DNA of 64,000 bases, taken from the NCBI RefSeq assembly GCF_016612505.1, contig NZ_JAENRR010000001.1, positions 186,001 through 250,000 on the forward strand. The letters run 5' to 3'. This document shows, piece by piece, positions 1-64,000 of the stretch (position 1 is the first letter of the stretch; each line of letters opens with the position of its first letter). Made by a program: the position numbers and the translations under genes. The notes below the pieces were generated by a model. It was not told the DNA's origin. It saw nothing but the letters and a program-made list of their open reading frames with translations, and made no database searches. This DNA comes from Carboxylicivirga marina. Its GTDB lineage: Bacteria > Bacteroidota > Bacteroidia > Bacteroidales > Marinilabiliaceae.

Positions 1-346
1 TAATATTAGCTATATTATTATACATCAGAGAAAACACCAGATCGGTAGAAGCCAATATCTGAGAACTATTATAATCGTATGTTAAGAAGGCATTCTCAGT
101 GGTTGTTCCACCTAGGTCCCAATGTTGAGCCAGGTATTCTATCTCTTTCATTGTTAGTGTTTGCCCATATAGTTTTCTTGAGGTGAGATTAATGTATACA
201 CCTGTCATAGCATCTGTAAACCCGTTCTCCGATGCAAACATCTCCGAAACCGATGTTTGACTTCGTGGTTTAACATCCAACCAGTCGGAACAGGATGCGG
301 CAACGACACTGAACAATGCGATGCTGTATATTATAAGCTTATTCAT
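1..346 (-). CDS. SusD/RagB-like outer-membrane lipoprotein, N-terminal part (cut by window edge)
   Basis: The first 115 codons are present; the rest lies before base 1. The start at 346 is followed by a lipoprotein signal with the lipobox Cys at residue 19 (motif VVAASC), then SDWLDVKP, which is typical of the mature start of SusD-family proteins. These proteins sit on the outside of the outer membrane as a lid over a SusC channel and capture glycans or peptides. The gene begins 18 bases after the susC stop, the usual susC-susD order, so the pair is co-transcribed. The substrate cannot be told from this fragment. Confidence 0.88.
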   Translation of the reverse strand, partial: MNKLIIYSIALFSVVAASCSDWLDVKPRSQTSVSEMFASENGFTDAMTGVYINLTSRKLYGQTLTMKEIEYLAQHWDLGGTTTENAFLTYDYNSSQILASTDLVFSLMYNNIANI

Positions 347-364
347 TACTTTAAAAATTAATGG

Positions 365-3300
365 TTAAAAATAGGCTGACATTGCTAATGACATACGACG
401 AGAAAATGGATAACCTAAACCTCTTTCCCTTTTAATCGTTGACCAGTAAAAAATATCCTGCATATTGCACTGAAACCTTAATGAACTCATTCCTAAATTC
501 CGTTTTATCCAGTCTTTACTAGCCTCATATGCAAGGCTAATATTCTGACATCTTAAAACAGCATCGTCCTGCACAAATCTAGAAGAGGCGTATGTTCGGT
601 CATAAATCACCAAATCCCTAAATGAGACCCGGTCACCAGGTTTCGTCCAGCGTTGATCAAATACACGTTGGTCCACATTATACTGTAAATCGGCATTTTC
701 AACCCTTTGGATTAAGGTCTGATTATATCTTTGTCCTCCCCAATGATAAGAGAATGCTAAATTCAGGGTTAACCCCTTATATCGAAACATGGTGCTTGCA
801 TTTCCCCTATATTTTGGCTCTTCCTGACCGGCATACACCCGATCTCTTGAGTTCCATTCATAGCTTACTTCACCTTCGCGCGTCACAAATACTTCTTTTC
901 CGGTACTTGGATCAATACCCAATGATGGTACCACATAAATCGCACTTTGAGGGTCACCCTCAAACACTAAACGATTCGGCGTTTCCCCTTTTGCCTGCAT
1001 CTGAATAGCGGTTTGCTCCTTTAAAGCGTCGGATATTTTAACAATTCTATTTCTATTATGAACCACTCGACCAGTAACACTCCAGATTATCTTTTTGGAT
1101 GTATTTCTAATTAAAAAAATAGTTGACATCAATTCAAATCCTTTGTTTTGCACCTCACCAAAGTTTTCTGTATAAGCCTTAAAACCATTAGAATATGGCA
1201 AATCCCTTACTGAAAGCAGGCTTTCTGTAAACTTATAATATACATCTGCATTGAATTGGAAGCGATTTTTAAACCAGCGCGACTCAAATCCTAAATTATA
1301 TTGATCGGTTGTTTGCCATTCCAAATCTTCATTGGCAATCCCCATCAATGTACTCCCCATCCATCCAAGGTACCTTGAGTTTCCAAAATATTCATAAGTA
1401 GATATAGCCTGGTATGGATCGAATCGTTGCGAACCGACCACACCATAAGAACCTTTCAAACGCATCAAACTCGCACCTCTATCCCTATTAAAAAAATCCT
1501 CATTGTGAATATTCCAGCCCAAACCAACAGAACCAAAAGGTGCCATTCGCTTATTGGCTCCAAACTGAGAAGAACCATCCACACGAACAGACATATCTGC
1601 TATGAAACGCTCATCGAAAGTATAATTTAAATTACTGGTCAGACCAAAGCGTCGCGTTGTTGATTCTATACCTGAAGGTTTTCGATTGAGTGCATATTGT
1701 GCGGCATCTCCGAGGAAATCGAGATTATCCTGCATAAACCCTTCTACATTCACATTATACCTAAACATATTTGATTGTGACATATCGTAGTTCACCCCCA
1801 AATAAACCCTGTGTTTCTCAAAAAATAATTTGGTATAACTTAGGGTAGCACTCCCATCTATACTGCTACTTTCTCCTGTTTGATAATCATAAGTCCCTCG
1901 TCTGAATAAATTATCCCCTGTAAAAAACTCAAAATCGGTATGAGAAAAGGGCTTGTACTTATCTGAATTAGATATTTGCTTTGAAATACCAAAGCGCGTG
2001 CGAAACCTTAATTCCTCTAATATACGCCAATCCAAGGATAAGTTATTGGCTATTCTGGTATAAGCACTTTCATCTATTGTATTTAAAGAGGCATTGTATA
2101 AGGGATTATCTGGGTAAGTATCCCATAACTGATTTGAGTTATCCAGGAAACGTACCAGATTACCCTTTTCATCATAAGGTACCCAATACGGATTTAGCTT
2201 CGTATAATCAGAAAAGCTTCCATAGGGGCTGTTCTCAGATTTATTCAAACCAATACCAGTTTGGTTTTTAATGATTATTTTCTTATGATAGTAGCCTAGT
2301 GTAATATCTCCGTTAAAGGTTTCACGGTTCGAACCTTCCATTACACCAGCAATATAATTGTATCCAGCAGAGGCAGAATAGCGTAAATTTTTATTACCAC
2401 CTTCGAGTCTTAAATTATGTTTATGTCCAATCCCTGTTCTTGTTGGCTTGGCAATCCAATCAGTTGATGTACCGCTTCTTACTGTAGCCAACACTTGATT
2501 ATATTTTTCTTTAAGCAATAAATCTTGCCCTGGCTTATAGGGGGAATCATAAAATCCGGCAAGGCGCTCCAGCTCTAGTTTGTCTTCTGCATTTAATAAC
2601 TGATAGCCTTCCAGGTCCGGCTGTTCAATATTCAAACTTGACTTCAGGTAGACCTTTAGTTTACCTTCTTCCGGATCTTTCAATGTAATCACCACAACAC
2701 CATTAGCAGCCCTGGAACCATAGATGGCCGTGGCACTGGCATCCTTTAACAAACTAATGGATTGAACCTCTTCATTATTCAGGTCCATCAAGCGCTGCAG
2801 GCTGATTTCAAATCCATCCAATATAATCAATGGCGTATTCAAATTTGCACTGGCCTCATTTTGCAAATCATTAACACTTGGCAAACTCGATGTACCTCGA
2901 ATAGTAATATTTGGTAGTCGGTTCGGATCCGAACCATGTAAGTTACTTTCTTCGATATTAAAGGCAGGATCAATACTTTCTAGTGTACTCAGCAGATCCC
3001 TGCTTTCAAATAACTTTAACTCCTTTTCGCCAACTGTGGTAACTGCTCCTGTATAACTTTCTCTTTTCTGCTCGAATATACCAGTCACTACCACCTCTTC
3101 AAGTCCTTCACGTTTTTCTTTCATCACCACTTTCATTGGCACCCCACGATCCACCTGATCGAGGGTTTCCATGCCAATAAAAGAGAAGCGTAAAATGTTG
3201 TTGGGCATACCACCTGAGCTGATTTCAAAATTACCATCAATATCGGATACCGTTCCAATATTATTGCGGATAACAATGATGTTCACACCGGGAATGGGGT

Positions 3301-3721
3301 TTCCCTGTTCATCAACAACCTTACCAGTAATATTCTCAGGATATTGCTGCTCCTGTGGAGATACCTTCTTCTTCTTCACAATCACGTAATCTTCAATGAT
3401 TTCGAATTCAAAAGGCGTCTTTTCCGTTAGTTCCTGCAAAGTTACATCCAGACTAAGCTCCTTTAAGTTTAAATCCAGATTAGCACACTTTTCAACATCC
3501 TTTTCATTGTACATAAAGTACATATCCGTTTGACGTTTGAGTTCTTCAAACACCTGACGAATAGAGATGCTTTTCCCCTTAAGTGTGATGCGTTTTGTTT
3601 GCATGGCACCAGTCGACATCGGTAATAAAAAGACAATAGCCAATACAAACATTGCCTGCATAAGCATCATCTTTTTCTGATGTCTAAAGAAAAAATGTTT
3701 CAACAAATTGTTTTTTTCCAT
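365..3721 (-). CDS. SusC/RagA-family TonB-dependent transporter with N-terminal STN signalling domain
   Basis: Outer-membrane TonB-dependent channel for import of an oligomeric nutrient, paired with the SusD lipoprotein just downstream. The 1118 residues show a hydrophobic export signal (about 15-40), an STN domain (about 45-118), a carboxypeptidase-regulatory-like beta-sandwich (about 129-205), then the plug with EEVVVTG and the SusC signature LLKDASATAIYGSRAANGVV (about 325-345). A long beta-barrel ends in the aromatic C-terminus AYF. The STN domain marks it as a transducer: by family knowledge it contacts the C-terminal domain of a FecR anti-sigma, and a fecR gene lies directly upstream. 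The 171-base gap from fecR holds a GCCGGC hairpin but no obvious promoter. The substrate is unknown; no glycan hydrolase is visible here to indicate one. Confidence 0.95.
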   Translation of the reverse strand: MEKNNLLKHFFFRHQKKMMLMQAMFVLAIVFLLPMSTGAMQTKRITLKGKSISIRQVFEELKRQTDMYFMYNEKDVEKCANLDLNLKELSLDVTLQELTEKTPFEFEIIEDYVIVKKKKVSPQEQQYPENITGKVVDEQGNPIPGVNIIVIRNNIGTVSDIDGNFEISSGGMPNNILRFSFIGMETLDQVDRGVPMKVVMKEKREGLEEVVVTGIFEQKRESYTGAVTTVGEKELKLFESRDLLSTLESIDPAFNIEESNLHGSDPNRLPNITIRGTSSLPSVNDLQNEASANLNTPLIILDGFEISLQRLMDLNNEEVQSISLLKDASATAIYGSRAANGVVVITLKDPEEGKLKVYLKSSLNIEQPDLEGYQLLNAEDKLELERLAGFYDSPYKPGQDLLLKEKYNQVLATVRSGTSTDWIAKPTRTGIGHKHNLRLEGGNKNLRYSASAGYNYIAGVMEGSNRETFNGDITLGYYHKKIIIKNQTGIGLNKSENSPYGSFSDYTKLNPYWVPYDEKGNLVRFLDNSNQLWDTYPDNPLYNASLNTIDESAYTRIANNLSLDWRILEELRFRTRFGISKQISNSDKYKPFSHTDFEFFTGDNLFRRGTYDYQTGESSSIDGSATLSYTKLFFEKHRVYLGVNYDMSQSNMFRYNVNVEGFMQDNLDFLGDAAQYALNRKPSGIESTTRRFGLTSNLNYTFDERFIADMSVRVDGSSQFGANKRMAPFGSVGLGWNIHNEDFFNRDRGASLMRLKGSYGVVGSQRFDPYQAISTYEYFGNSRYLGWMGSTLMGIANEDLEWQTTDQYNLGFESRWFKNRFQFNADVYYKFTESLLSVRDLPYSNGFKAYTENFGEVQNKGFELMSTIFLIRNTSKKIIWSVTGRVVHNRNRIVKISDALKEQTAIQMQAKGETPNRLVFEGDPQSAIYVVPSLGIDPSTGKEVFVTREGEVSYEWNSRDRVYAGQEEPKYRGNASTMFRYKGLTLNLAFSYHWGGQRYNQTLIQRVENADLQYNVDQRVFDQRWTKPGDRVSFRDLVIYDRTYASSRFVQDDAVLRCQNISLAYEASKDWIKRNLGMSSLRFQCNMQDIFYWSTIKRERGLGYPFSRRMSLAMSAYF

Positions 3722-3845
3722 TAGATTGTTTTTACATTATATTTTGAACTGCTTTATTTCACATGCATAGCCTTCGATGCTAAACTTCGTTAGCCCGATA
3801 AGCATTCTTATTATTTTGGATTAGTGATTTGCAGACAGTTATGGT

Positions 3846-3865
3846 GCCGGCTTTTGAATGCCGGC
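3846..3865 (-). other. GCCGGC hairpin between fecR and susC
   Basis: Two GCCGGC palindromes separated by eight bases can pair into a six-base GC-only stem. On the transcribed strand there is no T-run after it, so it looks like an intercistronic processing or attenuation hairpin rather than a full terminator. It lies 27 bases after the fecR stop. Confidence 0.4.
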
Positions 3866-3892
3866 TTTTGTTACTACTGCACGTTTATTTTC

Positions 3893-5077
3893 TTAGTTTT
3901 CTGCACTTATAATAATCACCTTATTACCATCCATGCGGTAATCTATTGGCGCTATCTTCTTAATTAGGTCAAATGAAAACTCAATTGGTTTATGTTTTTT
4001 GATGGCTCCGGAAAGCGGAATGCTTTTTAATTCTACCTCACTAAATTCAAAATCAACAGGGTACCACCTACTTAATTGCTTGGTGATTTGTTCCATTGAT
4101 TGATTTTCAAATCGATATACACCATGAACCCAGGATGTAAACATTTCGGCATCCACCTTGGCAATCCTAACTTGTTTTACGTCCTTATCAACCACAGCCT
4201 GATACCCTGGTTCCAAAACACGTTTCACACCTGTGGCACTAACCTCTACACTACCTTCAAGCAAAGTGGTTGTATTTTTAGCATCATCAGTATAGGCAGA
4301 AACATTAAACTTAGTACCTAAAACCTTTATAGCCGAATGCGGTGCTTTAACAATAAACGATTTGGATACATGATGAGCTACCTCAAAATAGGCTTCTCCG
4401 ATCAACTCCACCTCACGCACATCGCCTGTAAATTGCACAGGGTATTTGAGCCTGGACTCAGAGTTTAACCATACTTTCGTATCATCAGAAAGCTGTACCA
4501 TAAAATCCCCTCCTCGGGGCACTTCAATTTGATTGTATAAGATCTCAGCATTTTCTGTGTCACGCTTCGAATATGAAATACTATTCAACTGCTCTTTCGC
4601 CACTGTCGTACCCTTTTCCTCTAACACAGCACCTTCTTTAGTGGTATCCAGAGCCACTGTCATCCCATTAGAAAGCGTTAACAGAACGTGCTCTTGCTTA
4701 CCGATTTCCTTACTATTTTTTGATAATTGTCGAGTGACATTATCATTTAAGTGAAATAGAAAGAACAGGCTTATTCCCAACACCAATACAGAGGCCGCGG
4801 CATATGGTATCCATCTCGATAGCTTCCTTTGACGACCTTCTTTTTTGGAAGACGTAATGCCATCAACTATCGCGTTCCAATTTTTCTCTAATCGAATATC
4901 TGCATAAGCTCTTAGAGCACCTGCTTCTTTTAACAAAGCCAATTTTTCGGCGAACTTCCTCTTATGCTCCGGCTTCTCATTAAGCCACAGTTTCAAATCA
5001 TTCAGCTCATCCTTACTTATGATTTGCTGTTGATAGGCAGTGATTAGACTTATTATGTACTCTTCTGAAAACTTCAT
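3893..5077 (-). CDS. FecR-family anti-sigma factor
   Basis: Inner-membrane regulator that holds an ECF sigma factor until the partner SusC signals substrate. The 394 residues show a cytoplasmic N-terminal helical region (1-85), one membrane helix (about 90-108), the periplasmic FecR beta domain (EVPRGGDFMVQL, then KVWLNSESRLKYP, then IKVLGTKFNVSAY) and a C-terminal DUF4974 module (about 315-392), which receives the STN domain of the transporter. It lies between the ECF sigma gene upstream and susC downstream, the standard order. An ECF-type promoter-like element sits immediately before the start codon (5094-5125), so it may be autoregulated. Confidence 0.95.
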   Translation of the reverse strand: MKFSEEYIISLITAYQQQIISKDELNDLKLWLNEKPEHKRKFAEKLALLKEAGALRAYADIRLEKNWNAIVDGITSSKKEGRQRKLSRWIPYAAASVLVLGISLFFLFHLNDNVTRQLSKNSKEIGKQEHVLLTLSNGMTVALDTTKEGAVLEEKGTTVAKEQLNSISYSKRDTENAEILYNQIEVPRGGDFMVQLSDDTKVWLNSESRLKYPVQFTGDVREVELIGEAYFEVAHHVSKSFIVKAPHSAIKVLGTKFNVSAYTDDAKNTTTLLEGSVEVSATGVKRVLEPGYQAVVDKDVKQVRIAKVDAEMFTSWVHGVYRFENQSMEQITKQLSRWYPVDFEFSEVELKSIPLSGAIKKHKPIEFSFDLIKKIAPIDYRMDGNKVIIISAEN

Positions 5078-5093
5078 TAATTATCTCTTATAC

Positions 5094-5125
5094 TCTTATT
5101 ATCGTAAATCTTCAAAATGGGTGAC
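5094..5125 (-). promoter_or_regulatory. Putative ECF-sigma promoter of fecR-susC-susD
   Basis: Reading the minus strand: a T-run, then GTCACCCA (5125-5118), 14 bases, then GATAATAAGA (5103-5094), 16 bases before the fecR ATG. The same two blocks with the same 14-base spacing occur before the divergent secreted-protein gene at 6156-6187. Assignment to the neighbouring ECF sigma factor is inference. The rest of the 387-base gap between fecR and the sigma gene shows nothing else I can name. Confidence 0.6.
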
Positions 5126-5464
5126 AAAAAATTAGGTTTTTTTTTCAGGCAGACCTCGAACCAATAAAGACGATAGTCTTTCCGAAACCACATAAAGAGC
5201 TTAACAACTTTAAATACAGGCATTCAGAAAGACTTCACGATAATACACTAATACACCAACGTTATTTCAACACGAAAAACGTTCAGATTTTGACCAATTA
5301 AACACATTACCAATTCAGCACATTCAACCATCCTTTGGGAAATAAAACAATACAAATCAGCTAAGTAATTCTATTTAGGCAGGCAAAAGCTTTAATTACA
5401 TTCCAACAACCAACAACTTTACATTTTCTCTCTAACATGCATGTTCAAGCATTAGTACAATCTT

Positions 5465-6013
5465 TTAAGGCATCAATATTAGGATTAGGATATCAATAGA
5501 ACCTCTTAAACGCTTTAAGGCTCTTGAATATTGTGTCTTAACTGTATTTATCGAAATCTCTAAATCTTCAGCCACTTCGGCATATTTCTTCTTCTCAAAA
5601 ACAATCCCTTCGAACACCAGGCGACAACTCTCAGGTAGTTTATTAACTTCCTTATACAATTTTTCGATCCTCTCCTCCAACTCAACAGGTTCGAATTGCT
5701 CTTCTATAATCTCATGTGATAGTGCTTCAACCTCTTCAAATCGATACTTACTCTCTTTCTCAAGGACTTTTAAGGAGTTATTTCTAACGGCGGTGTACAA
5801 ATATTGCTTAATGGATTTTTCAATGATATAGTTCTTATTATTCCAAACCTTAATAAATACTTCCTGCACCACATCCTCAGCCTTTTCGTAACTATCAAGA
5901 TACTTGTAAGCATAAACACAGAGAGGCACAAAATACATATCAAATATTTCACGCAGATTCATCAGACTATCATCTCCTGATCTAAATTGCTTATCTTCAC
6001 CATTAAACCGCAT
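5465..6013 (-). CDS. ECF RNA polymerase sigma factor (Bacteroidota SusCD-type)
   Basis: Extracytoplasmic-function sigma-70 factor, about 182 residues from the chosen start. Region 2 is visible as YAYKYL...AEDVVQEVFIKVW and region 4 as LPESCRLVFEG...YAEVAEDLEISINTVKTQ followed by YSRALKRLR, the helix-turn-helix that reads the -35 element. It precedes fecR and susC/susD, so its likely job is to switch on this uptake locus when the transporter is engaged. An upstream ATG at 6025 overlaps a TATATTTG promoter element (6023-6030), so I prefer the ATG at 6013, which would give a nearly leaderless mRNA. The hydrophobic C-terminal tail (IDILILILMP) is slightly unusual. Confidence 0.93.
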   Translation of the reverse strand: MRFNGEDKQFRSGDDSLMNLREIFDMYFVPLCVYAYKYLDSYEKAEDVVQEVFIKVWNNKNYIIEKSIKQYLYTAVRNNSLKVLEKESKYRFEEVEALSHEIIEEQFEPVELEERIEKLYKEVNKLPESCRLVFEGIVFEKKKYAEVAEDLEISINTVKTQYSRALKRLRGSIDILILILMP

Positions 6014-6022
6014 ATACGCCCA

Positions 6023-6030
6023 CAAATATA
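6023..6030 (-). promoter_or_regulatory. TAnnTTTG promoter element of the ECF sigma gene
   Basis: TATATTTG on the minus strand matches the Bacteroidota primary-sigma -7 element TAnnTTTG. It would place transcription start around 6016-6018, a few bases before the ATG at 6013. No clear -33 TTG was found at the usual spacing. Confidence 0.5.
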
Positions 6031-6155
6031 TACAAAATTACTGCTTCTGAATTTCCACCACAATAAAACAAGCAGTTAAGCCGTTCATTACAAGACTGCT
6101 ATTTGCAATAAATCATATCTGGCATCTACATAAAAGAAAATAATTTCTTTTTTTT

Positions 6156-6187
6156 GTCACCCATTTCTCAAAAAGCGGATAATAAGA
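6156..6187 (+). promoter_or_regulatory. Putative ECF-sigma promoter of the GLUG-repeat secreted protein
   Basis: After a T-run the strand reads GTCACCCA (6156-6163), 14 bases, GATAATAAGA (6178-6187), then a 76-base leader to the ATG. Both blocks and the spacing are identical to the fecR element on the other side of the sigma gene. Confidence 0.6.
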
Positions 6188-6263
6188 TTAAAGTATTAGA
6201 ATAATAAGCTTTGCTAATTATTTGACTACACTTTAATACTATTAATAATCTAAAAGGAATAGA

Positions 6264-8837
6264 ATGAAACAAAGATTTACATTATTATCATTGTGCCTGC
6301 TTTTAACAAGCATGTTATGGGCACAAAATCCAGTCGCACCAACACTTGTAGATTCTCAGAGCCCTAATGGCCCTAACAATCCATACCAATTATCTGAGCC
6401 AGGACACTTAACTTGGCTTCAAAGTGCCGAGGGAATAATGGATGCGCATTATATTTTAACACAAGATATCACAGCACCTAACGGTTCTGTCTGGGCTCCT
6501 ATTGGAACCAACACAAACATATTTTCAGGTGTTTTTGATGGCAATGGCAAAAAAGTTTCTAATGTAACTATTAATAATACAAACAATTACAGCGGCTTCT
6601 TTGGCTATGTACAAAACTCTCTAATTGAAGATTTAACCATTGAAAATATCACAGTTAATGGAACAGGTTATGTTGCCGGAATGGTTGGATACAATGACGC
6701 TGGAGTATTCAGACGCTGTCAGGTATCAGGAGCAATCACTGCCAATAGTTTTTATGTTGGTGGGTTTGCGGCAAAAAATAGCGGAAAGATATTTGCATCA
6801 CATTCAAATATCGACATTACCTCTACCTACACAGACACCTACTCCGCTTATACAGGAGGTTTTGTTGGATATAGCAGCAATACCGTAAGCCACTGCTATG
6901 CAACAGGCTCAATTAACTGCGAGGCACCATCCAAAGTAGCTGGATTTGCCGGTTTAGGAGCCTATATTTACAACAGTTATTCGGCCTGTTCATTTACTAA
7001 TACAAGCGCCTTTGGTTTTTCAGGGATGTTAGGCTATCGCACATATAATTGTTATTGGAATAAAGACCTTGCCCCAGCAAATACAAAATATGCCCCCGAT
7101 TATGAGGGTCAAGCAACTTATCCTGATAATGGCTTAACCGAAGGAGAATTCGGCGGATTAAACAATTTCACAGGCTGGAGTGAAAAAGCCTGGGAAATGG
7201 TTTTTGATGACATTAACTTTGTGTCAAGACCACAATTGAAATGGCAACTCTATCCAAATACATACTTTTTAACAGTTGATACTGATGACAAAGCAAATAC
7301 TTTAGGAACTTCTGGAACTGGAATGTACAGCATAGGAGAACAAGTAACTGTTAGTGCAACAACAATGGCAAATTATGCCATTAATGCATGGCTTGTTGAT
7401 GGGATTGAAGAATCAGGTGCTCAGTATACTTTTAATGTAACTGCAACTTCACCTCAACATTTGACAGGTATTGTTGGTCTGGACAATAGTGTGTTTGCAG
7501 GTGGAGAAGGAACTGAAAATGCCCCTTATGAAATCAATAACATTGATCAGTTAATTACTGTTAGCGAGTTCCCAATTGCATGGGATAAGCACTTTGTTTT
7601 AACAGCTGACATTGATGCTACATCAACTCAAACGTTAAACGAAAATCCGAATAATGCAGGTACATACTTTGGATTCTCTCCTATCGGGAATAGTACAAGT
7701 AATAAATTTACTGGTTCATTTGACGGAAACAACCATACAATAACTGGCTTATATATCAGACAAGGAAGTGTTGCAACTAGACCTGCAGGATTGTTTGGCT
7801 ATATTGATGGTGCCACAATTACTAATACACACTTAATTAATGTGAACATTTTATCTGGTAATGACGCCTCTGGAACAGGAGCTCTTGTCGGGAATTGCAG
7901 CAAATCAAATATAAACAACTGCTCCTCCAGTGGTCAACTATCGGTTAACTACGGCCTAGCAACTTCAACGGATGTAGCAAATGGGAATTACGCAGATGGA
8001 GTCATTGGAGGTTTAATTGGTAGTGCAAATGCATCGTTCAACATTGAAAACTCTTATTCAACTGCTAACGTAAAAGCTATACGCAGTGATATGCCTGCTA
8101 ATCCATACATAGGCACTGCTTATGAAGATTTATATGTTAATATGTGGAATGATCAAACAACTGATTATGCGGGTGGCTTCATTGGTTCCACATATGGCAC
8201 TGAAGGCCTTATTTCCAATTGTTTTACAATTTCATCGGTAGAAGGCACACACACTTCACTTGGCGGGTTTGCTGGTACAATTAACTCTGGAGTAACTGTT
8301 ACTAATTGCTATTCAGCTTCTACTTTTGTTAATGCCATTAATGAAGAGTCTGGAGCCGGCCAAGGTGGTTTCGCCGGTGCAATTAACGGCACTATTACCA
8401 ACTGCTACTGGGATAAAGATGCAGCAGCTTCAACAGTTTCTCCAGGTCTGGATGTAGCCAACGGCCTAGCAACTTCAGCTTTTGCCACTCAATCTAATTT
8501 CACAGACTGGAACTTTACTGATGTATGGTCTATTGGTGTTGTAGCGTCTATTGATAATGTGGCTCGCCCTTACTTTGCATCCATGAACCCAACAGCAACA
8601 GCTATTGGCGATGAGTTAAAAGCAGCGTTTACTGTTGCTCCTAACCCAACAACTGGTTTGTTAAAAGTAAGCAATGTAGAATATGGCAACACTGTTCAGG
8701 TATACAACCTGGCAGGTAGTCTGGTTACAAAAGCGACAGCTTTAGGAGCTGAGGTAACGTTGGATATTACCGAGCAGCCACAAGGCATTTATATTGTAGT
8801 ATGTGAAGGTAAAACTCAAAAAGTAGTTAAAAAGTAA
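6264..8837 (+). CDS. Secreted GLUG-motif repeat protein with type IX sorting domain
   Basis: An 857-residue exported protein. A signal peptide ends near LLTSMLWAQ. It is followed by repeated GLUG-type beta-helix units (about 95-240 and 470-740), recognisable as GGFVGY...SHCYATGSI and IGGLIGSANASFNIENSYST. A module around 330-405 (YFLTVDTDD...GEQVTVSATT) resembles InlB-like or bacterial repeat domains. The last 70 residues (APNPTTGLLKVSNV...YNLAGSLV...QPQGIYIV) are a type A T9SS C-terminal sorting domain, so the protein is probably exported through T9SS and anchored at the surface or released. GLUG proteins are often adhesins or peptidase-associated; no catalytic motif is visible. It is divergent from the SusC/SusD locus and shares its promoter element, suggesting co-regulation. 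Confidence 0.88.
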   Translation: MKQRFTLLSLCLLLTSMLWAQNPVAPTLVDSQSPNGPNNPYQLSEPGHLTWLQSAEGIMDAHYILTQDITAPNGSVWAPIGTNTNIFSGVFDGNGKKVSNVTINNTNNYSGFFGYVQNSLIEDLTIENITVNGTGYVAGMVGYNDAGVFRRCQVSGAITANSFYVGGFAAKNSGKIFASHSNIDITSTYTDTYSAYTGGFVGYSSNTVSHCYATGSINCEAPSKVAGFAGLGAYIYNSYSACSFTNTSAFGFSGMLGYRTYNCYWNKDLAPANTKYAPDYEGQATYPDNGLTEGEFGGLNNFTGWSEKAWEMVFDDINFVSRPQLKWQLYPNTYFLTVDTDDKANTLGTSGTGMYSIGEQVTVSATTMANYAINAWLVDGIEESGAQYTFNVTATSPQHLTGIVGLDNSVFAGGEGTENAPYEINNIDQLITVSEFPIAWDKHFVLTADIDATSTQTLNENPNNAGTYFGFSPIGNSTSNKFTGSFDGNNHTITGLYIRQGSVATRPAGLFGYIDGATITNTHLINVNILSGNDASGTGALVGNCSKSNINNCSSSGQLSVNYGLATSTDVANGNYADGVIGGLIGSANASFNIENSYSTANVKAIRSDMPANPYIGTAYEDLYVNMWNDQTTDYAGGFIGSTYGTEGLISNCFTISSVEGTHTSLGGFAGTINSGVTVTNCYSASTFVNAINEESGAGQGGFAGAINGTITNCYWDKDAAASTVSPGLDVANGLATSAFATQSNFTDWNFTDVWSIGVVASIDNVARPYFASMNPTATAIGDELKAAFTVAPNPTTGLLKVSNVEYGNTVQVYNLAGSLVTKATALGAEVTLDITEQPQGIYIVVCEGKTQKVVKK

Positions 8838-8874
8838 CTAATAGGCCGGGAACCTAAGGTTAATATCTGCTAAT

Positions 8875-8910
8875 GACTGCTGGAGTTAGATTGTCACAAC
8901 TCCAGTAGTC
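8875..8910 (+). other. 13-base-pair hairpin after the GLUG-repeat gene
   Basis: GACTGCTGGAGTT pairs with AACTCCAGTAGTC around a ten-base loop, with a single G-T wobble. No T-run follows. It lies just upstream of the stronger terminator at 8925-8957 and may protect the 3' end of the mRNA. Confidence 0.5.
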
Positions 8911-8924
8911 GGTTAGCGGATAAC

Positions 8925-8957
8925 AAGCCACCAGACATTCTTGTGCTGGTGGCTTTT
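8925..8957 (+). terminator. Intrinsic terminator of the GLUG-repeat gene
   Basis: AAGCCACCAG pairs with CTGGTGGCTT and is followed by further T residues. It is a strong GC-rich stem 87 bases after the stop codon. Confidence 0.85.
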
Positions 8958-9025
8958 AATTTCAATACTATTAGTTACCTCTAAACTAACTTTTATGAGC
9001 CCCAAAATCATCAAATAGTAACTTC

Positions 9026-11410
9026 ATGAAACAACTTCTTTTAGCAGGCATTGCCTGTTTATTGCTACTCACCAGCTCACACAGTAGCTTCAAAAAGCCA
9101 ACTTATAGTGCATCTACTGCCAGTTATGTTGAGTTATCGAGAATTACATTGAGTGAGCATTCTACAGTATTGGATTTTGTGGTCAACCATGCACCTGAGC
9201 GCAGCATACTGCTCGACTCTACTATTTGTATTCAGAACAGTGAAACAGGCAAAAAATACCCTGTCACAAAAGCCACTGACATTATCTTAGGCGTTAAACA
9301 AACGACAGGTAAAAAAGGAATCCTTAAGTACTCATTGCACTTCCCGGCGATTGACCCCAACACAAAAACAATTCATTACATCGGCAACAACTGGAAGCTC
9401 TTTGATATTCAATTAAACAATGAGCAACAAAAGCCATTAATCCCCGAAAAACTACTGGGTAACTGGTTGAAACAGGATGGAAGCTACGAATGGGTTTATG
9501 GTCTGTTCGAAAAAAGAACCATCTATAAGAATGCTGTTTGGGAAAATAAAACACTTAAAAAGCAATCGGGCTATTACCTGCTAAACATCGAAAATGATAA
9601 CGAGTCTAAAACACTGTACCTGAAACCTAAAGGAAAACAACTTTTAATTGGCGAAAGCGCTGACAGCTGGCAATTGCACATCCAATCAAGGCTTAACACC
9701 CCGAAAAACGATTCTGAAGAAGGTGCTTATCAGTTTTCGGGCATTAAAAACGACACGGCTATTTACAAGGGTTATATCCATGGCTTCCATCCCATGATGG
9801 GGCAACGTGCCATGTTATACCTCACCAATATATTCCTAAGCAAATCGGAATACTACTCGGTAGTCATTCAAAAAGATGGCAGCTTCTCAATCAAAGTGCC
9901 CATTATGCATGCACAAGAGGCTGTTTTACGATTGAATAATTCAACTTACAGGGTATTACTGGAGCCTGGTAAAGAAAGTTTTCAGTTCATCGATTATACC
10001 AAAGATACTGATGTATATGGTGGCAGAACGACTCCTTTAGAACAGAAAACACTTTTTATGGGCGAAACGGCTAAAGTCAATAACGACATTGTAAAAATGG
10101 ACTCCATCTCATACAAAGGCTACCAGGCCAAGAAAATGTCATTAGATGCAAACCCGGAGGAATACAAAGCTTACTGTCTGGAAGAACTGGCAAATAAGCT
10201 GAACGCCATCGAACAGCTTAACAGAGCTTACCCCCTATCAAAGCAAGCCATTGCATTCAAGCAAACCAAGCTTAAATACCAGGTGTATGCTCAACTGTTG
10301 GATTACAACCAAAGCAGGACTGATGCCTATAAAAGCAAGCATAATATACCAAGACAGCAAAAACAGATTGACTTAGAGGCTATTCCACTTAAACAATCCT
10401 ATTTTGATTTTATAAGAGCTAAAGAATTAAACAATCCAGAGGCTTTATTAACTCCAGGCAGTTATGGTTTATTCCTCTCAAAATTAAGTCGCCTGGACGA
10501 TGTATTGCCTAAAGCTAACTTTATATACAAAGCACTTAAAGATTCATTAATCAACCGAAATAGTGAAGTCAGTGGTGAAGAATTGGAGCTATTAAAGACC
10601 TTATCAAACGCTAAGTCAAAAGATGAGGCTGTTCAAACAATCAACTCAAAGATGAAGGTATGGGTTGGGTTCTATCGAAAACATGTTGATCTTATCAATA
10701 AAGTGGTTCATGACTCATATGATGCACAGTTTTCAAATAACTTAAAAACCTATTTGAAGTTGGAAGATGGTCTGGCTAAGGACATTCTCTTTTCTCAGTT
10801 AAATGCTGTTCGTCTGACCAAAAACAAGAGCCTACCCAATACAGTGGTGGAGGAACACCTGAAAACGATTGTGGTTGACCAGACAATCGAACAGATTTTA
10901 CTGGATTTTTACCAGGTAAAAGCTACAGAGGCAGCCACCCTGCGAAAAATTAAGGCCGATAAGACTGCTGCCCGTATCGTTGAAACACCCAAAGTAAAAG
11001 GTGGTGTACTACTTGATGGCATTATGCAAAAATACAAAGGCCAACTTGTTTATGTTGACTTTTGGGCCACCTGGTGCGCCCCCTGTATGAATGGCATAAA
11101 AAAAATCGCCCCTCTTAAAGAAGAGTTAAATGGTCAGAACATTGCATTTGTTTACATTACCAACGAGTCATCACCTAAGAAAAACTGGCTTTCAAGTATC
11201 CAAACCATTAAAGGCGACCATTATCGCTTAAATAAGACGGAATGGAATCACCTTAAATCACAATTTGCCATAAAAGGCATCCCACGCTATATGTTGGTCA
11301 ATAACGATGGTCAATTAGTGGATGATAATGTTGGGCATTTATCCAATAAGGAATTAAAAAAGTTATTTAAAAAACATGGTGACAGCACTAAGCTTGTCAA
11401 TATAGAATAG
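9026..11410 (+). CDS. Exported TlpA/thioredoxin-fold protein with CxxC active site
   Basis: The 794 residues begin with a signal peptide (to about residue 20). A beta-rich region around 235-320 (YKGYIHGFHPMMGQRAMLYL) resembles the DUF4369-type modules of Bacteroidota thioredoxins, followed by a long helical middle (about 370-640). The C-terminal thioredoxin domain has VYVDFWATWCAPC with the redox pair C684/C687, then the cis-Pro region KGIPRYMLV. It probably acts in the periplasm as a thiol-disulfide reductase. Family members serve cytochrome c maturation or general disulfide reduction; which applies here is not shown. It stands alone between two terminators. It is larger than the usual 350-450-residue relatives because of the N-terminal extension. 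Confidence 0.85.
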   Translation: MKQLLLAGIACLLLLTSSHSSFKKPTYSASTASYVELSRITLSEHSTVLDFVVNHAPERSILLDSTICIQNSETGKKYPVTKATDIILGVKQTTGKKGILKYSLHFPAIDPNTKTIHYIGNNWKLFDIQLNNEQQKPLIPEKLLGNWLKQDGSYEWVYGLFEKRTIYKNAVWENKTLKKQSGYYLLNIENDNESKTLYLKPKGKQLLIGESADSWQLHIQSRLNTPKNDSEEGAYQFSGIKNDTAIYKGYIHGFHPMMGQRAMLYLTNIFLSKSEYYSVVIQKDGSFSIKVPIMHAQEAVLRLNNSTYRVLLEPGKESFQFIDYTKDTDVYGGRTTPLEQKTLFMGETAKVNNDIVKMDSISYKGYQAKKMSLDANPEEYKAYCLEELANKLNAIEQLNRAYPLSKQAIAFKQTKLKYQVYAQLLDYNQSRTDAYKSKHNIPRQQKQIDLEAIPLKQSYFDFIRAKELNNPEALLTPGSYGLFLSKLSRLDDVLPKANFIYKALKDSLINRNSEVSGEELELLKTLSNAKSKDEAVQTINSKMKVWVGFYRKHVDLINKVVHDSYDAQFSNNLKTYLKLEDGLAKDILFSQLNAVRLTKNKSLPNTVVEEHLKTIVVDQTIEQILLDFYQVKATEAATLRKIKADKTAARIVETPKVKGGVLLDGIMQKYKGQLVYVDFWATWCAPCMNGIKKIAPLKEELNGQNIAFVYITNESSPKKNWLSSIQTIKGDHYRLNKTEWNHLKSQFAIKGIPRYMLVNNDGQLVDDNVGHLSNKELKKLFKKHGDSTKLVNIE

Positions 11411-11445
11411 AAGGTTTATAGGTTGGGTTAATAAATGGTGAGAAG

Positions 11446-11480
11446 CTGCTCAGAAATTATGATAATTTCTGGGCAGTTTT
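11446..11480 (+). terminator. Intrinsic terminator of the thioredoxin-fold gene
   Basis: A near-perfect palindrome: CTGCTCAGAAATTAT pairs with ATAATTTCTGGGCAG (one wobble) and is followed by TTTT, 35 bases after the stop. Confidence 0.85.
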
Positions 11481-11970
11481 GATTTATTGTTTCAATTGTA
11501 CTAACACCTTACCTTTACGCTATCACGACAGAATCACGTTAACTACCGTCTCAGCTCTATAACTCCCCTGCATCTTTCATTTAAAAAGAAATTTCATGTA
11601 GGATATACGCCTTGCACGATAGACGTCCCCTCCAAAAACCATTAAGCTCTAATTAAATAGCTCAATGACTCCTAAGTTCCACCTTCAAGCTCCGAATCCA
11701 ATGCTAAAAAGCACCGGATTAAATAACATTTGCTCTGGTATCAATGCCCGAGTGCAATGATTTTATTCCCCGATTGCAGCGAATTAATTCCTTAAAGCCT
11801 CCGGTTTAATACCTCAAGGCAGCAATTTTATAGTTTGCAGCCTGGAAGCTGAAGTATTTTCAGAGAATGGTAAAGCTCAAAAGCAATTAGTCCACGGCCA
11901 TCAGGCATCTGCTTTGGAGCAAAAAGAATTCAAGATGAAGAAAAAATAAATAAATGCAGAGTAATAATTC
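11481..11970. other. Gene-free stretch
   Basis: About 490 bases with no open frame that looks coding on either strand, no tRNA-like fold and no promoter of note. Short in-frame patches near 11870-11950 end in stops and could be decayed coding sequence, but I cannot assign them. Confidence 0.5.
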
Positions 11971-12081
11971 GGATGGGCAGAGCTGGAAGAACGAAGTATG
12001 GAGCTTGTGAAATTTGGTTCTGGAGCCTACAGAAGAAGTGTCAGTGCTAAGGAAGGAATTTATGACCCTATAAAAAAATAA
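11971..12081 (+). pseudogene. Possible 3' remnant of a lost gene
   Basis: An open frame of 36 codons with protein-like composition (GWAELEERSMELVKFGSG, ending EGIYDPIKK) runs to a stop at 12081, but two stop codons (11962-11967) precede it and there is no proper start. It ends just before a hairpin that could serve as a shared terminator, as the tail of a real gene would. It may be a truncated relic or chance. I do not recognise the family. Confidence 0.2.
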
Positions 12082-12105
12082 TCCAGAGGTCTGCTTCCGG
12101 ATTAT
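12072..12105 (-). terminator. Intrinsic terminator of the 156-residue hypothetical gene
   Basis: On the minus strand ATAATCC and GGATTAT pair and are followed by a run of T residues (complement of 12072-12078). It lies 7 bases past the stop codon. Confidence 0.75.
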
Positions 12106-12112
12106 CTGTTAT

Positions 12113-12583
12113 TTAATCTATTGTTTCCTGCTTTTTACGTCGGCCTGGAAAACGTGTACGCAAATCGTCATAGATTTCTTTGGCGCCCGGCACATTATTT
12201 TTGGAAGCCATCTTTGCGTTATTATAAAATAACAAAGCCTGTGTATAAGCTTCACTGCCCGCCAACATAGCAGTGTCATTAATCTGACTCGCCATTTTTC
12301 TTAAAAGACTTTCAATGGGCAACAAGCCAGTCGCATCAGCTACATCAATATCAAAATCTTCCTGAGTGGCATATGAAGGACGCAACTCCGGCCTTTGTTG
12401 GCTGTATTCGTGCGAATTAACCACAAATGCGAGTGTCTTTTCCCCCATCTTTGGCAATGATATACGCTCCTCTTTAGTAAGCGTAATCATATAATTCTTC
12501 ATCAAGGCATTCACTTCATTTAATTTAGCTACTGCCTGCTCAAGCACATCACTTGGTATGCTTGTGGTGTGATTATTCTTCAT
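12113..12583 (-). CDS. Hypothetical protein, 156 residues
   Basis: I do not recognise a named domain. The protein is soluble, with no signal peptide or membrane helix, and is predicted largely helical: N-terminal VLEQAVAKLNEVNALM, a segment LTKEERISLPKMGEKTLAFV, and a basic C-terminus FPGRRKKQE. Clear terminator downstream and a structured leader upstream support a real single-gene unit. Small cytosolic proteins with a LPKMGEKTLAFV-like segment recur in Bacteroidota as I remember, but no function is known to me. Confidence 0.75.
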   Translation of the reverse strand: MKNNHTTSIPSDVLEQAVAKLNEVNALMKNYMITLTKEERISLPKMGEKTLAFVVNSHEYSQQRPELRPSYATQEDFDIDVADATGLLPIESLLRKMASQINDTAMLAGSEAYTQALLFYNNAKMASKNNVPGAKEIYDDLRTRFPGRRKKQETID

Positions 12584-12614
12584 AAATTTCTATTTTTGTG
12601 AAAATTCAACATTT

Positions 12615-12666
12615 GCGGAACACATTGGCCCGAAAGTTGGCAGACCCAAGGCCTATTGTGCTCCGC
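12615..12666 (-). promoter_or_regulatory. Structured 5' leader of the 156-residue hypothetical gene
   Basis: GCGGAACACA (12615-12624) can pair with TGTGCTCCGC (12657-12666), one mismatch, enclosing an inner GGCC/GGCC pairing. The element ends about 30 bases before the ATG at 12583. On the plus strand it is followed by TTTTT and could alternatively act as a terminator. I cannot match it to a known riboswitch. Confidence 0.35.
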
Positions 12667-12960
12667 GTTTTTAATTAGCAACATGAATTAACAAAATATA
12701 TTAATGACGATATCGCTCGACTTGACGAATGCACACAATACATTTACAAACCCCTCAATTTCTTTGACTAAAGTGGATTACTGTTAATTCCTAGCTACTT
12801 CATAACCTTATTGTGTTAAGTATGAAAATCATAACTACTCCTGTAACAACCACTTAGCTTACTCACACAGTACAGGCCTTTATTCAACATGACTTTCATC
12901 AGCAAAATTCCCAAATCCAATCAATAAGTTTGCGTCACCATGATGAACTATAAGGTTTAT
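12667..12960. other. Gene-free stretch
   Basis: AT-rich, no coding frame seen. Near its end, TTTG at 12929-12932 followed 18 bases later by TAAGGTTTA resembles a weak Bacteroidota promoter pointing at the hairpin at 13012. Confidence 0.4.
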
Positions 12961-13047
12961 AAATAATAAGTAGGACGATTAAAACTGAACTTACTTACAA
13001 CACAATAGATTAACCCGGAAAGTATCGACTTTTCGGGTTTCTTATTT
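12961..13047 (+). ncRNA. Candidate small RNA ending in an orphan terminator
   Basis: No gene lies upstream on the plus strand, yet a well-formed terminator is present: AACCCGGAAAGT pairs with ACTTTTCGGGTT around ATCG (13012-13039), followed by TTTCTTATTT. With the weak promoter-like pair at 12929-12959 this would give a transcript of roughly 80 bases. Speculative. Confidence 0.25.
13012..13047 (+). terminator. Orphan intrinsic terminator
   Basis: A twelve-base stem with one wobble, a four-base loop and a T-rich tail. It is not associated with any protein gene on this strand. Confidence 0.65.
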
Positions 13048-13164
13048 AAAATTCCTGTGACAGAATACACTATTATTCCTCAAGAATAAACTCCAATATA
13101 CGATAGGTGCGGAGTTTCAAGAGGTTCCTCTTATAGTCAACAGGAAAATTGCTTTTAAGAATTC

Positions 13165-13356
13165 TTGTTTTCAACTCAAGCCGTTGAGGCTTTCCCTTTT
13201 TGCCTCCAGCTCAAAAAGGGAAGAAAAAAGCCGCCGACTCAAGCACTCGTTTACCCATTTAGGCAACATAACGGGAAAAATTTAAAGATTAACAGCTTGG
13301 TATCAAATTTTTCTTTCCTTTATTTATGCCAATGGGGCCCAAACTGCGCTGCTTAG
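13165..13356. repeat. Probable interspersed hairpin repeat
   Basis: The segment has a small hairpin CTCAA-GCCG-TTGAG (13175-13188), then an 11-base perfect stem TTCCCTTTTTG / CAAAAAGGGAA (13192-13222), then a region with further GC blocks (GGGGCCCAAAC). An open frame crosses it, but its translation is arginine/lysine/proline-rich without domain character. The layout is what I associate with REP-like interspersed repeats in Bacteroidota intergenic DNA. It is seen only once in this window, so repetition is inference. Confidence 0.35.
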
Positions 13357-13447
13357 GTCGGTATTACCAAAAAAATGAAAAATCCCTGCTATAGGTAACA
13401 GATCATTCCAACCTTTTTTAACACTCACAAAACGGCTATTACATTAA

Positions 13448-15100
<1,653 letters not shown>

Positions 15101-15130
15101 GCACACAACAAACCGATATATTTACAATAA

Positions 15131-15172
15131 GGGAAAGGGTAAGACATGTAGCTGTTTTACCTTTTTTTTGAT
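15131..15172 (+). terminator. Probable weak terminator of the ABC-F gene
   Basis: GGTAA pairs with TTACC around an imperfect loop and is followed by eight T residues, 30-70 bases after the stop. The stem is short. Confidence 0.5.
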
Positions 15173-15175
15173 AAA

Positions 15176-15451
15176 CTATTTCTGTTTTAACTCATCGACT
15201 TCTCTTACTGAATTCGTTATGACTGTTGAATCATTGGGTACGATGGTCACATCGCTATTAACATTTGTAAAATAAACATAGGTACCCTTATCGTAAAATC
15301 GATACACCTTACAACCATCATGTTCAAACAGGTAAGACACATTATAACCGGCATTATTCTCCGATGGTGAGTAGCTTATGGGTTGTTGAATAGTACATGA
15401 ATATAAACCAACAGCCATACAACTAATCAGTGGGTAAATCATCTTCTTCAT
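15176..15451 (-). CDS. DUF4884-type small lipoprotein
   Basis: A 91-residue protein from the ATG at 15451 (MKKMIYPLISCM), chosen over an ATG 36 bases upstream because it starts a proper lipoprotein signal with lipobox Cys in GLYSCT. The body (YNVSYLFEHDGCKVYRFYD, then YVYFTNVNSDVT) matches my memory of the DUF4884 family of Bacteroidota. Likely anchored in the envelope; function unknown. It stands alone, convergent with the ABC-F gene. Confidence 0.75.
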   Translation of the reverse strand: MKKMIYPLISCMAVGLYSCTIQQPISYSPSENNAGYNVSYLFEHDGCKVYRFYDKGTYVYFTNVNSDVTIVPNDSTVITNSVREVDELKQK

Positions 15452-15707
15452 AAAAATATAATTAAGGGTTAAACTGCATTTTATCAAACATCGGTTCGGA
15501 GCTTACTATATACTGCCAAATCAAAATAACACAACCTATAATACGTACTCCGGCACGCTCAATTCCATCAAAAATAAAGCCAAGAATTACTGCATCTGCT
15601 TTCTGTGTTCAATGACCTATGTGATTAAGTAATAATTATGAAGTTTCACACCTAATTTTTCGCTGTTTTTTCGTTTTTTTGCCCTATCAATATAAATAAA
15701 GTAATCA

Positions 15708-16442
15708 ATGAAAGTATTTCTCGGATACCTCTTAACTCCATTTTTTCATCTTTATTACGGATTAGTGTTGGTCATATTCCATCCTTTTCAGGTATTAGGT
15801 CACAAATTATTCGGTGATCATGCTCGTCGTAAAGTGGTTGATTCTCTGAATTTTTTCCTGATAAAGGGATTATTTTTAATGGGATGTAGAGTTAGGTTCT
15901 TTGGATTTGACGCATTGCCAGAAGGGCGACCAGTCATCATTGTTTCAAACCACCAAAGTCTTTATGATATACCTGCTATTGTTCATGGTTTTAAAAAGTA
16001 CTATCCCAAATTTATTTCAAAAATTGAACTGGGAAAAAATCTACCAAGTATCTCATATAACCTTATACATGGAAAATCAGCTTTAATTGACCGTTCCAAT
16101 GGTTCTCAATCAATCAAAGAAATTTTTAAACTTGGTCGGTTAATACAAGACAATAACTTTGCAGCTTGTATATTTCCTGAAGGTACACGAAGTAAAAATG
16201 GGCGTGTAAAAAAGTTTAAAATCCCTGGTGTGAGCACTCTTTTGCGAGCGGCTCCTGATGCGATCATCATACCATTTGTCATTAATGGACATAGCAAAAT
16301 GATGTACAAAGGAATGTTTCCTTTAAAATTTGGAGAAAAAATTACCTATACAGCATTGGCCCCGATAGAACCGAAAGGGAAAGATATTGAACAGCTGATG
16401 TCTGATATTCAGCAATTAATTAAAGCGGAACTCGAACAATAG
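15708..16442 (+). CDS. plsC: 1-acyl-sn-glycerol-3-phosphate acyltransferase
   Basis: Membrane-associated acyltransferase that adds the second acyl chain to lysophosphatidic acid, giving phosphatidic acid for phospholipid synthesis. The 244 residues carry the catalytic HX4D motif as NHQSLYD (H82, D87) and the substrate-binding FPEGTRS (about 156-162). Hydrophobic segments near the N-terminus (about 5-30 and 48-60) anchor it to the inner membrane. The length is typical. It is a single-gene unit with a strong terminator downstream. Related acyltransferases (ornithine-lipid OlsA, for example) share these motifs, so exact substrate is inferred. Confidence 0.88.
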   Translation: MKVFLGYLLTPFFHLYYGLVLVIFHPFQVLGHKLFGDHARRKVVDSLNFFLIKGLFLMGCRVRFFGFDALPEGRPVIIVSNHQSLYDIPAIVHGFKKYYPKFISKIELGKNLPSISYNLIHGKSALIDRSNGSQSIKEIFKLGRLIQDNNFAACIFPEGTRSKNGRVKKFKIPGVSTLLRAAPDAIIIPFVINGHSKMMYKGMFPLKFGEKITYTALAPIEPKGKDIEQLMSDIQQLIKAELEQ

Positions 16443-16490
16443 TATCGACCAAACGATAAAATTATTCTAATTTATTGAAATTTAATAAGA

Positions 16491-16514
16491 AACGACCCTC
16501 GGGTCGTTTTTTTT
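16491..16514 (+). terminator. Intrinsic terminator of plsC
   Basis: AACGACCC pairs with GGGTCGTT around TC and is followed by a run of T residues to 16514. Confidence 0.92.
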
Positions 16515-16563
16515 GTACCCATTAATAACGTATCTTCGCTATCTTAATTAACCATAACAATCA

Positions 16564-18336
16564 ATGGATTTATTAAACAAACACACTTTCCACATTCCGG
16601 TGTTAGGCTTAGGTTATACACTCGATACACCTATCAATGTGGCGCCTTATGGTATTTCATCTGTAATATCATTAGTAGATGACAGTTTAATGGAGCAGAT
16701 GCGCGAGTTTTATTGTAACAAATTTGATTTGCCATTTAAAGCTATTTCTGAAAAAGCAGAAGATTTTAGAGCTAAACGCATCACATCATACTTAAACATG
16801 GTGGATGACATTGTTAGCAATAAAGTTGCAGACCTGAAGAAAACAGCTTACGAGAAGAGTGAAGAGTTAGAGAAGTATTTTGATATGCTTCCTGATTTTG
16901 CATCCATAAAAGAGAAATTTAATATTGCTGAAAAGAGCCGTCAGATTAAAGAAGAGCTAGGCAATTGGATTCAGGAACACTTACCAATTGGAGATATTGA
17001 TGTTAACATCATGACTAAATTGGATAAAGTTAACTCTAAGAATGGCGAAGAATTACCAATTGAATATAACGACGCTCATGCTGCTGTAAGAGGCTTTGCT
17101 AACAGCCAGTTAAGTTCATCTTTGGTATTGTCGGCAGGAATGAGTCCAAGACTTTATAGCTATTTAGAAAAATTCAAAGATTTCTTTCCTGATATCAATG
17201 GGCAGCTTAAAAAGAAAATCATCTTAAAAGTTAGTGACTTTCGCTCGGCGTTGGTACAAGGTAAAATGCTTGCTGCAAAAGGACTTTGGGTTTCTGAATA
17301 TCGCATTGAAAGCGGTGTAAACTGTGGCGGGCATGCATTCCCAACCAATGGTGTTTTATTTGGGCCTATTCTGGATGAATTCAGAACGAATCGCGATAAA
17401 CTACTTGATACTTGTAAAAGCGTATACGAATCAGCACTTGCTAAAAAAGAACTGACAGCACCTGCCTCAACGCCTTCGATAAAAGTAACTGCTCAGGGTG
17501 GCGTTGGCTCCAATGAAGAGCATAACTTTTTAATGGACCACTACGAGATGGATGGCGTAGGTTGGGGAACACCATTTATGCTGGTTCCGGAAGCTGTTAG
17601 CATCGATACCAAAACTTTAAACCTGCTTAAGGAAGCTAAAGAGAAAGATCTATACTTCAGTGGATTGTCGCCTCTTGGCGTACCATTCAACAGTATTAAA
17701 TGGGCTTCGATGAGCGAACAACGCTTGACTAATGCTGAAAATGGCAAGCACGGAATGCCATGTACTAAGCAGTTTTTGAAATACAATACTGAATATACCG
17801 AGAAGCCAATTTGTACAGCATCAACTCAATACAAGAAAAAGAAATTGGCAGAGCTCAATGAGCAGAACTTGCCTTCTGAAGCATATCAAACAGCATACGA
17901 TACAATTACTGAAAAAGAATGTTTGTGTGTAGGCTTAGGTGTTTCTTTGCTTGAGTCAAAAAACATTGAAGTTGGGCCGACCGATAAGGTAACTGTTTGT
18001 CCGGGACCAAATTTGGCTTATTTCTCAAAAGAAGCAAGCCTAAAAGAAATGGTGGATCACATTTATGGTCGTATTAACTTATTAGATAAGCGCCCTCGTC
18101 CACACATGTTTACAAAAGAACTGGGCATGTACCTTGATATCTTTAAAAAACGTGTTGAAAGTTTCTTATCAAATCCAGAAAACAACAAAGAAAAGAAGCA
18201 GTTAACAGCTTTTCAGAAAAACATTTCGGATGGAGTTAAGTATTATACCGATTTGTTTCAGGAAAAGAAAAAGGAAGTCGTTTCAGAGATTGAACAACTA
18301 ATTGGCAAATATCCAATTATTAATAAAGAATTATAG
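16564..18336 (+). CDS. Conserved hypothetical protein, cysteine-rich, possible TIM-barrel oxidoreductase
   Basis: A soluble protein of 590 residues without signal peptide. I cannot name the family. The N-terminus (LGLGYTLDTPINVAPYGISSV) and the central motif ESGVNCGGHAFPTNG (C254) recall flavin-binding barrel enzymes of the nitronate monooxygenase or glutamate synthase type, but this is only a resemblance. The C-terminal third has clustered cysteines: C400 (MPCTK), C417 (PICTAS), C453 and C455 (ECLCVG) and C479 (VCPGPN), a pattern that could hold an iron-sulfur cluster. A coiled, charged region lies at about 95-150. It is a single gene between two terminators. A cytosolic redox enzyme is my best guess. 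Confidence 0.75.
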   Translation: MDLLNKHTFHIPVLGLGYTLDTPINVAPYGISSVISLVDDSLMEQMREFYCNKFDLPFKAISEKAEDFRAKRITSYLNMVDDIVSNKVADLKKTAYEKSEELEKYFDMLPDFASIKEKFNIAEKSRQIKEELGNWIQEHLPIGDIDVNIMTKLDKVNSKNGEELPIEYNDAHAAVRGFANSQLSSSLVLSAGMSPRLYSYLEKFKDFFPDINGQLKKKIILKVSDFRSALVQGKMLAAKGLWVSEYRIESGVNCGGHAFPTNGVLFGPILDEFRTNRDKLLDTCKSVYESALAKKELTAPASTPSIKVTAQGGVGSNEEHNFLMDHYEMDGVGWGTPFMLVPEAVSIDTKTLNLLKEAKEKDLYFSGLSPLGVPFNSIKWASMSEQRLTNAENGKHGMPCTKQFLKYNTEYTEKPICTASTQYKKKKLAELNEQNLPSEAYQTAYDTITEKECLCVGLGVSLLESKNIEVGPTDKVTVCPGPNLAYFSKEASLKEMVDHIYGRINLLDKRPRPHMFTKELGMYLDIFKKRVESFLSNPENNKEKKQLTAFQKNISDGVKYYTDLFQEKKKEVVSEIEQLIGKYPIINKEL

Positions 18337-18341
18337 TAGAC

Positions 18342-18377
18342 AAGACCTTAAGGCTTAAAAACCTTAAGGTCTTTTTT
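18342..18377. terminator. Bidirectional terminator between the cysteine-rich gene and tilS
   Basis: AAGACCTTAAGG pairs perfectly with CCTTAAGGTCTT around eight bases, with T residues after it on the plus strand. It is placed between convergent genes and can serve both. Confidence 0.88.
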
Positions 18378-19704
18378 ATTTCAATTCTATCTCTAAAATT
18401 CGTTTAGTCCTATTGGTTACTTTAAAGCGATCATCGATTCGCCTGCCCAGTACCCAAACAATATCCTCGCCACTCTCCATCAACCAGGCATCTTCTTTAT
18501 CTTTGAGGCTATACTTTTCATCAATAAAAAAGTCGCTAAGCTTTTTAAAACCTGTCATACCAAGAGGCATAAATGAGTCCGCCTTCTTCCACTTACGCAC
18601 CAACAAGGGCAAGTCAACCAAGTCTGCATCTAAATGTATTAGCCCGGCATTACGCGAAAAACGGAAACCTTTAGGTTTATCATACACCTGAATAATCATC
18701 GATACCTCCTCATGGTTATCTCCTTCTTCAACCCAAAAATGCTGCACTCCAACTTCTTCAATGGGCAATACCAGCAAATTATGACGATCCTTAATTAATC
18801 GATACGAATCACTAAAAAATTGCTTGCCAGACAAACCATGCAAATGGTCAATCACTTCTGCGACAACGGCTGAATTAAAACCATATGGCCGAAGCACTTC
18901 AAATAACAAAGATGAATAGTGTGGATAATTCTCCAACTTAGAAATGGGAATAATCACTTTATCATCTTCATCAACAACATCAGTTTCCTGAAACCGCTCA
19001 ACTTCACTTTTGAGCATTAGCTCTGCATCTTTCAGATGAGCCAGGTTAGACTGCATAGTATCAAAAAAGACAGGGTTGATAGATTCCAATACCGGTACGA
19101 TATCGTGACGGATTTTGTTACGAATAAACTTTGTATCGTCATTAGATTCATCGTGGCAATAGGCAATCTTATTAACCTCACAATAGGTTTCGACAGATGC
19201 TCGCGGATAATCAAGCAAAGGCCTGATTATATTTCCATTTCGATAGCTAATTCCACTTAACCCTCTTAATCCGGTTCCACGAACAAGGTTTAGGAAAAAT
19301 GTTTCGATGGAATCGTTACCATGATGACCTGTCACAATAGCATCCAGATTATGCTCATCGAGTAAAGATGAAAACCAATTGTAACGCAGTTCACGAGCAG
19401 CCATTTCTATTGAAATCTTCTTCTCACGAGCATAGGCATTTGTTTGAAATACGGTGGTAACAAGTTTTACATTCTTGCTGTTGCAAAAGCCCTTAACCAA
19501 TTGCTCATCAGAATCAGAATCAGAACCTCTCAACTGAAAGTTACAATGCGCAGCTATCAACTTATAACCACCCTCAATAAGTAGGTTTAGTAATGCCATT
19601 GAATCAGCACCACCACTAACTGCTACCAGCAGCTTATCCTCACTAGCAATATGACACTTACTTTCAAGAACGTGCTGTATATTTTTGAAGCTGAGCTTAT
19701 CCAT
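18376..19704 (-). CDS. tilS: tRNA(Ile)-lysidine synthase
   Basis: Modifies C34 of the CAU-anticodon isoleucine tRNA to lysidine using ATP and lysine, so that the tRNA reads AUA codons. The 442 residues show the PP-loop VSGGADSMAL (about 29-38), the family pair HCNFQLRG and ARELRYNWF, TGHHGNDSIETFFLN, and a C-terminal TilS_C domain (about 360-442, LPLLVRKWKKADSFMPLGM). It starts 10 bases after the pabB stop, so the two are co-transcribed. Confidence 0.95.
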   Translation of the reverse strand: MDKLSFKNIQHVLESKCHIASEDKLLVAVSGGADSMALLNLLIEGGYKLIAAHCNFQLRGSDSDSDEQLVKGFCNSKNVKLVTTVFQTNAYAREKKISIEMAARELRYNWFSSLLDEHNLDAIVTGHHGNDSIETFFLNLVRGTGLRGLSGISYRNGNIIRPLLDYPRASVETYCEVNKIAYCHDESNDDTKFIRNKIRHDIVPVLESINPVFFDTMQSNLAHLKDAELMLKSEVERFQETDVVDEDDKVIIPISKLENYPHYSSLLFEVLRPYGFNSAVVAEVIDHLHGLSGKQFFSDSYRLIKDRHNLLVLPIEEVGVQHFWVEEGDNHEEVSMIIQVYDKPKGFRFSRNAGLIHLDADLVDLPLLVRKWKKADSFMPLGMTGFKKLSDFFIDEKYSLKDKEDAWLMESGEDIVWVLGRRIDDRFKVTNRTKRILEIELK

Positions 19705-19714
19705 TTAAATAGGC

Positions 19715-21016
19715 TTAGTGTTTAATATTAAAAACCTTCATTATGGCTGAAGCTTTTAGTAAACATTCATCATATTCATTTTGCGGATCTGATTGATTAG
19801 TAATAGCACCACCAACCATAAAAGAGGCACATTGTTTCTTTTGGTTATAAAGAATACTTCGGATGACCACATTGAAGTCAAAATCACCATCGGGTGTTAC
19901 ATAACCTACTGCTCCACTATACACACCGCGTTTACTACTTTCATACTGTTCAATTAATTGCATGGCACTAATCTTAGGAGCACCGGTCATCGAGCCCATC
20001 GGAAACGATGTAGTGATGGCATCAATCCACGATTTATCGCCATCGAGCTCAGCCGAAACAGAGGAAATCATTTGGTGAACCTGCTTAAAGGAATAGATAC
20101 CACACAGTTCGTCTACATTAACGGAACCACGCTTAGCTACTCTCGACAAGTCATTACGAACTAAATCGGTAATCATTATATTCTCAGCCTGTTCTTTTTC
20201 CGACTTTCTTAAATATTGCTTGTTAGCATTATCGATAAACCAGTTTGGATCACGTGGCGAAGTACCTTTTATCGGCTGTGAAACAAGACGACTTCCCTCC
20301 TTTTTTAAATATCGCTCGGGTGAAGCGCCCATTAAAAATTTATCATGATACTTTACAAAGGATGCAAATGGCGTTGGCGAAACTTCTTTAAGTCGTTGAA
20401 ATACACATTGTGGAGCCAAATCAATATCCTGAATAAAAAATTCCATGCAATAATTTAACTCGTAAATATCGCCACGCTGAATGTGCCACAACACCTTCTC
20501 AATAGCCTCTAAATACTCTTTATGAGATACTTGATGATTGAGTTTAATATTCTCAAGAACATCCTCAGGATAGCAAACATCGTTTAAATCATCGATATAA
20601 GCCAGTGCTGATTCCTCGGTATCATAATCATCTAAATAGCCTAACTGCCATTTTATGCCATCTGACAGAAACAAATAACGGGGACGAAAGAAATACAGAT
20701 CGGGCATCTCTATTCTGTCAGGATTACTTGACGATAACTGCTCCAATTGATTCTTTAAATCATAGCTTAAAAAACCTAATATCCAATCATTACATTCATC
20801 TTGAAAAAGCTTTAATTGGTGTATATCGTTGATACACTCCGCCACACTTTGCAAGCCTGCAACAAAATCATAATTCCTGGTACTTTGAATACATGCCTGT
20901 GCTTCAAATCCATTGGCATCCAATACAACAGCAGCGCCTTCGTTTCGTGAAGCCTGACATAGTTGCTGTTTAAATAAATCTTCATCTTCAGGATGAATCT
21001 CAAGGTACTTGCGCAT
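19715..21016 (-). CDS. pabB: Aminodeoxychorismate synthase component I
   Basis: Chorismate-using enzyme of folate synthesis; makes 4-amino-4-deoxychorismate with a glutamine amidotransferase partner (not in this window). The 433 residues show the chorismate-binding domain: GASPERYL, QPIKGTSPRD, then ITDLVRNDL, SFPMGSMTGAPK and YSGAVGYVTPDGDFDFNV. The lysine in PIKGT is the PabB-type residue that separates it from TrpE, which has alanine there. The N-terminal region (1-145) is shorter and diverged. It is first gene of a two-gene unit with tilS. A TACTTTTG element at 21021-21028 places the transcription start at or next to the ATG, so the mRNA may be leaderless. Confidence 0.93.
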   Translation of the reverse strand: MRKYLEIHPEDEDLFKQQLCQASRNEGAAVVLDANGFEAQACIQSTRNYDFVAGLQSVAECINDIHQLKLFQDECNDWILGFLSYDLKNQLEQLSSSNPDRIEMPDLYFFRPRYLFLSDGIKWQLGYLDDYDTEESALAYIDDLNDVCYPEDVLENIKLNHQVSHKEYLEAIEKVLWHIQRGDIYELNYCMEFFIQDIDLAPQCVFQRLKEVSPTPFASFVKYHDKFLMGASPERYLKKEGSRLVSQPIKGTSPRDPNWFIDNANKQYLRKSEKEQAENIMITDLVRNDLSRVAKRGSVNVDELCGIYSFKQVHQMISSVSAELDGDKSWIDAITTSFPMGSMTGAPKISAMQLIEQYESSKRGVYSGAVGYVTPDGDFDFNVVIRSILYNQKKQCASFMVGGAITNQSDPQNEYDECLLKASAIMKVFNIKH

Positions 21017-21020
21017 GACG

Positions 21021-21028
21021 CAAAAGTA
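21021..21028 (-). promoter_or_regulatory. TAnnTTTG promoter element of pabB-tilS
   Basis: TACTTTTG on the minus strand, ending five bases before the pabB ATG. Transcription would begin at about 21014-21016, in effect leaderless. Confidence 0.55.
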
Positions 21029-21131
21029 AGAAAAAAACGAGTGTTAATGATTCTAGCAATAACATGAAACTTATCAAATAAGAAAGGAAGCTTTAAAACT
21101 TAGATTAACGCATACTTGAAAGTGGAATAAC

Positions 21132-21158
21132 AAAAAAAGCACCTCCAAATGGAGATGC
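21132..21158 (-). terminator. Intrinsic terminator of the peroxiredoxin gene
   Basis: GCATCTCC pairs with GGAGGTGC (one wobble) and is followed by seven T residues on the minus strand, 25 bases after the stop. Confidence 0.92.
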
Positions 21159-21182
21159 CTTCAATTAAGTATACTGCTTTTA

Positions 21183-21815
21183 TTACTTGCTTCCTAAATA
21201 ATCTGCAATACCATCTTGCGTAGCAGTTAAGCCCTTGTCACCTTTATGCCAGTCGGCCGGACAAACTTCACCATTTTCTTCGAAAAATTGTAATGCATCA
21301 ACAATACGAATGGCTTCCTCAACACTACGTCCAAGAGGCATATCATTCACAACCTGATGACGTACCTGACCTTCTTTGTCGATTAAGAATAGTCCACGGT
21401 AAGCCATTGGTGTACCGTTAAATACAATCTGACCATCGTCGTTGTAGTCATACTCACCGGCTAACACATCATAGTTTTCAGAGATAGTTTTGCTGTTATC
21501 AGCAACCAAAGGATACTTTACGCCTTTGATACCACCATCTTTAGGTTCAGTTTGTAACCATTTCCAGTGAGAGAACTCTGAATCAACAGAAACACCAACC
21601 ACTTCAACGTCACGCGCCTCAAACTCTTTCATTTTATCCTGGAAAGCGATAATCTCCGTTGGGCAAACGAAAGTAAAATCGGCAGGGTAAAAATACAAAA
21701 TCACATACTTCTTACCTTTATACTGCTCCAATGAGAAATTCTCAACAATTTCTCCTCCATTAACAACAGCGCTAGCGCTAAATGCAGGGGCTTGTTTTCC
21801 TACTAATACAGCCAT
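21183..21815 (-). CDS. Typical 2-Cys peroxiredoxin (AhpC/Prx type)
   Basis: Cytosolic thiol peroxidase that reduces hydrogen peroxide and organic peroxides. The 210 residues have the peroxidatic cysteine C51 in FTFVCPTE and the resolving cysteine C185 in EVCPADW; no signal peptide. Length and C-terminal tail fit AhpC/Prx1. No ahpF lies next to it, so its reductant is not shown. A single-gene unit with a strong terminator. Confidence 0.93.
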   Translation of the reverse strand: MAVLVGKQAPAFSASAVVNGGEIVENFSLEQYKGKKYVILYFYPADFTFVCPTEIIAFQDKMKEFEARDVEVVGVSVDSEFSHWKWLQTEPKDGGIKGVKYPLVADNSKTISENYDVLAGEYDYNDDGQIVFNGTPMAYRGLFLIDKEGQVRHQVVNDMPLGRSVEEAIRIVDALQFFEENGEVCPADWHKGDKGLTATQDGIADYLGSK

Positions 21816-21904
21816 AATTTTATTATTTTAATCGTTAAACTTATTTCCTTTAAAAGACAAATCACACTTCAAACAAAAATGCTTGAATGATGTTCAACGA
21901 TTCT

Positions 21905-23131
21905 TTACTTTTTTGCTACTAATTCAGAAATTTTAAGAATAACCTCTACTGCCTTCTGCATACTTTGCACAGGCACAAACTCAAAACGACCATGAAAGTT
22001 ATGCCCACCTGCAAAAATATTTGGACAAGGAAGTCCCATGTATGATAAGCGCGAGCCATCAGTACCTCCTCGAATTGGCTTTACAATTGGCTTTACACCA
22101 ACCTCTTCCATTGCCTCTTTAGCATAGTCAACCACGTGTATCACTGGCTCAACTTTCTCACGCATATTATAATATTGGTCTTTAATTTCAACTGTAGCTG
22201 TGCCTTCACCGTATTCCGCATTAATTTTATTAATCAGGTGTTGCATTTCGCGCTTACGGTCATTAAATCGCTCACTTTTAAAATCACGAATAATATAAAC
22301 CATTTCGGTCTTCTCTACATCGCCATTGAAAGACATTAAATGATAAAACCCTTCGTAACCTTCAGTGTGTTCAGGCGTTTCATGGCGAGGCAACATGGTC
22401 ATAATCTGGTTCGCAATACGAATGGAATTACGCATCTTATTCTTCGCATAGCCCGGATGTACCATCCTGCCATTCACAACTACCTTTGCTCCGGCAGCAT
22501 TGAAATTCTCATACTCCAGCTCACCTATTTCAGAACCATCAAGAGTATAGGCAAACTCAGCACCAAACTGCTCTACGTTAAAATGATCCGCTCCTGCCCC
22601 AATTTCTTCATCAGGTGTAAAACCAACACGAATTTTACCATGTTTTATCTCCGGATGTTTGATCAAATATTCGGCAGCCGTTACAATCTCGGCCACACCA
22701 GCTTTGTCATCAGCTCCCAAAAGGGTTGTTCCATCAGTCATCACCAAATCCTGCCCCAGGTATTTTTCTACTTCCGGAAAATCAGAGGTTTTTAATGTGA
22801 TCCCTTCAGCTTCATTTAGTACAATGTCGCCACCCCTATAGTTATTTATAATACGTGGTTTTACATTCTTTCCCGAAAAATCAGGACTTGTATCCATATG
22901 TGCCACAAAACCGATAACAGGAATATTTTCGTCAGTAGTTGCAGGAACAGTTGCCATTACATAACCATTCTCATCCAGAGTCACATCCTCTAACCCTATC
23001 GTTTTCAACTCTTCAGCCAATAATTTGGCAAATTCCATCTGACCTGGTGTTGAAGGCGTTAAACCAGTATCGGTATCTGATTGTGTATCAACAACCACAT
23101 ATTTCAAAAATCGTTCTAATACTTGTTCCAT
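21905..23131 (-). CDS. pepT: Peptidase T (tripeptide aminopeptidase)
   Basis: Zinc aminopeptidase of the M20 family that removes the N-terminal residue of tripeptides in the cytosol. The 408 residues show VAHMDTSPD (metal ligand H78, catalytic D80), [10 protein letters not shown] (bridging Asp), TPDEEIGAG (catalytic and metal Glu), the dimerisation domain (about 205-310), and the C-terminal metal-binding half with [18 protein letters not shown] and GGHNFHG. The length is the usual one. There is no obvious operon partner. Confidence 0.95.
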
Positions 23132-23233
23132 ATATTTAAAACTGATAGCTATTAGCGAATAGCTGCTAGCCGGTGTTAATTTTAATATTTCAATTGTCTG
23201 ATATCTATAAATTTGACGTCCTGGCTACAATTT

Positions 23234-23923
23234 TTATTGTTTCACATCATCGGCATTATAAACAAAACCTAAGCGCTTGCCTGTTTGCATTTTAGAACTC
23301 ATTATTTCACCATTCATTTGCATCATAGAGATAATTTTTACGTCATCATATGGCGGTACCAGTAAATCAAACTCTAATGAGTATACAATGCCAATCTCGA
23401 TTATTTTTTGCCAGTTAGTCGCATTAATTACTGATGTTCCAAAATGATTAATTCCCGTTCCCTTTTGCCTTTTTCCCTCTACAAAATAATGACCTTCTTT
23501 GTTTATAAATATGCGGGCAATCAAATAGCCGGCATCATTCTCGCGATTATATCGAAACGAATCGTGCAAAAAGTTGTAAATATTAACAACACCACAATAC
23601 GAGTTGTTCTCATCTTGTTTCACATAGTCACTTTTCCACACTTCATGATCACGATCGAATTCAAAAGTATTGGTGTGCATATGAAAAACCAACATATCTC
23701 CAGCCACTTTTAATTGTGCTACAAACTCTCCTTTATCTTCAAATGCTAATTGAATACGTTTATCTTGGCCACCCAACTCTTGATTATATTCGTTTTGAAC
23801 ACTAACAAGCACTTCTTTTAATAAATCAAAATTCTTTTTGGTTGATTCAAAAACATCTTGTTTTACTAAAGCCTTGGATTGTAATATGCCAACAATGGCC
23901 TTTTTAACATCATCACTAGTCAT
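23234..23923 (-). CDS. Conserved hypothetical protein, 229 residues
   Basis: I do not recognise a named family. The protein is soluble, without signal peptide. An N-terminal helical part (1-50) is followed by a mixed beta region: LAFEDKGEFVAQLKVAGDML, HMHTNTFEF, CGVVNIYNF, DAGYLIARIFINKEGHYFVE. The run of beta strands with alternating hydrophobic residues suggests a compact beta-sandwich or ligand-binding fold. It lies downstream of proS on the same strand but is separated from it by a terminator. Confidence 0.75.
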   Translation of the reverse strand: MTSDDVKKAIVGILQSKALVKQDVFESTKKNFDLLKEVLVSVQNEYNQELGGQDKRIQLAFEDKGEFVAQLKVAGDMLVFHMHTNTFEFDRDHEVWKSDYVKQDENNSYCGVVNIYNFLHDSFRYNRENDAGYLIARIFINKEGHYFVEGKRQKGTGINHFGTSVINATNWQKIIEIGIVYSLEFDLLVPPYDDVKIISMMQMNGEIMSSKMQTGKRLGFVYNADDVKQ

Positions 23924-23985
23924 AAGAAATGCTTTAAATTTAATTTATAAACAATACTTCGTAGCTAATTTAGTTTTTTTCGCAC

Positions 23986-24020
23986 AAAAAAAGGGAAACC
24001 TTTATCATGGTCTCCCTTTT
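23986..24020 (-). terminator. Intrinsic terminator of proS
   Basis: On the minus strand AAAAGGGAGACC pairs with GGTTTCCCTTTT (one wobble), followed by more T residues. Confidence 0.9.
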
Positions 24021-24044
24021 CTGTAATAAATATCATGTATTTGC

Positions 24045-25517
24045 TTAATATGCTCTCGCAAACATAACGCGCTTTTTCGATGGCTGACCTGAATAGATAC
24101 AAACACCATCTTCATCAGGCTGGTCCAAAGGAATACAACGAATTGTAGCCTTCGTTTCATCCTTAATCTTCTGCTCAGTCTCAGGCGTTCCATCCCAGTG
24201 AGCCATAATAAAGCCACCTTTATCTAATTGAGCTTTAAACTCCTCATAAGTATCAACCGAAACTGTACTTTCAGCCCTAAAATCCAAGGCTTTATTAAAT
24301 ATATTCTCCTGAATATCTTCCAATAACTTAACGATATGCTCATCAACACCATCAAAGGCAACAACCTCTTTACTCAATGTATCGCGACGAGCAACTTCAA
24401 CCGTTCCATTTTCTAAATCACGAGGACCCAATCCTAATCGAACAGGCACGCCTTTTAGTTCGTATTCAGCAAACTTCCAACCTGGCTTTTTATTGTCGTT
24501 ATCATCAAACTTAACATCGATGCCTTTATCGCGTAATTTAGATATTAATCCACTGGCCGCTTCCTTAATCTTAGCTAATTCTTCAGGCTTACGAAAAATT
24601 GGTACAATCACGACCTGAATAGGCGCCAATTTTGGAGGTAATACTAAACCATGATCATCGGAGTGAGCCATAATTAGTGCCCCCATCAAACGGGTTGAAA
24701 CACCCCATGATGTTGCCCAAACGTAATCTTCTTTACCTTCTTTGTTAGCAAACTTCACATCAAAAGCTTTGGCGAAGTTCTGTCCCAAAAAGTGTGAAGT
24801 TCCAGACTGTAAAGCCTTTCCATCCTGCATTAATGCCTCAATGGTGTATGTTTCCAATGCTCCGGCAAAACGCTCATTGGCTGACTTTATACCTTTTACA
24901 ACAGGCACAGCCATAAATTTCTCGGCAAAGTCACCATAAACATTAATCATTGTTTCAGTTTCTTCAATCGCCTCTTGTTTTGTAGAATGAGCAGTGTGAC
25001 CTTCCTGCCATAAGAATTCAGCCGTTCGCAAGAATAAACGCGTACGCATTTCCCAACGCACTACATTGGCCCATTGGTTACATTTAATTGGCAGATCACG
25101 ATACGATTGAATCCAGTTTTTATAGGTATGCCAAATGATTGTTTCAGAAGTTGGTCGAACAATCAATTCTTCTTCTAACTTAGCTTCCGGATCAACAACA
25201 ACTCCATCACCATCAGGGTCATTCATCAAACGATAATGAGTTACCACGGCACATTCTTTAGCAAAACCTTCAACATGATCGGCTTCTTTACTAAAGAATG
25301 ACTTGGGAATAAAAATCGGGAAATATGCATTTTCATGACCAGTATCTTTGAACATACGATCCAAAACACTCTGCATTTTTTCCCATATGGCATACCCATA
25401 AGGTTTAATTACCATACATCCACGTACTGCTGAATTTTCAGCTAAATCTGCTTTGAGTACAAGATCATTGTACCATTGTGAATAACTTTCACTCCTAGGC
25501 GTTAAAACTTTTGCCAT
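24045..25517 (-). CDS. proS: Prolyl-tRNA synthetase (short, archaeal/eukaryotic-like type)
   Basis: Class II aminoacyl-tRNA synthetase charging tRNA-Pro. At 490 residues, it lacks the editing domain insertion of the long bacterial form. Motif 2 region [20 protein letters not shown] (about 147-166) and [13 protein letters not shown] are clear, followed by the anticodon-binding domain (about 285-385) and a C-terminal extension ending in Tyr (MFARAY) as in the ProS type 3 group. Preceded by a TATTTTTG promoter element and followed by a strong terminator, so it is its own unit. Confidence 0.96.
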
Positions 25518-25558
25518 TTTCTATTTCTTAATTTGTATCCGTTTCTTTACAAGAGGCA

Positions 25559-25566
25559 CAAAAATA
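25559..25566 (-). promoter_or_regulatory. TAnnTTTG promoter element of proS
   Basis: TATTTTTG on the minus strand, giving an expected transcription start near 25553 and a leader of about 36 bases. Confidence 0.5.
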
Positions 25567-25757
25567 AGAAAATTTAAGCCAATTCATTAGGTCGTAAGTG
25601 TCGATTTTTTAATATTGCACCCTTCGCCACCAACAGAAACAGGCAATTGCTCAATATTAACATTTATTTGAACTTTTTTTACACTTTTTAATATTACGGC
25701 ACGTTTTTTGCTTATTTCTGTATTGAATTTAAACCATGTAATACCGGAGGATTAGTG

Positions 25758-27275
25758 ATGAAAACTTATACAATATTCGGCTTATTTATTCTTCTACTTA
25801 TAAGTGGATGTAGCTCTTCTCAATGGGTTGATAGTAGTTATTATGATGATGACTTATACTACAAACCCAAAAGTAATCCGGTAAGCATTGACGATTCATA
25901 TTCCCCTATTGCCCAAGACAAAGAAATTCGAAAGGAAGATAAGCAAGAGGTAAACCAGCTAAAAAACGAATACAACAAATCGGATTTAGCCGTTGAAGAC
26001 AACCGCAATTTCTCTCAAATACAAACCGATTACATGGCTCTAATAGCAAATGACTCCATTGAGCAAATGGATACTTTGGTTTATTACAATGAAGAAACTG
26101 GCTATTGGGTTGATGGTTTTAATGGCTCAGGTTTTGACCAGGATTACGCTGAACGACTTATTAAATTCCATGGCCCTTTTAACGGCATCCCATACTGGTC
26201 TCCACTATATAACGACATTGTATATTTTAATAATTGGGACTGGAATGTATATGTTGATGGAAATTACGCATACGCCTTTCCAACATGGAGCAACCCTTGG
26301 TATAATGATTACATGTATGGCTATGGATACAACAACACCTGGAATTGGAATGTCTCAATGAGTTGGGGATGGGGCTATCCAAATTATGGATATGGATATT
26401 GCAATCCTTGGTATTCACCATGGTACGACCCTTGGTGTGGCCCGTATTACGGACATCATCACCACTACTACCCTGGTTATGGTGGAGGCTACTACCCACC
26501 TTACTACCCCGGTGGCGGAACAGGAGGAATTGCAACTACCAGAGAATACAAACCTCGCGGTGGGCAAGCTACTTCGGTTAGACCAGGTGGAAGCAGAACC
26601 GTTAGCTCAGGGAGAACCGATGGTGGACGAACAAGCAGCAGCAATAGTAATTACATTAACACCTCGAATACAAGAGAATCATACACTGTTGGAAACACTC
26701 GCGTATCATACACTAACAACGCTAACAAAACTGTAACTAATACTAATACCGGGAGAACATACACTTATAGCAACAGACAAAATACCAGTACAAAAAGCAA
26801 TGTGAACGGTCAGTCTGGTTCAACAAGCAATTCATCGCAAAAAGTTGGAACTAGCAGAAGAGGCTATACACCAAGTTACTCAAACACAAAAAATAACTCA
26901 AGCCGAAGCAACTACAATAGAAACTCAAGCTATACACGACCATCATCATCCAGGACCTCTGGCACATCAACAAGAAGCACAACTAGCAGAAGTTCCAGTC
27001 GTAGTTATTCGGGTAGTTCAAACCGAAGCAGCAATAGTTCAGCTACTCGCTCTTCAGGAAGCAGCAACAGGAGCTCATACACCCCAAGTCGTTCATCGGG
27101 TAGTTCTACTAGAAGCTCGTACACACCTAGTCGCTCTTCAAGTAGTAATTCCGGAAGCAGATCAAGCGGAAGTAGCGTGAGCAGCTCAAGAAGTTCTGGC
27201 AGTTCAAGTAGCTCAGGCAGCTCCGGTTCATCACGAAGCAGCGGAGGAAGCCGAAGCGGAGGCGGCCGAAGATAA
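25758..27275 (+). CDS. Lipoprotein with Tyr/Trp-rich middle and Ser/Arg-rich tail
   Basis: A 505-residue envelope protein. The ATG at 25758 is chosen over the GTG just before it because GGAGG lies seven bases upstream, an unusually strong ribosome-binding site for this phylum. Lipobox Cys in LLISGCSSS. The region 45-150 is acidic and ordered-looking. Residues about 150-260 are extremely rich in Tyr, Trp, Gly and His (for example YGYGYNNTWNWNV and GHHHHYYPGYGGG). The last 230 residues are almost all Ser, Arg, Gly, Asn and Thr. No domain is recognised. It lies 36 bases upstream of a FadL-like barrel gene, so the two are probably co-transcribed. A structural or surface-coating role is possible. 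Confidence 0.8.
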   Translation: MKTYTIFGLFILLLISGCSSSQWVDSSYYDDDLYYKPKSNPVSIDDSYSPIAQDKEIRKEDKQEVNQLKNEYNKSDLAVEDNRNFSQIQTDYMALIANDSIEQMDTLVYYNEETGYWVDGFNGSGFDQDYAERLIKFHGPFNGIPYWSPLYNDIVYFNNWDWNVYVDGNYAYAFPTWSNPWYNDYMYGYGYNNTWNWNVSMSWGWGYPNYGYGYCNPWYSPWYDPWCGPYYGHHHHYYPGYGGGYYPPYYPGGGTGGIATTREYKPRGGQATSVRPGGSRTVSSGRTDGGRTSSSNSNYINTSNTRESYTVGNTRVSYTNNANKTVTNTNTGRTYTYSNRQNTSTKSNVNGQSGSTSNSSQKVGTSRRGYTPSYSNTKNNSSRSNYNRNSSYTRPSSSRTSGTSTRSTTSRSSSRSYSGSSNRSSNSSATRSSGSSNRSSYTPSRSSGSSTRSSYTPSRSSSSNSGSRSSGSSVSSSRSSGSSSSSGSSGSSRSSGGSRSGGGRR

Positions 27276-27311
27276 TAACCATTCCTTATTAACCTAAAAA
27301 AATTAATCATT

Positions 27312-28928
27312 ATGAAAAGGGCACTATATACAATAATGATAGGCTGCTGCATGGCAAGCAGTCTTAGTTCTCAAAATTTGGACGATGTAGTTCGTTTCAA
27401 TAAAAGAGAACTAACAGGCACATCACGCTCACTTGCCATGGCCAATGCTTTTGGAGCATTAGGTGGCGATTTAAGTTCCTTAAGTATTAATCCTGCAGGC
27501 ATTGCCGTGTATCGCAGCTCTGAATTTGCGTTTACACCTTCCATCTCGCTCAATCAATCAAAGGCAACATATAATAACTTTGTAAGTAAAGATGACAAAT
27601 ACTCTTTTCCCTTTAACCAGGCAGGTGGTGTTACCACCAATCGACCATTAAGAGAGAAAGATAAGGGACTAATTAGCACACACTTTGGCTTCACTTACAA
27701 CAGAACAGCCGACTTCAATGAAAACACATCTATGCTCATAGGCAGAGGTGTTACTGATGGCGATTACAACATAGATGGGCAAATCAGTGATGCTCGCACA
27801 CTTCTAAGCGTTATTCGAAACGAAGCCCATGGATATTACGACAATAACGGCAACTTCATCCCAATCAATGCCACCCCAGAAAACTTACGAGGAAGAGCCA
27901 GGTGGGCATATGACACCTACATGCTTGATCCTTTATTTGAAGACGGCACACATTACTTTAGTCAGTACGAAGACGTGATTGATTATGATGATGGCACCAG
28001 CACTGTATACAATAGAAATGTAAATGGCATCGACCAATACAACATCATTGAACGCGACGGTTATTCAGGTGAATACGGCTTTACATTTGGCGCTAACATC
28101 AGCCATGTGCTACTTCTTGGTACATCAGTTAACATTCAATCATTCCGTTATGAGCAAACCGAAAGCTTTAGAGAAGTAAATGTGAACAGCTTCGATCCCT
28201 CCGGCCCTAAGGACATGGATTATTTCGATGCGTATAACAAACTAAATCAAAAAGGATTAGGTATAAATGCCAAGTTTGGTATGATTCTTAATTTGCACCC
28301 TATTCGCCTTGGAGCCTCTTTCCACACTCCAACATTTATGGAAGTAGACGAAGAGTATTATTCTGGCATTGACTCATACCTGGTTGACTTTAAAAACTAC
28401 AATTCGTCATCTAACGTAAGTGAATTCACTTATAGCTACCGCACTCCTTATCGTGCTCAAGGTAGCGCCGCCATCGTTCTTGGCAAATTTGCCCTCTTAT
28501 CATTTGATTATGAAATGAAAGACCATACATCGTCAAAATTCACATCAAAAGATGGTTATGCCACGCTTTTCAATCAAATAAATGAGGACATCAACAATCA
28601 AATGAAAATAACGCATGATTTCAAAGCAGGAATTGAAATAAGACCAGTACCATATTTTGCACTCCGAGCAGGGGCTGCTTACTTTGACTCGCCTATTAAA
28701 GACGAATTTGTTGATTTAGAGTTGACAAAATGGATGGGCACAACAGGCATAGGTATTCGCAGTAAGAACTTCTTTTTTGACGTAGCCTACGCCTATAAAT
28801 TCAATGAAGACAATTATTACTTAAACACGAGTGAAGGTGCAATGCTTGAGGGCTTATCATTTAATGAACCAATAGCTCTTGAGTACAGAAACCATCAGGC
28901 AAGTTTTACCTTTGGTTGGAAGTTTTAA
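27312..28928 (+). CDS. Outer-membrane beta-barrel protein, FadL/OmpP1-like
   Basis: A 538-residue exported protein. A signal peptide ends near ASSLSSQ. The mature start carries the FadL-type segment RSLAMANAFGALGGDLSSLSINPAGIAV, seen here as consecutive pieces, which is typical of OmpP1/FadL/TodX relatives in Bacteroidota. Alternating hydrophobic strands run to the C-terminal ASFTFGWKF, ending in Phe as outer-membrane barrels do. By family it would allow passage of hydrophobic molecules; the substrate is unknown. Likely co-transcribed with the aromatic lipoprotein upstream and closed by a shared bidirectional terminator. Confidence 0.85.
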   Translation: MKRALYTIMIGCCMASSLSSQNLDDVVRFNKRELTGTSRSLAMANAFGALGGDLSSLSINPAGIAVYRSSEFAFTPSISLNQSKATYNNFVSKDDKYSFPFNQAGGVTTNRPLREKDKGLISTHFGFTYNRTADFNENTSMLIGRGVTDGDYNIDGQISDARTLLSVIRNEAHGYYDNNGNFIPINATPENLRGRARWAYDTYMLDPLFEDGTHYFSQYEDVIDYDDGTSTVYNRNVNGIDQYNIIERDGYSGEYGFTFGANISHVLLLGTSVNIQSFRYEQTESFREVNVNSFDPSGPKDMDYFDAYNKLNQKGLGINAKFGMILNLHPIRLGASFHTPTFMEVDEEYYSGIDSYLVDFKNYNSSSNVSEFTYSYRTPYRAQGSAAIVLGKFALLSFDYEMKDHTSSKFTSKDGYATLFNQINEDINNQMKITHDFKAGIEIRPVPYFALRAGAAYFDSPIKDEFVDLELTKWMGTTGIGIRSKNFFFDVAYAYKFNEDNYYLNTSEGAMLEGLSFNEPIALEYRNHQASFTFGWKF

Positions 28929-28956
28929 CCTTCTCCAACCTATTCTTAACCATAAC

Positions 28957-28988
28957 AAAAGCCGCTTCTCTTTCGAAAAGCGGCTTTT
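28957..28988. terminator. Bidirectional terminator between the FadL-like gene and cysN
   Basis: AAAAGCCGCTT pairs perfectly with AAGCGGCTTTT, with A and T runs on both sides; placed between convergent genes. Confidence 0.92.
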
Positions 28989-29008
28989 ACTTTTATATCC
29001 TAATATTA

Positions 29009-30286
29009 TTAAATAATCATACCTGCAGCAACCGTTTCATTTGTTGCTTCATCAACCAAAATAATACTACCTGTAATTCGGTTACGATTGTATGAATCAA
29101 AAAACAATGGTTTAGTTGAACGAATCTTAATGCGAGCTATATCGTTCATGTTTACATCATTGTTTTCTTCATCTTTCTCTAGGGTATTGATATTCATTTT
29201 ATATTGAACCTCAGTAACCATACAGCGCGCCTCTGATGACGTATGACGAATCACGTATTTTCCTCTCGGGATTAATTTACGCTCGTTAAACCAACAAACC
29301 ATCGCTTCAATATCCTGACTATTCTTAGGCTCTGTTCCGTTGTTTTTCTTCACCAACATATCACCACGACTAATATCGATTTCATCTTCCAATGTAATAG
29401 ATACCGACTGAGGTGCAAAACCAACTTGCAATGATTCTTCCATCATATCAATGGTTTTAACTTTAGAAGTAAAACCACTTGGTAATACGCTCACTTCATC
29501 ACCTACCTGTATAGCACCACTTGCGATGCGTCCACCATAACCTCTGTAATCAGGCCACTCGCTTGATTGAGGTCGAATTACATTTTGTACTGGAAAACGG
29601 AAATCATCATGATTAATATCGCTACTAATATGAATATTCTCTAATAAGTACATTAAGGTAGGGCCATCGTACCATGCCATTGGCTCTGAACGATCAACCA
29701 CGTTATCTCCTTTTAAGGCACTAATTGGTACAAAACGGATATCTCTAACTGATAACTTAGACGATACAGCATCGATATCAGCTTTAATTTGCTCAAAACG
29801 CTCCTGGCTATAGTCTACCAAGTCCATTTTATTAATACAAAAAATAACGTGAGGTATTTGCAACAACGACGCGATATAAGCATGACGCAATGTTTGCTCT
29901 AATACACCATGACGTGCATCAACCAAAATCAAGGCTACATTAGCAGTACTGGCACCAGTAACCATATTACGGGTATACTGAATGTGCCCTGGGGTATCGG
30001 CAATAATGAATTTACGTTTTGGTGTAGCAAAGTAACGATAAGCAACATCAATGGTAATCCCCTGCTCGCGCTCTGATCGTAAACCATCGGTAAGAAGTGC
30101 TAAATTAACCTCTTCGTGCCCCGATCGCTCACTCACACGCTCAATAGCCTCCATCTGATCTTCAAAGATGGCCTTGCTATCATACAACAAACGACCAATC
30201 AATGTACTTTTACCATCATCTACACTTCCTGCTGTGGTGAAGCGTAAAAGCTCCATATCTAAATATCCTGATTCTTTTCCGGACAT
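29009..30286 (-). CDS. cysN: Sulfate adenylyltransferase large (GTPase) subunit
   Basis: With CysD makes adenosine 5'-phosphosulfate from ATP and sulfate, driven by GTP hydrolysis: the first step of sulfate assimilation. The 425 residues show the EF-Tu-like GTPase motifs GSVDDGKSTLIGRLL (G1, about 16-30), DTPGHIQYTRNM (G3) and NKMDLVD (G4), then two beta-barrel domains. There is no CysC kinase fusion at the C-terminus. It starts 29 bases after cysD, same operon. No cysH, cysC or reductase gene is adjacent. Confidence 0.95.
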   Translation of the reverse strand: MSGKESGYLDMELLRFTTAGSVDDGKSTLIGRLLYDSKAIFEDQMEAIERVSERSGHEEVNLALLTDGLRSEREQGITIDVAYRYFATPKRKFIIADTPGHIQYTRNMVTGASTANVALILVDARHGVLEQTLRHAYIASLLQIPHVIFCINKMDLVDYSQERFEQIKADIDAVSSKLSVRDIRFVPISALKGDNVVDRSEPMAWYDGPTLMYLLENIHISSDINHDDFRFPVQNVIRPQSSEWPDYRGYGGRIASGAIQVGDEVSVLPSGFTSKVKTIDMMEESLQVGFAPQSVSITLEDEIDISRGDMLVKKNNGTEPKNSQDIEAMVCWFNERKLIPRGKYVIRHTSSEARCMVTEVQYKMNINTLEKDEENNDVNMNDIARIKIRSTKPLFFDSYNRNRITGSIILVDEATNETVAAGMII

Positions 30287-30315
30287 ATTATTGATTTTTC
30301 TGATTTGACAAAAGT

Positions 30316-31221
30316 TTAAAAATAGCCTTCGCGTTTACGATCTTCCATGGCTGACTCAGATCTTTTATCATCTGCTCTTCCGCCACGCTCGGTTGTACGT
30401 GTTGCTGCTACTTCGTGTATAATATCTTCTAAGGTATTGGCTTTTGAAAGTGTTAAGCCCGTACATGTCACATCACCAATTGTACGACAACGCACATCTA
30501 AAGTCTCTAACTTTTCGTTCTCTTTCAATTGCATAAATGGCAGTTTAGCCATCCAAACACCATCGCGATTAAACACCTCACGCTTGTGCGTAAAATACAA
30601 GCTTGGTAGTTCAATCTGCTCCATGTAGATGTATTGCCACACATCCATCTCAGTCCAGTTACTGATTGGGAATACACGAAAATGCTCTCCCATATTTTTA
30701 CGACCATTGAAGATGTTCCAAAGTTCAGGACGCTGATTTTTAGGATCCCACTGTCCAAACTCATCTCTATGTGAGAAAAAACGTTCCTTAGCACGTGCCT
30801 TTTCCTCATCACGACGACCGCCACCCATAGCAGCATCGAACTTATTGCCTTCAATAGCATCAAGCAATGTGGTTGTTTGCAATTTATTTCGGCTCGCGGT
30901 AACACCTTTTTCTTCTACTACACGCCCCTGATCAATGGAGTCCTGAACCAAAGCTACAATACACTTTGTTCCGGTTTCTTCCATTACGCGGTCACGGTAC
31001 TCTATTGCTTCAGGAAAATTATGGCCAGTATCGATGTGCATCAAAGGAAATGGCACTTTAGCAGGCCAAAAGGCCTTACGAGCCAAGTGAAACATTACAA
31101 TTGAGTCTTTCCCCCCGGAGAATAACATCACAGGATTTTCAAATTGAGCTGCTACCTCTCGAATAACATAGATAGACTCAGCTTCCAGTTCCTTAAGGTG
31201 ATTTATTCGGTATTGATCCAT
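30316..31221 (-). CDS. cysD: Sulfate adenylyltransferase small subunit
   Basis: Catalytic adenylyltransferase subunit partnered with CysN. The 301 residues belong to the PAPS-reductase-like PP-loop superfamily: FSGGKDSIVM (about 34-43), MHIDTGHNFPEAIEYRD, GGRRDEEKARAKER and FPISNWTEMDVWQYI. Usual length. First gene of cysD-cysN. Confidence 0.96.
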   Translation of the reverse strand: MDQYRINHLKELEAESIYVIREVAAQFENPVMLFSGGKDSIVMFHLARKAFWPAKVPFPLMHIDTGHNFPEAIEYRDRVMEETGTKCIVALVQDSIDQGRVVEEKGVTASRNKLQTTTLLDAIEGNKFDAAMGGGRRDEEKARAKERFFSHRDEFGQWDPKNQRPELWNIFNGRKNMGEHFRVFPISNWTEMDVWQYIYMEQIELPSLYFTHKREVFNRDGVWMAKLPFMQLKENEKLETLDVRCRTIGDVTCTGLTLSKANTLEDIIHEVAATRTTERGGRADDKRSESAMEDRKREGYF

Positions 31222-31362
31222 GATAAGTTGATTTGTCCTACAATATAACTTAGCAGACGCATATTATTACTGCCATCTTCTATAAAAACGTCGCCAAATT
31301 TAATGATTAATAAAAGACTATGAAAATTTTGAGCGATGTGCTTTTAAGTAAATTAACCCTAT

Positions 31363-31390
31363 AAAAAAAGGGTGCTTTCAGCACCCTTTT
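31363..31390 (-). terminator. Intrinsic terminator of fabI
   Basis: On the minus strand AAAAGGGTGC pairs perfectly with GCACCCTTTT around five bases, followed by TTT; eight bases past the stop. Confidence 0.92.
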
Positions 31391-31397
31391 CTGTTTT

Positions 31398-32243
31398 TTA
31401 GTATTTTTCATCTAAATCGTCAGTATCAAAGCTCTTATTATACTGATTCATTGCCCTGAGACTCATTCCTACATTAGAGAAACCACCATCATGAAATAAA
31501 TTCTGCATGGTTACCTTCTTGGTCAAATCCGAGAACATAGTGATACAATAGTCTGCACAATCAGCAGCATCCGCATTTCCAAGTGGTGACATACGTTCAG
31601 AAAAATCAAGTAAACCATCAATTCCTTTCACTCCACTACCAGCAGTCGTCACCGTCGGTGACTGAGAAACAGTATTTACACGAACTTTACGCTCACGACC
31701 ATAGATATATCCAAAGCTTCTGGCAATTGACTCCAACAATGATTTAGCATCTGCCATATCATTATAACCGTAAAATGTACGCTGAGCAGCGATATAACTT
31801 AGGCCAAGTACAGACCCCCATTCATTAATGGCATCCATTTTGAAACCAACTTGTAACATTTTATGGAAAGAAATAGCCGAAATATCCAAAGTCTTATTCA
31901 GATAGTTATAATCCAAATCATGATAAACCCTCTTTTTTCGAACATTTAATGACATACCAATTGAGTGCAATACGAAATCAACTTTTCCGCCTAACACTTC
32001 CATTGACTTTTCAAAAACATTCTCAAGGTCGGCTACATTTGTAGCATCTGCAGGAATAATTTCTGCCTCACACTTTCTACCTAATTCAACAACCTCTCCC
32101 ATACGGCAGGCCACTGGAGTATTAGACAATGTAAAACGTGCTCCTTCTTCGTAAGCCCTTTCGGCTACTTTCCATGCGATAGACATGTCATTAAGGGCAC
32201 CAAATATAATCCCTCTTTTTCCTTTTAAAAGATCAAATCCCAT
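31398..32243 (-). CDS. fabI: Enoyl-[acyl-carrier-protein] reductase
   Basis: NAD(P)H-dependent reductase of the last step of each fatty-acid elongation round. The 281 residues form a short-chain-dehydrogenase fold: nucleotide-binding start GIIFGALNDMSIAWKVA, HSIGMSLN, and the catalytic Y160-x6-K167 in YNDMADAKSLLE, the FabI-type spacing. Then RVNTVSQSPTVTTAGSGVKG, the substrate loop. It is a single-gene unit with a well-matched promoter (32265-32294) and a terminator. Confidence 0.94.
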   Translation of the reverse strand: MGFDLLKGKRGIIFGALNDMSIAWKVAERAYEEGARFTLSNTPVACRMGEVVELGRKCEAEIIPADATNVADLENVFEKSMEVLGGKVDFVLHSIGMSLNVRKKRVYHDLDYNYLNKTLDISAISFHKMLQVGFKMDAINEWGSVLGLSYIAAQRTFYGYNDMADAKSLLESIARSFGYIYGRERKVRVNTVSQSPTVTTAGSGVKGIDGLLDFSERMSPLGNADAADCADYCITMFSDLTKKVTMQNLFHDGGFSNVGMSLRAMNQYNKSFDTDDLDEKY

Positions 32244-32264
32244 ATCAATTTATTTTTGAGCGCA

Positions 32265-32294
32265 CAAATATACAGCATATGTTGCACAACACAA
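32265..32294 (-). promoter_or_regulatory. Bacteroidota primary-sigma promoter of fabI
   Basis: TTG (32294-32292), 19 bases, TATATTTG (32272-32265) on the minus strand fits the TTG-N19-21-TAnnTTTG consensus. It predicts a leader of about 15 bases. Confidence 0.7.
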
Positions 32295-32373
32295 GTTTCA
32301 ATGTTAATATTCTATACCTAACTTATTACAACAAGCAAAAAGTTAAAAGGTTTTGTAAGTTATAAATACCTGA

Positions 32374-34029
32374 TTAGTTATTCAATAGAGCACGTGCATT
32401 CTCAAGAGCAGCATTTGATAAAGTTGAACCACTTAACATCTTTGCAACCTCTACAACACGGTCTTCATGGTTTAATTTCCTGATATTTGAAATAGTTTTA
32501 TCCGCTTCATCTGTCTTAAAAACTTTAAAATGATGATCGCCTTTAACGGTAATTTGAGGTAAATGAGTAATACTTATGACTTGCATGGAACTTCCCATCT
32601 CCGCCATAATACTGCCCATTTGATCGGCCACTTCGCCCGAAACACCTGTATCAATTTCATCAAAAATAATTGTTGGTAATCCTTTTGATGATGACAATAA
32701 TGATTTAATAGATAACATTACCCTTGAAATTTCACCGCCCGATGCTACCTTATTTATCGGCGCAGGTGTTCCTCCCTTGTTACCAGCAAATAAAAACTCA
32801 ATATCATCCTTACCGCTCATATTAAAATCATCAGTATGGGTATGTTCAATAACAAAATTAGCATGAGGGATACCAAGCATTTGCAATTGCTTTTCGATAC
32901 TCGACTTGACCAACGAAAATACCCCTTTACGCGATTTAGTGATAGACTTACATGCTTTTTCAAGCTCACCAACCATCTTCTCCAGCTCGTTTTGTTTCGC
33001 TTTTAAATCATCATCAAAGAAATTTACTTTATCAATTTGTTGCTGAAGCTCATTCTTTAACTCGATTAACTCACCAATAGATTTGACGCGGTGTTTTTGT
33101 TGCAGGTCATAAATCAAATCCAATCGCTCCTGAACTTGCCGGATAGTATCAGGATTATAATCTAGATCTTCGGAACGCGATTCTAAATCATCGGCTAAAT
33201 CCTTTAAATCAATTCGGGCAGATTCGAGACGCTGAGTCAACTCGTCCCCATCTGGTAAAAAGCCACTTATCTTCTCTAATTTATTAACAGAATCGGCTAA
33301 TGCATCGATAACCGGTGATGGTTCCTGACTTAAATGATTAACAACTTCAACGAGGTTTCCTTTAATCTCCTCAGCATGCGAAAGCTGCTCGAGCGTTTGT
33401 TCCAACTCCCCCTGCTCACTTGCAACCAAATTAGCCTTATCAAGCTGTTCAAACTGAAACTGCATGTAATCCAAATCAGATTTCTGCTTGTCATTATCGG
33501 CGATCATAAGCTCGATTTCTTTTTGCAAAGACTTGTAGGCCTTAAACTGCTTACCATAGTCAGCTATCAAGGCTTTATTATCAGCCAGAGTATCAATCAC
33601 CATCATGTGAAATCCACTATCATCAAGCAAAAGGTTTTGATGCTGAGAATGCACATCAATCAACTGAGCACTAATGCTTTTTAGAAAGCCAAGGTTAACA
33701 GGCGTATCATTGACAAAAGCACGTGATTTTCCAGAAGGCAATAGCTCACGTCGTATAATTGTCACTTCTTCATAATCAACATCATTCTCCTCAAAGAAAC
33801 CGACCAATCCGTAATTTCCAATAAAAAACTCGCCTTCAACAATGCACTTATGCTCCTTGTTGAGTAAAGCATTCACATCGCTTCTCTGCCCAAGAATCAA
33901 TGACAAGGCACCAAGTAAAACAGATTTACCAGCTCCTGTTTCACCGGTTATAACAGTTAACCCGCTATCGAAACTGACTTCGACTTTGTCAATTAAAGCG
34001 TAATTAGTAATTGATAATGACTTAAGCAT
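32374..34029 (-). CDS. recN: DNA repair ATPase RecN
   Basis: SMC-like ATPase acting in double-strand break repair. Start at the ATG at 34029 (MLKSLSITNYALID), which matches the family's N-terminus and lies one base after the stop of the upstream porD-like gene; a longer frame would overlap that gene. The 551 residues have Walker A GETGAGKSVLLGAL, the LIDVHSQHQNLLL segment, long coiled-coil arms (about 160-370), and Walker B FDEIDTGVSGEVADQMG followed by SITHLPQI. Last gene of the bamD-rpoZ-coaBC-porD-recN block. Confidence 0.95.
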   Translation of the reverse strand: MLKSLSITNYALIDKVEVSFDSGLTVITGETGAGKSVLLGALSLILGQRSDVNALLNKEHKCIVEGEFFIGNYGLVGFFEENDVDYEEVTIIRRELLPSGKSRAFVNDTPVNLGFLKSISAQLIDVHSQHQNLLLDDSGFHMMVIDTLADNKALIADYGKQFKAYKSLQKEIELMIADNDKQKSDLDYMQFQFEQLDKANLVASEQGELEQTLEQLSHAEEIKGNLVEVVNHLSQEPSPVIDALADSVNKLEKISGFLPDGDELTQRLESARIDLKDLADDLESRSEDLDYNPDTIRQVQERLDLIYDLQQKHRVKSIGELIELKNELQQQIDKVNFFDDDLKAKQNELEKMVGELEKACKSITKSRKGVFSLVKSSIEKQLQMLGIPHANFVIEHTHTDDFNMSGKDDIEFLFAGNKGGTPAPINKVASGGEISRVMLSIKSLLSSSKGLPTIIFDEIDTGVSGEVADQMGSIMAEMGSSMQVISITHLPQITVKGDHHFKVFKTDEADKTISNIRKLNHEDRVVEVAKMLSGSTLSNAALENARALLNN

Positions 34030-34030
34030 A

Positions 34031-34927
34031 TTAGTTGGATGATAATATCTTTTCGTATTTTTTATTATTGGCCGGATCAACTTCCATCAACAACTCAACA
34101 ACACGCCCTTTTTCCATCGAGAATGATTCTTCAAATATCCTCACCAATTCATCAGATTTAGACGTAAAGAATACCTGCGTGAAAAATGAACTTGGTCGTT
34201 GGCGATGCACTTTGCGCGTTAACTCTAGAGCTTTAACAATCTCTGCACGTCCCTCTTCAACTTTATCACTCATCCGATCTAAACCTTTACGATGATACTG
34301 ATACATACACTGACGTAATGGGCGATGATATTCATTGAGTATATTTTCGGTTAGCCAATAGCGATTCCGTTGCCCCTCAAAGGATTTCCAGCCTGCTTCA
34401 CGCGCACTTTGAGCCCTATTCACAATTCGTTCTGCCTCCTGAAAATAAGGCGTTCCTCCACTATTCTTATACGAATCGTAATCTAAACCTAAAACAATAT
34501 TGGCATAATAAGCCAACACAGCAACCAAATTAGAATCAAAATTATTGGGATTATAAATCAAGGGCTCAAACTCAACATACTTAAAATGAAAGTCCTGATC
34601 CTGATGATTAAATAAAACTGTATAGTAGTTAGAATTATAAACCGGGCGGCGAGCCTGAATCTGAAATGAACCTTTAAATTCATCAATCGATATCACTTCA
34701 GAAATATTAATCATGATGTTACAATCAATCCGCTCTTCAGGCGCAAACTTATCATTTGTCCATTTCTGATTATTCATGAATTCCATAATAGCCGTCTGCA
34801 AGGTTTCAAACACCTTTTTATTGGTACTTTGAACCTGAGGTGAAACAACCTGAACCGCACATTGGAATTCTTGTGAAAAAACCGCTGTGCTTAGTGCGAA
34901 TAAAAGGACAATGATTAGATATCTCAT
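34031..34927 (-). CDS. porD: PorD-like / DUF4835 protein of the type IX secretion context
   Basis: A 298-residue exported protein with a signal peptide ending near LSTAVFSQ. The sequence (EFQCAVQVVSPQVQSTNKKV, PVYNSNYYTVLFNHQD, GLDYDSYKNSGGTPYFQEAE) fits the DUF4835 family, which I recall as PorD in Porphyromonas type IX secretion work. Its exact role in secretion is not settled. The context between coaBC and recN is conserved in the phylum as far as I know. Two T9SS sorting domains elsewhere in the window (857- and 992-residue proteins) show that the organism uses this pathway. Confidence 0.85.
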   Translation of the reverse strand: MRYLIIVLLFALSTAVFSQEFQCAVQVVSPQVQSTNKKVFETLQTAIMEFMNNQKWTNDKFAPEERIDCNIMINISEVISIDEFKGSFQIQARRPVYNSNYYTVLFNHQDQDFHFKYVEFEPLIYNPNNFDSNLVAVLAYYANIVLGLDYDSYKNSGGTPYFQEAERIVNRAQSAREAGWKSFEGQRNRYWLTENILNEYHRPLRQCMYQYHRKGLDRMSDKVEEGRAEIVKALELTRKVHRQRPSSFFTQVFFTSKSDELVRIFEESFSMEKGRVVELLMEVDPANNKKYEKILSSN

Positions 34928-34939
34928 AATGGTTTAATG

Positions 34940-36151
34940 TTATCGATTGGCCAAATAACGTGTTAATTCGTCAATAATATCTATGGCAACATGTACCTTA
35001 GATTTTAACGCAAATTCTCTGGTCTTATTATCTTTATCGATAATTGTGATTTTGTTGGTATCCGAATTAAAGCCTGCTCCCTTATCTTTCAAACTATTCA
35101 ATACGATGAAATCAAGATTCTTTTTAACGAGCTTCTTTTTTGCATTGTCATTTTCATTCTGCGTTTCAAGTGCAAACCCCACTAATACCTGACTATTTGT
35201 TTTTACTTTACCAAGTGCCGCAGCAATATCGGTTGTTGCTTTTAGCTCTATTGAAAAAGCCTCGTTATTTCGCTTTAGCTTCTCATCAGCCTTACTAACA
35301 GGCGTATAATCGGCTACTGCTGCACACATAATGGCTGCATCCATTTTTGCAAAACAAGCTTCACTCGCAACATACATCTCTTCTGCACTACGAACATCAA
35401 CCCTTGAAATATTTTGATGCTTTACTTCTAATTGCGTAGGACCACTAACCAAAGTCACATTCGCTCCACGCCTGGCTAGCTCCTCGGCTAACGAATAGCC
35501 CATTTTTCCAGATGAATAATTTCCAATAAAACGCACCGGATCAATCATCTCATGCGTTGCTCCAGCTGTAACAAGAACGTTCTTCCCTTGTAAATCCTTC
35601 TTTTCTTTGGCTGCAAAGAATGCTTTTAAATGCAGAACAATCTCTTCGGGTTCTGCCATACGCCCCTTACCAATTAAACCACTAGCAAGCTCCCCATCAT
35701 TTGGTTCTATCAAATGATTTCCATAAGAACGTAAGGTATCCATATTACCTTGCGTTGATGGATGTTGATACATATCCAAATCCATGGTTGGTGCTACAAA
35801 CACCGGACATCTGGCAGACAAATAAGTTGTAATTAAAAGATTATCGGCAATGCCATTAGCCATTTTACCCATTGTATTGGCTGTTGCCGGTGCTACAATC
35901 ATCGCATCAGCCCATAGTCCGCTATCAACATGACTATTCCAATCCCCATTTTCTGGATTAAAGAATTCAACCAATATTGGTCGCTTTGACAAAGTAGCCA
36001 TGGTTAGCGGCGTAATAAACTGCTTAGCTAACTTGGTCATTATCACCTGAACTTCAGCACCTTCCTTAACTAACAAGCGCGTTAACTGAGCACATTTATA
36101 GGCAGCAATACCACCAGAAATACCGAGAATAAACTTTTTTCCTTCTAGCAT
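34940..36151 (-). CDS. coaBC: Bifunctional phosphopantothenoylcysteine decarboxylase / synthase
   Basis: Two consecutive steps of coenzyme A synthesis: CTP-dependent joining of cysteine to phosphopantothenate (CoaB) and decarboxylation (CoaC). The 403 residues: the N-terminal flavoprotein CoaC domain (about 1-180) has GISGGIAAYK and the APATANTMGKMANG active-site segment, then PTMDLDMYQHP, where many homologues have PxMN. The C-terminal CoaB domain has VTAGATHEMIDPVRFIGN and YSSGKMGYSLAEE, then AAVADYTPV. Full length. Within the bamD-to-recN block. Confidence 0.95.
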   Translation of the reverse strand: MLEGKKFILGISGGIAAYKCAQLTRLLVKEGAEVQVIMTKLAKQFITPLTMATLSKRPILVEFFNPENGDWNSHVDSGLWADAMIVAPATANTMGKMANGIADNLLITTYLSARCPVFVAPTMDLDMYQHPSTQGNMDTLRSYGNHLIEPNDGELASGLIGKGRMAEPEEIVLHLKAFFAAKEKKDLQGKNVLVTAGATHEMIDPVRFIGNYSSGKMGYSLAEELARRGANVTLVSGPTQLEVKHQNISRVDVRSAEEMYVASEACFAKMDAAIMCAAVADYTPVSKADEKLKRNNEAFSIELKATTDIAAALGKVKTNSQVLVGFALETQNENDNAKKKLVKKNLDFIVLNSLKDKGAGFNSDTNKITIIDKDNKTREFALKSKVHVAIDIIDELTRYLANR

Positions 36152-36258
36152 ACACCAAAAATAAAAAAAGATAAAAGAGAATATACTATCCTCCTTTACC
36201 TTTTATATATCTTAAAATCAAAAACTGAAATTTCTTCAAGCGATAACGCAAGTTGAAA

Positions 36259-36597
36259 TTACTCTCCAGCCTCTTCTTTATCCGGATTGCGGTGGTAAAC
36301 ATTACCTTCAACAAATTCCTGAGTAGCAATACATACCGATTTTGGCAAACGCTCATAAAAACGTGAAATCTCAATCTGCTCACGATTTTCAAAAACCTCT
36401 TCTAAATTATCAGTATACGATGCAAACTCCTGTAACTTTTTGTTCAACTCTTCTTTCATCTCAGAGCTAATCTGATTTGCGCGTTTTCCCAAAACTACGA
36501 GTGATTCGTAGATGTTACCAGTAGGCTCAGATAATTCGTTCTTATCCCAAGTAATTGTTGATACTGGTGCATTTGTTTTTTTGTAGTCGATTGACAT
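36259..36597 (-). CDS. rpoZ: RNA polymerase omega subunit (Bacteroidota type)
   Basis: A 112-residue protein, the small subunit that helps assemble RNA polymerase. The core NIYESLVVLGKRANQISSEM matches the omega fold segment (usually a RANQI-containing helix). The N-terminus MSIDYKKTNAPVSTITWD and its position directly after bamD and before coaBC are characteristic of Bacteroidota omega. It starts 10 bases after the bamD stop. Confidence 0.88.
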   Translation of the reverse strand: MSIDYKKTNAPVSTITWDKNELSEPTGNIYESLVVLGKRANQISSEMKEELNKKLQEFASYTDNLEEVFENREQIEISRFYERLPKSVCIATQEFVEGNVYHRNPDKEEAGE

Positions 36598-36607
36598 ATG
36601 ATAATTT

Positions 36608-37438
36608 TTAATTTACTGCAACTTCTGTATTATAATTCTTAAGCATCTTATCCGTATCATCATAAATACGATCAGCTTTTCTTCTGTACTTGCCTTCAGG
36701 AAATTCATTAACGAAGGAGTAATACTCATCCATCGTATCCCTTACTCGTTCTTCTTTCTTTTCCTCAACACTATTCACAGCCTGAATGTATTTTGATTCA
36801 AGAATAAGAAATGAAAGTTCTTCTCTATACTTAGTATCGGGAAAATCGCGCAGACTGTTTTGAGCAGCGATCACCGCTGATTGATAGTTATTACCCAAAT
36901 AATCACCAAGATTATAATATAACTTAGCACTAAGGTATGATTTATAAACCAGCTTATCGCGTAACTCATCCATTAAGCGTGTAGATTCTTCAACCCTGGC
37001 ACTATTGGGATACATATTAATGAACAGCTGAAACTCCTGAATAGCTTCTTCTGTTGTGGTTTGATCCAATCGAGGCTTTGGCGAACGCTTGTAATAACAG
37101 TAAGCACTCATATACTGACACTCTTCAGCATAATCACCAGCCGGGAAGTTCTTCACATACTCACGGTAATAATGACCTGCCGTTAAGAAGTCGTGTAATC
37201 CATACAAACAATTGGCATATGTATAGTTTACTTCTTCGGCTTTATCAGTACCTCTGTAAATATTCACCAACTGCCCTAGCAAGGTTGCTGAACGCGTATA
37301 ATCTTCTTTCTCATAATACTGCATTGCCTCCGTATACCACAACTCATAATCCTGACTCTTCAGTAGCTTTTGGTATTTACTACATCCGGTTCCTACGAGC
37401 CCTAATATCACAACAATCAGTAAATAATTTAACTTCAT
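36608..37438 (-). CDS. bamD: Outer-membrane assembly lipoprotein BamD
   Basis: Periplasmic TPR lipoprotein of the BAM complex that folds beta-barrels into the outer membrane. The start is the ATG at 37438 (MKLNYLLIVV), giving a lipoprotein signal with lipobox Cys19 in LVGTGCSK; an in-frame ATG upstream would bury this signal. The 276 residues are TPR-like helices: KEDYTRSATLLGQLVNIY, YYREYVKNFPAGDYAEECQY, FPDTKYREELSFL, FVNEFPEGKYRRKAD. First gene of the five-gene block, with a good promoter at 37511-37541. Confidence 0.92.
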   Translation of the reverse strand: MKLNYLLIVVILGLVGTGCSKYQKLLKSQDYELWYTEAMQYYEKEDYTRSATLLGQLVNIYRGTDKAEEVNYTYANCLYGLHDFLTAGHYYREYVKNFPAGDYAEECQYMSAYCYYKRSPKPRLDQTTTEEAIQEFQLFINMYPNSARVEESTRLMDELRDKLVYKSYLSAKLYYNLGDYLGNNYQSAVIAAQNSLRDFPDTKYREELSFLILESKYIQAVNSVEEKKEERVRDTMDEYYSFVNEFPEGKYRRKADRIYDDTDKMLKNYNTEVAVN

Positions 37439-37510
37439 ATATCTGAAACTAATGAGATTCAATGTATCACAAATGAATAACAGTTCATCCAAACTGTTTT
37501 TACAACCGTG

Positions 37511-37541
37511 CAAAGATAATCTTTAGTATTAAACCTCACAA
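37511..37541 (-). promoter_or_regulatory. Bacteroidota primary-sigma promoter of the bamD operon
   Basis: TTG (37541-37539), 20 bases, TATCTTTG (37518-37511) on the minus strand. The expected start near 37505 gives a leader of about 67 bases. Confidence 0.68.
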
Positions 37542-37756
37542 GCCTATATTTGATATTATCAACAAGCACAATAGATTGCCTCTATTATCAATCACTTTTT
37601 TTCAACGAACAATTACCTTGATAATCTACTCACACATAATATGTAACGATCCCCCTCGCCTAAGCTATTCATCTGAACCTATTATAGTTAAAGCCCAATG
37701 AAGCAAAGCATATTCTTTTTTAATAAGGTTTCCTTCAAAAAGATGAGTAAAAACAT

Positions 37757-37764
37757 TACATTTG
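37757..37764 (+). promoter_or_regulatory. TAnnTTTG promoter element of the alpha-oxoamine synthase gene
   Basis: TACATTTG, with an expected start near 37770 and a leader of about 20 bases to the GTG at 37792. No TTG at the -33 position. Confidence 0.5.
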
Positions 37765-37791
37765 CTGCGAAAAAATTAAAAGCTCAGTATA

Positions 37792-39045
37792 GTGGATATT
37801 TTCGATAGAATTAAAGAACATATGGGTCCATTAGGACAATATGGAAAAGAGGCTCATGGTTATTTCACCTTCCCAAAATTAGAAGGAGAAATCAGCCCAA
37901 AAATGAAATTCCGTGGTAAAGAAGTACTTACATGGAGTTTAAATAACTATCTCGGATTAGCTAATCACCCAGAAGTTCGCAAGGCTGATGCTGATGCAGC
38001 TGCTGATTATGGAATGGCATACCCAATGGGTGCCCGAATGATGTCTGGACAGACTAGCAAGCACGAAGAATTAGAAGCTAAACTTGCTGAATTTGTAGGA
38101 AAAGAAGATGCTTACCTTCTTAACTTTGGTTATCAGGGCATGGTTTCTATCATTGATGCCTTAGCGACAAGAAACGACGTTATCGTTTATGATTCAGAAT
38201 CGCACGCTTGTATCATGGATGGAATATTCATTCATAAAGCCAAAGGTGGTAAAAGCTTCGTATTCGCACACAACGAAATGGATAAGTGCGAAAAAATGCT
38301 TCAGTTTGCCACTAAGCGAGTAAAAGAAACTGGTGGTGGTATTTTATTGATTACCGAAGGTGTATTTGGCATGGCTGGCGACCTTGGTAACTTAAAAGAC
38401 ATTGTTGCTTTAAAAGAAAAATATGATTTTCGCATATTGGTTGACGATGCTCACGGATTTGGCACAATGGGTAAAACTGGTGCCGGAGTTGCTGAACACT
38501 TTGATGTAGCTGACAAAATTGATGTTGTATTCAACACATTTGCTAAGTCAATGGCTGGTATTGGCGGATTTGTAGCAAGTAACGAAGAAGTGGTTAACTA
38601 CTTGCGCTACAACTTACGCTCTCAGATTTTTGCCAAGTCATTACCAATGCCAATGGTATTTGGAGCACTTAAACGTCTTGAAATGTTACGCGACCAACCT
38701 GAGCACAAAGCGAATCTTTGGAAGGTTGTAAACGCACTTCAGAAAGGCTTAAAAGAAGCTGGTTTCAACCTAGGTAAAACTGAATCACCAGTTACGCCAG
38801 TATTCTTAGAAGGTAATGTAGGTGAAGCAACTGAATTAACAATGGATTTGCGTGAGAACTATAACATTTTCTGTTCAATCGTAATTTATCCTGTGATACC
38901 TAAAGATCAGATTATGCTACGCATTATTCCAACGGCGGTACACACATTAGAGGATGTAGATTATACTATTAAAGCATTCCGTGAAGTTCAGGAAAAATTA
39001 AAAGCTGGAAAATACAAGAGCGACAAAATCGCTAGTTTTATTTAG
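37792..39045 (+). CDS. PLP-dependent alpha-oxoamine synthase family enzyme
   Basis: Condenses an amino acid with an acyl-CoA or acyl-ACP, releasing CO2. The 417 residues start at a GTG (37792). Family features: SLNNYLGLANHPEV, AYPMGARMMSGQTSKHEELE, YDSESHACIMDG, VDDAHGFGTMGKTG and the PLP-binding lysine K252 in TFAKSMAGIGGF. Candidate activities are serine palmitoyltransferase (sphingolipid base), glycine C-acetyltransferase, or cysteate acyltransferase (sulfonolipids); all occur in Bacteroidota and I cannot separate them by eye. It differs from the Bacteroides Spt sequence I remember. No acyl carrier gene is adjacent. Confidence 0.85.
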   Translation: MDIFDRIKEHMGPLGQYGKEAHGYFTFPKLEGEISPKMKFRGKEVLTWSLNNYLGLANHPEVRKADADAAADYGMAYPMGARMMSGQTSKHEELEAKLAEFVGKEDAYLLNFGYQGMVSIIDALATRNDVIVYDSESHACIMDGIFIHKAKGGKSFVFAHNEMDKCEKMLQFATKRVKETGGGILLITEGVFGMAGDLGNLKDIVALKEKYDFRILVDDAHGFGTMGKTGAGVAEHFDVADKIDVVFNTFAKSMAGIGGFVASNEEVVNYLRYNLRSQIFAKSLPMPMVFGALKRLEMLRDQPEHKANLWKVVNALQKGLKEAGFNLGKTESPVTPVFLEGNVGEATELTMDLRENYNIFCSIVIYPVIPKDQIMLRIIPTAVHTLEDVDYTIKAFREVQEKLKAGKYKSDKIASFI

Positions 39046-39063
39046 TACAGCTAATAGAATATA

Positions 39064-39105
39064 AAAATAGGGTAAGTTTTAAAAAGCTTACCCTATTTTG
39101 TTTTT
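39064..39105 (+). terminator. Intrinsic terminator of the alpha-oxoamine synthase gene
   Basis: AAAATAGGGTAAG pairs perfectly with CTTACCCTATTTT and is followed by G and a TTTTT run. Confidence 0.92.
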
Positions 39106-39838
39106 ATATAACTCAACACTAATTGAAATTCTTTGCAATCAAATGCCACCAGAGCAAGCACAGAGATATTGATTACAACAACCGAATCTGCTCCCAATAC
39201 CTCTGCTGACACTCTCAACCAATACCTATCATCTGATAAAATCCATATTCCCAGCTCTTCCAACTACAAGAGTTTAAAATACCAGAAATACATAATTAGA
39301 CACAACATTATCGCGGTTAGGCAGGAAAAAGTTGATTTTAGCAAGACATAAAAAATTAGCATACAGCATACTATTTTGTCAGCCATAACCAAATTTAGTA
39401 TCTATTTGCAGAGTTTTGGCATATATTTTAAATAGTTAACATCCTTCGAATGCCTTTATTAATGGTCTCATCCAAAAATCATTCAACTACTTTATATATA
39501 ACTCAGGTTTTTCTCCATAGCTACTCTGCGTCAACTCTCTTCCAACCATGCACTAAACTCATATTAAACTCAAAGTTAACTCATACTAAAGTCATATTAA
39601 ATTCGATTGACAATGAATTTAATATGAGTTAAAATTGGCTTAAATGTATCTTTAATATGTTATTATTTCACATTTGGCAAGTAGCAACTAATAAGCAGTT
39701 ACATTGACAATGTCATTTTTATTTTGATCAACACCTTAGAAAATATTGAATAAGGTGTAGGTACGTATAACTGAAATTCAGATATTACTACTAAACATTG
39801 TAAGCTTAGCTATAAATGTAAGCCCATACCGAAGCCAT
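39106..39838. repeat. Gene-free AT-rich stretch with short direct and inverted repeats
   Basis: No coding frame with protein-like composition. Between 39555 and 39630 the word CTCATATTAAA recurs with variations three times, and a 13-base perfect inverted repeat is present: TCATATTAAATTC (39592-39604) and GAATTTAATATGA (39615-39627) around ten bases. Function unknown; could be a protein-binding or transcription-boundary region between housekeeping genes and the cytochrome cluster. Confidence 0.45.
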
Positions 39839-39886
39839 AAAGGCTGATAATCTTTGTTTCCAGATTATCAGCCTTTATTGTTTTTC
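39839..39886. terminator. Strong hairpin closing the cytochrome cluster
   Basis: AAAGGCTGATAATCT pairs perfectly with AGATTATCAGCCTTT around eight bases. It lies 52 bases past the stop of the heptahaem gene. The T-rich tail is better on the plus strand (TTTATTGTTTTT) than on the minus strand. Confidence 0.75.
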
Positions 39887-39928
39887 ACCTCTTTGTAGTT
39901 ACGGTATTAACCGCTAAAAGAACATGAC

Positions 39929-41425
39929 TTAATACATCCCATTATGACAATCGGAGCAAAGCATTTCTTTCCATGCGCCATCAATATCAACAGGATGCCA
40001 GAATTCAAGACCTTTATTGGCTAATGCAACTTGCATTGAATCTCTAGTTCCTTGCGCCATAATAGTGTGGCAAGTATTACAGTCATTACTAATAATATGA
40101 CCTTCTGCACTTTCATGTGTTCCTCCGTGGCACCTAAAACAACCATTAAATTCCTTGTGTCCAATATTCTCAGGATAAGCATCCCAGCGTACCTTCATCT
40201 CCGGAAAGATATTATTCTGATATTCCCTTGTAATAGCAGCAATAGCCTTATCCAAAGCTCCCGGCATGGTATCAAGCACCTCAGCATATGATCCGGTATA
40301 ATATTCTCTTAGCGATTGCTCAATCGCCATCACGGCTGAGTCTGAGGTTGAGTATTCTTCAACGAGAGCCGACATTCCCATCATTTTTATTTCAGGCAAT
40401 TCAGCAGAAACATCGCCTGCAGCCATCAAATGATCCATAATATGATAAGGTGATAGATATTTGTGCGCAGGTCTGTTATGACAATCCATACAGTCCATTG
40501 TTCTGCGATCTAAATGACTTAAACTATCAGGTGTAAGTTGATCCATCATATTCTCATAAACGATGGTATCACCTGTTTCCAGATTAGTGTACTTTACCCA
40601 TGGAATGGTCTGTCGATCCGGAGAAGCAACATACTCAATTTTCACATTCGGATTCATGTGCCAATGTGTTCCTTCTTCCAGATTTTTTGAGGCATGGTCA
40701 CTTCCTACCTTCATACTCATCTGAATATTCCACTCTGTATTTTTTTCATCAGACAAGAAATGCTTTTGATATTTCAGCTGATGAGAGTAAAATTTTTCTG
40801 GCCAGTGGCACTCTTCACAGGTCTCTTTTGATGGCCTTAAGTTGTGAATTGGTGTAGCAATTGGCCTTGAGTATTTATCAAATAAGACAGAATAAACCTG
40901 ACGCATACCTGACATTTTTGATTTTACATACCAGTCAATACCTGAACCAATGTGGCACTCTACACATGCCACCTTAGCATGACCTGAGTTTTGATAGGTT
41001 GTATATTCAGGCCCCATTACATCGTGGCACATGGTACCACAGAATTTCTCAGACTCGGTAAAATGATAGGCCTCGTAACTTCCAATTGATGAAAGTAAAA
41101 TAAGAATTACAGTTCCGGTAATAAAAATAGCTGCTGCGTTACGGTGTTCTTTTTTATTGAAGTCAAACACCATCCATTTACCTTGTAATTCTTCATGTTT
41201 CTCCTTGGCTCTTTTATTTGCTCTTCGCATGCCAAGCGGAATCATCAGGAGACCTATAATCATCACTGCTGGTAAGATAATAAAGGTAAACAGCCCCAGG
41301 TAGGTACTGCTATCCTGATAAATGGCAGTAATAGCCATTAAAAATAAAATTATAAACAAGCTGACAGCTGCAATTAATGTTCCTGCAAAAGATAGCATGT
41401 TGTAATACGACTTGGGTAATTTCAT
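39929..41425 (-). CDS. Inner-membrane heptahaem cytochrome c, NapC/NirT family (ImcH-like)
   Basis: Likely takes electrons from menaquinol in the inner membrane and hands them to periplasmic cytochromes. The 498 residues have three hydrophobic segments (about 10-35, 40-62, 92-115), then seven haem sites: FCGTMCH at about residue 130, which is CX3CH rather than CXXCH, followed by VACVECH, TCEECH, MDCMDCH, GCFRCH, DCNTCH and LCSDCH. The first site plus HDVMGPEY and HAKVACVECHIGSG is the NapC/NrfH core. Three membrane helices and seven haems recall ImcH of Geobacter (from memory), which feeds extracellular electron transfer; NrfH and NapC have one helix and four haems. Last gene of the cytochrome cluster, 33 bases after a CcsBA gene. 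Confidence 0.9.
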   Translation of the reverse strand: MKLPKSYYNMLSFAGTLIAAVSLFIILFLMAITAIYQDSSTYLGLFTFIILPAVMIIGLLMIPLGMRRANKRAKEKHEELQGKWMVFDFNKKEHRNAAAIFITGTVILILLSSIGSYEAYHFTESEKFCGTMCHDVMGPEYTTYQNSGHAKVACVECHIGSGIDWYVKSKMSGMRQVYSVLFDKYSRPIATPIHNLRPSKETCEECHWPEKFYSHQLKYQKHFLSDEKNTEWNIQMSMKVGSDHASKNLEEGTHWHMNPNVKIEYVASPDRQTIPWVKYTNLETGDTIVYENMMDQLTPDSLSHLDRRTMDCMDCHNRPAHKYLSPYHIMDHLMAAGDVSAELPEIKMMGMSALVEEYSTSDSAVMAIEQSLREYYTGSYAEVLDTMPGALDKAIAAITREYQNNIFPEMKVRWDAYPENIGHKEFNGCFRCHGGTHESAEGHIISNDCNTCHTIMAQGTRDSMQVALANKGLEFWHPVDIDGAWKEMLCSDCHNGMY

Positions 41426-41458
41426 AGATTTTATTTTAAATATAATTAGTTGAAAATA

Positions 41459-44293
41459 TTAATTATTTTTTCTCTCTTTTAAATATGCAGTCAGGATTAG
41501 CATTAACATAGCACCTAAAGTACCCCACAACCAAACAGGAAAGATTGGCGGATCATCATTCGCATAAGAATGCAAACCTTTTGTGAAGTAATAATTCACC
41601 CCCACAAAGGTCATTATTACAGTGCCAAAAGAAATGATTGTTGCAACATTAAAAGCAAAGCGTGACCTTAAAGCAGGGATATAGCGAAAATGCAATATCG
41701 TAGCATATACCAGGACAATTATAAGCGACCAGCTTTGCTTGGCATTCCAGCTCCAATAATTCCCCCACGACTCATTGGCCCAGACACAACCAATAAAAGT
41801 ACCAATGGCAGTTAAGAACATACCAATAGTCAATAGTTTTTCATTGATTAAAGTAAGCTCTTTAATTACCAAAGAAAATAACTCACTCTTACCTTTAGGT
41901 CGTAATAGATATAAGCATATATTAATTAGGCCAATTATAAATCCTAAAGCCAGGAAACCATAACCAATTGTTATAATGGCTACGTGAATAATAAGCCAAT
42001 AAGACTTAAGAACAGGATTCAAGTTGGTTAATTGCGGGTCATAATAACTAAGTCCTGCTACCATCAAAAGAACAGAAGCCAGGATAGCCGTGGATGCTAA
42101 TACGATTTTCGAATAGCGAATAACCGACAACCCGGAAATAATGCTTCCCCAGGCTACCAATAACAACACTTCGTAACCATTGCTCCATGGGGCATGACCT
42201 CCCAGGTACCACCTGAGTCCCATGCCGACTGTTTGCCATGCAAAAGCAGCAATAAAAAGAGCCGTAAATACTTTTAATAAATACCTGTTTGCTCGACCAG
42301 GAGTGGTCCTAAAATTATCAATCAGAGCTAAAACCAATAAAATAATGCCTAGTACACCATAAACAAACTTTAGCCGATCGAAGATTCGCAATTTATTATA
42401 TAGTACTTCAAAAGCAATCTTCTTTTCTGAGGGCAATAATTCATGTGGAGTTAATTGCCTTTGAATACTCTTTATATACCCTATTAGCTGATCAGGAACT
42501 GAATAATCATCAGACTCTCTGGCATATAGTGTGGAAACAAAATAAGCCCGCATCATATTGCTATAATTCAACTCCTGAAGTCTTAAGTCTTCATTTAAAA
42601 TGGCAAGTTTGCCTGTAAGTGGTTTAAGTGCCAAAGAATCCCGCCAATGGACCCACTTATTATTAACATCTTTCTCTACAGGAAATAATTTTAAAAAATC
42701 GCCATTAATAAGCATTTGGAAAATATTAACTTTCTCCGTTATCTTAATAATTTCACGATCAAGCGTACTTTGTTCAGATGGATCTGTTTTAAAGGCTGAT
42801 TGAGCTACCTGTTCTAATTTATAATGAAAGGACTTATCAAAAAAATCAATAAATGAAGCCTGCTTACCCGAAAGACCAATCATATTGCGAATGGACTTCT
42901 CTTTCACCACAAACAACTTCTGATTTCTCCAGTAATTAGGATCCAGGTGCAGATCAAGAAAAAGATGCATGGCATCCATTTCTCCTTTCCCCTCAAAATT
43001 AAAATGATCCTTCCCTGTTAGTTTATGAGCTACATCGCTTGCCAATGAATAAACTGAGGTAAACCTGCCTTCATACGTCTGCACCAACAAATGCCCAAAC
43101 CGTTCTGCATGTTCATTACTAATTGGCTTTTGAATATTATTTTGAGCCAAAGAAAAGTTTGATATCGTGAAGAGTAAGGTCAATACCGTTATCAGGGATT
43201 TTCTTTGCCGCCTTACAGCTTGTATTTTTTTGCTTAACTGAGAGAAATGAGAGTTTTTTGATAATAAGATCAGAATGGCTCCTATCGTCATTAATAAATA
43301 CCCCATGTAGGTGATTCGGGTTCCCCAATAATCATAGTTTAATGAAAGGATCGTTCCTTTTTCGTCATCATCGTATGAGGTTTGAAAAAAACGATAACCA
43401 TCGTAATCCAGCACTTTATTTTTAGCCAGTATATGTTCCTGCCTGTGATCATGCCGTTCATCTATTAATAACACCCTGCTTTCTGCGGCTGACGGTATTT
43501 CTGTACCGGGATATTTACTTAGAACAAAATCTTTTAACAATAAACTAAATGGTAATTCCATTGGCTTTGGTCCATAAGTCATTTCTATGGTAAGATCACC
43601 TATATTATATGCCTTAAAAGGTTGTATGTACCTTGTACGATCATAGAAAAGTATTACCTCCTGCTGCTTATCATTATGTGTAAGCTCTACATACAAAGCA
43701 TCCGGACTATCCGTCCTTGAATTTCTTCTGTAATAATCCATTACTATTTCGGCATCCCCCTTATCTCTAAACAAATCGTAGGCCTCAAAAACGTACCTTT
43801 TATAGGTGATTTCAACAGTTCCCTGCGGCGTATTGAACTTCAGGTGGAAATCATTTTGACCTACCTGTGAGAAATATATAGGTTGATCACTTGTATATGC
43901 CATCTCATCACCAGGGAAGTTAATTTGAAAATAAGGTTCGGCCGTATAAATAGTATTGGTCGATTCAGCTTCATTGATGTGCATATTAGCTTCGTAACCC
44001 TTATACCGTGTAATGCCACCTCCTATAATCAATAAGATAAATGAAATATGAAAGATAAGTACCGGTAATTTTTGTAGCTTAAAAAGTTTATTCTGAAATA
44101 CATTAACAAGATATAATATTCCAAACAGCAGCATAAACATCTCGAACCACCAGGCATTGTATATTAACAGTTGTGCTGTTGGTGTGTCATAAAGCTCTTC
44201 AACAACGGTAGCTGCAGCTATAACAATCACAAACAGAAGCAATAATAACACAGAGAACTTTGTTGAAGAGACTGTTTTTATTAATTGCTTCAT
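41459..44293 (-). CDS. Cytochrome c biogenesis protein CcsBA (ResB-CcsA fusion), variant WWD motif
   Basis: System II haem-attachment protein: exports haem and ligates it to CXXCH cysteines outside the inner membrane. 944 residues. The ResB-like N-terminal half has helices at about 10-35, 45-65 and 75-100 (VLIFHISFILLIIGGGITRY), a periplasmic domain, and a helix near 320-340. The CcsA half (about 640-944) has GGHAPWSNGYE, LIIHVAIITIGYGFLALG and HSYANDDPP histidines. The haem-handling WWD motif reads WGNYWSWNAKQSWSL: the usual Asp and Glu are Asn and Gln. The paralogue in the same cluster keeps WGRYWGWDAKETWSL. Sits between the 17-haem and heptahaem genes, preceded by a hairpin. Confidence 0.92.
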   Translation of the reverse strand: MKQLIKTVSSTKFSVLLLLLFVIVIAAATVVEELYDTPTAQLLIYNAWWFEMFMLLFGILYLVNVFQNKLFKLQKLPVLIFHISFILLIIGGGITRYKGYEANMHINEAESTNTIYTAEPYFQINFPGDEMAYTSDQPIYFSQVGQNDFHLKFNTPQGTVEITYKRYVFEAYDLFRDKGDAEIVMDYYRRNSRTDSPDALYVELTHNDKQQEVILFYDRTRYIQPFKAYNIGDLTIEMTYGPKPMELPFSLLLKDFVLSKYPGTEIPSAAESRVLLIDERHDHRQEHILAKNKVLDYDGYRFFQTSYDDDEKGTILSLNYDYWGTRITYMGYLLMTIGAILILLSKNSHFSQLSKKIQAVRRQRKSLITVLTLLFTISNFSLAQNNIQKPISNEHAERFGHLLVQTYEGRFTSVYSLASDVAHKLTGKDHFNFEGKGEMDAMHLFLDLHLDPNYWRNQKLFVVKEKSIRNMIGLSGKQASFIDFFDKSFHYKLEQVAQSAFKTDPSEQSTLDREIIKITEKVNIFQMLINGDFLKLFPVEKDVNNKWVHWRDSLALKPLTGKLAILNEDLRLQELNYSNMMRAYFVSTLYARESDDYSVPDQLIGYIKSIQRQLTPHELLPSEKKIAFEVLYNKLRIFDRLKFVYGVLGIILLVLALIDNFRTTPGRANRYLLKVFTALFIAAFAWQTVGMGLRWYLGGHAPWSNGYEVLLLVAWGSIISGLSVIRYSKIVLASTAILASVLLMVAGLSYYDPQLTNLNPVLKSYWLIIHVAIITIGYGFLALGFIIGLINICLYLLRPKGKSELFSLVIKELTLINEKLLTIGMFLTAIGTFIGCVWANESWGNYWSWNAKQSWSLIIVLVYATILHFRYIPALRSRFAFNVATIISFGTVIMTFVGVNYYFTKGLHSYANDDPPIFPVWLWGTLGAMLMLILTAYLKERKNN

Positions 44294-44313
44294 AAATTTT
44301 GTAATTGTTAGAA

Positions 44314-44337
44314 ACGATGGGGTATTAGCCCCATCGT
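44314..44337 (-). other. Intercistronic hairpin before the variant ccsBA gene
   Basis: ACGATGGGG pairs perfectly with CCCCATCGT around six bases, between the 17-haem gene stop (44357) and the CcsBA start (44293). No long T-run follows on the minus strand, so partial termination or mRNA processing is more likely than a full stop. Confidence 0.6.
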
Positions 44338-44356
44338 ATTATTATAATATTATTAA

Positions 44357-47300
44357 TTACCAACAGTTCTTACCATTTCCACAGTGTGCATTAGTTGGTC
44401 CGGACCATTGATAGCCCAATCCCGGAATCATTGTACCAATATTCCTTCCGCTAGCAATATCAGGGTCAGAGTGCCATACATAATTTGCTCCTAAAGCATC
44501 ACACTCAGCTTCAGTGTCAAATGTATTATAAGCCGGTGCTTTACCTGAACCAACATACTCTCCATGACCATAATATCCATACCATGAAGGATAAAACCAA
44601 ACACTACCATCAACATGTCTTGATGTACTATATGTTCCTTGCTTTTTAGCTTCACCGCTGGAAGCTCCAGCATCATTATTATGGCACCAGAAACATTGAA
44701 CTGCTAACCAAGAATGTGTTATACCATCTCCATAGGAAGCCTCATCCAGACTAATAAGTTGATCTGGAGAATTATGAGCACCTGTATTTGAACCATGAGC
44801 TCCTGTGCTTGGATACTGACTGGTAGTATTCACATCGGTTACTTGTCCTGTTGAGGTTCCTTCCTGGATAGTATAATTTGGGGCAGCCGGCATCTCAGTT
44901 GGGCCATCGTGACAGGCACTACAAGTAGTTAGAGATCCTCCTACCCAATTGGGAGTTGTTGCATATGTTATAGGAGAAAAAGCTGCACTTGGATTCCACT
45001 CGGCAACTCCTGAAAAACCTCTATTTGCAGTCGTACCTGTACTGTGGCAATAAACATTGCTACATGTACCTCCGTTACCTGCATAACTTGGCGTATTAGC
45101 ATCGGCTCCATTTCGTGTAGCTAAACCACTAAGATCAAACCCTACATCTCCCCGGGTACCATTAACATGACCTGCCTGATGACAAGTAGTGCAATTATAG
45201 CTATACAGGGTACCATCTGTATGTTTATTATGAGCGCCTGTACCACCATGCATTGAAGCATCTGCAGCATGACAATCGCCACAAGCAATGACTCCACCAT
45301 CCCAGGCAGGAACAGTGGCGTAAGTACCGGCTCCATCACTGTGGCAATACACATTCGAACAGCTTGTACCATTCCAGCTTGGAGAAGCGCCACCGGCAGC
45401 TGCTAAACCGGAAGGGTCAAAAACAACATCCTTACTACTTGAAGGGTGACTGGCTTCCGCCCCACCACCCTGACCGTGTCCGAAATGGCAGGTACTACAC
45501 TTATATTCGTAAGTGCCGACGTGCAATGAATGAGCTCCCTCGGTATAACCTTCTGATGCAAGAGGATATTCATAGGGTGTTGAAGCATCGTGGCACGAGT
45601 GACAAGCTCCCGCTGAAGGTGCAAAACCGCCATCATGAGGGTGACAAGACGTACAATTAGCACCATCATTATGACTGCTTCCGCTTCCATCAGCACGGTG
45701 ATATTTAAGAGGAGTACCGTCATCAACATGACACACCTCGCAAATACCATCATAAGTACCATCACCATCAGCGAATGAGGTAAGTGATGGAAACACAACC
45801 GTACTGCCATTCACTACATCATTTACCATATAAATATTGTCCTTGTTGGTGTTATGGACTTTGTGGCAAACTAAACACGAAAGGCTTTTGTGTGTCATAG
45901 CTCCCTCATGGCAATCAAGACAAAGTGTGCCATCATTTGCGGCCTTGAGTAAGTTCCCATCAGTTGTTAATGTGCCGCCGGCCACATCATGAACACCATG
46001 ACATGATGAACAGTTTATCTGCTCTCCATTTGCGGCCAATGTAGGATTATCCACAATTTGGTCACTACTTGTATCCATTACTATACCAACCGGATGACTC
46101 CCTTTATTGCCATTATCGTCTGCATAACGCCCTACATTCCTTGCTGAATGACAATTTTTACACATGACATCATTTGTATTATCAACTCTCAAATAAGGAG
46201 AAGCCGCTGCAGAATTATGTTGATCATGACAAGTTGAACACATAATTTTTCCATCAACCACCCGAATTGCCAACTCACCATCGGCTGGCGTTGGAATATT
46301 CGTTTCATAAGTTGTATTAACAGCATTCACATCCCAGGCATGAGAATTACCTCCAGTTCCCGGAACTGCTTTATCACTGGAATCAAAAGCCTTATTGGAG
46401 GCAATACCAGTACTGATATGACAACTCTGACATTGCAGGAAATTTTCAGTTGATGCCGAAAGTCCTTCTCCCAATGCATTGTGAGTAAAGTGACAGGAAG
46501 TACAATTGGTAGTACTATGATCGGTTGGCGTGGCACTGACTACTGACTTAACAGCAGCTACACTTGTTCCACAAGCATTGGATGCCGTTACTGTAATATC
46601 ACCATTTTGTCCGTCAGATCCGGAAGTCACATAAATTACTGATGTTCCATCTCCTGATTCTATGGACCAACCTGCAGGCACAGTCCAATTATAGCTCGTT
46701 GCTGATTCAACTGCTGGTACATTATACCTTAAACCTGTTGTTCCAGGCCATGCATTTGTTGTGCCATAAATCACAGATGGAATTGCAGGTGTAGTAATTA
46801 CATCAAGCTGAAACACATAATTTCCACTTGACAACCCTGTCGATGAATTTTTGACACTTAGTATTGTACCATATGAAGCAACTCCAGCCCCTCCAGGCAC
46901 TGTTATACTAATCGGACTAGCCGTAAGCGAGGCATCTACAACATCCACAAACCCCTGTCCTTCTGCAAAATCAGAGAAATTGATGCTATATAAATCCGGT
47001 GACTCCGTTGTTGCAGAATAAGTAAGACCCACTGAGGTTGTTCCCTGACAAACAGAAGGATTAGCGCTTAAAGTTATTGTTGGCGGAGAAGATGCCACAG
47101 ACGAAGTAACGGCTAAAACAGATGCCGTACTCGACCCACAAGTGTTATTTGCCGTAACCGTAATATTTCCGTTTTGTCCTTCGCTGCCTGAGGTAAAAGA
47201 AACAGATGTAGTTCCTTGTCCTGAATTGATCGTCCACCCCACAGGTACACTCCAGGTATAATCATCTGCACCTGTCACAGATGAGATGCTATAAACATTT

Positions 47301-49162
47301 CCTGATGAGTTGGGTGTGGTGTTTGTCGGACCACTGATTAGCCCCGGTGCAGTAGGAACATCACTAACAGTCACAACAGTAGCTGCAGAAGACGGGCTGG
47401 TACAAGCATTTTCAGTAATCGTAACCGTATAACTTCCGCTTGTTGAGACAACAATAGAAGGAGTTGTGGCTCCTGTACTCCACAAGTAAGTACCGGATGA
47501 GGCACTTGAGGTTAGTGTAACAGTTCCCGGAGAACAAAAAGCAGTTGCCCCGTCTGCTGATATGGCAGGTGCTGAAGGAGTGGCATTAATTGTAATAGTT
47601 ATAGCATAAATACCACTTGAAAGTCCGGTGCTGAAATTTTTCACTGTCAAATCCGCATTATATGTACCGGCAGCGGCGCCGGCTGGCACTACCAAAACAA
47701 TCGGACTGCCTGTAAGTGCTTCATCAGTCACATCTAAAAAACCATTCGATGGGGCAGAGCCTTTATAACCTATGCTGTATAAATCAGGGCTATTGCTTGT
47801 TGCACTATAGGGTATATTGGCAGTTGTTTCTCCCTGACAAACAATCGGATTAGCATCATCAATGCTTATGGTCGGCGGTGCTGCCACCACTGTTACAGCC
47901 ACTATTGAAGAAGAGCTTGTTCCACATGAATTAGTTGCAGTCACCGTAATATCTCCATCCTGCCCCACCGTACCTGAGCTCACAGAAATTGAAGTTCCTC
48001 CCTGACCTGAATCGATTGTCCAGCCAACGGGCACAGTCCAAGAATAAGATGTGGCATAAGTAACCGAGCTAATACTATAAACTATACCGGAACTGGTGGG
48101 TGATACTGATGTAGAACCGCTAATTGCTCCGGGAGTGGCAGGAGCCGGAGGATCAACTGTAATGGTTATTGCATAAGGATCGCTCACCAATCCACTACCG
48201 GAATTCCGAACAGTCAGATCAGCATTATAGGTTCCAGGTGTCGCAGTTGCAGGCACTGTTATTGTAATCGGGCTTGCCGCTAAAGCACTGTTTGTTACAT
48301 CCGAAAAGCTTTCTGCTTCTGCTGTAGCATCAAAGTTAATACTGTACTGATCAGGTATACCGGTAGTTGCTGAATACGTTAAATCGGCATTGGTAATTCC
48401 CTGGCAAACGGATGGATTAACTCCGAGAGTAATCGTTGGGTTTGTTGGTGCAGCTTCAACAGTAACAGCAAATGTTTGTGCAATACTTGATCCACAACTG
48501 TTAACAGCAGTTACCGTGATGTCACCATTATCACCTGCATTTCCGGAAGTTACAGAAATGGATGTTGAATTCTGACCAGCGTCAATTAACCAGTTAGCAT
48601 TTGGAACCGTCCAAGTGTATCCAGTTGCATCCGCTACCGGACTAATACTATATGTAATGCCAGATGTATTCTCTACCACAGGTGTAGTTCCACTAATGCC
48701 GCCGGGCTGCACAGGAGCCGGTGGCTCAATTGTTACTGCTTGGGTACCCGTCACCAGCAAACCGGCACTTCCACACCCACTTGCAGTTGCAGCCCAGGTT
48801 ATTTCTACATAATAGTACAAGGTACCAATATCACTTGATGAAGGTGTATAATTAAAACTTGTTGTTCCTGTATTTGAACTGACAGATAACACCTCAGTTC
48901 CTCCTGAATTAGAATTTACGCTGTTAGAGAACCATCTAACAGTAATATTTGTATTCTGAGGCTGACCATTACCAACTGAACAATTACTAAAACTAACTGT
49001 CAAACTACCAGTAGCATCATTCTGACAATAAGTAGCACTCCCGGTAAAACCCGTAACTGAAGTAGGATATGAAACTTTTGCTGCATTAGCCTTAAAATTT
49101 ATAACAGGCAGGATTCCTATTAAAACAATTAGTAAGCTTTTTTTAATGATTATATTTAACAT
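44357..49162 (-). CDS. Giant exported 17-haem cytochrome with N-terminal PKD/Ig-like modules
   Basis: 1601 residues. A signal peptide ends near FKANAAK. Residues about 30-875 are repeated PKD-like/Ig-like beta modules (recurring NPSVCQG..YSAT and SYSWTVPVGWTIDSGQG). Residues about 887-1492 carry 15 CXXCH sites plus two CX4CH sites (both CSNVYCH), the latter paired with CXXCH as in the Geobacter CxxxxCH...CXXCH domain (TIGR01904-like, from memory). The last 100 residues have no T9SS sorting domain I can see and end with two more cysteines. Expected in the periplasm or on the outside of the cell as an electron-carrying wire or terminal reductase. 27 bases after the NHL/PKD protein gene; the next gene downstream is a CcsBA. 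Confidence 0.9.
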   Translation of the reverse strand: MLNIIIKKSLLIVLIGILPVINFKANAAKVSYPTSVTGFTGSATYCQNDATGSLTVSFSNCSVGNGQPQNTNITVRWFSNSVNSNSGGTEVLSVSSNTGTTSFNYTPSSSDIGTLYYYVEITWAATASGCGSAGLLVTGTQAVTIEPPAPVQPGGISGTTPVVENTSGITYSISPVADATGYTWTVPNANWLIDAGQNSTSISVTSGNAGDNGDITVTAVNSCGSSIAQTFAVTVEAAPTNPTITLGVNPSVCQGITNADLTYSATTGIPDQYSINFDATAEAESFSDVTNSALAASPITITVPATATPGTYNADLTVRNSGSGLVSDPYAITITVDPPAPATPGAISGSTSVSPTSSGIVYSISSVTYATSYSWTVPVGWTIDSGQGGTSISVSSGTVGQDGDITVTATNSCGTSSSSIVAVTVVAAPPTISIDDANPIVCQGETTANIPYSATSNSPDLYSIGYKGSAPSNGFLDVTDEALTGSPIVLVVPAGAAAGTYNADLTVKNFSTGLSSGIYAITITINATPSAPAISADGATAFCSPGTVTLTSSASSGTYLWSTGATTPSIVVSTSGSYTVTITENACTSPSSAATVVTVSDVPTAPGLISGPTNTTPNSSGNVYSISSVTGADDYTWSVPVGWTINSGQGTTSVSFTSGSEGQNGNITVTANNTCGSSTASVLAVTSSVASSPPTITLSANPSVCQGTTSVGLTYSATTESPDLYSINFSDFAEGQGFVDVVDASLTASPISITVPGGAGVASYGTILSVKNSSTGLSSGNYVFQLDVITTPAIPSVIYGTTNAWPGTTGLRYNVPAVESATSYNWTVPAGWSIESGDGTSVIYVTSGSDGQNGDITVTASNACGTSVAAVKSVVSATPTDHSTTNCTSCHFTHNALGEGLSASTENFLQCQSCHISTGIASNKAFDSSDKAVPGTGGNSHAWDVNAVNTTYETNIPTPADGELAIRVVDGKIMCSTCHDQHNSAAASPYLRVDNTNDVMCKNCHSARNVGRYADDNGNKGSHPVGIVMDTSSDQIVDNPTLAANGEQINCSSCHGVHDVAGGTLTTDGNLLKAANDGTLCLDCHEGAMTHKSLSCLVCHKVHNTNKDNIYMVNDVVNGSTVVFPSLTSFADGDGTYDGICEVCHVDDGTPLKYHRADGSGSSHNDGANCTSCHPHDGGFAPSAGACHSCHDASTPYEYPLASEGYTEGAHSLHVGTYEYKCSTCHFGHGQGGGAEASHPSSSKDVVFDPSGLAAAGGASPSWNGTSCSNVYCHSDGAGTYATVPAWDGGVIACGDCHAADASMHGGTGAHNKHTDGTLYSYNCTTCHQAGHVNGTRGDVGFDLSGLATRNGADANTPSYAGNGGTCSNVYCHSTGTTANRGFSGVAEWNPSAAFSPITYATTPNWVGGSLTTCSACHDGPTEMPAAPNYTIQEGTSTGQVTDVNTTSQYPSTGAHGSNTGAHNSPDQLISLDEASYGDGITHSWLAVQCFWCHNNDAGASSGEAKKQGTYSTSRHVDGSVWFYPSWYGYYGHGEYVGSGKAPAYNTFDTEAECDALGANYVWHSDPDIASGRNIGTMIPGLGYQWSGPTNAHCGNGKNCW
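46560..49000 (-). repeat. Intragenic PKD/Ig-like module repeats in the 17-haem gene
   Basis: Several successive modules share the words VCQG, YSATT..PD.YSINF and WTVPVGWTI.SGQG and TVTATNSCGTS. They arise from coding repeats, not a separate element. Confidence 0.75.
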
Positions 49163-49189
49163 ATCATCAATATTTCCAATATTAACTTC

Positions 49190-52168
49190 TTACTTTGAAA
49201 TTACAACTTTCGATGTATAACTCGTTGTTCCATCGCTTAGCCTTATATTATATACACCGGATGAATAAGCTTTCATATCCAGCTTATTAATACCATTTCC
49301 TTCTATCTGTTTAGTAATAATTAATTCACCAAACATATTAATCACTTCCAGTGTATAAACAGACTTGTCACCTTCAGATACCCGAATAGTAAACTCACCA
49401 TCGGAAGGATTCGGATAGATAGCAAAACCATACTTTATTATCTGATCCTCTATGGATGTTACAAGCACCTGGACCTGTTCGGAATAGGTGATTGAACCAC
49501 AATCGGCACTACTTGCTGTTAACTGTACGTTATACGTACCTGAATTGGAATACGTGTGAACCGGATCTACTTCATTTGAGGTATTCCCATCTCCAAAATC
49601 CCATTCATAAGAGGTGGCATTAGAAGAATTATTAAAGAATGAAAGCTCCAATATATTAGCTGAATGATCAAAAGCAGCAATCGGTTTATCAACTACATCA
49701 ATTTGAGCAGCTCCATTTATACATATTCCTGCCCCACTTGGATCACTTACATCTGCAATTTCATATAATCCGGGTTCTGTAGCTTCAATTATATAATTTG
49801 GGTTATCGGTATCAATAGAAATAGCGTTAGCTCCATCACGCGTATAGGTGAATTGCCAAGGAGCTATACCTTTTAATTCAAGCTGTATTTGAGTGCTATT
49901 ACCTTCACAAATTGTGGCATCTGATGAAATAATATTTGCAGATGGAGAAGAATGAACAATTTCAGGGTAGCTGGCGAATTTACCATCATTTGTACAGTGA
50001 ACATCAGTAACCTTGATGATTTCATAGATACCTGCCTTAGAAGTATTAAGATCATACAAGGAAGTTGTAGCTATTGAACTGGTAATCGTATCCCTATCAT
50101 CAATATGATAGATAAAGCTCCATGGCCCTTGCCCTAATAATGACACTTCTAAATCAGTTGTTTCTCCCGGACAAATAAACACTTGTTTTCTACCTAAAGT
50201 AAATGTGGCATCCGGTAAGGCATGTACAACAATAGTTTTACTTCCATTAAGCGTTTGAGCGGCACAATAAACTGAACATAACTCGGTAAGCTCAACAACA
50301 CCCGCCTGAGCTACTTTCAACTGATATGGATTACTGTAAATATCAGTGATGGTAACAGGATTTAGTCCATCAATTGTATATGTCAGGCTCCAGGGAGCTG
50401 TTCCCGTCAGGTCAATTTCAACAACTCCTTCTTCTCCTTCGCAAATGTTTATCGTTTCTGGTACAATGTTCGAACTGACAAGCGGTTCAACAATAATATT
50501 CACTATACCTTCGGTACAAGTACCTGATTGCACAACATCAGAGATGGATAATATCTCATAAGAACCGCTTGTGTTAACAGATAACAAGTGAGGATTATCA
50601 CTTGTAGTGACCTGATAGGTCTGCAACCCATCGGTATATTCAAAGTCCCAGGGACCAACACCTGAAAGATTCACTTCAATAGTAAAGGATGCACCGTTAC
50701 ATAAAATTACATCTTCTGATTGAATAAGTGCTGATGGCAATCCATTATCAGATACTGTGAACGGAGCACCACTTATAGTACCTACACATTGGCCGGCATC
50801 ACTTAACTGAGTAATGGTATATGCACCAAACTCATTAACTGACAGTTGCCGGCTTGGCTGTTCTGTTGTTTCAGTAAAATGCTCAATCCCATCAATGGCA
50901 TAGGTATATGTCCAAGGTCCTGTGCCGGTAAAAGCAATATCCATTGCGGTTGATTCTCCCGGACAAATCACAACATCTGAAGAAGTAATAAGAGCTGTTG
51001 GTAATACGTTCTCAGCTATATTTGCACTTCCAATAAATTTGGTACCATAAAAGTTGGCATCTATCAATTCTGTCACTTCATATAATCCGGGAGTGGTCAC
51101 TTCCAGAAAGAAAGTATTCGACTCCGGATCTTCGGTAATATTCTCCAGTGTTACAGGGTTCTCTCCATCAATGGTATAAGTAAACGTCCAGGGTGATGTA
51201 CCTGTAAAGTCAATCTCAATCTTTTCAGATGCTCCTCCACAAATCACACCTTCTTGTGTGATAAACTCAGCAGTTGGCAGTGTTTCATTGGCATAAAACA
51301 CTTCAACATTACCGGTATTTAATGATGTAATGTATGCCCTGTTGTACTTATTCAATACAATATCAATGGGCACATTTAAACTCCCATTATTTTCACCATA
51401 GCTACCAAATCTACTGACGAAAGAACCGGACTCATCAAATATACTAACGACCGATTGGTAAGGATCTACCACGTAGATTAGGCCCTTATCACTCACAGCT
51501 AAACCTTGTATTCTGGTAAACTCTCCATCGCTATTTCCTGACTTACCAAAGCTACCATTTATGGTTCCATCAAGCTCACAGAACCAAACTTTAACAGGCA
51601 GTTTAAAACCGGAACCAATACCACCATGTTCAGAAACTAAAAGTCGCTTGTTCTTTTTATCGTATGCAATACCTACAGGATAAGTAAATGTTCCGTTCCC
51701 AAAGTCGTTGATATGACTCCCTTCTGAATCAAGCACAACAATGCGTCTGTATTCTTTATCAACTACATACAGATTATCAGCCTCATCAAAAACCATATCT
51801 GTGGGTTGCTGAACACCTTCGAAAAACTGAGTTAAACTGCCATTTTCCCCAAGGCGATAAATAATACCAGTCTGGCCATCTCCAATATACACCTGATTTT
51901 GAGAATTTACAGCTACTGCAATTGCTTTTATGGATAACTGGTAAGTATTGTGCAACAGTCCTTGCGGGGTATATACCATTACCTTTTTATTATCAGGCTC
52001 TGTTACATACAAATAACCATCAGTACCTATAGCAATGCGCAATGGGCTCTGCAAACCGATACTGATGCTTGCCTGATGATTAATATGTAAAGGAGAATTT
52101 TGCCCTGCGGCACTGATAGCAGTCAGAACTGCAAAAATAAGGCATATAGATTTTAGGAACTGATTCAC
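49190..52168 (-). CDS. Secreted NHL-propeller / Ig-like / PKD protein with T9SS sorting domain
   Basis: 992 residues. Signal peptide to about residue 22 (LTAISAAGQ). Residues about 35-290 form an NHL-type six-bladed propeller (GTDGYLYVTEPDNKKVMVYT, DEADNLYVVDKEYRRIVVLD, VSDKGLIYVVDPYQSVVSIF). About 300-830 are Ig-like repeats built on GTGPWTYTYAIDG and a following short strand pair. A PKD domain (YEWDFGDGNTSNEVDPVHTY, about 850-870) precedes a type A T9SS C-terminal domain (YPNPSDGEFTIRVSEGDKSV). No haem sites. Probably surface-exposed, perhaps scaffolding the cytochromes. A weak promoter-like pair lies upstream (52255-52287), so it may head a sub-operon with the 17-haem gene. Confidence 0.88.
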   Translation of the reverse strand: MNQFLKSICLIFAVLTAISAAGQNSPLHINHQASISIGLQSPLRIAIGTDGYLYVTEPDNKKVMVYTPQGLLHNTYQLSIKAIAVAVNSQNQVYIGDGQTGIIYRLGENGSLTQFFEGVQQPTDMVFDEADNLYVVDKEYRRIVVLDSEGSHINDFGNGTFTYPVGIAYDKKNKRLLVSEHGGIGSGFKLPVKVWFCELDGTINGSFGKSGNSDGEFTRIQGLAVSDKGLIYVVDPYQSVVSIFDESGSFVSRFGSYGENNGSLNVPIDIVLNKYNRAYITSLNTGNVEVFYANETLPTAEFITQEGVICGGASEKIEIDFTGTSPWTFTYTIDGENPVTLENITEDPESNTFFLEVTTPGLYEVTELIDANFYGTKFIGSANIAENVLPTALITSSDVVICPGESTAMDIAFTGTGPWTYTYAIDGIEHFTETTEQPSRQLSVNEFGAYTITQLSDAGQCVGTISGAPFTVSDNGLPSALIQSEDVILCNGASFTIEVNLSGVGPWDFEYTDGLQTYQVTTSDNPHLLSVNTSGSYEILSISDVVQSGTCTEGIVNIIVEPLVSSNIVPETINICEGEEGVVEIDLTGTAPWSLTYTIDGLNPVTITDIYSNPYQLKVAQAGVVELTELCSVYCAAQTLNGSKTIVVHALPDATFTLGRKQVFICPGETTDLEVSLLGQGPWSFIYHIDDRDTITSSIATTSLYDLNTSKAGIYEIIKVTDVHCTNDGKFASYPEIVHSSPSANIISSDATICEGNSTQIQLELKGIAPWQFTYTRDGANAISIDTDNPNYIIEATEPGLYEIADVSDPSGAGICINGAAQIDVVDKPIAAFDHSANILELSFFNNSSNATSYEWDFGDGNTSNEVDPVHTYSNSGTYNVQLTASSADCGSITYSEQVQVLVTSIEDQIIKYGFAIYPNPSDGEFTIRVSEGDKSVYTLEVINMFGELIITKQIEGNGINKLDMKAYSSGVYNIRLSDGTTSYTSKVVISK

Positions 52169-52254
52169 GCTGTATTTGTTTTTGATGATATTTTTTTACG
52201 GAGCGCTGGTCATTAATGTTGCCACTTAACTACACCTTTATCAATGTAATCATT

Positions 52255-52287
52255 CATTTATACCCAGTCTGAATTAACACAACCAAA
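52255..52287 (-). promoter_or_regulatory. Weak promoter-like pair before the NHL/PKD gene
   Basis: TTTG (52287-52284), 21 bases, TATAAATG (52262-52255) on the minus strand, two mismatches to TAnnTTTG. This 178-base gap is the largest inside the cluster, which makes a start here plausible. Confidence 0.25.
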
Positions 52288-52305
52288 TTCGGCTGTCGAA
52301 ACATT

Positions 52306-52330
52306 TGAATAGGGACTTAATCCCCATTCA
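52306..52330 (-). other. Hairpin downstream of the OB-fold pair
   Basis: TGAATGGGGA can pair with TCCCTATTCA (one mismatch) around five bases, 17 bases past the stop of the second OB-fold gene. No T-run, so a weak terminator or processing site. Confidence 0.4.
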
Positions 52331-52346
52331 CATGCTTATATTTGAA

Positions 52347-53063
52347 TTAGTTTTGAATCTTAGCCTCTTCAATTATTAATTCATACTTGTAGCCAGCTCC
52401 AAAATCTTTATCTATGGCAACCACTCCCTCTAGCATCACGACTGAATTTAATTCAATCAGTTCTGAAGTTGTTATCGTTATATCATAATTAGCGCCGTCT
52501 TTCATTTTCGTTCCATCCTGAATATGAATCCAGTTCTTGTTCATAATGTGGTTATTGACCTTCACCACTTTTCCTTTCACAAGAACCTTTTGCCCACGAT
52601 ACTTTTCTTTGTTTTCAAACAAGTCGTTAAGCATAAGCTGACCTTCTGTGACGTCAATAGAAATGGCTTCATTGGAAACAACCTTTTTAGCTCCGCTATG
52701 CGTATGGGCGTGTGTTGTTTTGCCATGCAATGCATTTAAAAAGTAGATGGTTTCGAAGGTACGGTCTAGTTCCTTGCTCGTAAAGTTATCCATTCGCATT
52801 TCATCAGCATAATGATAGGTCTCACCCACTTTAATATCAGCTTTTGAAATTGCAAACCATTTTTCTTCTTCGCCTTCTGTTGCTCTTACATAGGTATATT
52901 GACCTCCTTGAATAACTTCCTGTGCCACCACATTATTCATTCCGGTTTCAACAGCTTCACCTGGCTCCTGACCTGCCTTTTTTTGTTTAATATTTGAGTT
53001 ACATGCAGTCGCAACTATTACTAACAAAACAACACCTAAAACTTTCATTAACTTGCTTATCAT
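52347..53063 (-). CDS. OB-fold lipoprotein of the cytochrome cluster, copy 2
   Basis: 238 residues. Lipobox Cys in IVATACNSN. Two parts: residues about 45-120 (YTYVRATEGEEEKWFAISK...VGETYHYADEMRMDNFTSKE) and a C-terminal tRNA_anti-like OB-fold (about 155-238: GQKVLVKGKVVKVNNHIMNK, NWIHIQDGT, VVMLEGVVAIDKDFGAGYKY). A His-rich linker (THAHTHSG) joins them. It is clearly a paralogue of the next gene upstream. Periplasmic OB-fold proteins of this kind lie near cytochrome genes in other bacteria as far as I know; nucleic-acid binding is unlikely outside the cell. Role unknown. Confidence 0.8.
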   Translation of the reverse strand: MISKLMKVLGVVLLVIVATACNSNIKQKKAGQEPGEAVETGMNNVVAQEVIQGGQYTYVRATEGEEEKWFAISKADIKVGETYHYADEMRMDNFTSKELDRTFETIYFLNALHGKTTHAHTHSGAKKVVSNEAISIDVTEGQLMLNDLFENKEKYRGQKVLVKGKVVKVNNHIMNKNWIHIQDGTKMKDGANYDITITTSELIELNSVVMLEGVVAIDKDFGAGYKYELIIEEAKIQN

Positions 53064-53082
53064 ACTGTTTATTTTTTAATAA

Positions 53083-53787
53083 TTATTCGTCAATCCTTTT
53101 TCCTTCCTCAAGAATAATATCGTATCTATATCCGTAACCAAAATCTTTGTCCACTACAACTGTTGCCTCAAAGATAACAACATCCCCAACCTTTACTTCG
53201 TGCGATGTGGTAACAATCAGTTTTTTACTTCCGTTGAATTCGGTACCATCCTGTATATGCACCCAGTTACAATTTAATATTGACTGGTTGTACTTAACCA
53301 CCTGTCCTTTCACTACTACTTGTTGCCCTTCATATCTGGCTACATCAGCCAATAGCTTAGCTATTGGTATGCTATTGGCATCGTGTTCAATATTTACAGG
53401 CTCTATCTTTGTATCTGCGGGCTTGTTAGCACTGGCTGCCTCATGATAGGTGGCGCTATTAGGCGGAAAATCATGAATAGCTGCTAAGAAAATTACTTTC
53501 TTAAATACCCGGTCCAACTCCCCACTTTTAAAATCGCGCATTTCCATGCCATCCGGATAATAGTAGGTGGCTCCCAGCTTCACCTCTCTTTTACGAACAG
53601 CCAGCCAATTTAACGAATCGCCTTCCAGCATCTGTATATAAGTGTATGCACTGGTATTCAATACTTCTTTGACAATGCCCTTATGTACGTTTCCCTTATA
53701 AACACTCTCAGCTTTACTTGTATGATGATGTTGTGCATTAATATTTCCTGCAAAGCACAATAGAAATATTATTATTGATATTCTCAT
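53083..53787 (-). CDS. OB-fold exported protein of the cytochrome cluster, copy 1
   Basis: 234 residues with a cleavable signal peptide (MRISIIIFLLCFAGNINAQ) and no lipobox, unlike its paralogue 19 bases downstream. Same plan: YTYIQMLEGDSLNWLAVRKR...LGATYYYPDGMEMRDFKSGE, then HDFPPNSATYHE, then an OB-fold GQQVVVKGQVVKYNQSILNC, NWVHIQDGTEF and FEATVVVDKDFGYGYRYDII. The mature N-terminus is HHHTSK. One copy soluble, one lipid-anchored suggests a divided role. 12 bases after the CcsBA stop, so translationally linked to it. Confidence 0.8.
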   Translation of the reverse strand: MRISIIIFLLCFAGNINAQHHHTSKAESVYKGNVHKGIVKEVLNTSAYTYIQMLEGDSLNWLAVRKREVKLGATYYYPDGMEMRDFKSGELDRVFKKVIFLAAIHDFPPNSATYHEAASANKPADTKIEPVNIEHDANSIPIAKLLADVARYEGQQVVVKGQVVKYNQSILNCNWVHIQDGTEFNGSKKLIVTTSHEVKVGDVVIFEATVVVDKDFGYGYRYDIILEEGKRIDE

Positions 53788-53799
53788 AACATTTTACTT

Positions 53800-56880
<3,081 letters not shown>

Positions 56881-56947
56881 TCCTAACTTTTTAATTAATT
56901 TATCTATAATGCTACAGGCATTTTGAAAAACGAAGATCTCCTCTCCT

Positions 56948-59812
56948 TTATCCTGCAAGTCCTTGTTCACTATTGTGTTTTTTCAAATAGGCCTGAGTGA
57001 TACGATAGTATTCTAATGAGCCATTTCCATTAAACCCTGTCCTTTCAACTGCTTTAAATTCTTTTGTAAGCTGTTTCATTAACTCCGGCTTAGTCATTAT
57101 CATTTCATATAATTGCTTCTGTTCTTTTTCATCCATATGTTGAGTTGCTATTTGAGTCATTTGATACAAAGTATTACTGTACTCAATACTTGCTACACTA
57201 CCAGCATTATCAACAATAACTTTAGAGGATTTTCCTTTTGCTGTATATGGATTATTTTGCAACACCGATCCGCTAAGTAGTTTAACGGCCAATTCATCAA
57301 GACGATCTTCTTCCCCATTATACACTGATGATTTAGAATGTGTAAAAATTAAATTATAATACTCCATAAAACTAATCAATTCACTACTATCTCCAACTAT
57401 CTCTCTTGTAATAAAATCAATTGACTTATCAGTCTGCTGTTCACTTTCTATTAACAAGGCAGAAGTACTTTCGGGGCTCACTAAAGTGTTCCTTCTGTTA
57501 GCATCAGGTTTGTATATGGAAACCGGCTGTTCTTCTTTTGTTCCATCTCCTTTGTAAGCTATAATTTTAAGTGATAACCTATTCTCTTTTGATGCCCTAT
57601 ACACATTACTTCTATTTTCCTTAGTACTTTCACTTGTAATAAGCCTTTCTCTATCCTTTATCCCTATTTCATCAGCCTCTTTTTGATTCAACGGCTGCGA
57701 CTGCTCCTTATTACTAGTTGCCAGATGTACATCTTTACCTAAATCGACTTCCCTACCTCCTCTTGACTGTTGATACAATAAAGCAAGTAATTCGGATGTT
57801 GAATTTTCAGGTAGCTTTTCGCGTTCTCTATCATAGTCTTTTTTTGCATGACAGCCCGGATAGCACGCCCCTCCATCTGAATCATGCTGATAGCGCATAG
57901 CCATCACTTCCTGACCAAATACAAAATCATGCGCTATTAAGTGCTCATTATCTGAGGCATGTACATCATGACAAATAGCACAGGAGCGTCCCTTATTATC
58001 ATTAATATGCAGGTAGTGAAGATTCACCTTTCCTTCCCTGAATTCAGTGGCATCAGAGGTAATTTTATTTTCGATCAGAGCCGCATCGTGGCAAGAAAAG
58101 CATAATGCAAAACTATCGGCTACAGCCGGTGTATATTCCGATTCAGGAAATACTTCTTTTACAAACTGACCGGTTTTAGCGGTATGCGGATCGTGACAAG
58201 TCACACAACCATCCATCTCAAGGGCAGCATGTACTGTTTTACTATTTTTAAGTTTCTTGCTCATTGCTTCAACAATGCGCCCATCCTTTCTCTTGGTCCT
58301 GTTGTGACAATTCAGACAAACTTCCTTATTATCCTTAATCAGAAAGTATGGCTGATCAGAAGCATGGGGCGAATGGCAAGCCACACACCCTTCTTTATTA
58401 ATCACTGGCCAGTGCACATGTCCGTCACTCTCAACCCGACTGTACATTTCATCATGACAGGTATAACACAGAGCTTTATTCTCTTCAATTAATAACTTAG
58501 TATTTGGTGCATTATGCGTTCCATGACAGTTGGCACAGTCATCATCAAACGGGTAATGCTGGTAGGCCGTTTCTGATTGTATTTTTATATCCTCATGACA
58601 AGAAAAACACAATTGCTTCTTTTCCTTTTTTATGAAATATGGATGATCCGACTCGTGCGGATCATGACACGAACTACATTGCCCCTCCTTAACCGGATAA
58701 TGAACCTTATCTGAATCCGGGATTTCCTGTTCGTGACAGGTTAAACATAGGTTGGAGGCTTTGGGCTCAAGTAAAAGGCTGTTATGAGCCGATGCATGTG
58801 GTGAATGGCAAGTTAAACATTCTCCTTCCGCTGCAGGATAATGCCGGTGAGTTTTAGAATTGAAGTCATGACAATTCAAACATAATGCGGGTACATTCGC
58901 TGTCAGTAAAGCAGCTTGTTCTGAAGCATGGGGCTGATGGCAATTTCCACAATCATCATCAAAGGGGTAATGAATGACCGCCAAGTCATTTTGTTGCTTA
59001 ATATCATCATGACACTCAAAACAAAGGTTCTTTTTCTCTTGTTTCAAAAAGAATGGCTGGTCTGCTGCATGTGGGTCGTGACACATACTACACTCTCCCT
59101 CTGCTGCTGGATAATGTTGGGATGCTTTATCGGCCATTTCCAGATCGTGGCAGTCAGCACATAAAGTTGTTGGTGATTGCTGCAGTAAATAAGATTCATT
59201 GGAGGCATGCGGGTTATGGCAGGTACTGCATTCTCCTTCTGCAGCGGGATAATGCTGATTTGTTTTATTCATCATGTCAGCATCATGACATTCAAAACAA
59301 AGCTTAGAAGGTGTTTGCTTTAGAAAATAGGTTTCATCAGAGGAATGGGGATCATGACATGTGCTGCACTCTCCTTCGGCAGCTGGGTAATGCTGAACAG
59401 ATTTATTGCTTAACTCCAAATCGTGGCACATGACACATACATTGCCTACCGGGTTATCAATCAACAAAGAAGCATGATTGGCTGAATGCACATCATGGCA
59501 GGTATTACATTCGCCTTCCTGAACGGGATAGTGAACATTAGTGTGGGTATTGTTCTCTTCATGACAGTAAAAACAAAGGTCAGGTACTTTATCCATTAAT
59601 TGAAACCCGACGACGCCAGTTTGTGGATGACTCTCACCATTCCCCAAATGGCAATTATCACAGGCGTTATCTTCCAAGGCACCGTGCTTAAAACTTTTAT
59701 CTATGAGAGTCTGATGGCAATCAGCACATGACTGTTCTGAGGAAGCTGTCTGGGCAAAAAGCGCCCCCCTGAAAAACAGTATACTCATAAAACAAATTGC
59801 AAATACTCTCAT
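56948..59812 (-). CDS. Exported 25-haem doubled-CXXCH cytochrome
   Basis: 954 residues with a signal peptide ending near RGALFAQT. Residues about 29-615 hold 24 CXXCH sites arranged as paired repeats of about 40-45 residues (HYPAAEGECSTCHDPHASD, then LCFECHD), the doubled-CXXCH plan. A 25th site, CYPGCH (about 650), is CX3CH. Residues about 655-954 carry no haem and look helical, with long charged segments, an unusual tail for this family. Expected periplasmic or surface electron carrier; many closely spaced haems would form a wire. 12 bases after the beta-barrel gene and before canonical CcsBA, in one operon. Confidence 0.92.
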   Translation of the reverse strand: MRVFAICFMSILFFRGALFAQTASSEQSCADCHQTLIDKSFKHGALEDNACDNCHLGNGESHPQTGVVGFQLMDKVPDLCFYCHEENNTHTNVHYPVQEGECNTCHDVHSANHASLLIDNPVGNVCVMCHDLELSNKSVQHYPAAEGECSTCHDPHSSDETYFLKQTPSKLCFECHDADMMNKTNQHYPAAEGECSTCHNPHASNESYLLQQSPTTLCADCHDLEMADKASQHYPAAEGECSMCHDPHAADQPFFLKQEKKNLCFECHDDIKQQNDLAVIHYPFDDDCGNCHQPHASEQAALLTANVPALCLNCHDFNSKTHRHYPAAEGECLTCHSPHASAHNSLLLEPKASNLCLTCHEQEIPDSDKVHYPVKEGQCSSCHDPHESDHPYFIKKEKKQLCFSCHEDIKIQSETAYQHYPFDDDCANCHGTHNAPNTKLLIEENKALCYTCHDEMYSRVESDGHVHWPVINKEGCVACHSPHASDQPYFLIKDNKEVCLNCHNRTKRKDGRIVEAMSKKLKNSKTVHAALEMDGCVTCHDPHTAKTGQFVKEVFPESEYTPAVADSFALCFSCHDAALIENKITSDATEFREGKVNLHYLHINDNKGRSCAICHDVHASDNEHLIAHDFVFGQEVMAMRYQHDSDGGACYPGCHAKKDYDREREKLPENSTSELLALLYQQSRGGREVDLGKDVHLATSNKEQSQPLNQKEADEIGIKDRERLITSESTKENRSNVYRASKENRLSLKIIAYKGDGTKEEQPVSIYKPDANRRNTLVSPESTSALLIESEQQTDKSIDFITREIVGDSSELISFMEYYNLIFTHSKSSVYNGEEDRLDELAVKLLSGSVLQNNPYTAKGKSSKVIVDNAGSVASIEYSNTLYQMTQIATQHMDEKEQKQLYEMIMTKPELMKQLTKEFKAVERTGFNGNGSLEYYRITQAYLKKHNSEQGLAG
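58440..59560 (-). repeat. Intragenic tandem repeats encoding haem-pair modules
   Basis: The nucleotide sequence shows a recurring pattern of about 130-270 bases coding for HYPAAEGEC..CHDPHAS and LCFECHD modules. Coding repeats, useful to know because they favour recombination and misassembly. Confidence 0.7.
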
Positions 59813-59824
59813 AATAATTTATTA

Positions 59825-61831
59825 TTAAAATCTCCTAATTAGTTTTAATGATAAACGAAATAAATTAAGCTTAGTTTCATAATATATCTGATCATAATAC
59901 TCAATACTGAGCTTACCTTTTAATCTCCGAATATTCAAATCATACTCACACTTTAACCTTAACATTTCTATATAAATATTGCTTCCATCCTGCTTATTAT
60001 AAAAAGCATTGAAATTTAAACCGGAATATTGATTAATTCGATATGAAACTGAACTTGAGAAACTATAAAAATTACGATACTCGTTTGCATCAAAATAGTC
60101 AGCTAACTGATAAGAACAGTTACCTGAAAAGATTATTTTTTTATACCTGCTATTCAAATTGAAAAAATACCTCGTCATATAATAGGGGAACAACCTACTT
60201 AAGTGTTCTTCATACTCAACTCCTGCATTGATTATACCTGTTTTAACCCTGACACCATAAATATTTTGTGTCAGATAATTTAAAGTTGCAGGATTTACAT
60301 TATAAATATCGTTGTATTCATTTATTGAAGACTTATAATAAAGGTTTAGAAAAGAATTAAATAAAAATAGCTGCGCCGAGAACAAACCAGTATTAAGAGT
60401 ATAGCTATTAGATCCTAACTGGATAGACGAATAATCAACATAGATGAGACTATTGTTTGCCATTAAACCTCCTGGCACCCTTTGAATTTCGATATAGTCA
60501 CCTCTCTCATGAATTATATAATCCAGATTTGGTTCATAAAATACAGTATTTGTTATATCAGTAACAATAATGGAATTAACATCAACAAATGGTTCATTCA
60601 ACATAGTTATTGTACCATCCGAAATTTCATGCTGCTCATCGTAAACATTTCTGCTAAGACCTTTGGAATCTGTTGATACATTTCGTTGCGACAAGCCACC
60701 ACCCAGAAATAATTTACCAAAAGGAATATTTTTTTGATAATCAATTTTACCACCTACCGCAAAAACATTTTGGCACATCGCAGGCTGAGTTGACTTAAGG
60801 TAGTCCATAAAAACCTGAGAGCCAAGACTCAAGAATAGCTGATGGCTTAAACGTCCTATTATTTGATTAGATGATATTTTATTACCTGCTGTTGTACTAT
60901 TCCTGAAATTATAATTTGTATTAAGTGTAAAACTATACGGCAACTTTAAAAAGGCATTCTCTTGAATTAAAAAATTGGAACTTTGAATTCCATTCTGTTC
61001 ATGTGAAAAATCTCTAATAAATGTATTTAATGTGTACTTTCTATCTGCATCAAAAGCAAGTTGATTTCGAAAATTTGCGTCAAAAATATTGTTATATATT
61101 TTACCAAAAATATTACTTGTTTGTGTTTTACTTTTATAAGAAACATCTATGTAACTATTATTTCTATCAGAAATATTTGTACTGCTTTTAATCTGATATA
61201 AAATATTCTCATAATTATAGGTTCGTTTTGACTGAATTTCTTCCTGAATATTAACAGATTTTTCAGCAGTAAAAGAAAACGGTGCGAATGAATTTCTGAC
61301 TCTTAAAATTGCTCCGTTAATTTTATTGTTTAAATATATATCGGTCAGGTCTTCACGATTATGTACTACCCGACTTCTGTTAGTATACATCAAAAGAGAA
61401 ACAGGTCTTGTATCAAAGATACTTGCATTAATATAAACCTTTTTCAAATCTCTAACCTCACTTTGATCAGGAAATTGAATATAATCACTTTCTCCAGTTT
61501 TAAGGTCATAATATAAATCTATATTTAACTTAATAAGATTAGGATGCAAAATGTAATTTTTTGATTTATACCCTAAGGCACCTGTAATGAAAGACTGGCT
61601 GGTTTTAACATTTTCAAATTGATAATTTTGATACTTGAATCCATACAAACTCTCTAAGGATACCAAACCTTCATAGGAAAGGACATTCCAGAACTTGTTT
61701 CCCAGCTTCATTTCCCTTCCACTTACCTGAATTGAAACGAACAATAATAATAATAATACTAAATATATGTAAAAAGAAGACTTCAAGTTAATATTTATAC
61801 TAATGAAACATAAAAGGATCTTCACCACCAT
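59825..61831 (-). CDS. Outer-membrane beta-barrel protein, candidate porin of a porin-cytochrome conduit
   Basis: About 668 residues. A strongly hydrophobic export signal (YIYLVLLLLLFVSIQVSG) is followed by alternating polar/hydrophobic strands through the whole length (for example YIDVSYKSKTQTSNIFGK, FTLNTNYNFRNSTTAGN) to the C-terminal Phe (LSLKLIRRF), as in outer-membrane barrels. No haem sites, no plug. The ATG at 61831 overlaps the upstream gene by 32 bases; a TTG at 61786 would start directly at the signal peptide and may be the true start. Placed between a pentahaem lipoprotein and the 25-haem protein, it is the natural barrel for a porin-cytochrome complex like MtrB or OmbB, but I see no sequence proof. 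Confidence 0.75.
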   Translation of the reverse strand: MVVKILLCFISININLKSSFYIYLVLLLLLFVSIQVSGREMKLGNKFWNVLSYEGLVSLESLYGFKYQNYQFENVKTSQSFITGALGYKSKNYILHPNLIKLNIDLYYDLKTGESDYIQFPDQSEVRDLKKVYINASIFDTRPVSLLMYTNRSRVVHNREDLTDIYLNNKINGAILRVRNSFAPFSFTAEKSVNIQEEIQSKRTYNYENILYQIKSSTNISDRNNSYIDVSYKSKTQTSNIFGKIYNNIFDANFRNQLAFDADRKYTLNTFIRDFSHEQNGIQSSNFLIQENAFLKLPYSFTLNTNYNFRNSTTAGNKISSNQIIGRLSHQLFLSLGSQVFMDYLKSTQPAMCQNVFAVGGKIDYQKNIPFGKLFLGGGLSQRNVSTDSKGLSRNVYDEQHEISDGTITMLNEPFVDVNSIIVTDITNTVFYEPNLDYIIHERGDYIEIQRVPGGLMANNSLIYVDYSSIQLGSNSYTLNTGLFSAQLFLFNSFLNLYYKSSINEYNDIYNVNPATLNYLTQNIYGVRVKTGIINAGVEYEEHLSRLFPYYMTRYFFNLNSRYKKIIFSGNCSYQLADYFDANEYRNFYSFSSSVSYRINQYSGLNFNAFYNKQDGSNIYIEMLRLKCEYDLNIRRLKGKLSIEYYDQIYYETKLNLFRLSLKLIRRF

Positions 61832-62360
61832 GTGGATTATGACACTCTGTACAGTTATAATTCCCTATGTCAGCATGAACTTCATTATTCATAACCATTT
61901 TCTGCTCATGACAATGATAGCATAGCAATTGCCCTTCTCTTAAAAGTAAATTACTATTACGAGAATTATGAGCATGATGACACGATGTGCAATAACCAGC
62001 AGATACAGGTCCATGAATATATTTGTATCGATCATTAAAATCCTCATGGCACTGGTAACAAAGGCCTGGCATTTCCTGTCTAAGGTCTCCCATGCTTTGG
62101 GGGATATGACAAATATCACAACTCCTTTCCTGATATGGAGCGTGTTGAATAATCTGATTGTGCCTCTCCCGGGCCGCTGCAAGAACAGATTCGTTATAAC
62201 TAAAATCCCTTATTACCTTTTCGCCTTGACCCTGACTGCCTGGTTTAGGAACACCATCAAAAAAAAATGAAAGAGTCTTATAATGCTTCTCTGTCGAACA
62301 TCCCACTACACAAAAAATGCATAAAATTATAAAGGTCAATCGTAGCATCCACCTATTCAT
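61800..62360 (-). CDS. Pentahaem c-type cytochrome lipoprotein
   Basis: 186 residues. Lipobox Cys in FCVVGCST anchors it to a membrane. Five CXXCH sites between about 80 and 172: SCDICH, LCYQCH, YCTSCH, LCYHCH, NCTECH, arranged as doubled-CXXCH pairs with CHHAHNS and CHNPHGG. Overlaps the beta-barrel gene by 32 bases, so the two are translated together; the pair fits the small cytochrome plus barrel of porin-cytochrome conduits. 6 bases after the propeller lipoprotein gene. Confidence 0.92.
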   Translation of the reverse strand: MNRWMLRLTFIILCIFCVVGCSTEKHYKTLSFFFDGVPKPGSQGQGEKVIRDFSYNESVLAAARERHNQIIQHAPYQERSCDICHIPQSMGDLRQEMPGLCYQCHEDFNDRYKYIHGPVSAGYCTSCHHAHNSRNSNLLLREGQLLCYHCHEQKMVMNNEVHADIGNYNCTECHNPHGGEDPFMFH

Positions 62361-62366
62361 TAGGAA

Positions 62367-63443
62367 TTATATCTTTTCTACCCTTGCGTACACAGATACC
62401 TTATCAGGGCCGTGTTGGTTGGTTACAAATATCAGATATAATAACTTATAGCCAGGTGCAAGAAACTTTTCGAAATATTCATTATTGGTATTATCAATAT
62501 AAATACCGGAAGGCATATACAGATAACCAGGCCCCTGATAGCCTCCCCCTCCAAAAAACATCAATAATTGCCCCTCTTCATTAAATAATTGAACATTTTG
62601 AAAGGCGGCATCAACTGCAAAAATATTTCCTTCGTAGTCAACTCCTATACCCTTTGGTCTGGCAAAGGACCCGAAGTTTAATCCCTGTTTGCCCACAGAC
62701 CTGATATATTTTCCTTCCACTGAATAAACTTTGGTTTTAAAATCACCCCAGTCACTCACATAAATTTTATCGTCTAAAACAGAAATACTCTTGGGCTGGT
62801 ACAGATAACTATCATCACCCTCTTCTACATCAGGGAATGAATACAACTTATTAAAAGGATATGAATTTTCATATACATCAATAGTATGTTTTTCCAGATT
62901 GGTTATAAACAAGTTATCCTCTGTAGTACAAATATCAAAAGGTTTTAGATCATCATTTTTGATTCTACCTATATACTTTTTTTCACTATCAAATATTTTA
63001 ACCTCTCCTGTTCCATTATCTACTATAAATATATGGCCCCGATGATCTACTTCACAGTTTATTGGTAAATTAAGCGACGCTTCACCTTGCGGTTTAAAAT
63101 ACTCAAAACGACCAGATGATAAGTTCATAACAACCAAAGACTTGAGCGCTATATCAGTGATATAAACATAATTTTTCTTAACGGTTATACCATACGGATT
63201 TCTTAATTCCTTAATTTCGACTTCTTCCCCTGTAATGTATTTATAGAAAAAAGATTGTTTTACGGGTTTTAAATCTTCTTCAGAAGTTATTTTATTTAGA
63301 AACTGTATTCTTGCAGTATCAGGAGGTAGTGGAAAAACTAAAAATGATTCTTCTTTAGCAATCTCATTCTTATTAAGCACAGAACACCCTGAATTAAACA
63401 TGAAAAACAAAGCAATTACGGAATAAAAAACAAATTTCAACAT
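62367..63443 (-). CDS. NHL-repeat beta-propeller lipoprotein
   Basis: 358 residues from the ATG at 63443 (MLKFVFYSVIALF), chosen because it begins the lipoprotein signal with lipobox Cys in MFNSGCS; a frame 14 codons longer has a poor signal. Propeller blades repeat as RNPYGITVKKNYVYITDIAL, LPINCEVDHRGHIFIVDNG, QPKSISVLDDKIYVSDWGDF and RPKGIGVDYEGNIFAVDAAF, the 6-bladed NHL fold. The N-terminal part (LPPDTARIQFLNKI) is typical of such lipoproteins near cytochrome genes. Probably a protein-protein scaffold for the outer-membrane cytochromes. 6 bases before the pentahaem gene. Confidence 0.88.
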   Translation of the reverse strand: MLKFVFYSVIALFFMFNSGCSVLNKNEIAKEESFLVFPLPPDTARIQFLNKITSEEDLKPVKQSFFYKYITGEEVEIKELRNPYGITVKKNYVYITDIALKSLVVMNLSSGRFEYFKPQGEASLNLPINCEVDHRGHIFIVDNGTGEVKIFDSEKKYIGRIKNDDLKPFDICTTEDNLFITNLEKHTIDVYENSYPFNKLYSFPDVEEGDDSYLYQPKSISVLDDKIYVSDWGDFKTKVYSVEGKYIRSVGKQGLNFGSFARPKGIGVDYEGNIFAVDAAFQNVQLFNEEGQLLMFFGGGGYQGPGYLYMPSGIYIDNTNNEYFEKFLAPGYKLLYLIFVTNQHGPDKVSVYARVEKI

Positions 63444-63467
63444 AACTTCTAGACAAAAGGGAAAATA

Positions 63468-63495
63468 ATTAGGGCAAATAAGCATTTGCCCTAAT
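63468..63495 (-). terminator. Hairpin after the partial cytochrome gene
   Basis: ATTAGGGCAAAT pairs perfectly with ATTTGCCCTAAT around four bases, followed by a T-rich tail on the minus strand (ATTATTTT). Lies between the partial cytochrome (stop 63520) and the propeller gene, so may end or attenuate transcription there. Confidence 0.65.
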
Positions 63496-63519
63496 AGAAT
63501 TTACATTATGCAATAATAA

Positions 63520-64000
63520 TTATTTATTGTGGCACTCCAGACACAACGCACTGCCTGCATTACTAACTCTCAATAAACTAGGAACACCGGCAACACCATG
63601 AGGATCGTGACATGAAGCACATTCAACAGTTCTTGAGCCATTTGCACCAAAAAGAAAATCTACCTCGATGGTATTTGTCCCAAATGAGCTAATTTCTGAT
63701 TCTGGATCCTTTAAACCTCCATCTGCAGTTGCAAGGTCAACATCATAAATAAATGAAACAGGGTGATCATTAGATAAATCAACACCTACTATAGTATTAG
63801 CTCCAGTATACTCCGTATTCATGTTAGTCGTACCTGCAGATCCACCATGTGCATCAAGATTAGATGTTCCATCATGGCAACTCAGACATTTTAAAGATAT
63901 CCCTCCTGGAGCTGAAGTACTACCTTGGAAAGTACCTGAAGAATACATTGTAAAACCTGTATTAGCACGAACAGCGTGATTCCATAAAGGAGCATCTGCA
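63520..64000 (-). CDS. Multihaem c-type cytochrome, C-terminal part (cut by window edge)
   Basis: The frame is open to the window end with no need of the internal ATG at 63948, so the gene continues beyond 64000. Visible haem sites: KCLSCHDG, ECASCHDPHG and LCLECHNK at the very C-terminus. The pieces PLWNHAV, YSSGTFQG and NDHPVSF are typical of doubled-CXXCH cytochromes in which a WNH..YSS segment precedes each haem pair. Same strand as the rest of the cluster. Confidence 0.88.
   Translation of the reverse strand, partial: ADAPLWNHAVRANTGFTMYSSGTFQGSTSAPGGISLKCLSCHDGTSNLDAHGGSAGTTNMNTEYTGANTIVGVDLSNDHPVSFIYDVDLATADGGLKDPESEISSFGTNTIEVDFLFGANGSRTVECASCHDPHGVAGVPSLLRVSNAGSALCLECHNK

What the first reader, a model, noticed from the sequence alone, without database searches (positions are those of the whole stretch)
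39929..64000. A 24-kb multihaem electron-conduit cluster in a Bacteroidota genome
Twelve consecutive minus-strand genes supply every layer of an extracellular electron transfer route: quinol-oxidising heptahaem NapC/NirT protein in the inner membrane, two CcsBA haem ligases, 25-haem and 17-haem exported wires, a pentahaem lipoprotein overlapping an outer-membrane barrel, propeller and OB-fold accessory proteins, and a T9SS-exported partner. I count 54 haem sites in complete genes (7+17+25+5) and three more in the cut gene. No NrfA-type or other recognisable terminal reductase is visible. Such a layout with T9SS and PKD parts differs from the Shewanella Mtr and Geobacter Pcc systems I know. The function is inferred.
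Basis: partly seen in the sequence, partly recalled or inferred. Interest (0 to 1): 0.88.

Follow-up and report, generated by a model that had tools for sequence, protein, structure and literature searches.

The report
Variable-length outer-membrane electron conduit
This bacterium carries genes for a protein wire that probably carries respiratory electrons out through its outer membrane, and relatives of the same wire, built in different lengths, turn up in many little-studied bacteria.

Summary
Twelve minus-strand genes (39929-64000) encode an ImcH-type quinol dehydrogenase (7 haem motifs), two CcsBA-type haem ligases, 17- and 25-haem cytochromes, a pentahaem lipoprotein, an outer-membrane barrel and NHL/PKD accessories. 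The cut gene has 4 motifs, not 3. The cluster runs on to a haem-carrying sensor kinase, a sigma54 regulator, a 12-haem cytochrome and a second NHL protein: 75 motifs in all. No NrfA lies before the contig end; the genome's NrfHA is on another contig. The core, tetrahaem-NHL-pentahaem-barrel-wire, is not unique: pentahaem-barrel-wire follows the NHL gene in 69 of 79 loci from Bacteroidota, Chlorobiota/Ignavibacteria, Calditrichota and KSB1. The barrel gives a confident beta-barrel model without sequence similarity to MtrB. The wire has fixed ends and an extensible middle: mostly 9, 11 or 15 motifs, 25 here. Three of 66 wires end in an OmpA domain, which suggests a periplasmic C-terminus. All 13 congeners lack the barrel. 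Best reading: a porin-cytochrome conduit of an uncharacterised family, most like Uet in parts list. Direction and acceptor are inferred, not shown.

The parts
39929..41425 (-). ImcH-type heptahaem quinol dehydrogenase (498 aa; three N-terminal TM stretches, Cx3CH at 129, six CxxCH)
   Evidence: PF03264 E 3e-11; hydropathy; fits the ImcH description in PMC6295460; below the NrfH cut-off (50.7 against 134.2 bits)
41459..44293 (-). CcsBA-type cytochrome c haem ligase 1
   Evidence: PF01578 and PF05140 over cut-off; TIGR03144 below its cut-off
44357..49162 (-). PKD_6-domain 17-haem cytochrome (15 CxxCH + 2 Cx4CH) with N-terminal signal-like stretch; likely extracellular
   Evidence: homologues beside NHL proteins in relatives
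49190..52168 (-). NHL propeller, Ig-like and PKD domains, T9SS type A sorting tail; likely extracellular partner of the 17-haem cytochrome
   Evidence: PF18962 E 7e-13, PF18911, NHL; TIGR04183 E 1.5e-11
52347..53063 (-). Accessory lipoprotein (238 aa), no clear hit of its own; paralogue of the next gene, perhaps OB-fold
53083..53787 (-). Accessory protein (234 aa), perhaps OB-fold; family seen in 22 of 80 relative loci
53800..56970 (-). CcsBA-type cytochrome c haem ligase 2
   Evidence: PF01578 E 6e-42, PF05140
56948..59812 (-). 25-haem wire: 3-motif N-cap, 16-motif ladder of doublets, 6-motif C-core, then about 290 aa of haemless tail with no family hit
59825..61831 (-). Outer-membrane beta-barrel of the conduit (668 aa, about 28 long strands plus a small inserted domain near residues 404-470)
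   Evidence: AlphaFold2 pLDDT 89.4, pTM 0.69; Foldseek; no Pfam or NCBIfam hit
61800..62360 (-). Pentahaem lipoprotein (lipobox VVGC by reading), overlaps the barrel ORF by 32 bases
62367..63485 (-). NHL beta-propeller lipoprotein
   Evidence: PF01436; alignment A2; query of the 80-locus scan
63520..64000 (-). 3' part of a tetrahaem secreted cytochrome (complete as L003:1021-1695, 224 aa)

Best explanation
The cluster encodes a complete trans-envelope electron conduit, most likely for respiration on an extracellular acceptor. An ImcH-type protein takes electrons from menaquinol at the inner membrane. They enter a 25-haem wire that is long enough on paper to cross much of the periplasm and that docks, with a pentahaem lipoprotein, in a beta-barrel of about 28 strands in the outer membrane. 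Outside, a tetrahaem and a 12-haem cytochrome, and here also a T9SS-exported propeller protein with a 17-haem PKD cytochrome, pass electrons to a mineral, humic compound, electrode or partner cell. Two CcsBA-type ligases supply the haem load; a kinase with its own CxxCH motif and a sigma54 regulator switch the cluster. Shown here: gene content, haem motifs, barrel model, conserved gene order across phyla, and the length variation of the wire. Inferred: direction, acceptor, physical contacts, span, regulation, and which protein sits inside the barrel.
For: Gene and haem content. ImcH features: PMC6295460 gives, for the Geobacter-group ImcH, 495-519 aa, three N-terminal TM segments, a CX3CH next to them and six CX2CH (passages); ours is 498 aa with that pattern. 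Barrel model pLDDT 89.4; Foldseek matches with E down to 4e-9, the 50 rows shown being outer-membrane proteins as far as titles and recall tell, MtrB (6r2q_B) among them. The wire family's profile has chain A of the Mtr complex (6r2q_A) as best of 18 PDB matches, E 7e-18. Pentahaem-barrel-wire after the NHL gene in 69 of 79 loci; the other 10 are 7 contig ends and 3 with a split or unrecognised gene. This meets the three-element conduit definition used in PMC6148476 (section read). ImcH-type homologues lie in the same fetched stretch as the module in L089, L090 and L099 (3 of 80 loci) and in G099. The kinase has a CxxCH in its first 260 aa in 27 of 27 relatives of 400-620 aa. T9SS marker SprA is present.
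Against: No protein was localised and no acceptor tested. The haem chain inside the barrel is not identified: OmpA tails on three wires and one pentahaem fusion put both C-termini on the periplasmic side and do not show what faces out. No solved barrel superposes well: TM-scores in the rows shown are 0.42 or lower. The AlphaFold model of the 9-haem relative failed (pLDDT 43). The window's barrel is a long branch (2.2 changes per column) and the barrel is absent from all 13 congeners, so the cluster may be recently acquired and not established as functional. ImcH-type genes also occur in 7 of 13 congeners without the barrel and were seen in only 3 of the 80 relative loci, so that gene may serve another pathway.
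Confidence: 0.72

Rival explanations
1. The same conduit runs inward: it takes electrons from Fe(II), metallic iron or a partner cell into the quinone pool, as proposed for Mto, PCC3 and Uet.
For: Multihaem conduits can run both ways; the parts list resembles Uet (tetrahaem, NHL units, barrel, doubled-CXXCH undecahaem), found in cathode-oxidising Tenderiales (PMC10734462 passages). PCC3 was found by searching Fe(II) oxidisers (PMC5566968 passages).
Against: The linked quinone enzyme is ImcH-type, so far implicated only in quinol oxidation (PMC6295460 passages). Carbon-fixation and electron-uptake markers were not looked for.
Confidence: 0.15
2. The cluster is an ordinary periplasmic respiratory operon (nitrite, sulfite or similar) whose barrel and exported proteins serve substrate access rather than electron export.
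For: CcsBA and NapC/NirT proteins are common in nrf operons (recalled); the genome does have NrfHA, and a c554-like gene stands at the contig end.
Against: NrfHA is on another contig (C121). No recognised terminal reductase among the scanned ORFs from 39929 to the contig end. In 69 of 79 relative loci a barrel is flanked directly by two multihaem cytochromes.
Confidence: 0.07
3. The cluster is a decayed or chimeric acquisition that does not work in this genome.
For: Barrel absent from 13 of 13 congeners; nucleotide similarity to two congeners stops just after the gene at 37792-39045 and another cytochrome module stands there in both; very divergent barrel. Only one flank is available.
Against: The ORFs are open and the haem motifs intact; G+C equals the flank (0.384 against 0.383); listed contamination 0.89%. 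A same-family genome, G612, holds the same module with a 21-haem wire.
Confidence: 0.06

Closest known systems
Uet (undecahaem electron transfer) complex of Tenderiales and Gallionella
   Same: Tetrahaem cytochrome, beta-barrel, NHL units and a doubled-CXXCH multihaem protein; Uet's 11 or 12 motifs compare with 11 in 11 of 66 wires here. Source: PMC10734462 passages.
   Different: Uet has trihaem cytochromes and a peptidyl-prolyl isomerase, not seen in this cluster; this module has a pentahaem lipoprotein and a 12-haem cytochrome. Sequence homology could not be tested: no Uet sequence was at hand and the Uet paper is not held.
PCC3 of iron oxidisers
   Same: Barrel with very large periplasmic (21, 24 or 27 motifs in Gallionellaceae) and extracellular cytochromes; repeat units with at least one haem each; suggested to be able to span the periplasm (PMC5566968, PMC10734462 passages).
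   Different: PCC3 has a 300-aa, five-TM inner-membrane protein; none was found in this cluster, which has an ImcH-type protein instead.
Shewanella MtrCAB
   Same: Works alike in outline; the wire family's first five motifs match MtrA (E 7e-18), and the 12-haem protein and the wire match MtrC/MtrF domain II/IV (PF22113).
   Different: Barrel without detectable sequence similarity to MtrB and superposing poorly (TM 0.35); haem numbers differ; no adjacent decahaem MtrC-type lipoprotein was found.
Geobacter Pcc and Ext conduits (OmbB-OmaB-OmcB, ExtABCD, ExtEFG, ExtHIJKL)
   Same: Barrel with multihaem partners, including pentahaem lipoproteins (ExtC, ExtF; PMC6148476 section); ImcH occurs in Geobacter (PMC6295460).
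   Different: The section read names no NHL lipoprotein and no wire of variable length; porin homology not testable here.
Putative non-homologous PCCs noted in Bacteroidetes metagenome bins
   Same: PMC6344600 reports putative novel PCC genes in 'a number of Bacteroidetes' (passages).
   Different: The passages seen give no gene order, NHL partner or haem ladder; whether they are the same genes is unknown (supplement not available).

Membership tests
Porin-cytochrome conduit (general) | Outer-membrane beta-barrel encoded beside multihaem cytochromes | tested here: met
   Barrel model and Foldseek; flanking 5- and 25-haem genes; same order in relatives
Porin-cytochrome conduit (general) | Electron flow across the outer membrane | not testable with these tools
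   Needs biochemistry or genetics
ImcH | About 495-519 aa, three N-terminal TM, CX3CH next to TM3, six CX2CH | tested here: met
   498 aa; hydropathy peaks 17-35, 44-62, 97-115; Cx3CH at 129; six CxxCH against PMC6295460
ImcH | Sequence homology to Geobacter ImcH | not tested
   No Geobacter ImcH sequence was at hand
MtrCAB | MtrB-family barrel | tested here: not met
   No Pfam hit up to E 0.01; profile A1 finds no MtrB in the PDB up to E 1; TM 0.35 to 6r2q_B
MtrCAB | Decahaem MtrA/DmsE-family cytochrome | tested here: inconclusive
   Wire-family profile matches 6r2q_A, E 7e-18, positions 35-153 of 309. The window wire scores 242.6 bits against TIGR03508's 192.2 cut-off, but in 5 stretches of a long repeat protein. 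Motif number 25 here, mostly 9-15 in relatives
PCC3 | 300-aa inner-membrane protein with five TM | tested here: not met
   No such ORF in the lists; of 13 proteins examined only the ImcH-type and CcsBA proteins have several hydrophobic stretches
Uet | Tetrahaem, two NHL proteins, barrel, doubled-CXXCH multihaem | tested here: met
Uet | Trihaem UetDEG and isomerase UetB | tested here: not met
   None among the ORFs scanned from 39929 to the contig end; ORFs under 80-90 aa were not scanned
Uet | Sequence homology of barrel and wire to UetC and UetJ | not testable with these tools
   No Uet sequences at hand; paper not held
Geobacter OmbB / ExtB / ExtE / ExtI porins | Porin sequence homology | not testable with these tools
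   No reference sequences; NCBIfam scan of the barrel gave no family up to E 0.1, but which porin models it holds was not checked
T9SS cargo | C-terminal sorting domain, and T9SS in the genome | tested here: met
   PF18962, TIGR04183, SprA; for 49190-52168 only

The most novel reading that the evidence does not exclude
The conduit family uses a telescoping protein wire: one covalent cytochrome whose two ends are fixed (a 3-haem cap and a 6-haem core) and whose middle is lengthened, over evolution, two haems at a time, so that the long forms (25 haems and more) bridge inner-membrane quinol oxidase and outer-membrane barrel directly, anchored at the cell wall, with no diffusible carrier. The length would be set by envelope geometry or by whether a periplasmic shuttle exists.
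Probability: 0.3. Interest if true: 0.85.

Novelty: new variant of a known kind. Interest (0 to 1): 0.64.

Why it matters
Extracellular electron transfer is known mainly from Shewanella and Geobacter, and surveys search with models built on those (for example four porin models in PMC7399161). A conserved conduit with its own barrel family in Bacteroidota, Chlorobiota/Ignavibacteria, Calditrichota and KSB1 would give a genetic marker for electron export in phyla known largely from metagenomes. The natural series of wire lengths within one conduit makes an open question testable: does one cytochrome cross the periplasm, or do small carriers shuttle?

Tried and rejected
Structure of the wire: AlphaFold2 on the 9-haem relative L042 with 22 relatives gave pLDDT 43; no fold search was run on it. 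Relation to MtrB by sequence: none found. A second structural aligner was not available. NrfA just beyond the window: looked for, not there. Surface display of the pentahaem lipoprotein through an acidic export signal: 0 of 44 regex-positive relatives have two acidic residues at +2 to +6 (44 of 76 passed my strict lipobox regex, and by reading most of the other 32 show a cysteine in the same place; the rule about acidic signals is recalled). Sigma54 promoters: a strict pattern upstream of tetrahaem-type ORFs in 6 of 46 from loci with the regulator and 1 of 57 from loci without; a looser pattern is in 4 of 46 (shuffle mean 0.45, maximum 3); none before three genes of L003 or nine of the window; weak, not used. 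Two independent 15-to-19 expansions, suggested by sister pairs on the barrel tree: withdrawn, because the two inserts are alike and a tree of the wire cores pairs the two 19-haem forms with each other (support 47). Horizontal transfer by G+C: cluster equals flank, uninformative; the barrel alone is low (0.293). Haemless tail of the 25-haem protein: no Pfam hit, no BLAST relative among the proteins of the loci then compared. OB fold of the two small proteins: weak. Literature: ten searches, with passages or a section read in ten of the papers listed, showed no description of this NHL-pentahaem-barrel-wire module; the library holds open-licence papers only and no supplements could be read.
Full report
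WHAT IS THERE. The window is C111:186001-250000 of a 5.65-Mb assembly in 206 contigs. From 39929 to 64000 there are twelve minus-strand ORFs, eleven complete and one cut. Pfam and NCBIfam give a NapC/NirT protein, two ResB+CcsA (CcsBA-type) haem ligases, a PKD_6 multihaem protein, an NHL/PKD protein with a T9SS tail, two small proteins without clear hits, a long doubled-CXXCH cytochrome, a 668-aa protein without hits, a small doubled-CXXCH lipoprotein and an NHL protein. Haem motifs are 7, 17, 25 and 5 in complete genes; shuffles give at most 2 CxxCH. Beyond the window the contig runs 7,128 bases further and holds the rest of the tetrahaem gene (4 motifs, not 3), a sigma54 response regulator, a sensor kinase with one CxxCH, a 564-aa 12-haem cytochrome, an NHL protein and a divergent 4-haem c554-like gene. 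The sum is 75 motifs.

NO TERMINAL REDUCTASE NEARBY. PF02335 (NrfA) has one match in the genome, on C121, with an NrfH-like gene upstream. Of 21 listed matches to the paired-CXXCH family in the genome, 20 lie on C111 and one on C132.

THE QUINOL ENZYME. PMC6295460 (passages read) describes the Geobacter-group ImcH as 495-519 aa with three N-terminal TM segments, an atypical CX3CH next to them and six CX2CH, and ImcH as implicated only in quinol oxidation so far. The protein at 39929-41425 has 498 aa, hydropathy peaks at 17-35, 44-62 and 97-115, a Cx3CH at 129 and six CxxCH. It is well below the NrfH and NapC/NirT subfamily cut-offs of NCBIfam; its best solved relative is NrfH (E 1.7e-5). By its features it is ImcH-type; direct comparison with Geobacter ImcH was not possible.

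THE BARREL. With 61 relatives (alignment A3) AlphaFold2 gives pLDDT 89.4, pTM 0.69 and about 28 long strands plus a small domain around 404-470 (strand number read from the DSSP list). The 50 Foldseek rows shown (196 matches at E 0.001 or less) are outer-membrane proteins as far as titles and recall tell; MtrB (6r2q_B) is rank 30 with TM 0.35 and rmsd 16.7, and the rows' TM-scores are 0.42 or lower. A profile of ten barrels finds no related PDB sequence; the one match up to E 1 is a phosphatase regulatory subunit at 0.34. So: an outer-membrane barrel, of a family that is not MtrB by the tests made.

HOW FAR IT SPREADS. A scan of genome contigs with the NHL lipoprotein alignment gave 232 relatives, 80 kept; titles name Bacteroidetes/Bacteroidales, Cyclobacteriaceae, Flavobacteriaceae, Chlorobiota, Melioribacteraceae, Calditrichota, KSB1, a 'Deferribacteres' and a Gemmatimonadota. 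In 79 of the 80 an ORF carries the NHL label; the exception is the Gemmatimonadota locus L055, which has only an NHL-like and a barrel-like ORF. Of the 79, 75 have the pentahaem-type gene next, 74 pentahaem then barrel, and 69 pentahaem-barrel-wire; 74 of the 77 with an upstream gene have the tetrahaem gene there. The 10 that miss the full order are 7 contig ends, two split genes and one unrecognised pentahaem gene. The barrel occurs in 11 of 198 genomes of the order (own genome included; one, G125, has broken copies), in 2 of 395 of the phylum at near full length (own included; 3 more matches are short), in 2 of 71 of the family and in none of 13 congeners, but in 11 of 40 genomes of the phylum of G658, the genome of L090, titled Calditrichota (G658 itself included, 3 of the 11 only in part). 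One of these, G663, has the whole module with a 15-haem wire on a contig of 4,978,541 bases. The order is probably Bacteroidales: contig lengths of G062 and G100 equal those of records titled Bacteroidales.

THE WIRE. Motif counts in the 66 are 15 (26 wires), 9 (23), 11 (11), 19 (2), and 21, 14, 7 and 6 (one each); 64 of 66 are odd. The 6 is a short ORF and the 14 lacks the last motif. The window has 25. L054, outside the 66 because its pentahaem gene is split, has 26, with one 47-aa gap where two steps would fit, so one motif may have been lost. The doublet, the Pfam unit Paired_CXXCH_1, is thus the usual step. Length is inherited but labile: on the barrel tree (68 rows; three rows with 6, 7 or 14 motifs left unlabelled) the count changes at least 15 times, against a mean of 31.6 and a minimum of 26 in 200 shuffles; on a tree of the wire cores alone (65 rows, quick method, 187-198 aa) at least 10 times, against 31.6 and 25. 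Seven states need at least 6. The 19-haem forms differ from 15-haem relatives by one clean internal insert with four motifs; barrel and wire trees disagree on how these four genomes pair, so barrel and wire may not share one history. Ladder doublets within the window protein reach 63% identity, too low for an assembly artefact of identical repeats. The wire family's profile has 6r2q_A as best of 18 PDB matches (E 7e-18, first five motifs), followed by NrfB (2e-7) and weaker multihaem proteins; the table's molecule name for 6r2q_A is odd, and that it is MtrA is my reading of the entry, the Mtr complex (title).

TOPOLOGY HINT. Four of the 66 wires have long tails, over 160 aa after the last motif against at most 54 in the rest. 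Three (L060, L067, L071) end in an OmpA domain over the Pfam cut-off and one (L043) in a sub-threshold SPOR match (17.1 against 21 bits). One pentahaem protein, L080, is fused to OmpA; of the four long pentahaem fusions L073 (no OmpA) and L080 were scanned, L082 and L115 were not. OmpA and SPOR domains bind peptidoglycan (established knowledge), which suggests that these C-termini are periplasmic. The window's own 290-aa tail has no hit. Which chain fills the barrel stays open, and the AlphaFold model of the 9-haem form failed. That 25 haems could span the periplasm is an extrapolation, not a measurement.

THE EXPORTED ADD-ON. An NHL protein paired with a 17-20-haem cytochrome recurs beside the module in some relatives (L050, L051, L059, L065, L069, L070, L087, and G152, G168; some are cut by the contig end), with or without PKD domains. 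A 19-haem protein of about 930 aa stands near the module in G099, G170 and G172; G170, whose contig is L087, has both kinds. These look like variable outer ends on a constant conduit (inference).

ORIGIN IN THIS GENOME. Seven genes from 31398 to 39045 match G604 at 80-97% protein identity in the same order. Nucleotide similarity to G604 and G602 stops at about 39075 and 39123, and both carry there another module (cytochrome b561, 7- and 6-haem cytochromes, a class I cytochrome and a DUF5777 barrel; G602's genes identified, G604's by matching size and order). The conduit was therefore probably gained at, or swapped into, a respiratory locus; loss in all 13 congeners is less simple. One flank only; a chimeric contig is not excluded. 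ImcH-type genes (53-57% identity) are in 7 of 13 congeners without the barrel; in the five of these regions that were fetched no other multihaem ORF was listed (G600's contig is only 7.4 kb).

WHAT IS KNOWN. Papers were read as found passages, one also as a section: PMC6148476 (Ext conduits), PMC5566968 (PCC3), PMC10734462 (PCC3, Uet), PMC6295460 (ImcH), PMC6344600 (novel PCCs in Bacteroidetes), PMC7399161 and PMC4245776 (PCCs in Ignavibacteria), PMC9769857 and PMC12016550 (NHL genes among cytochromes elsewhere), PMC11748539. The nearest parts list is Uet; the nearest idea of a periplasm-spanning cytochrome is PCC3. Neither is met in full, and homology to Uet could not be tested. PMC9769857 is a caution: deleting cytochrome genes of two NHL-linked clusters in Desulfovibrio ferrophilus did not impair Fe(III) oxide reduction.

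VERDICT. Observation confirmed; extracellular electron transfer is likely but inferred. New here, as far as the searches show: the module is a conserved FCB conduit family with a barrel outside MtrB, and its wire comes in a length series that mostly steps by haem doublets.

Noticed in passing
L171:12485-17914 and G604:C14:65753-71243: At the locus where this genome has the conduit, two congeners carry a different electron-transfer module: cytochrome b561, 7- and 6-haem cytochromes, a class I cytochrome c and a DUF5777 barrel. ORFs of similar size and haem number stand near the conduit and an ImcH-type gene in G099, which hints at a second conduit type.
   Followed up: partly
window 56948-57826 (C-terminal tail of the 25-haem protein): About 290 residues without haem motifs, Pfam match or BLAST relative among the loci compared; three relatives carry an OmpA domain in that position.
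   Followed up: partly
L003:3280-4770: The sensor kinase has a CxxCH in its N-terminal part, as do all 27 relatives of 400-620 aa examined: a probable haem-based redox or gas sensor for the conduit.
   Followed up: partly
G000:C203:3112-3588 (L116): A NapC/NirT-type cytochrome whose ORF continues into what reads like a formylglycine-generating (sulfatase-modifying) domain, followed by a Gfo/Idh-like gene; domain names are from reading, not from a scan.
   Followed up: no
G000:C132:38118-38207 (L135): A 769-aa multihaem protein with what look like TPR repeats, beside a Rieske-like gene (by reading); the only listed paired-CXXCH match outside contig C111.
   Followed up: no
G658:C7:57723-59666 and 98454-100412: One genome holds two full-length barrels about 40 kb apart on the same contig.
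   Followed up: no
G125:C12:54191-61611 (L032): The module is present but several genes are split into pieces: apparently a decayed copy.
   Followed up: no
L051, L065, L045, L069: Barrel and wire-core trees pair these four genomes differently, which hints at recombination between barrel and wire genes, or at weak support.
   Followed up: partly
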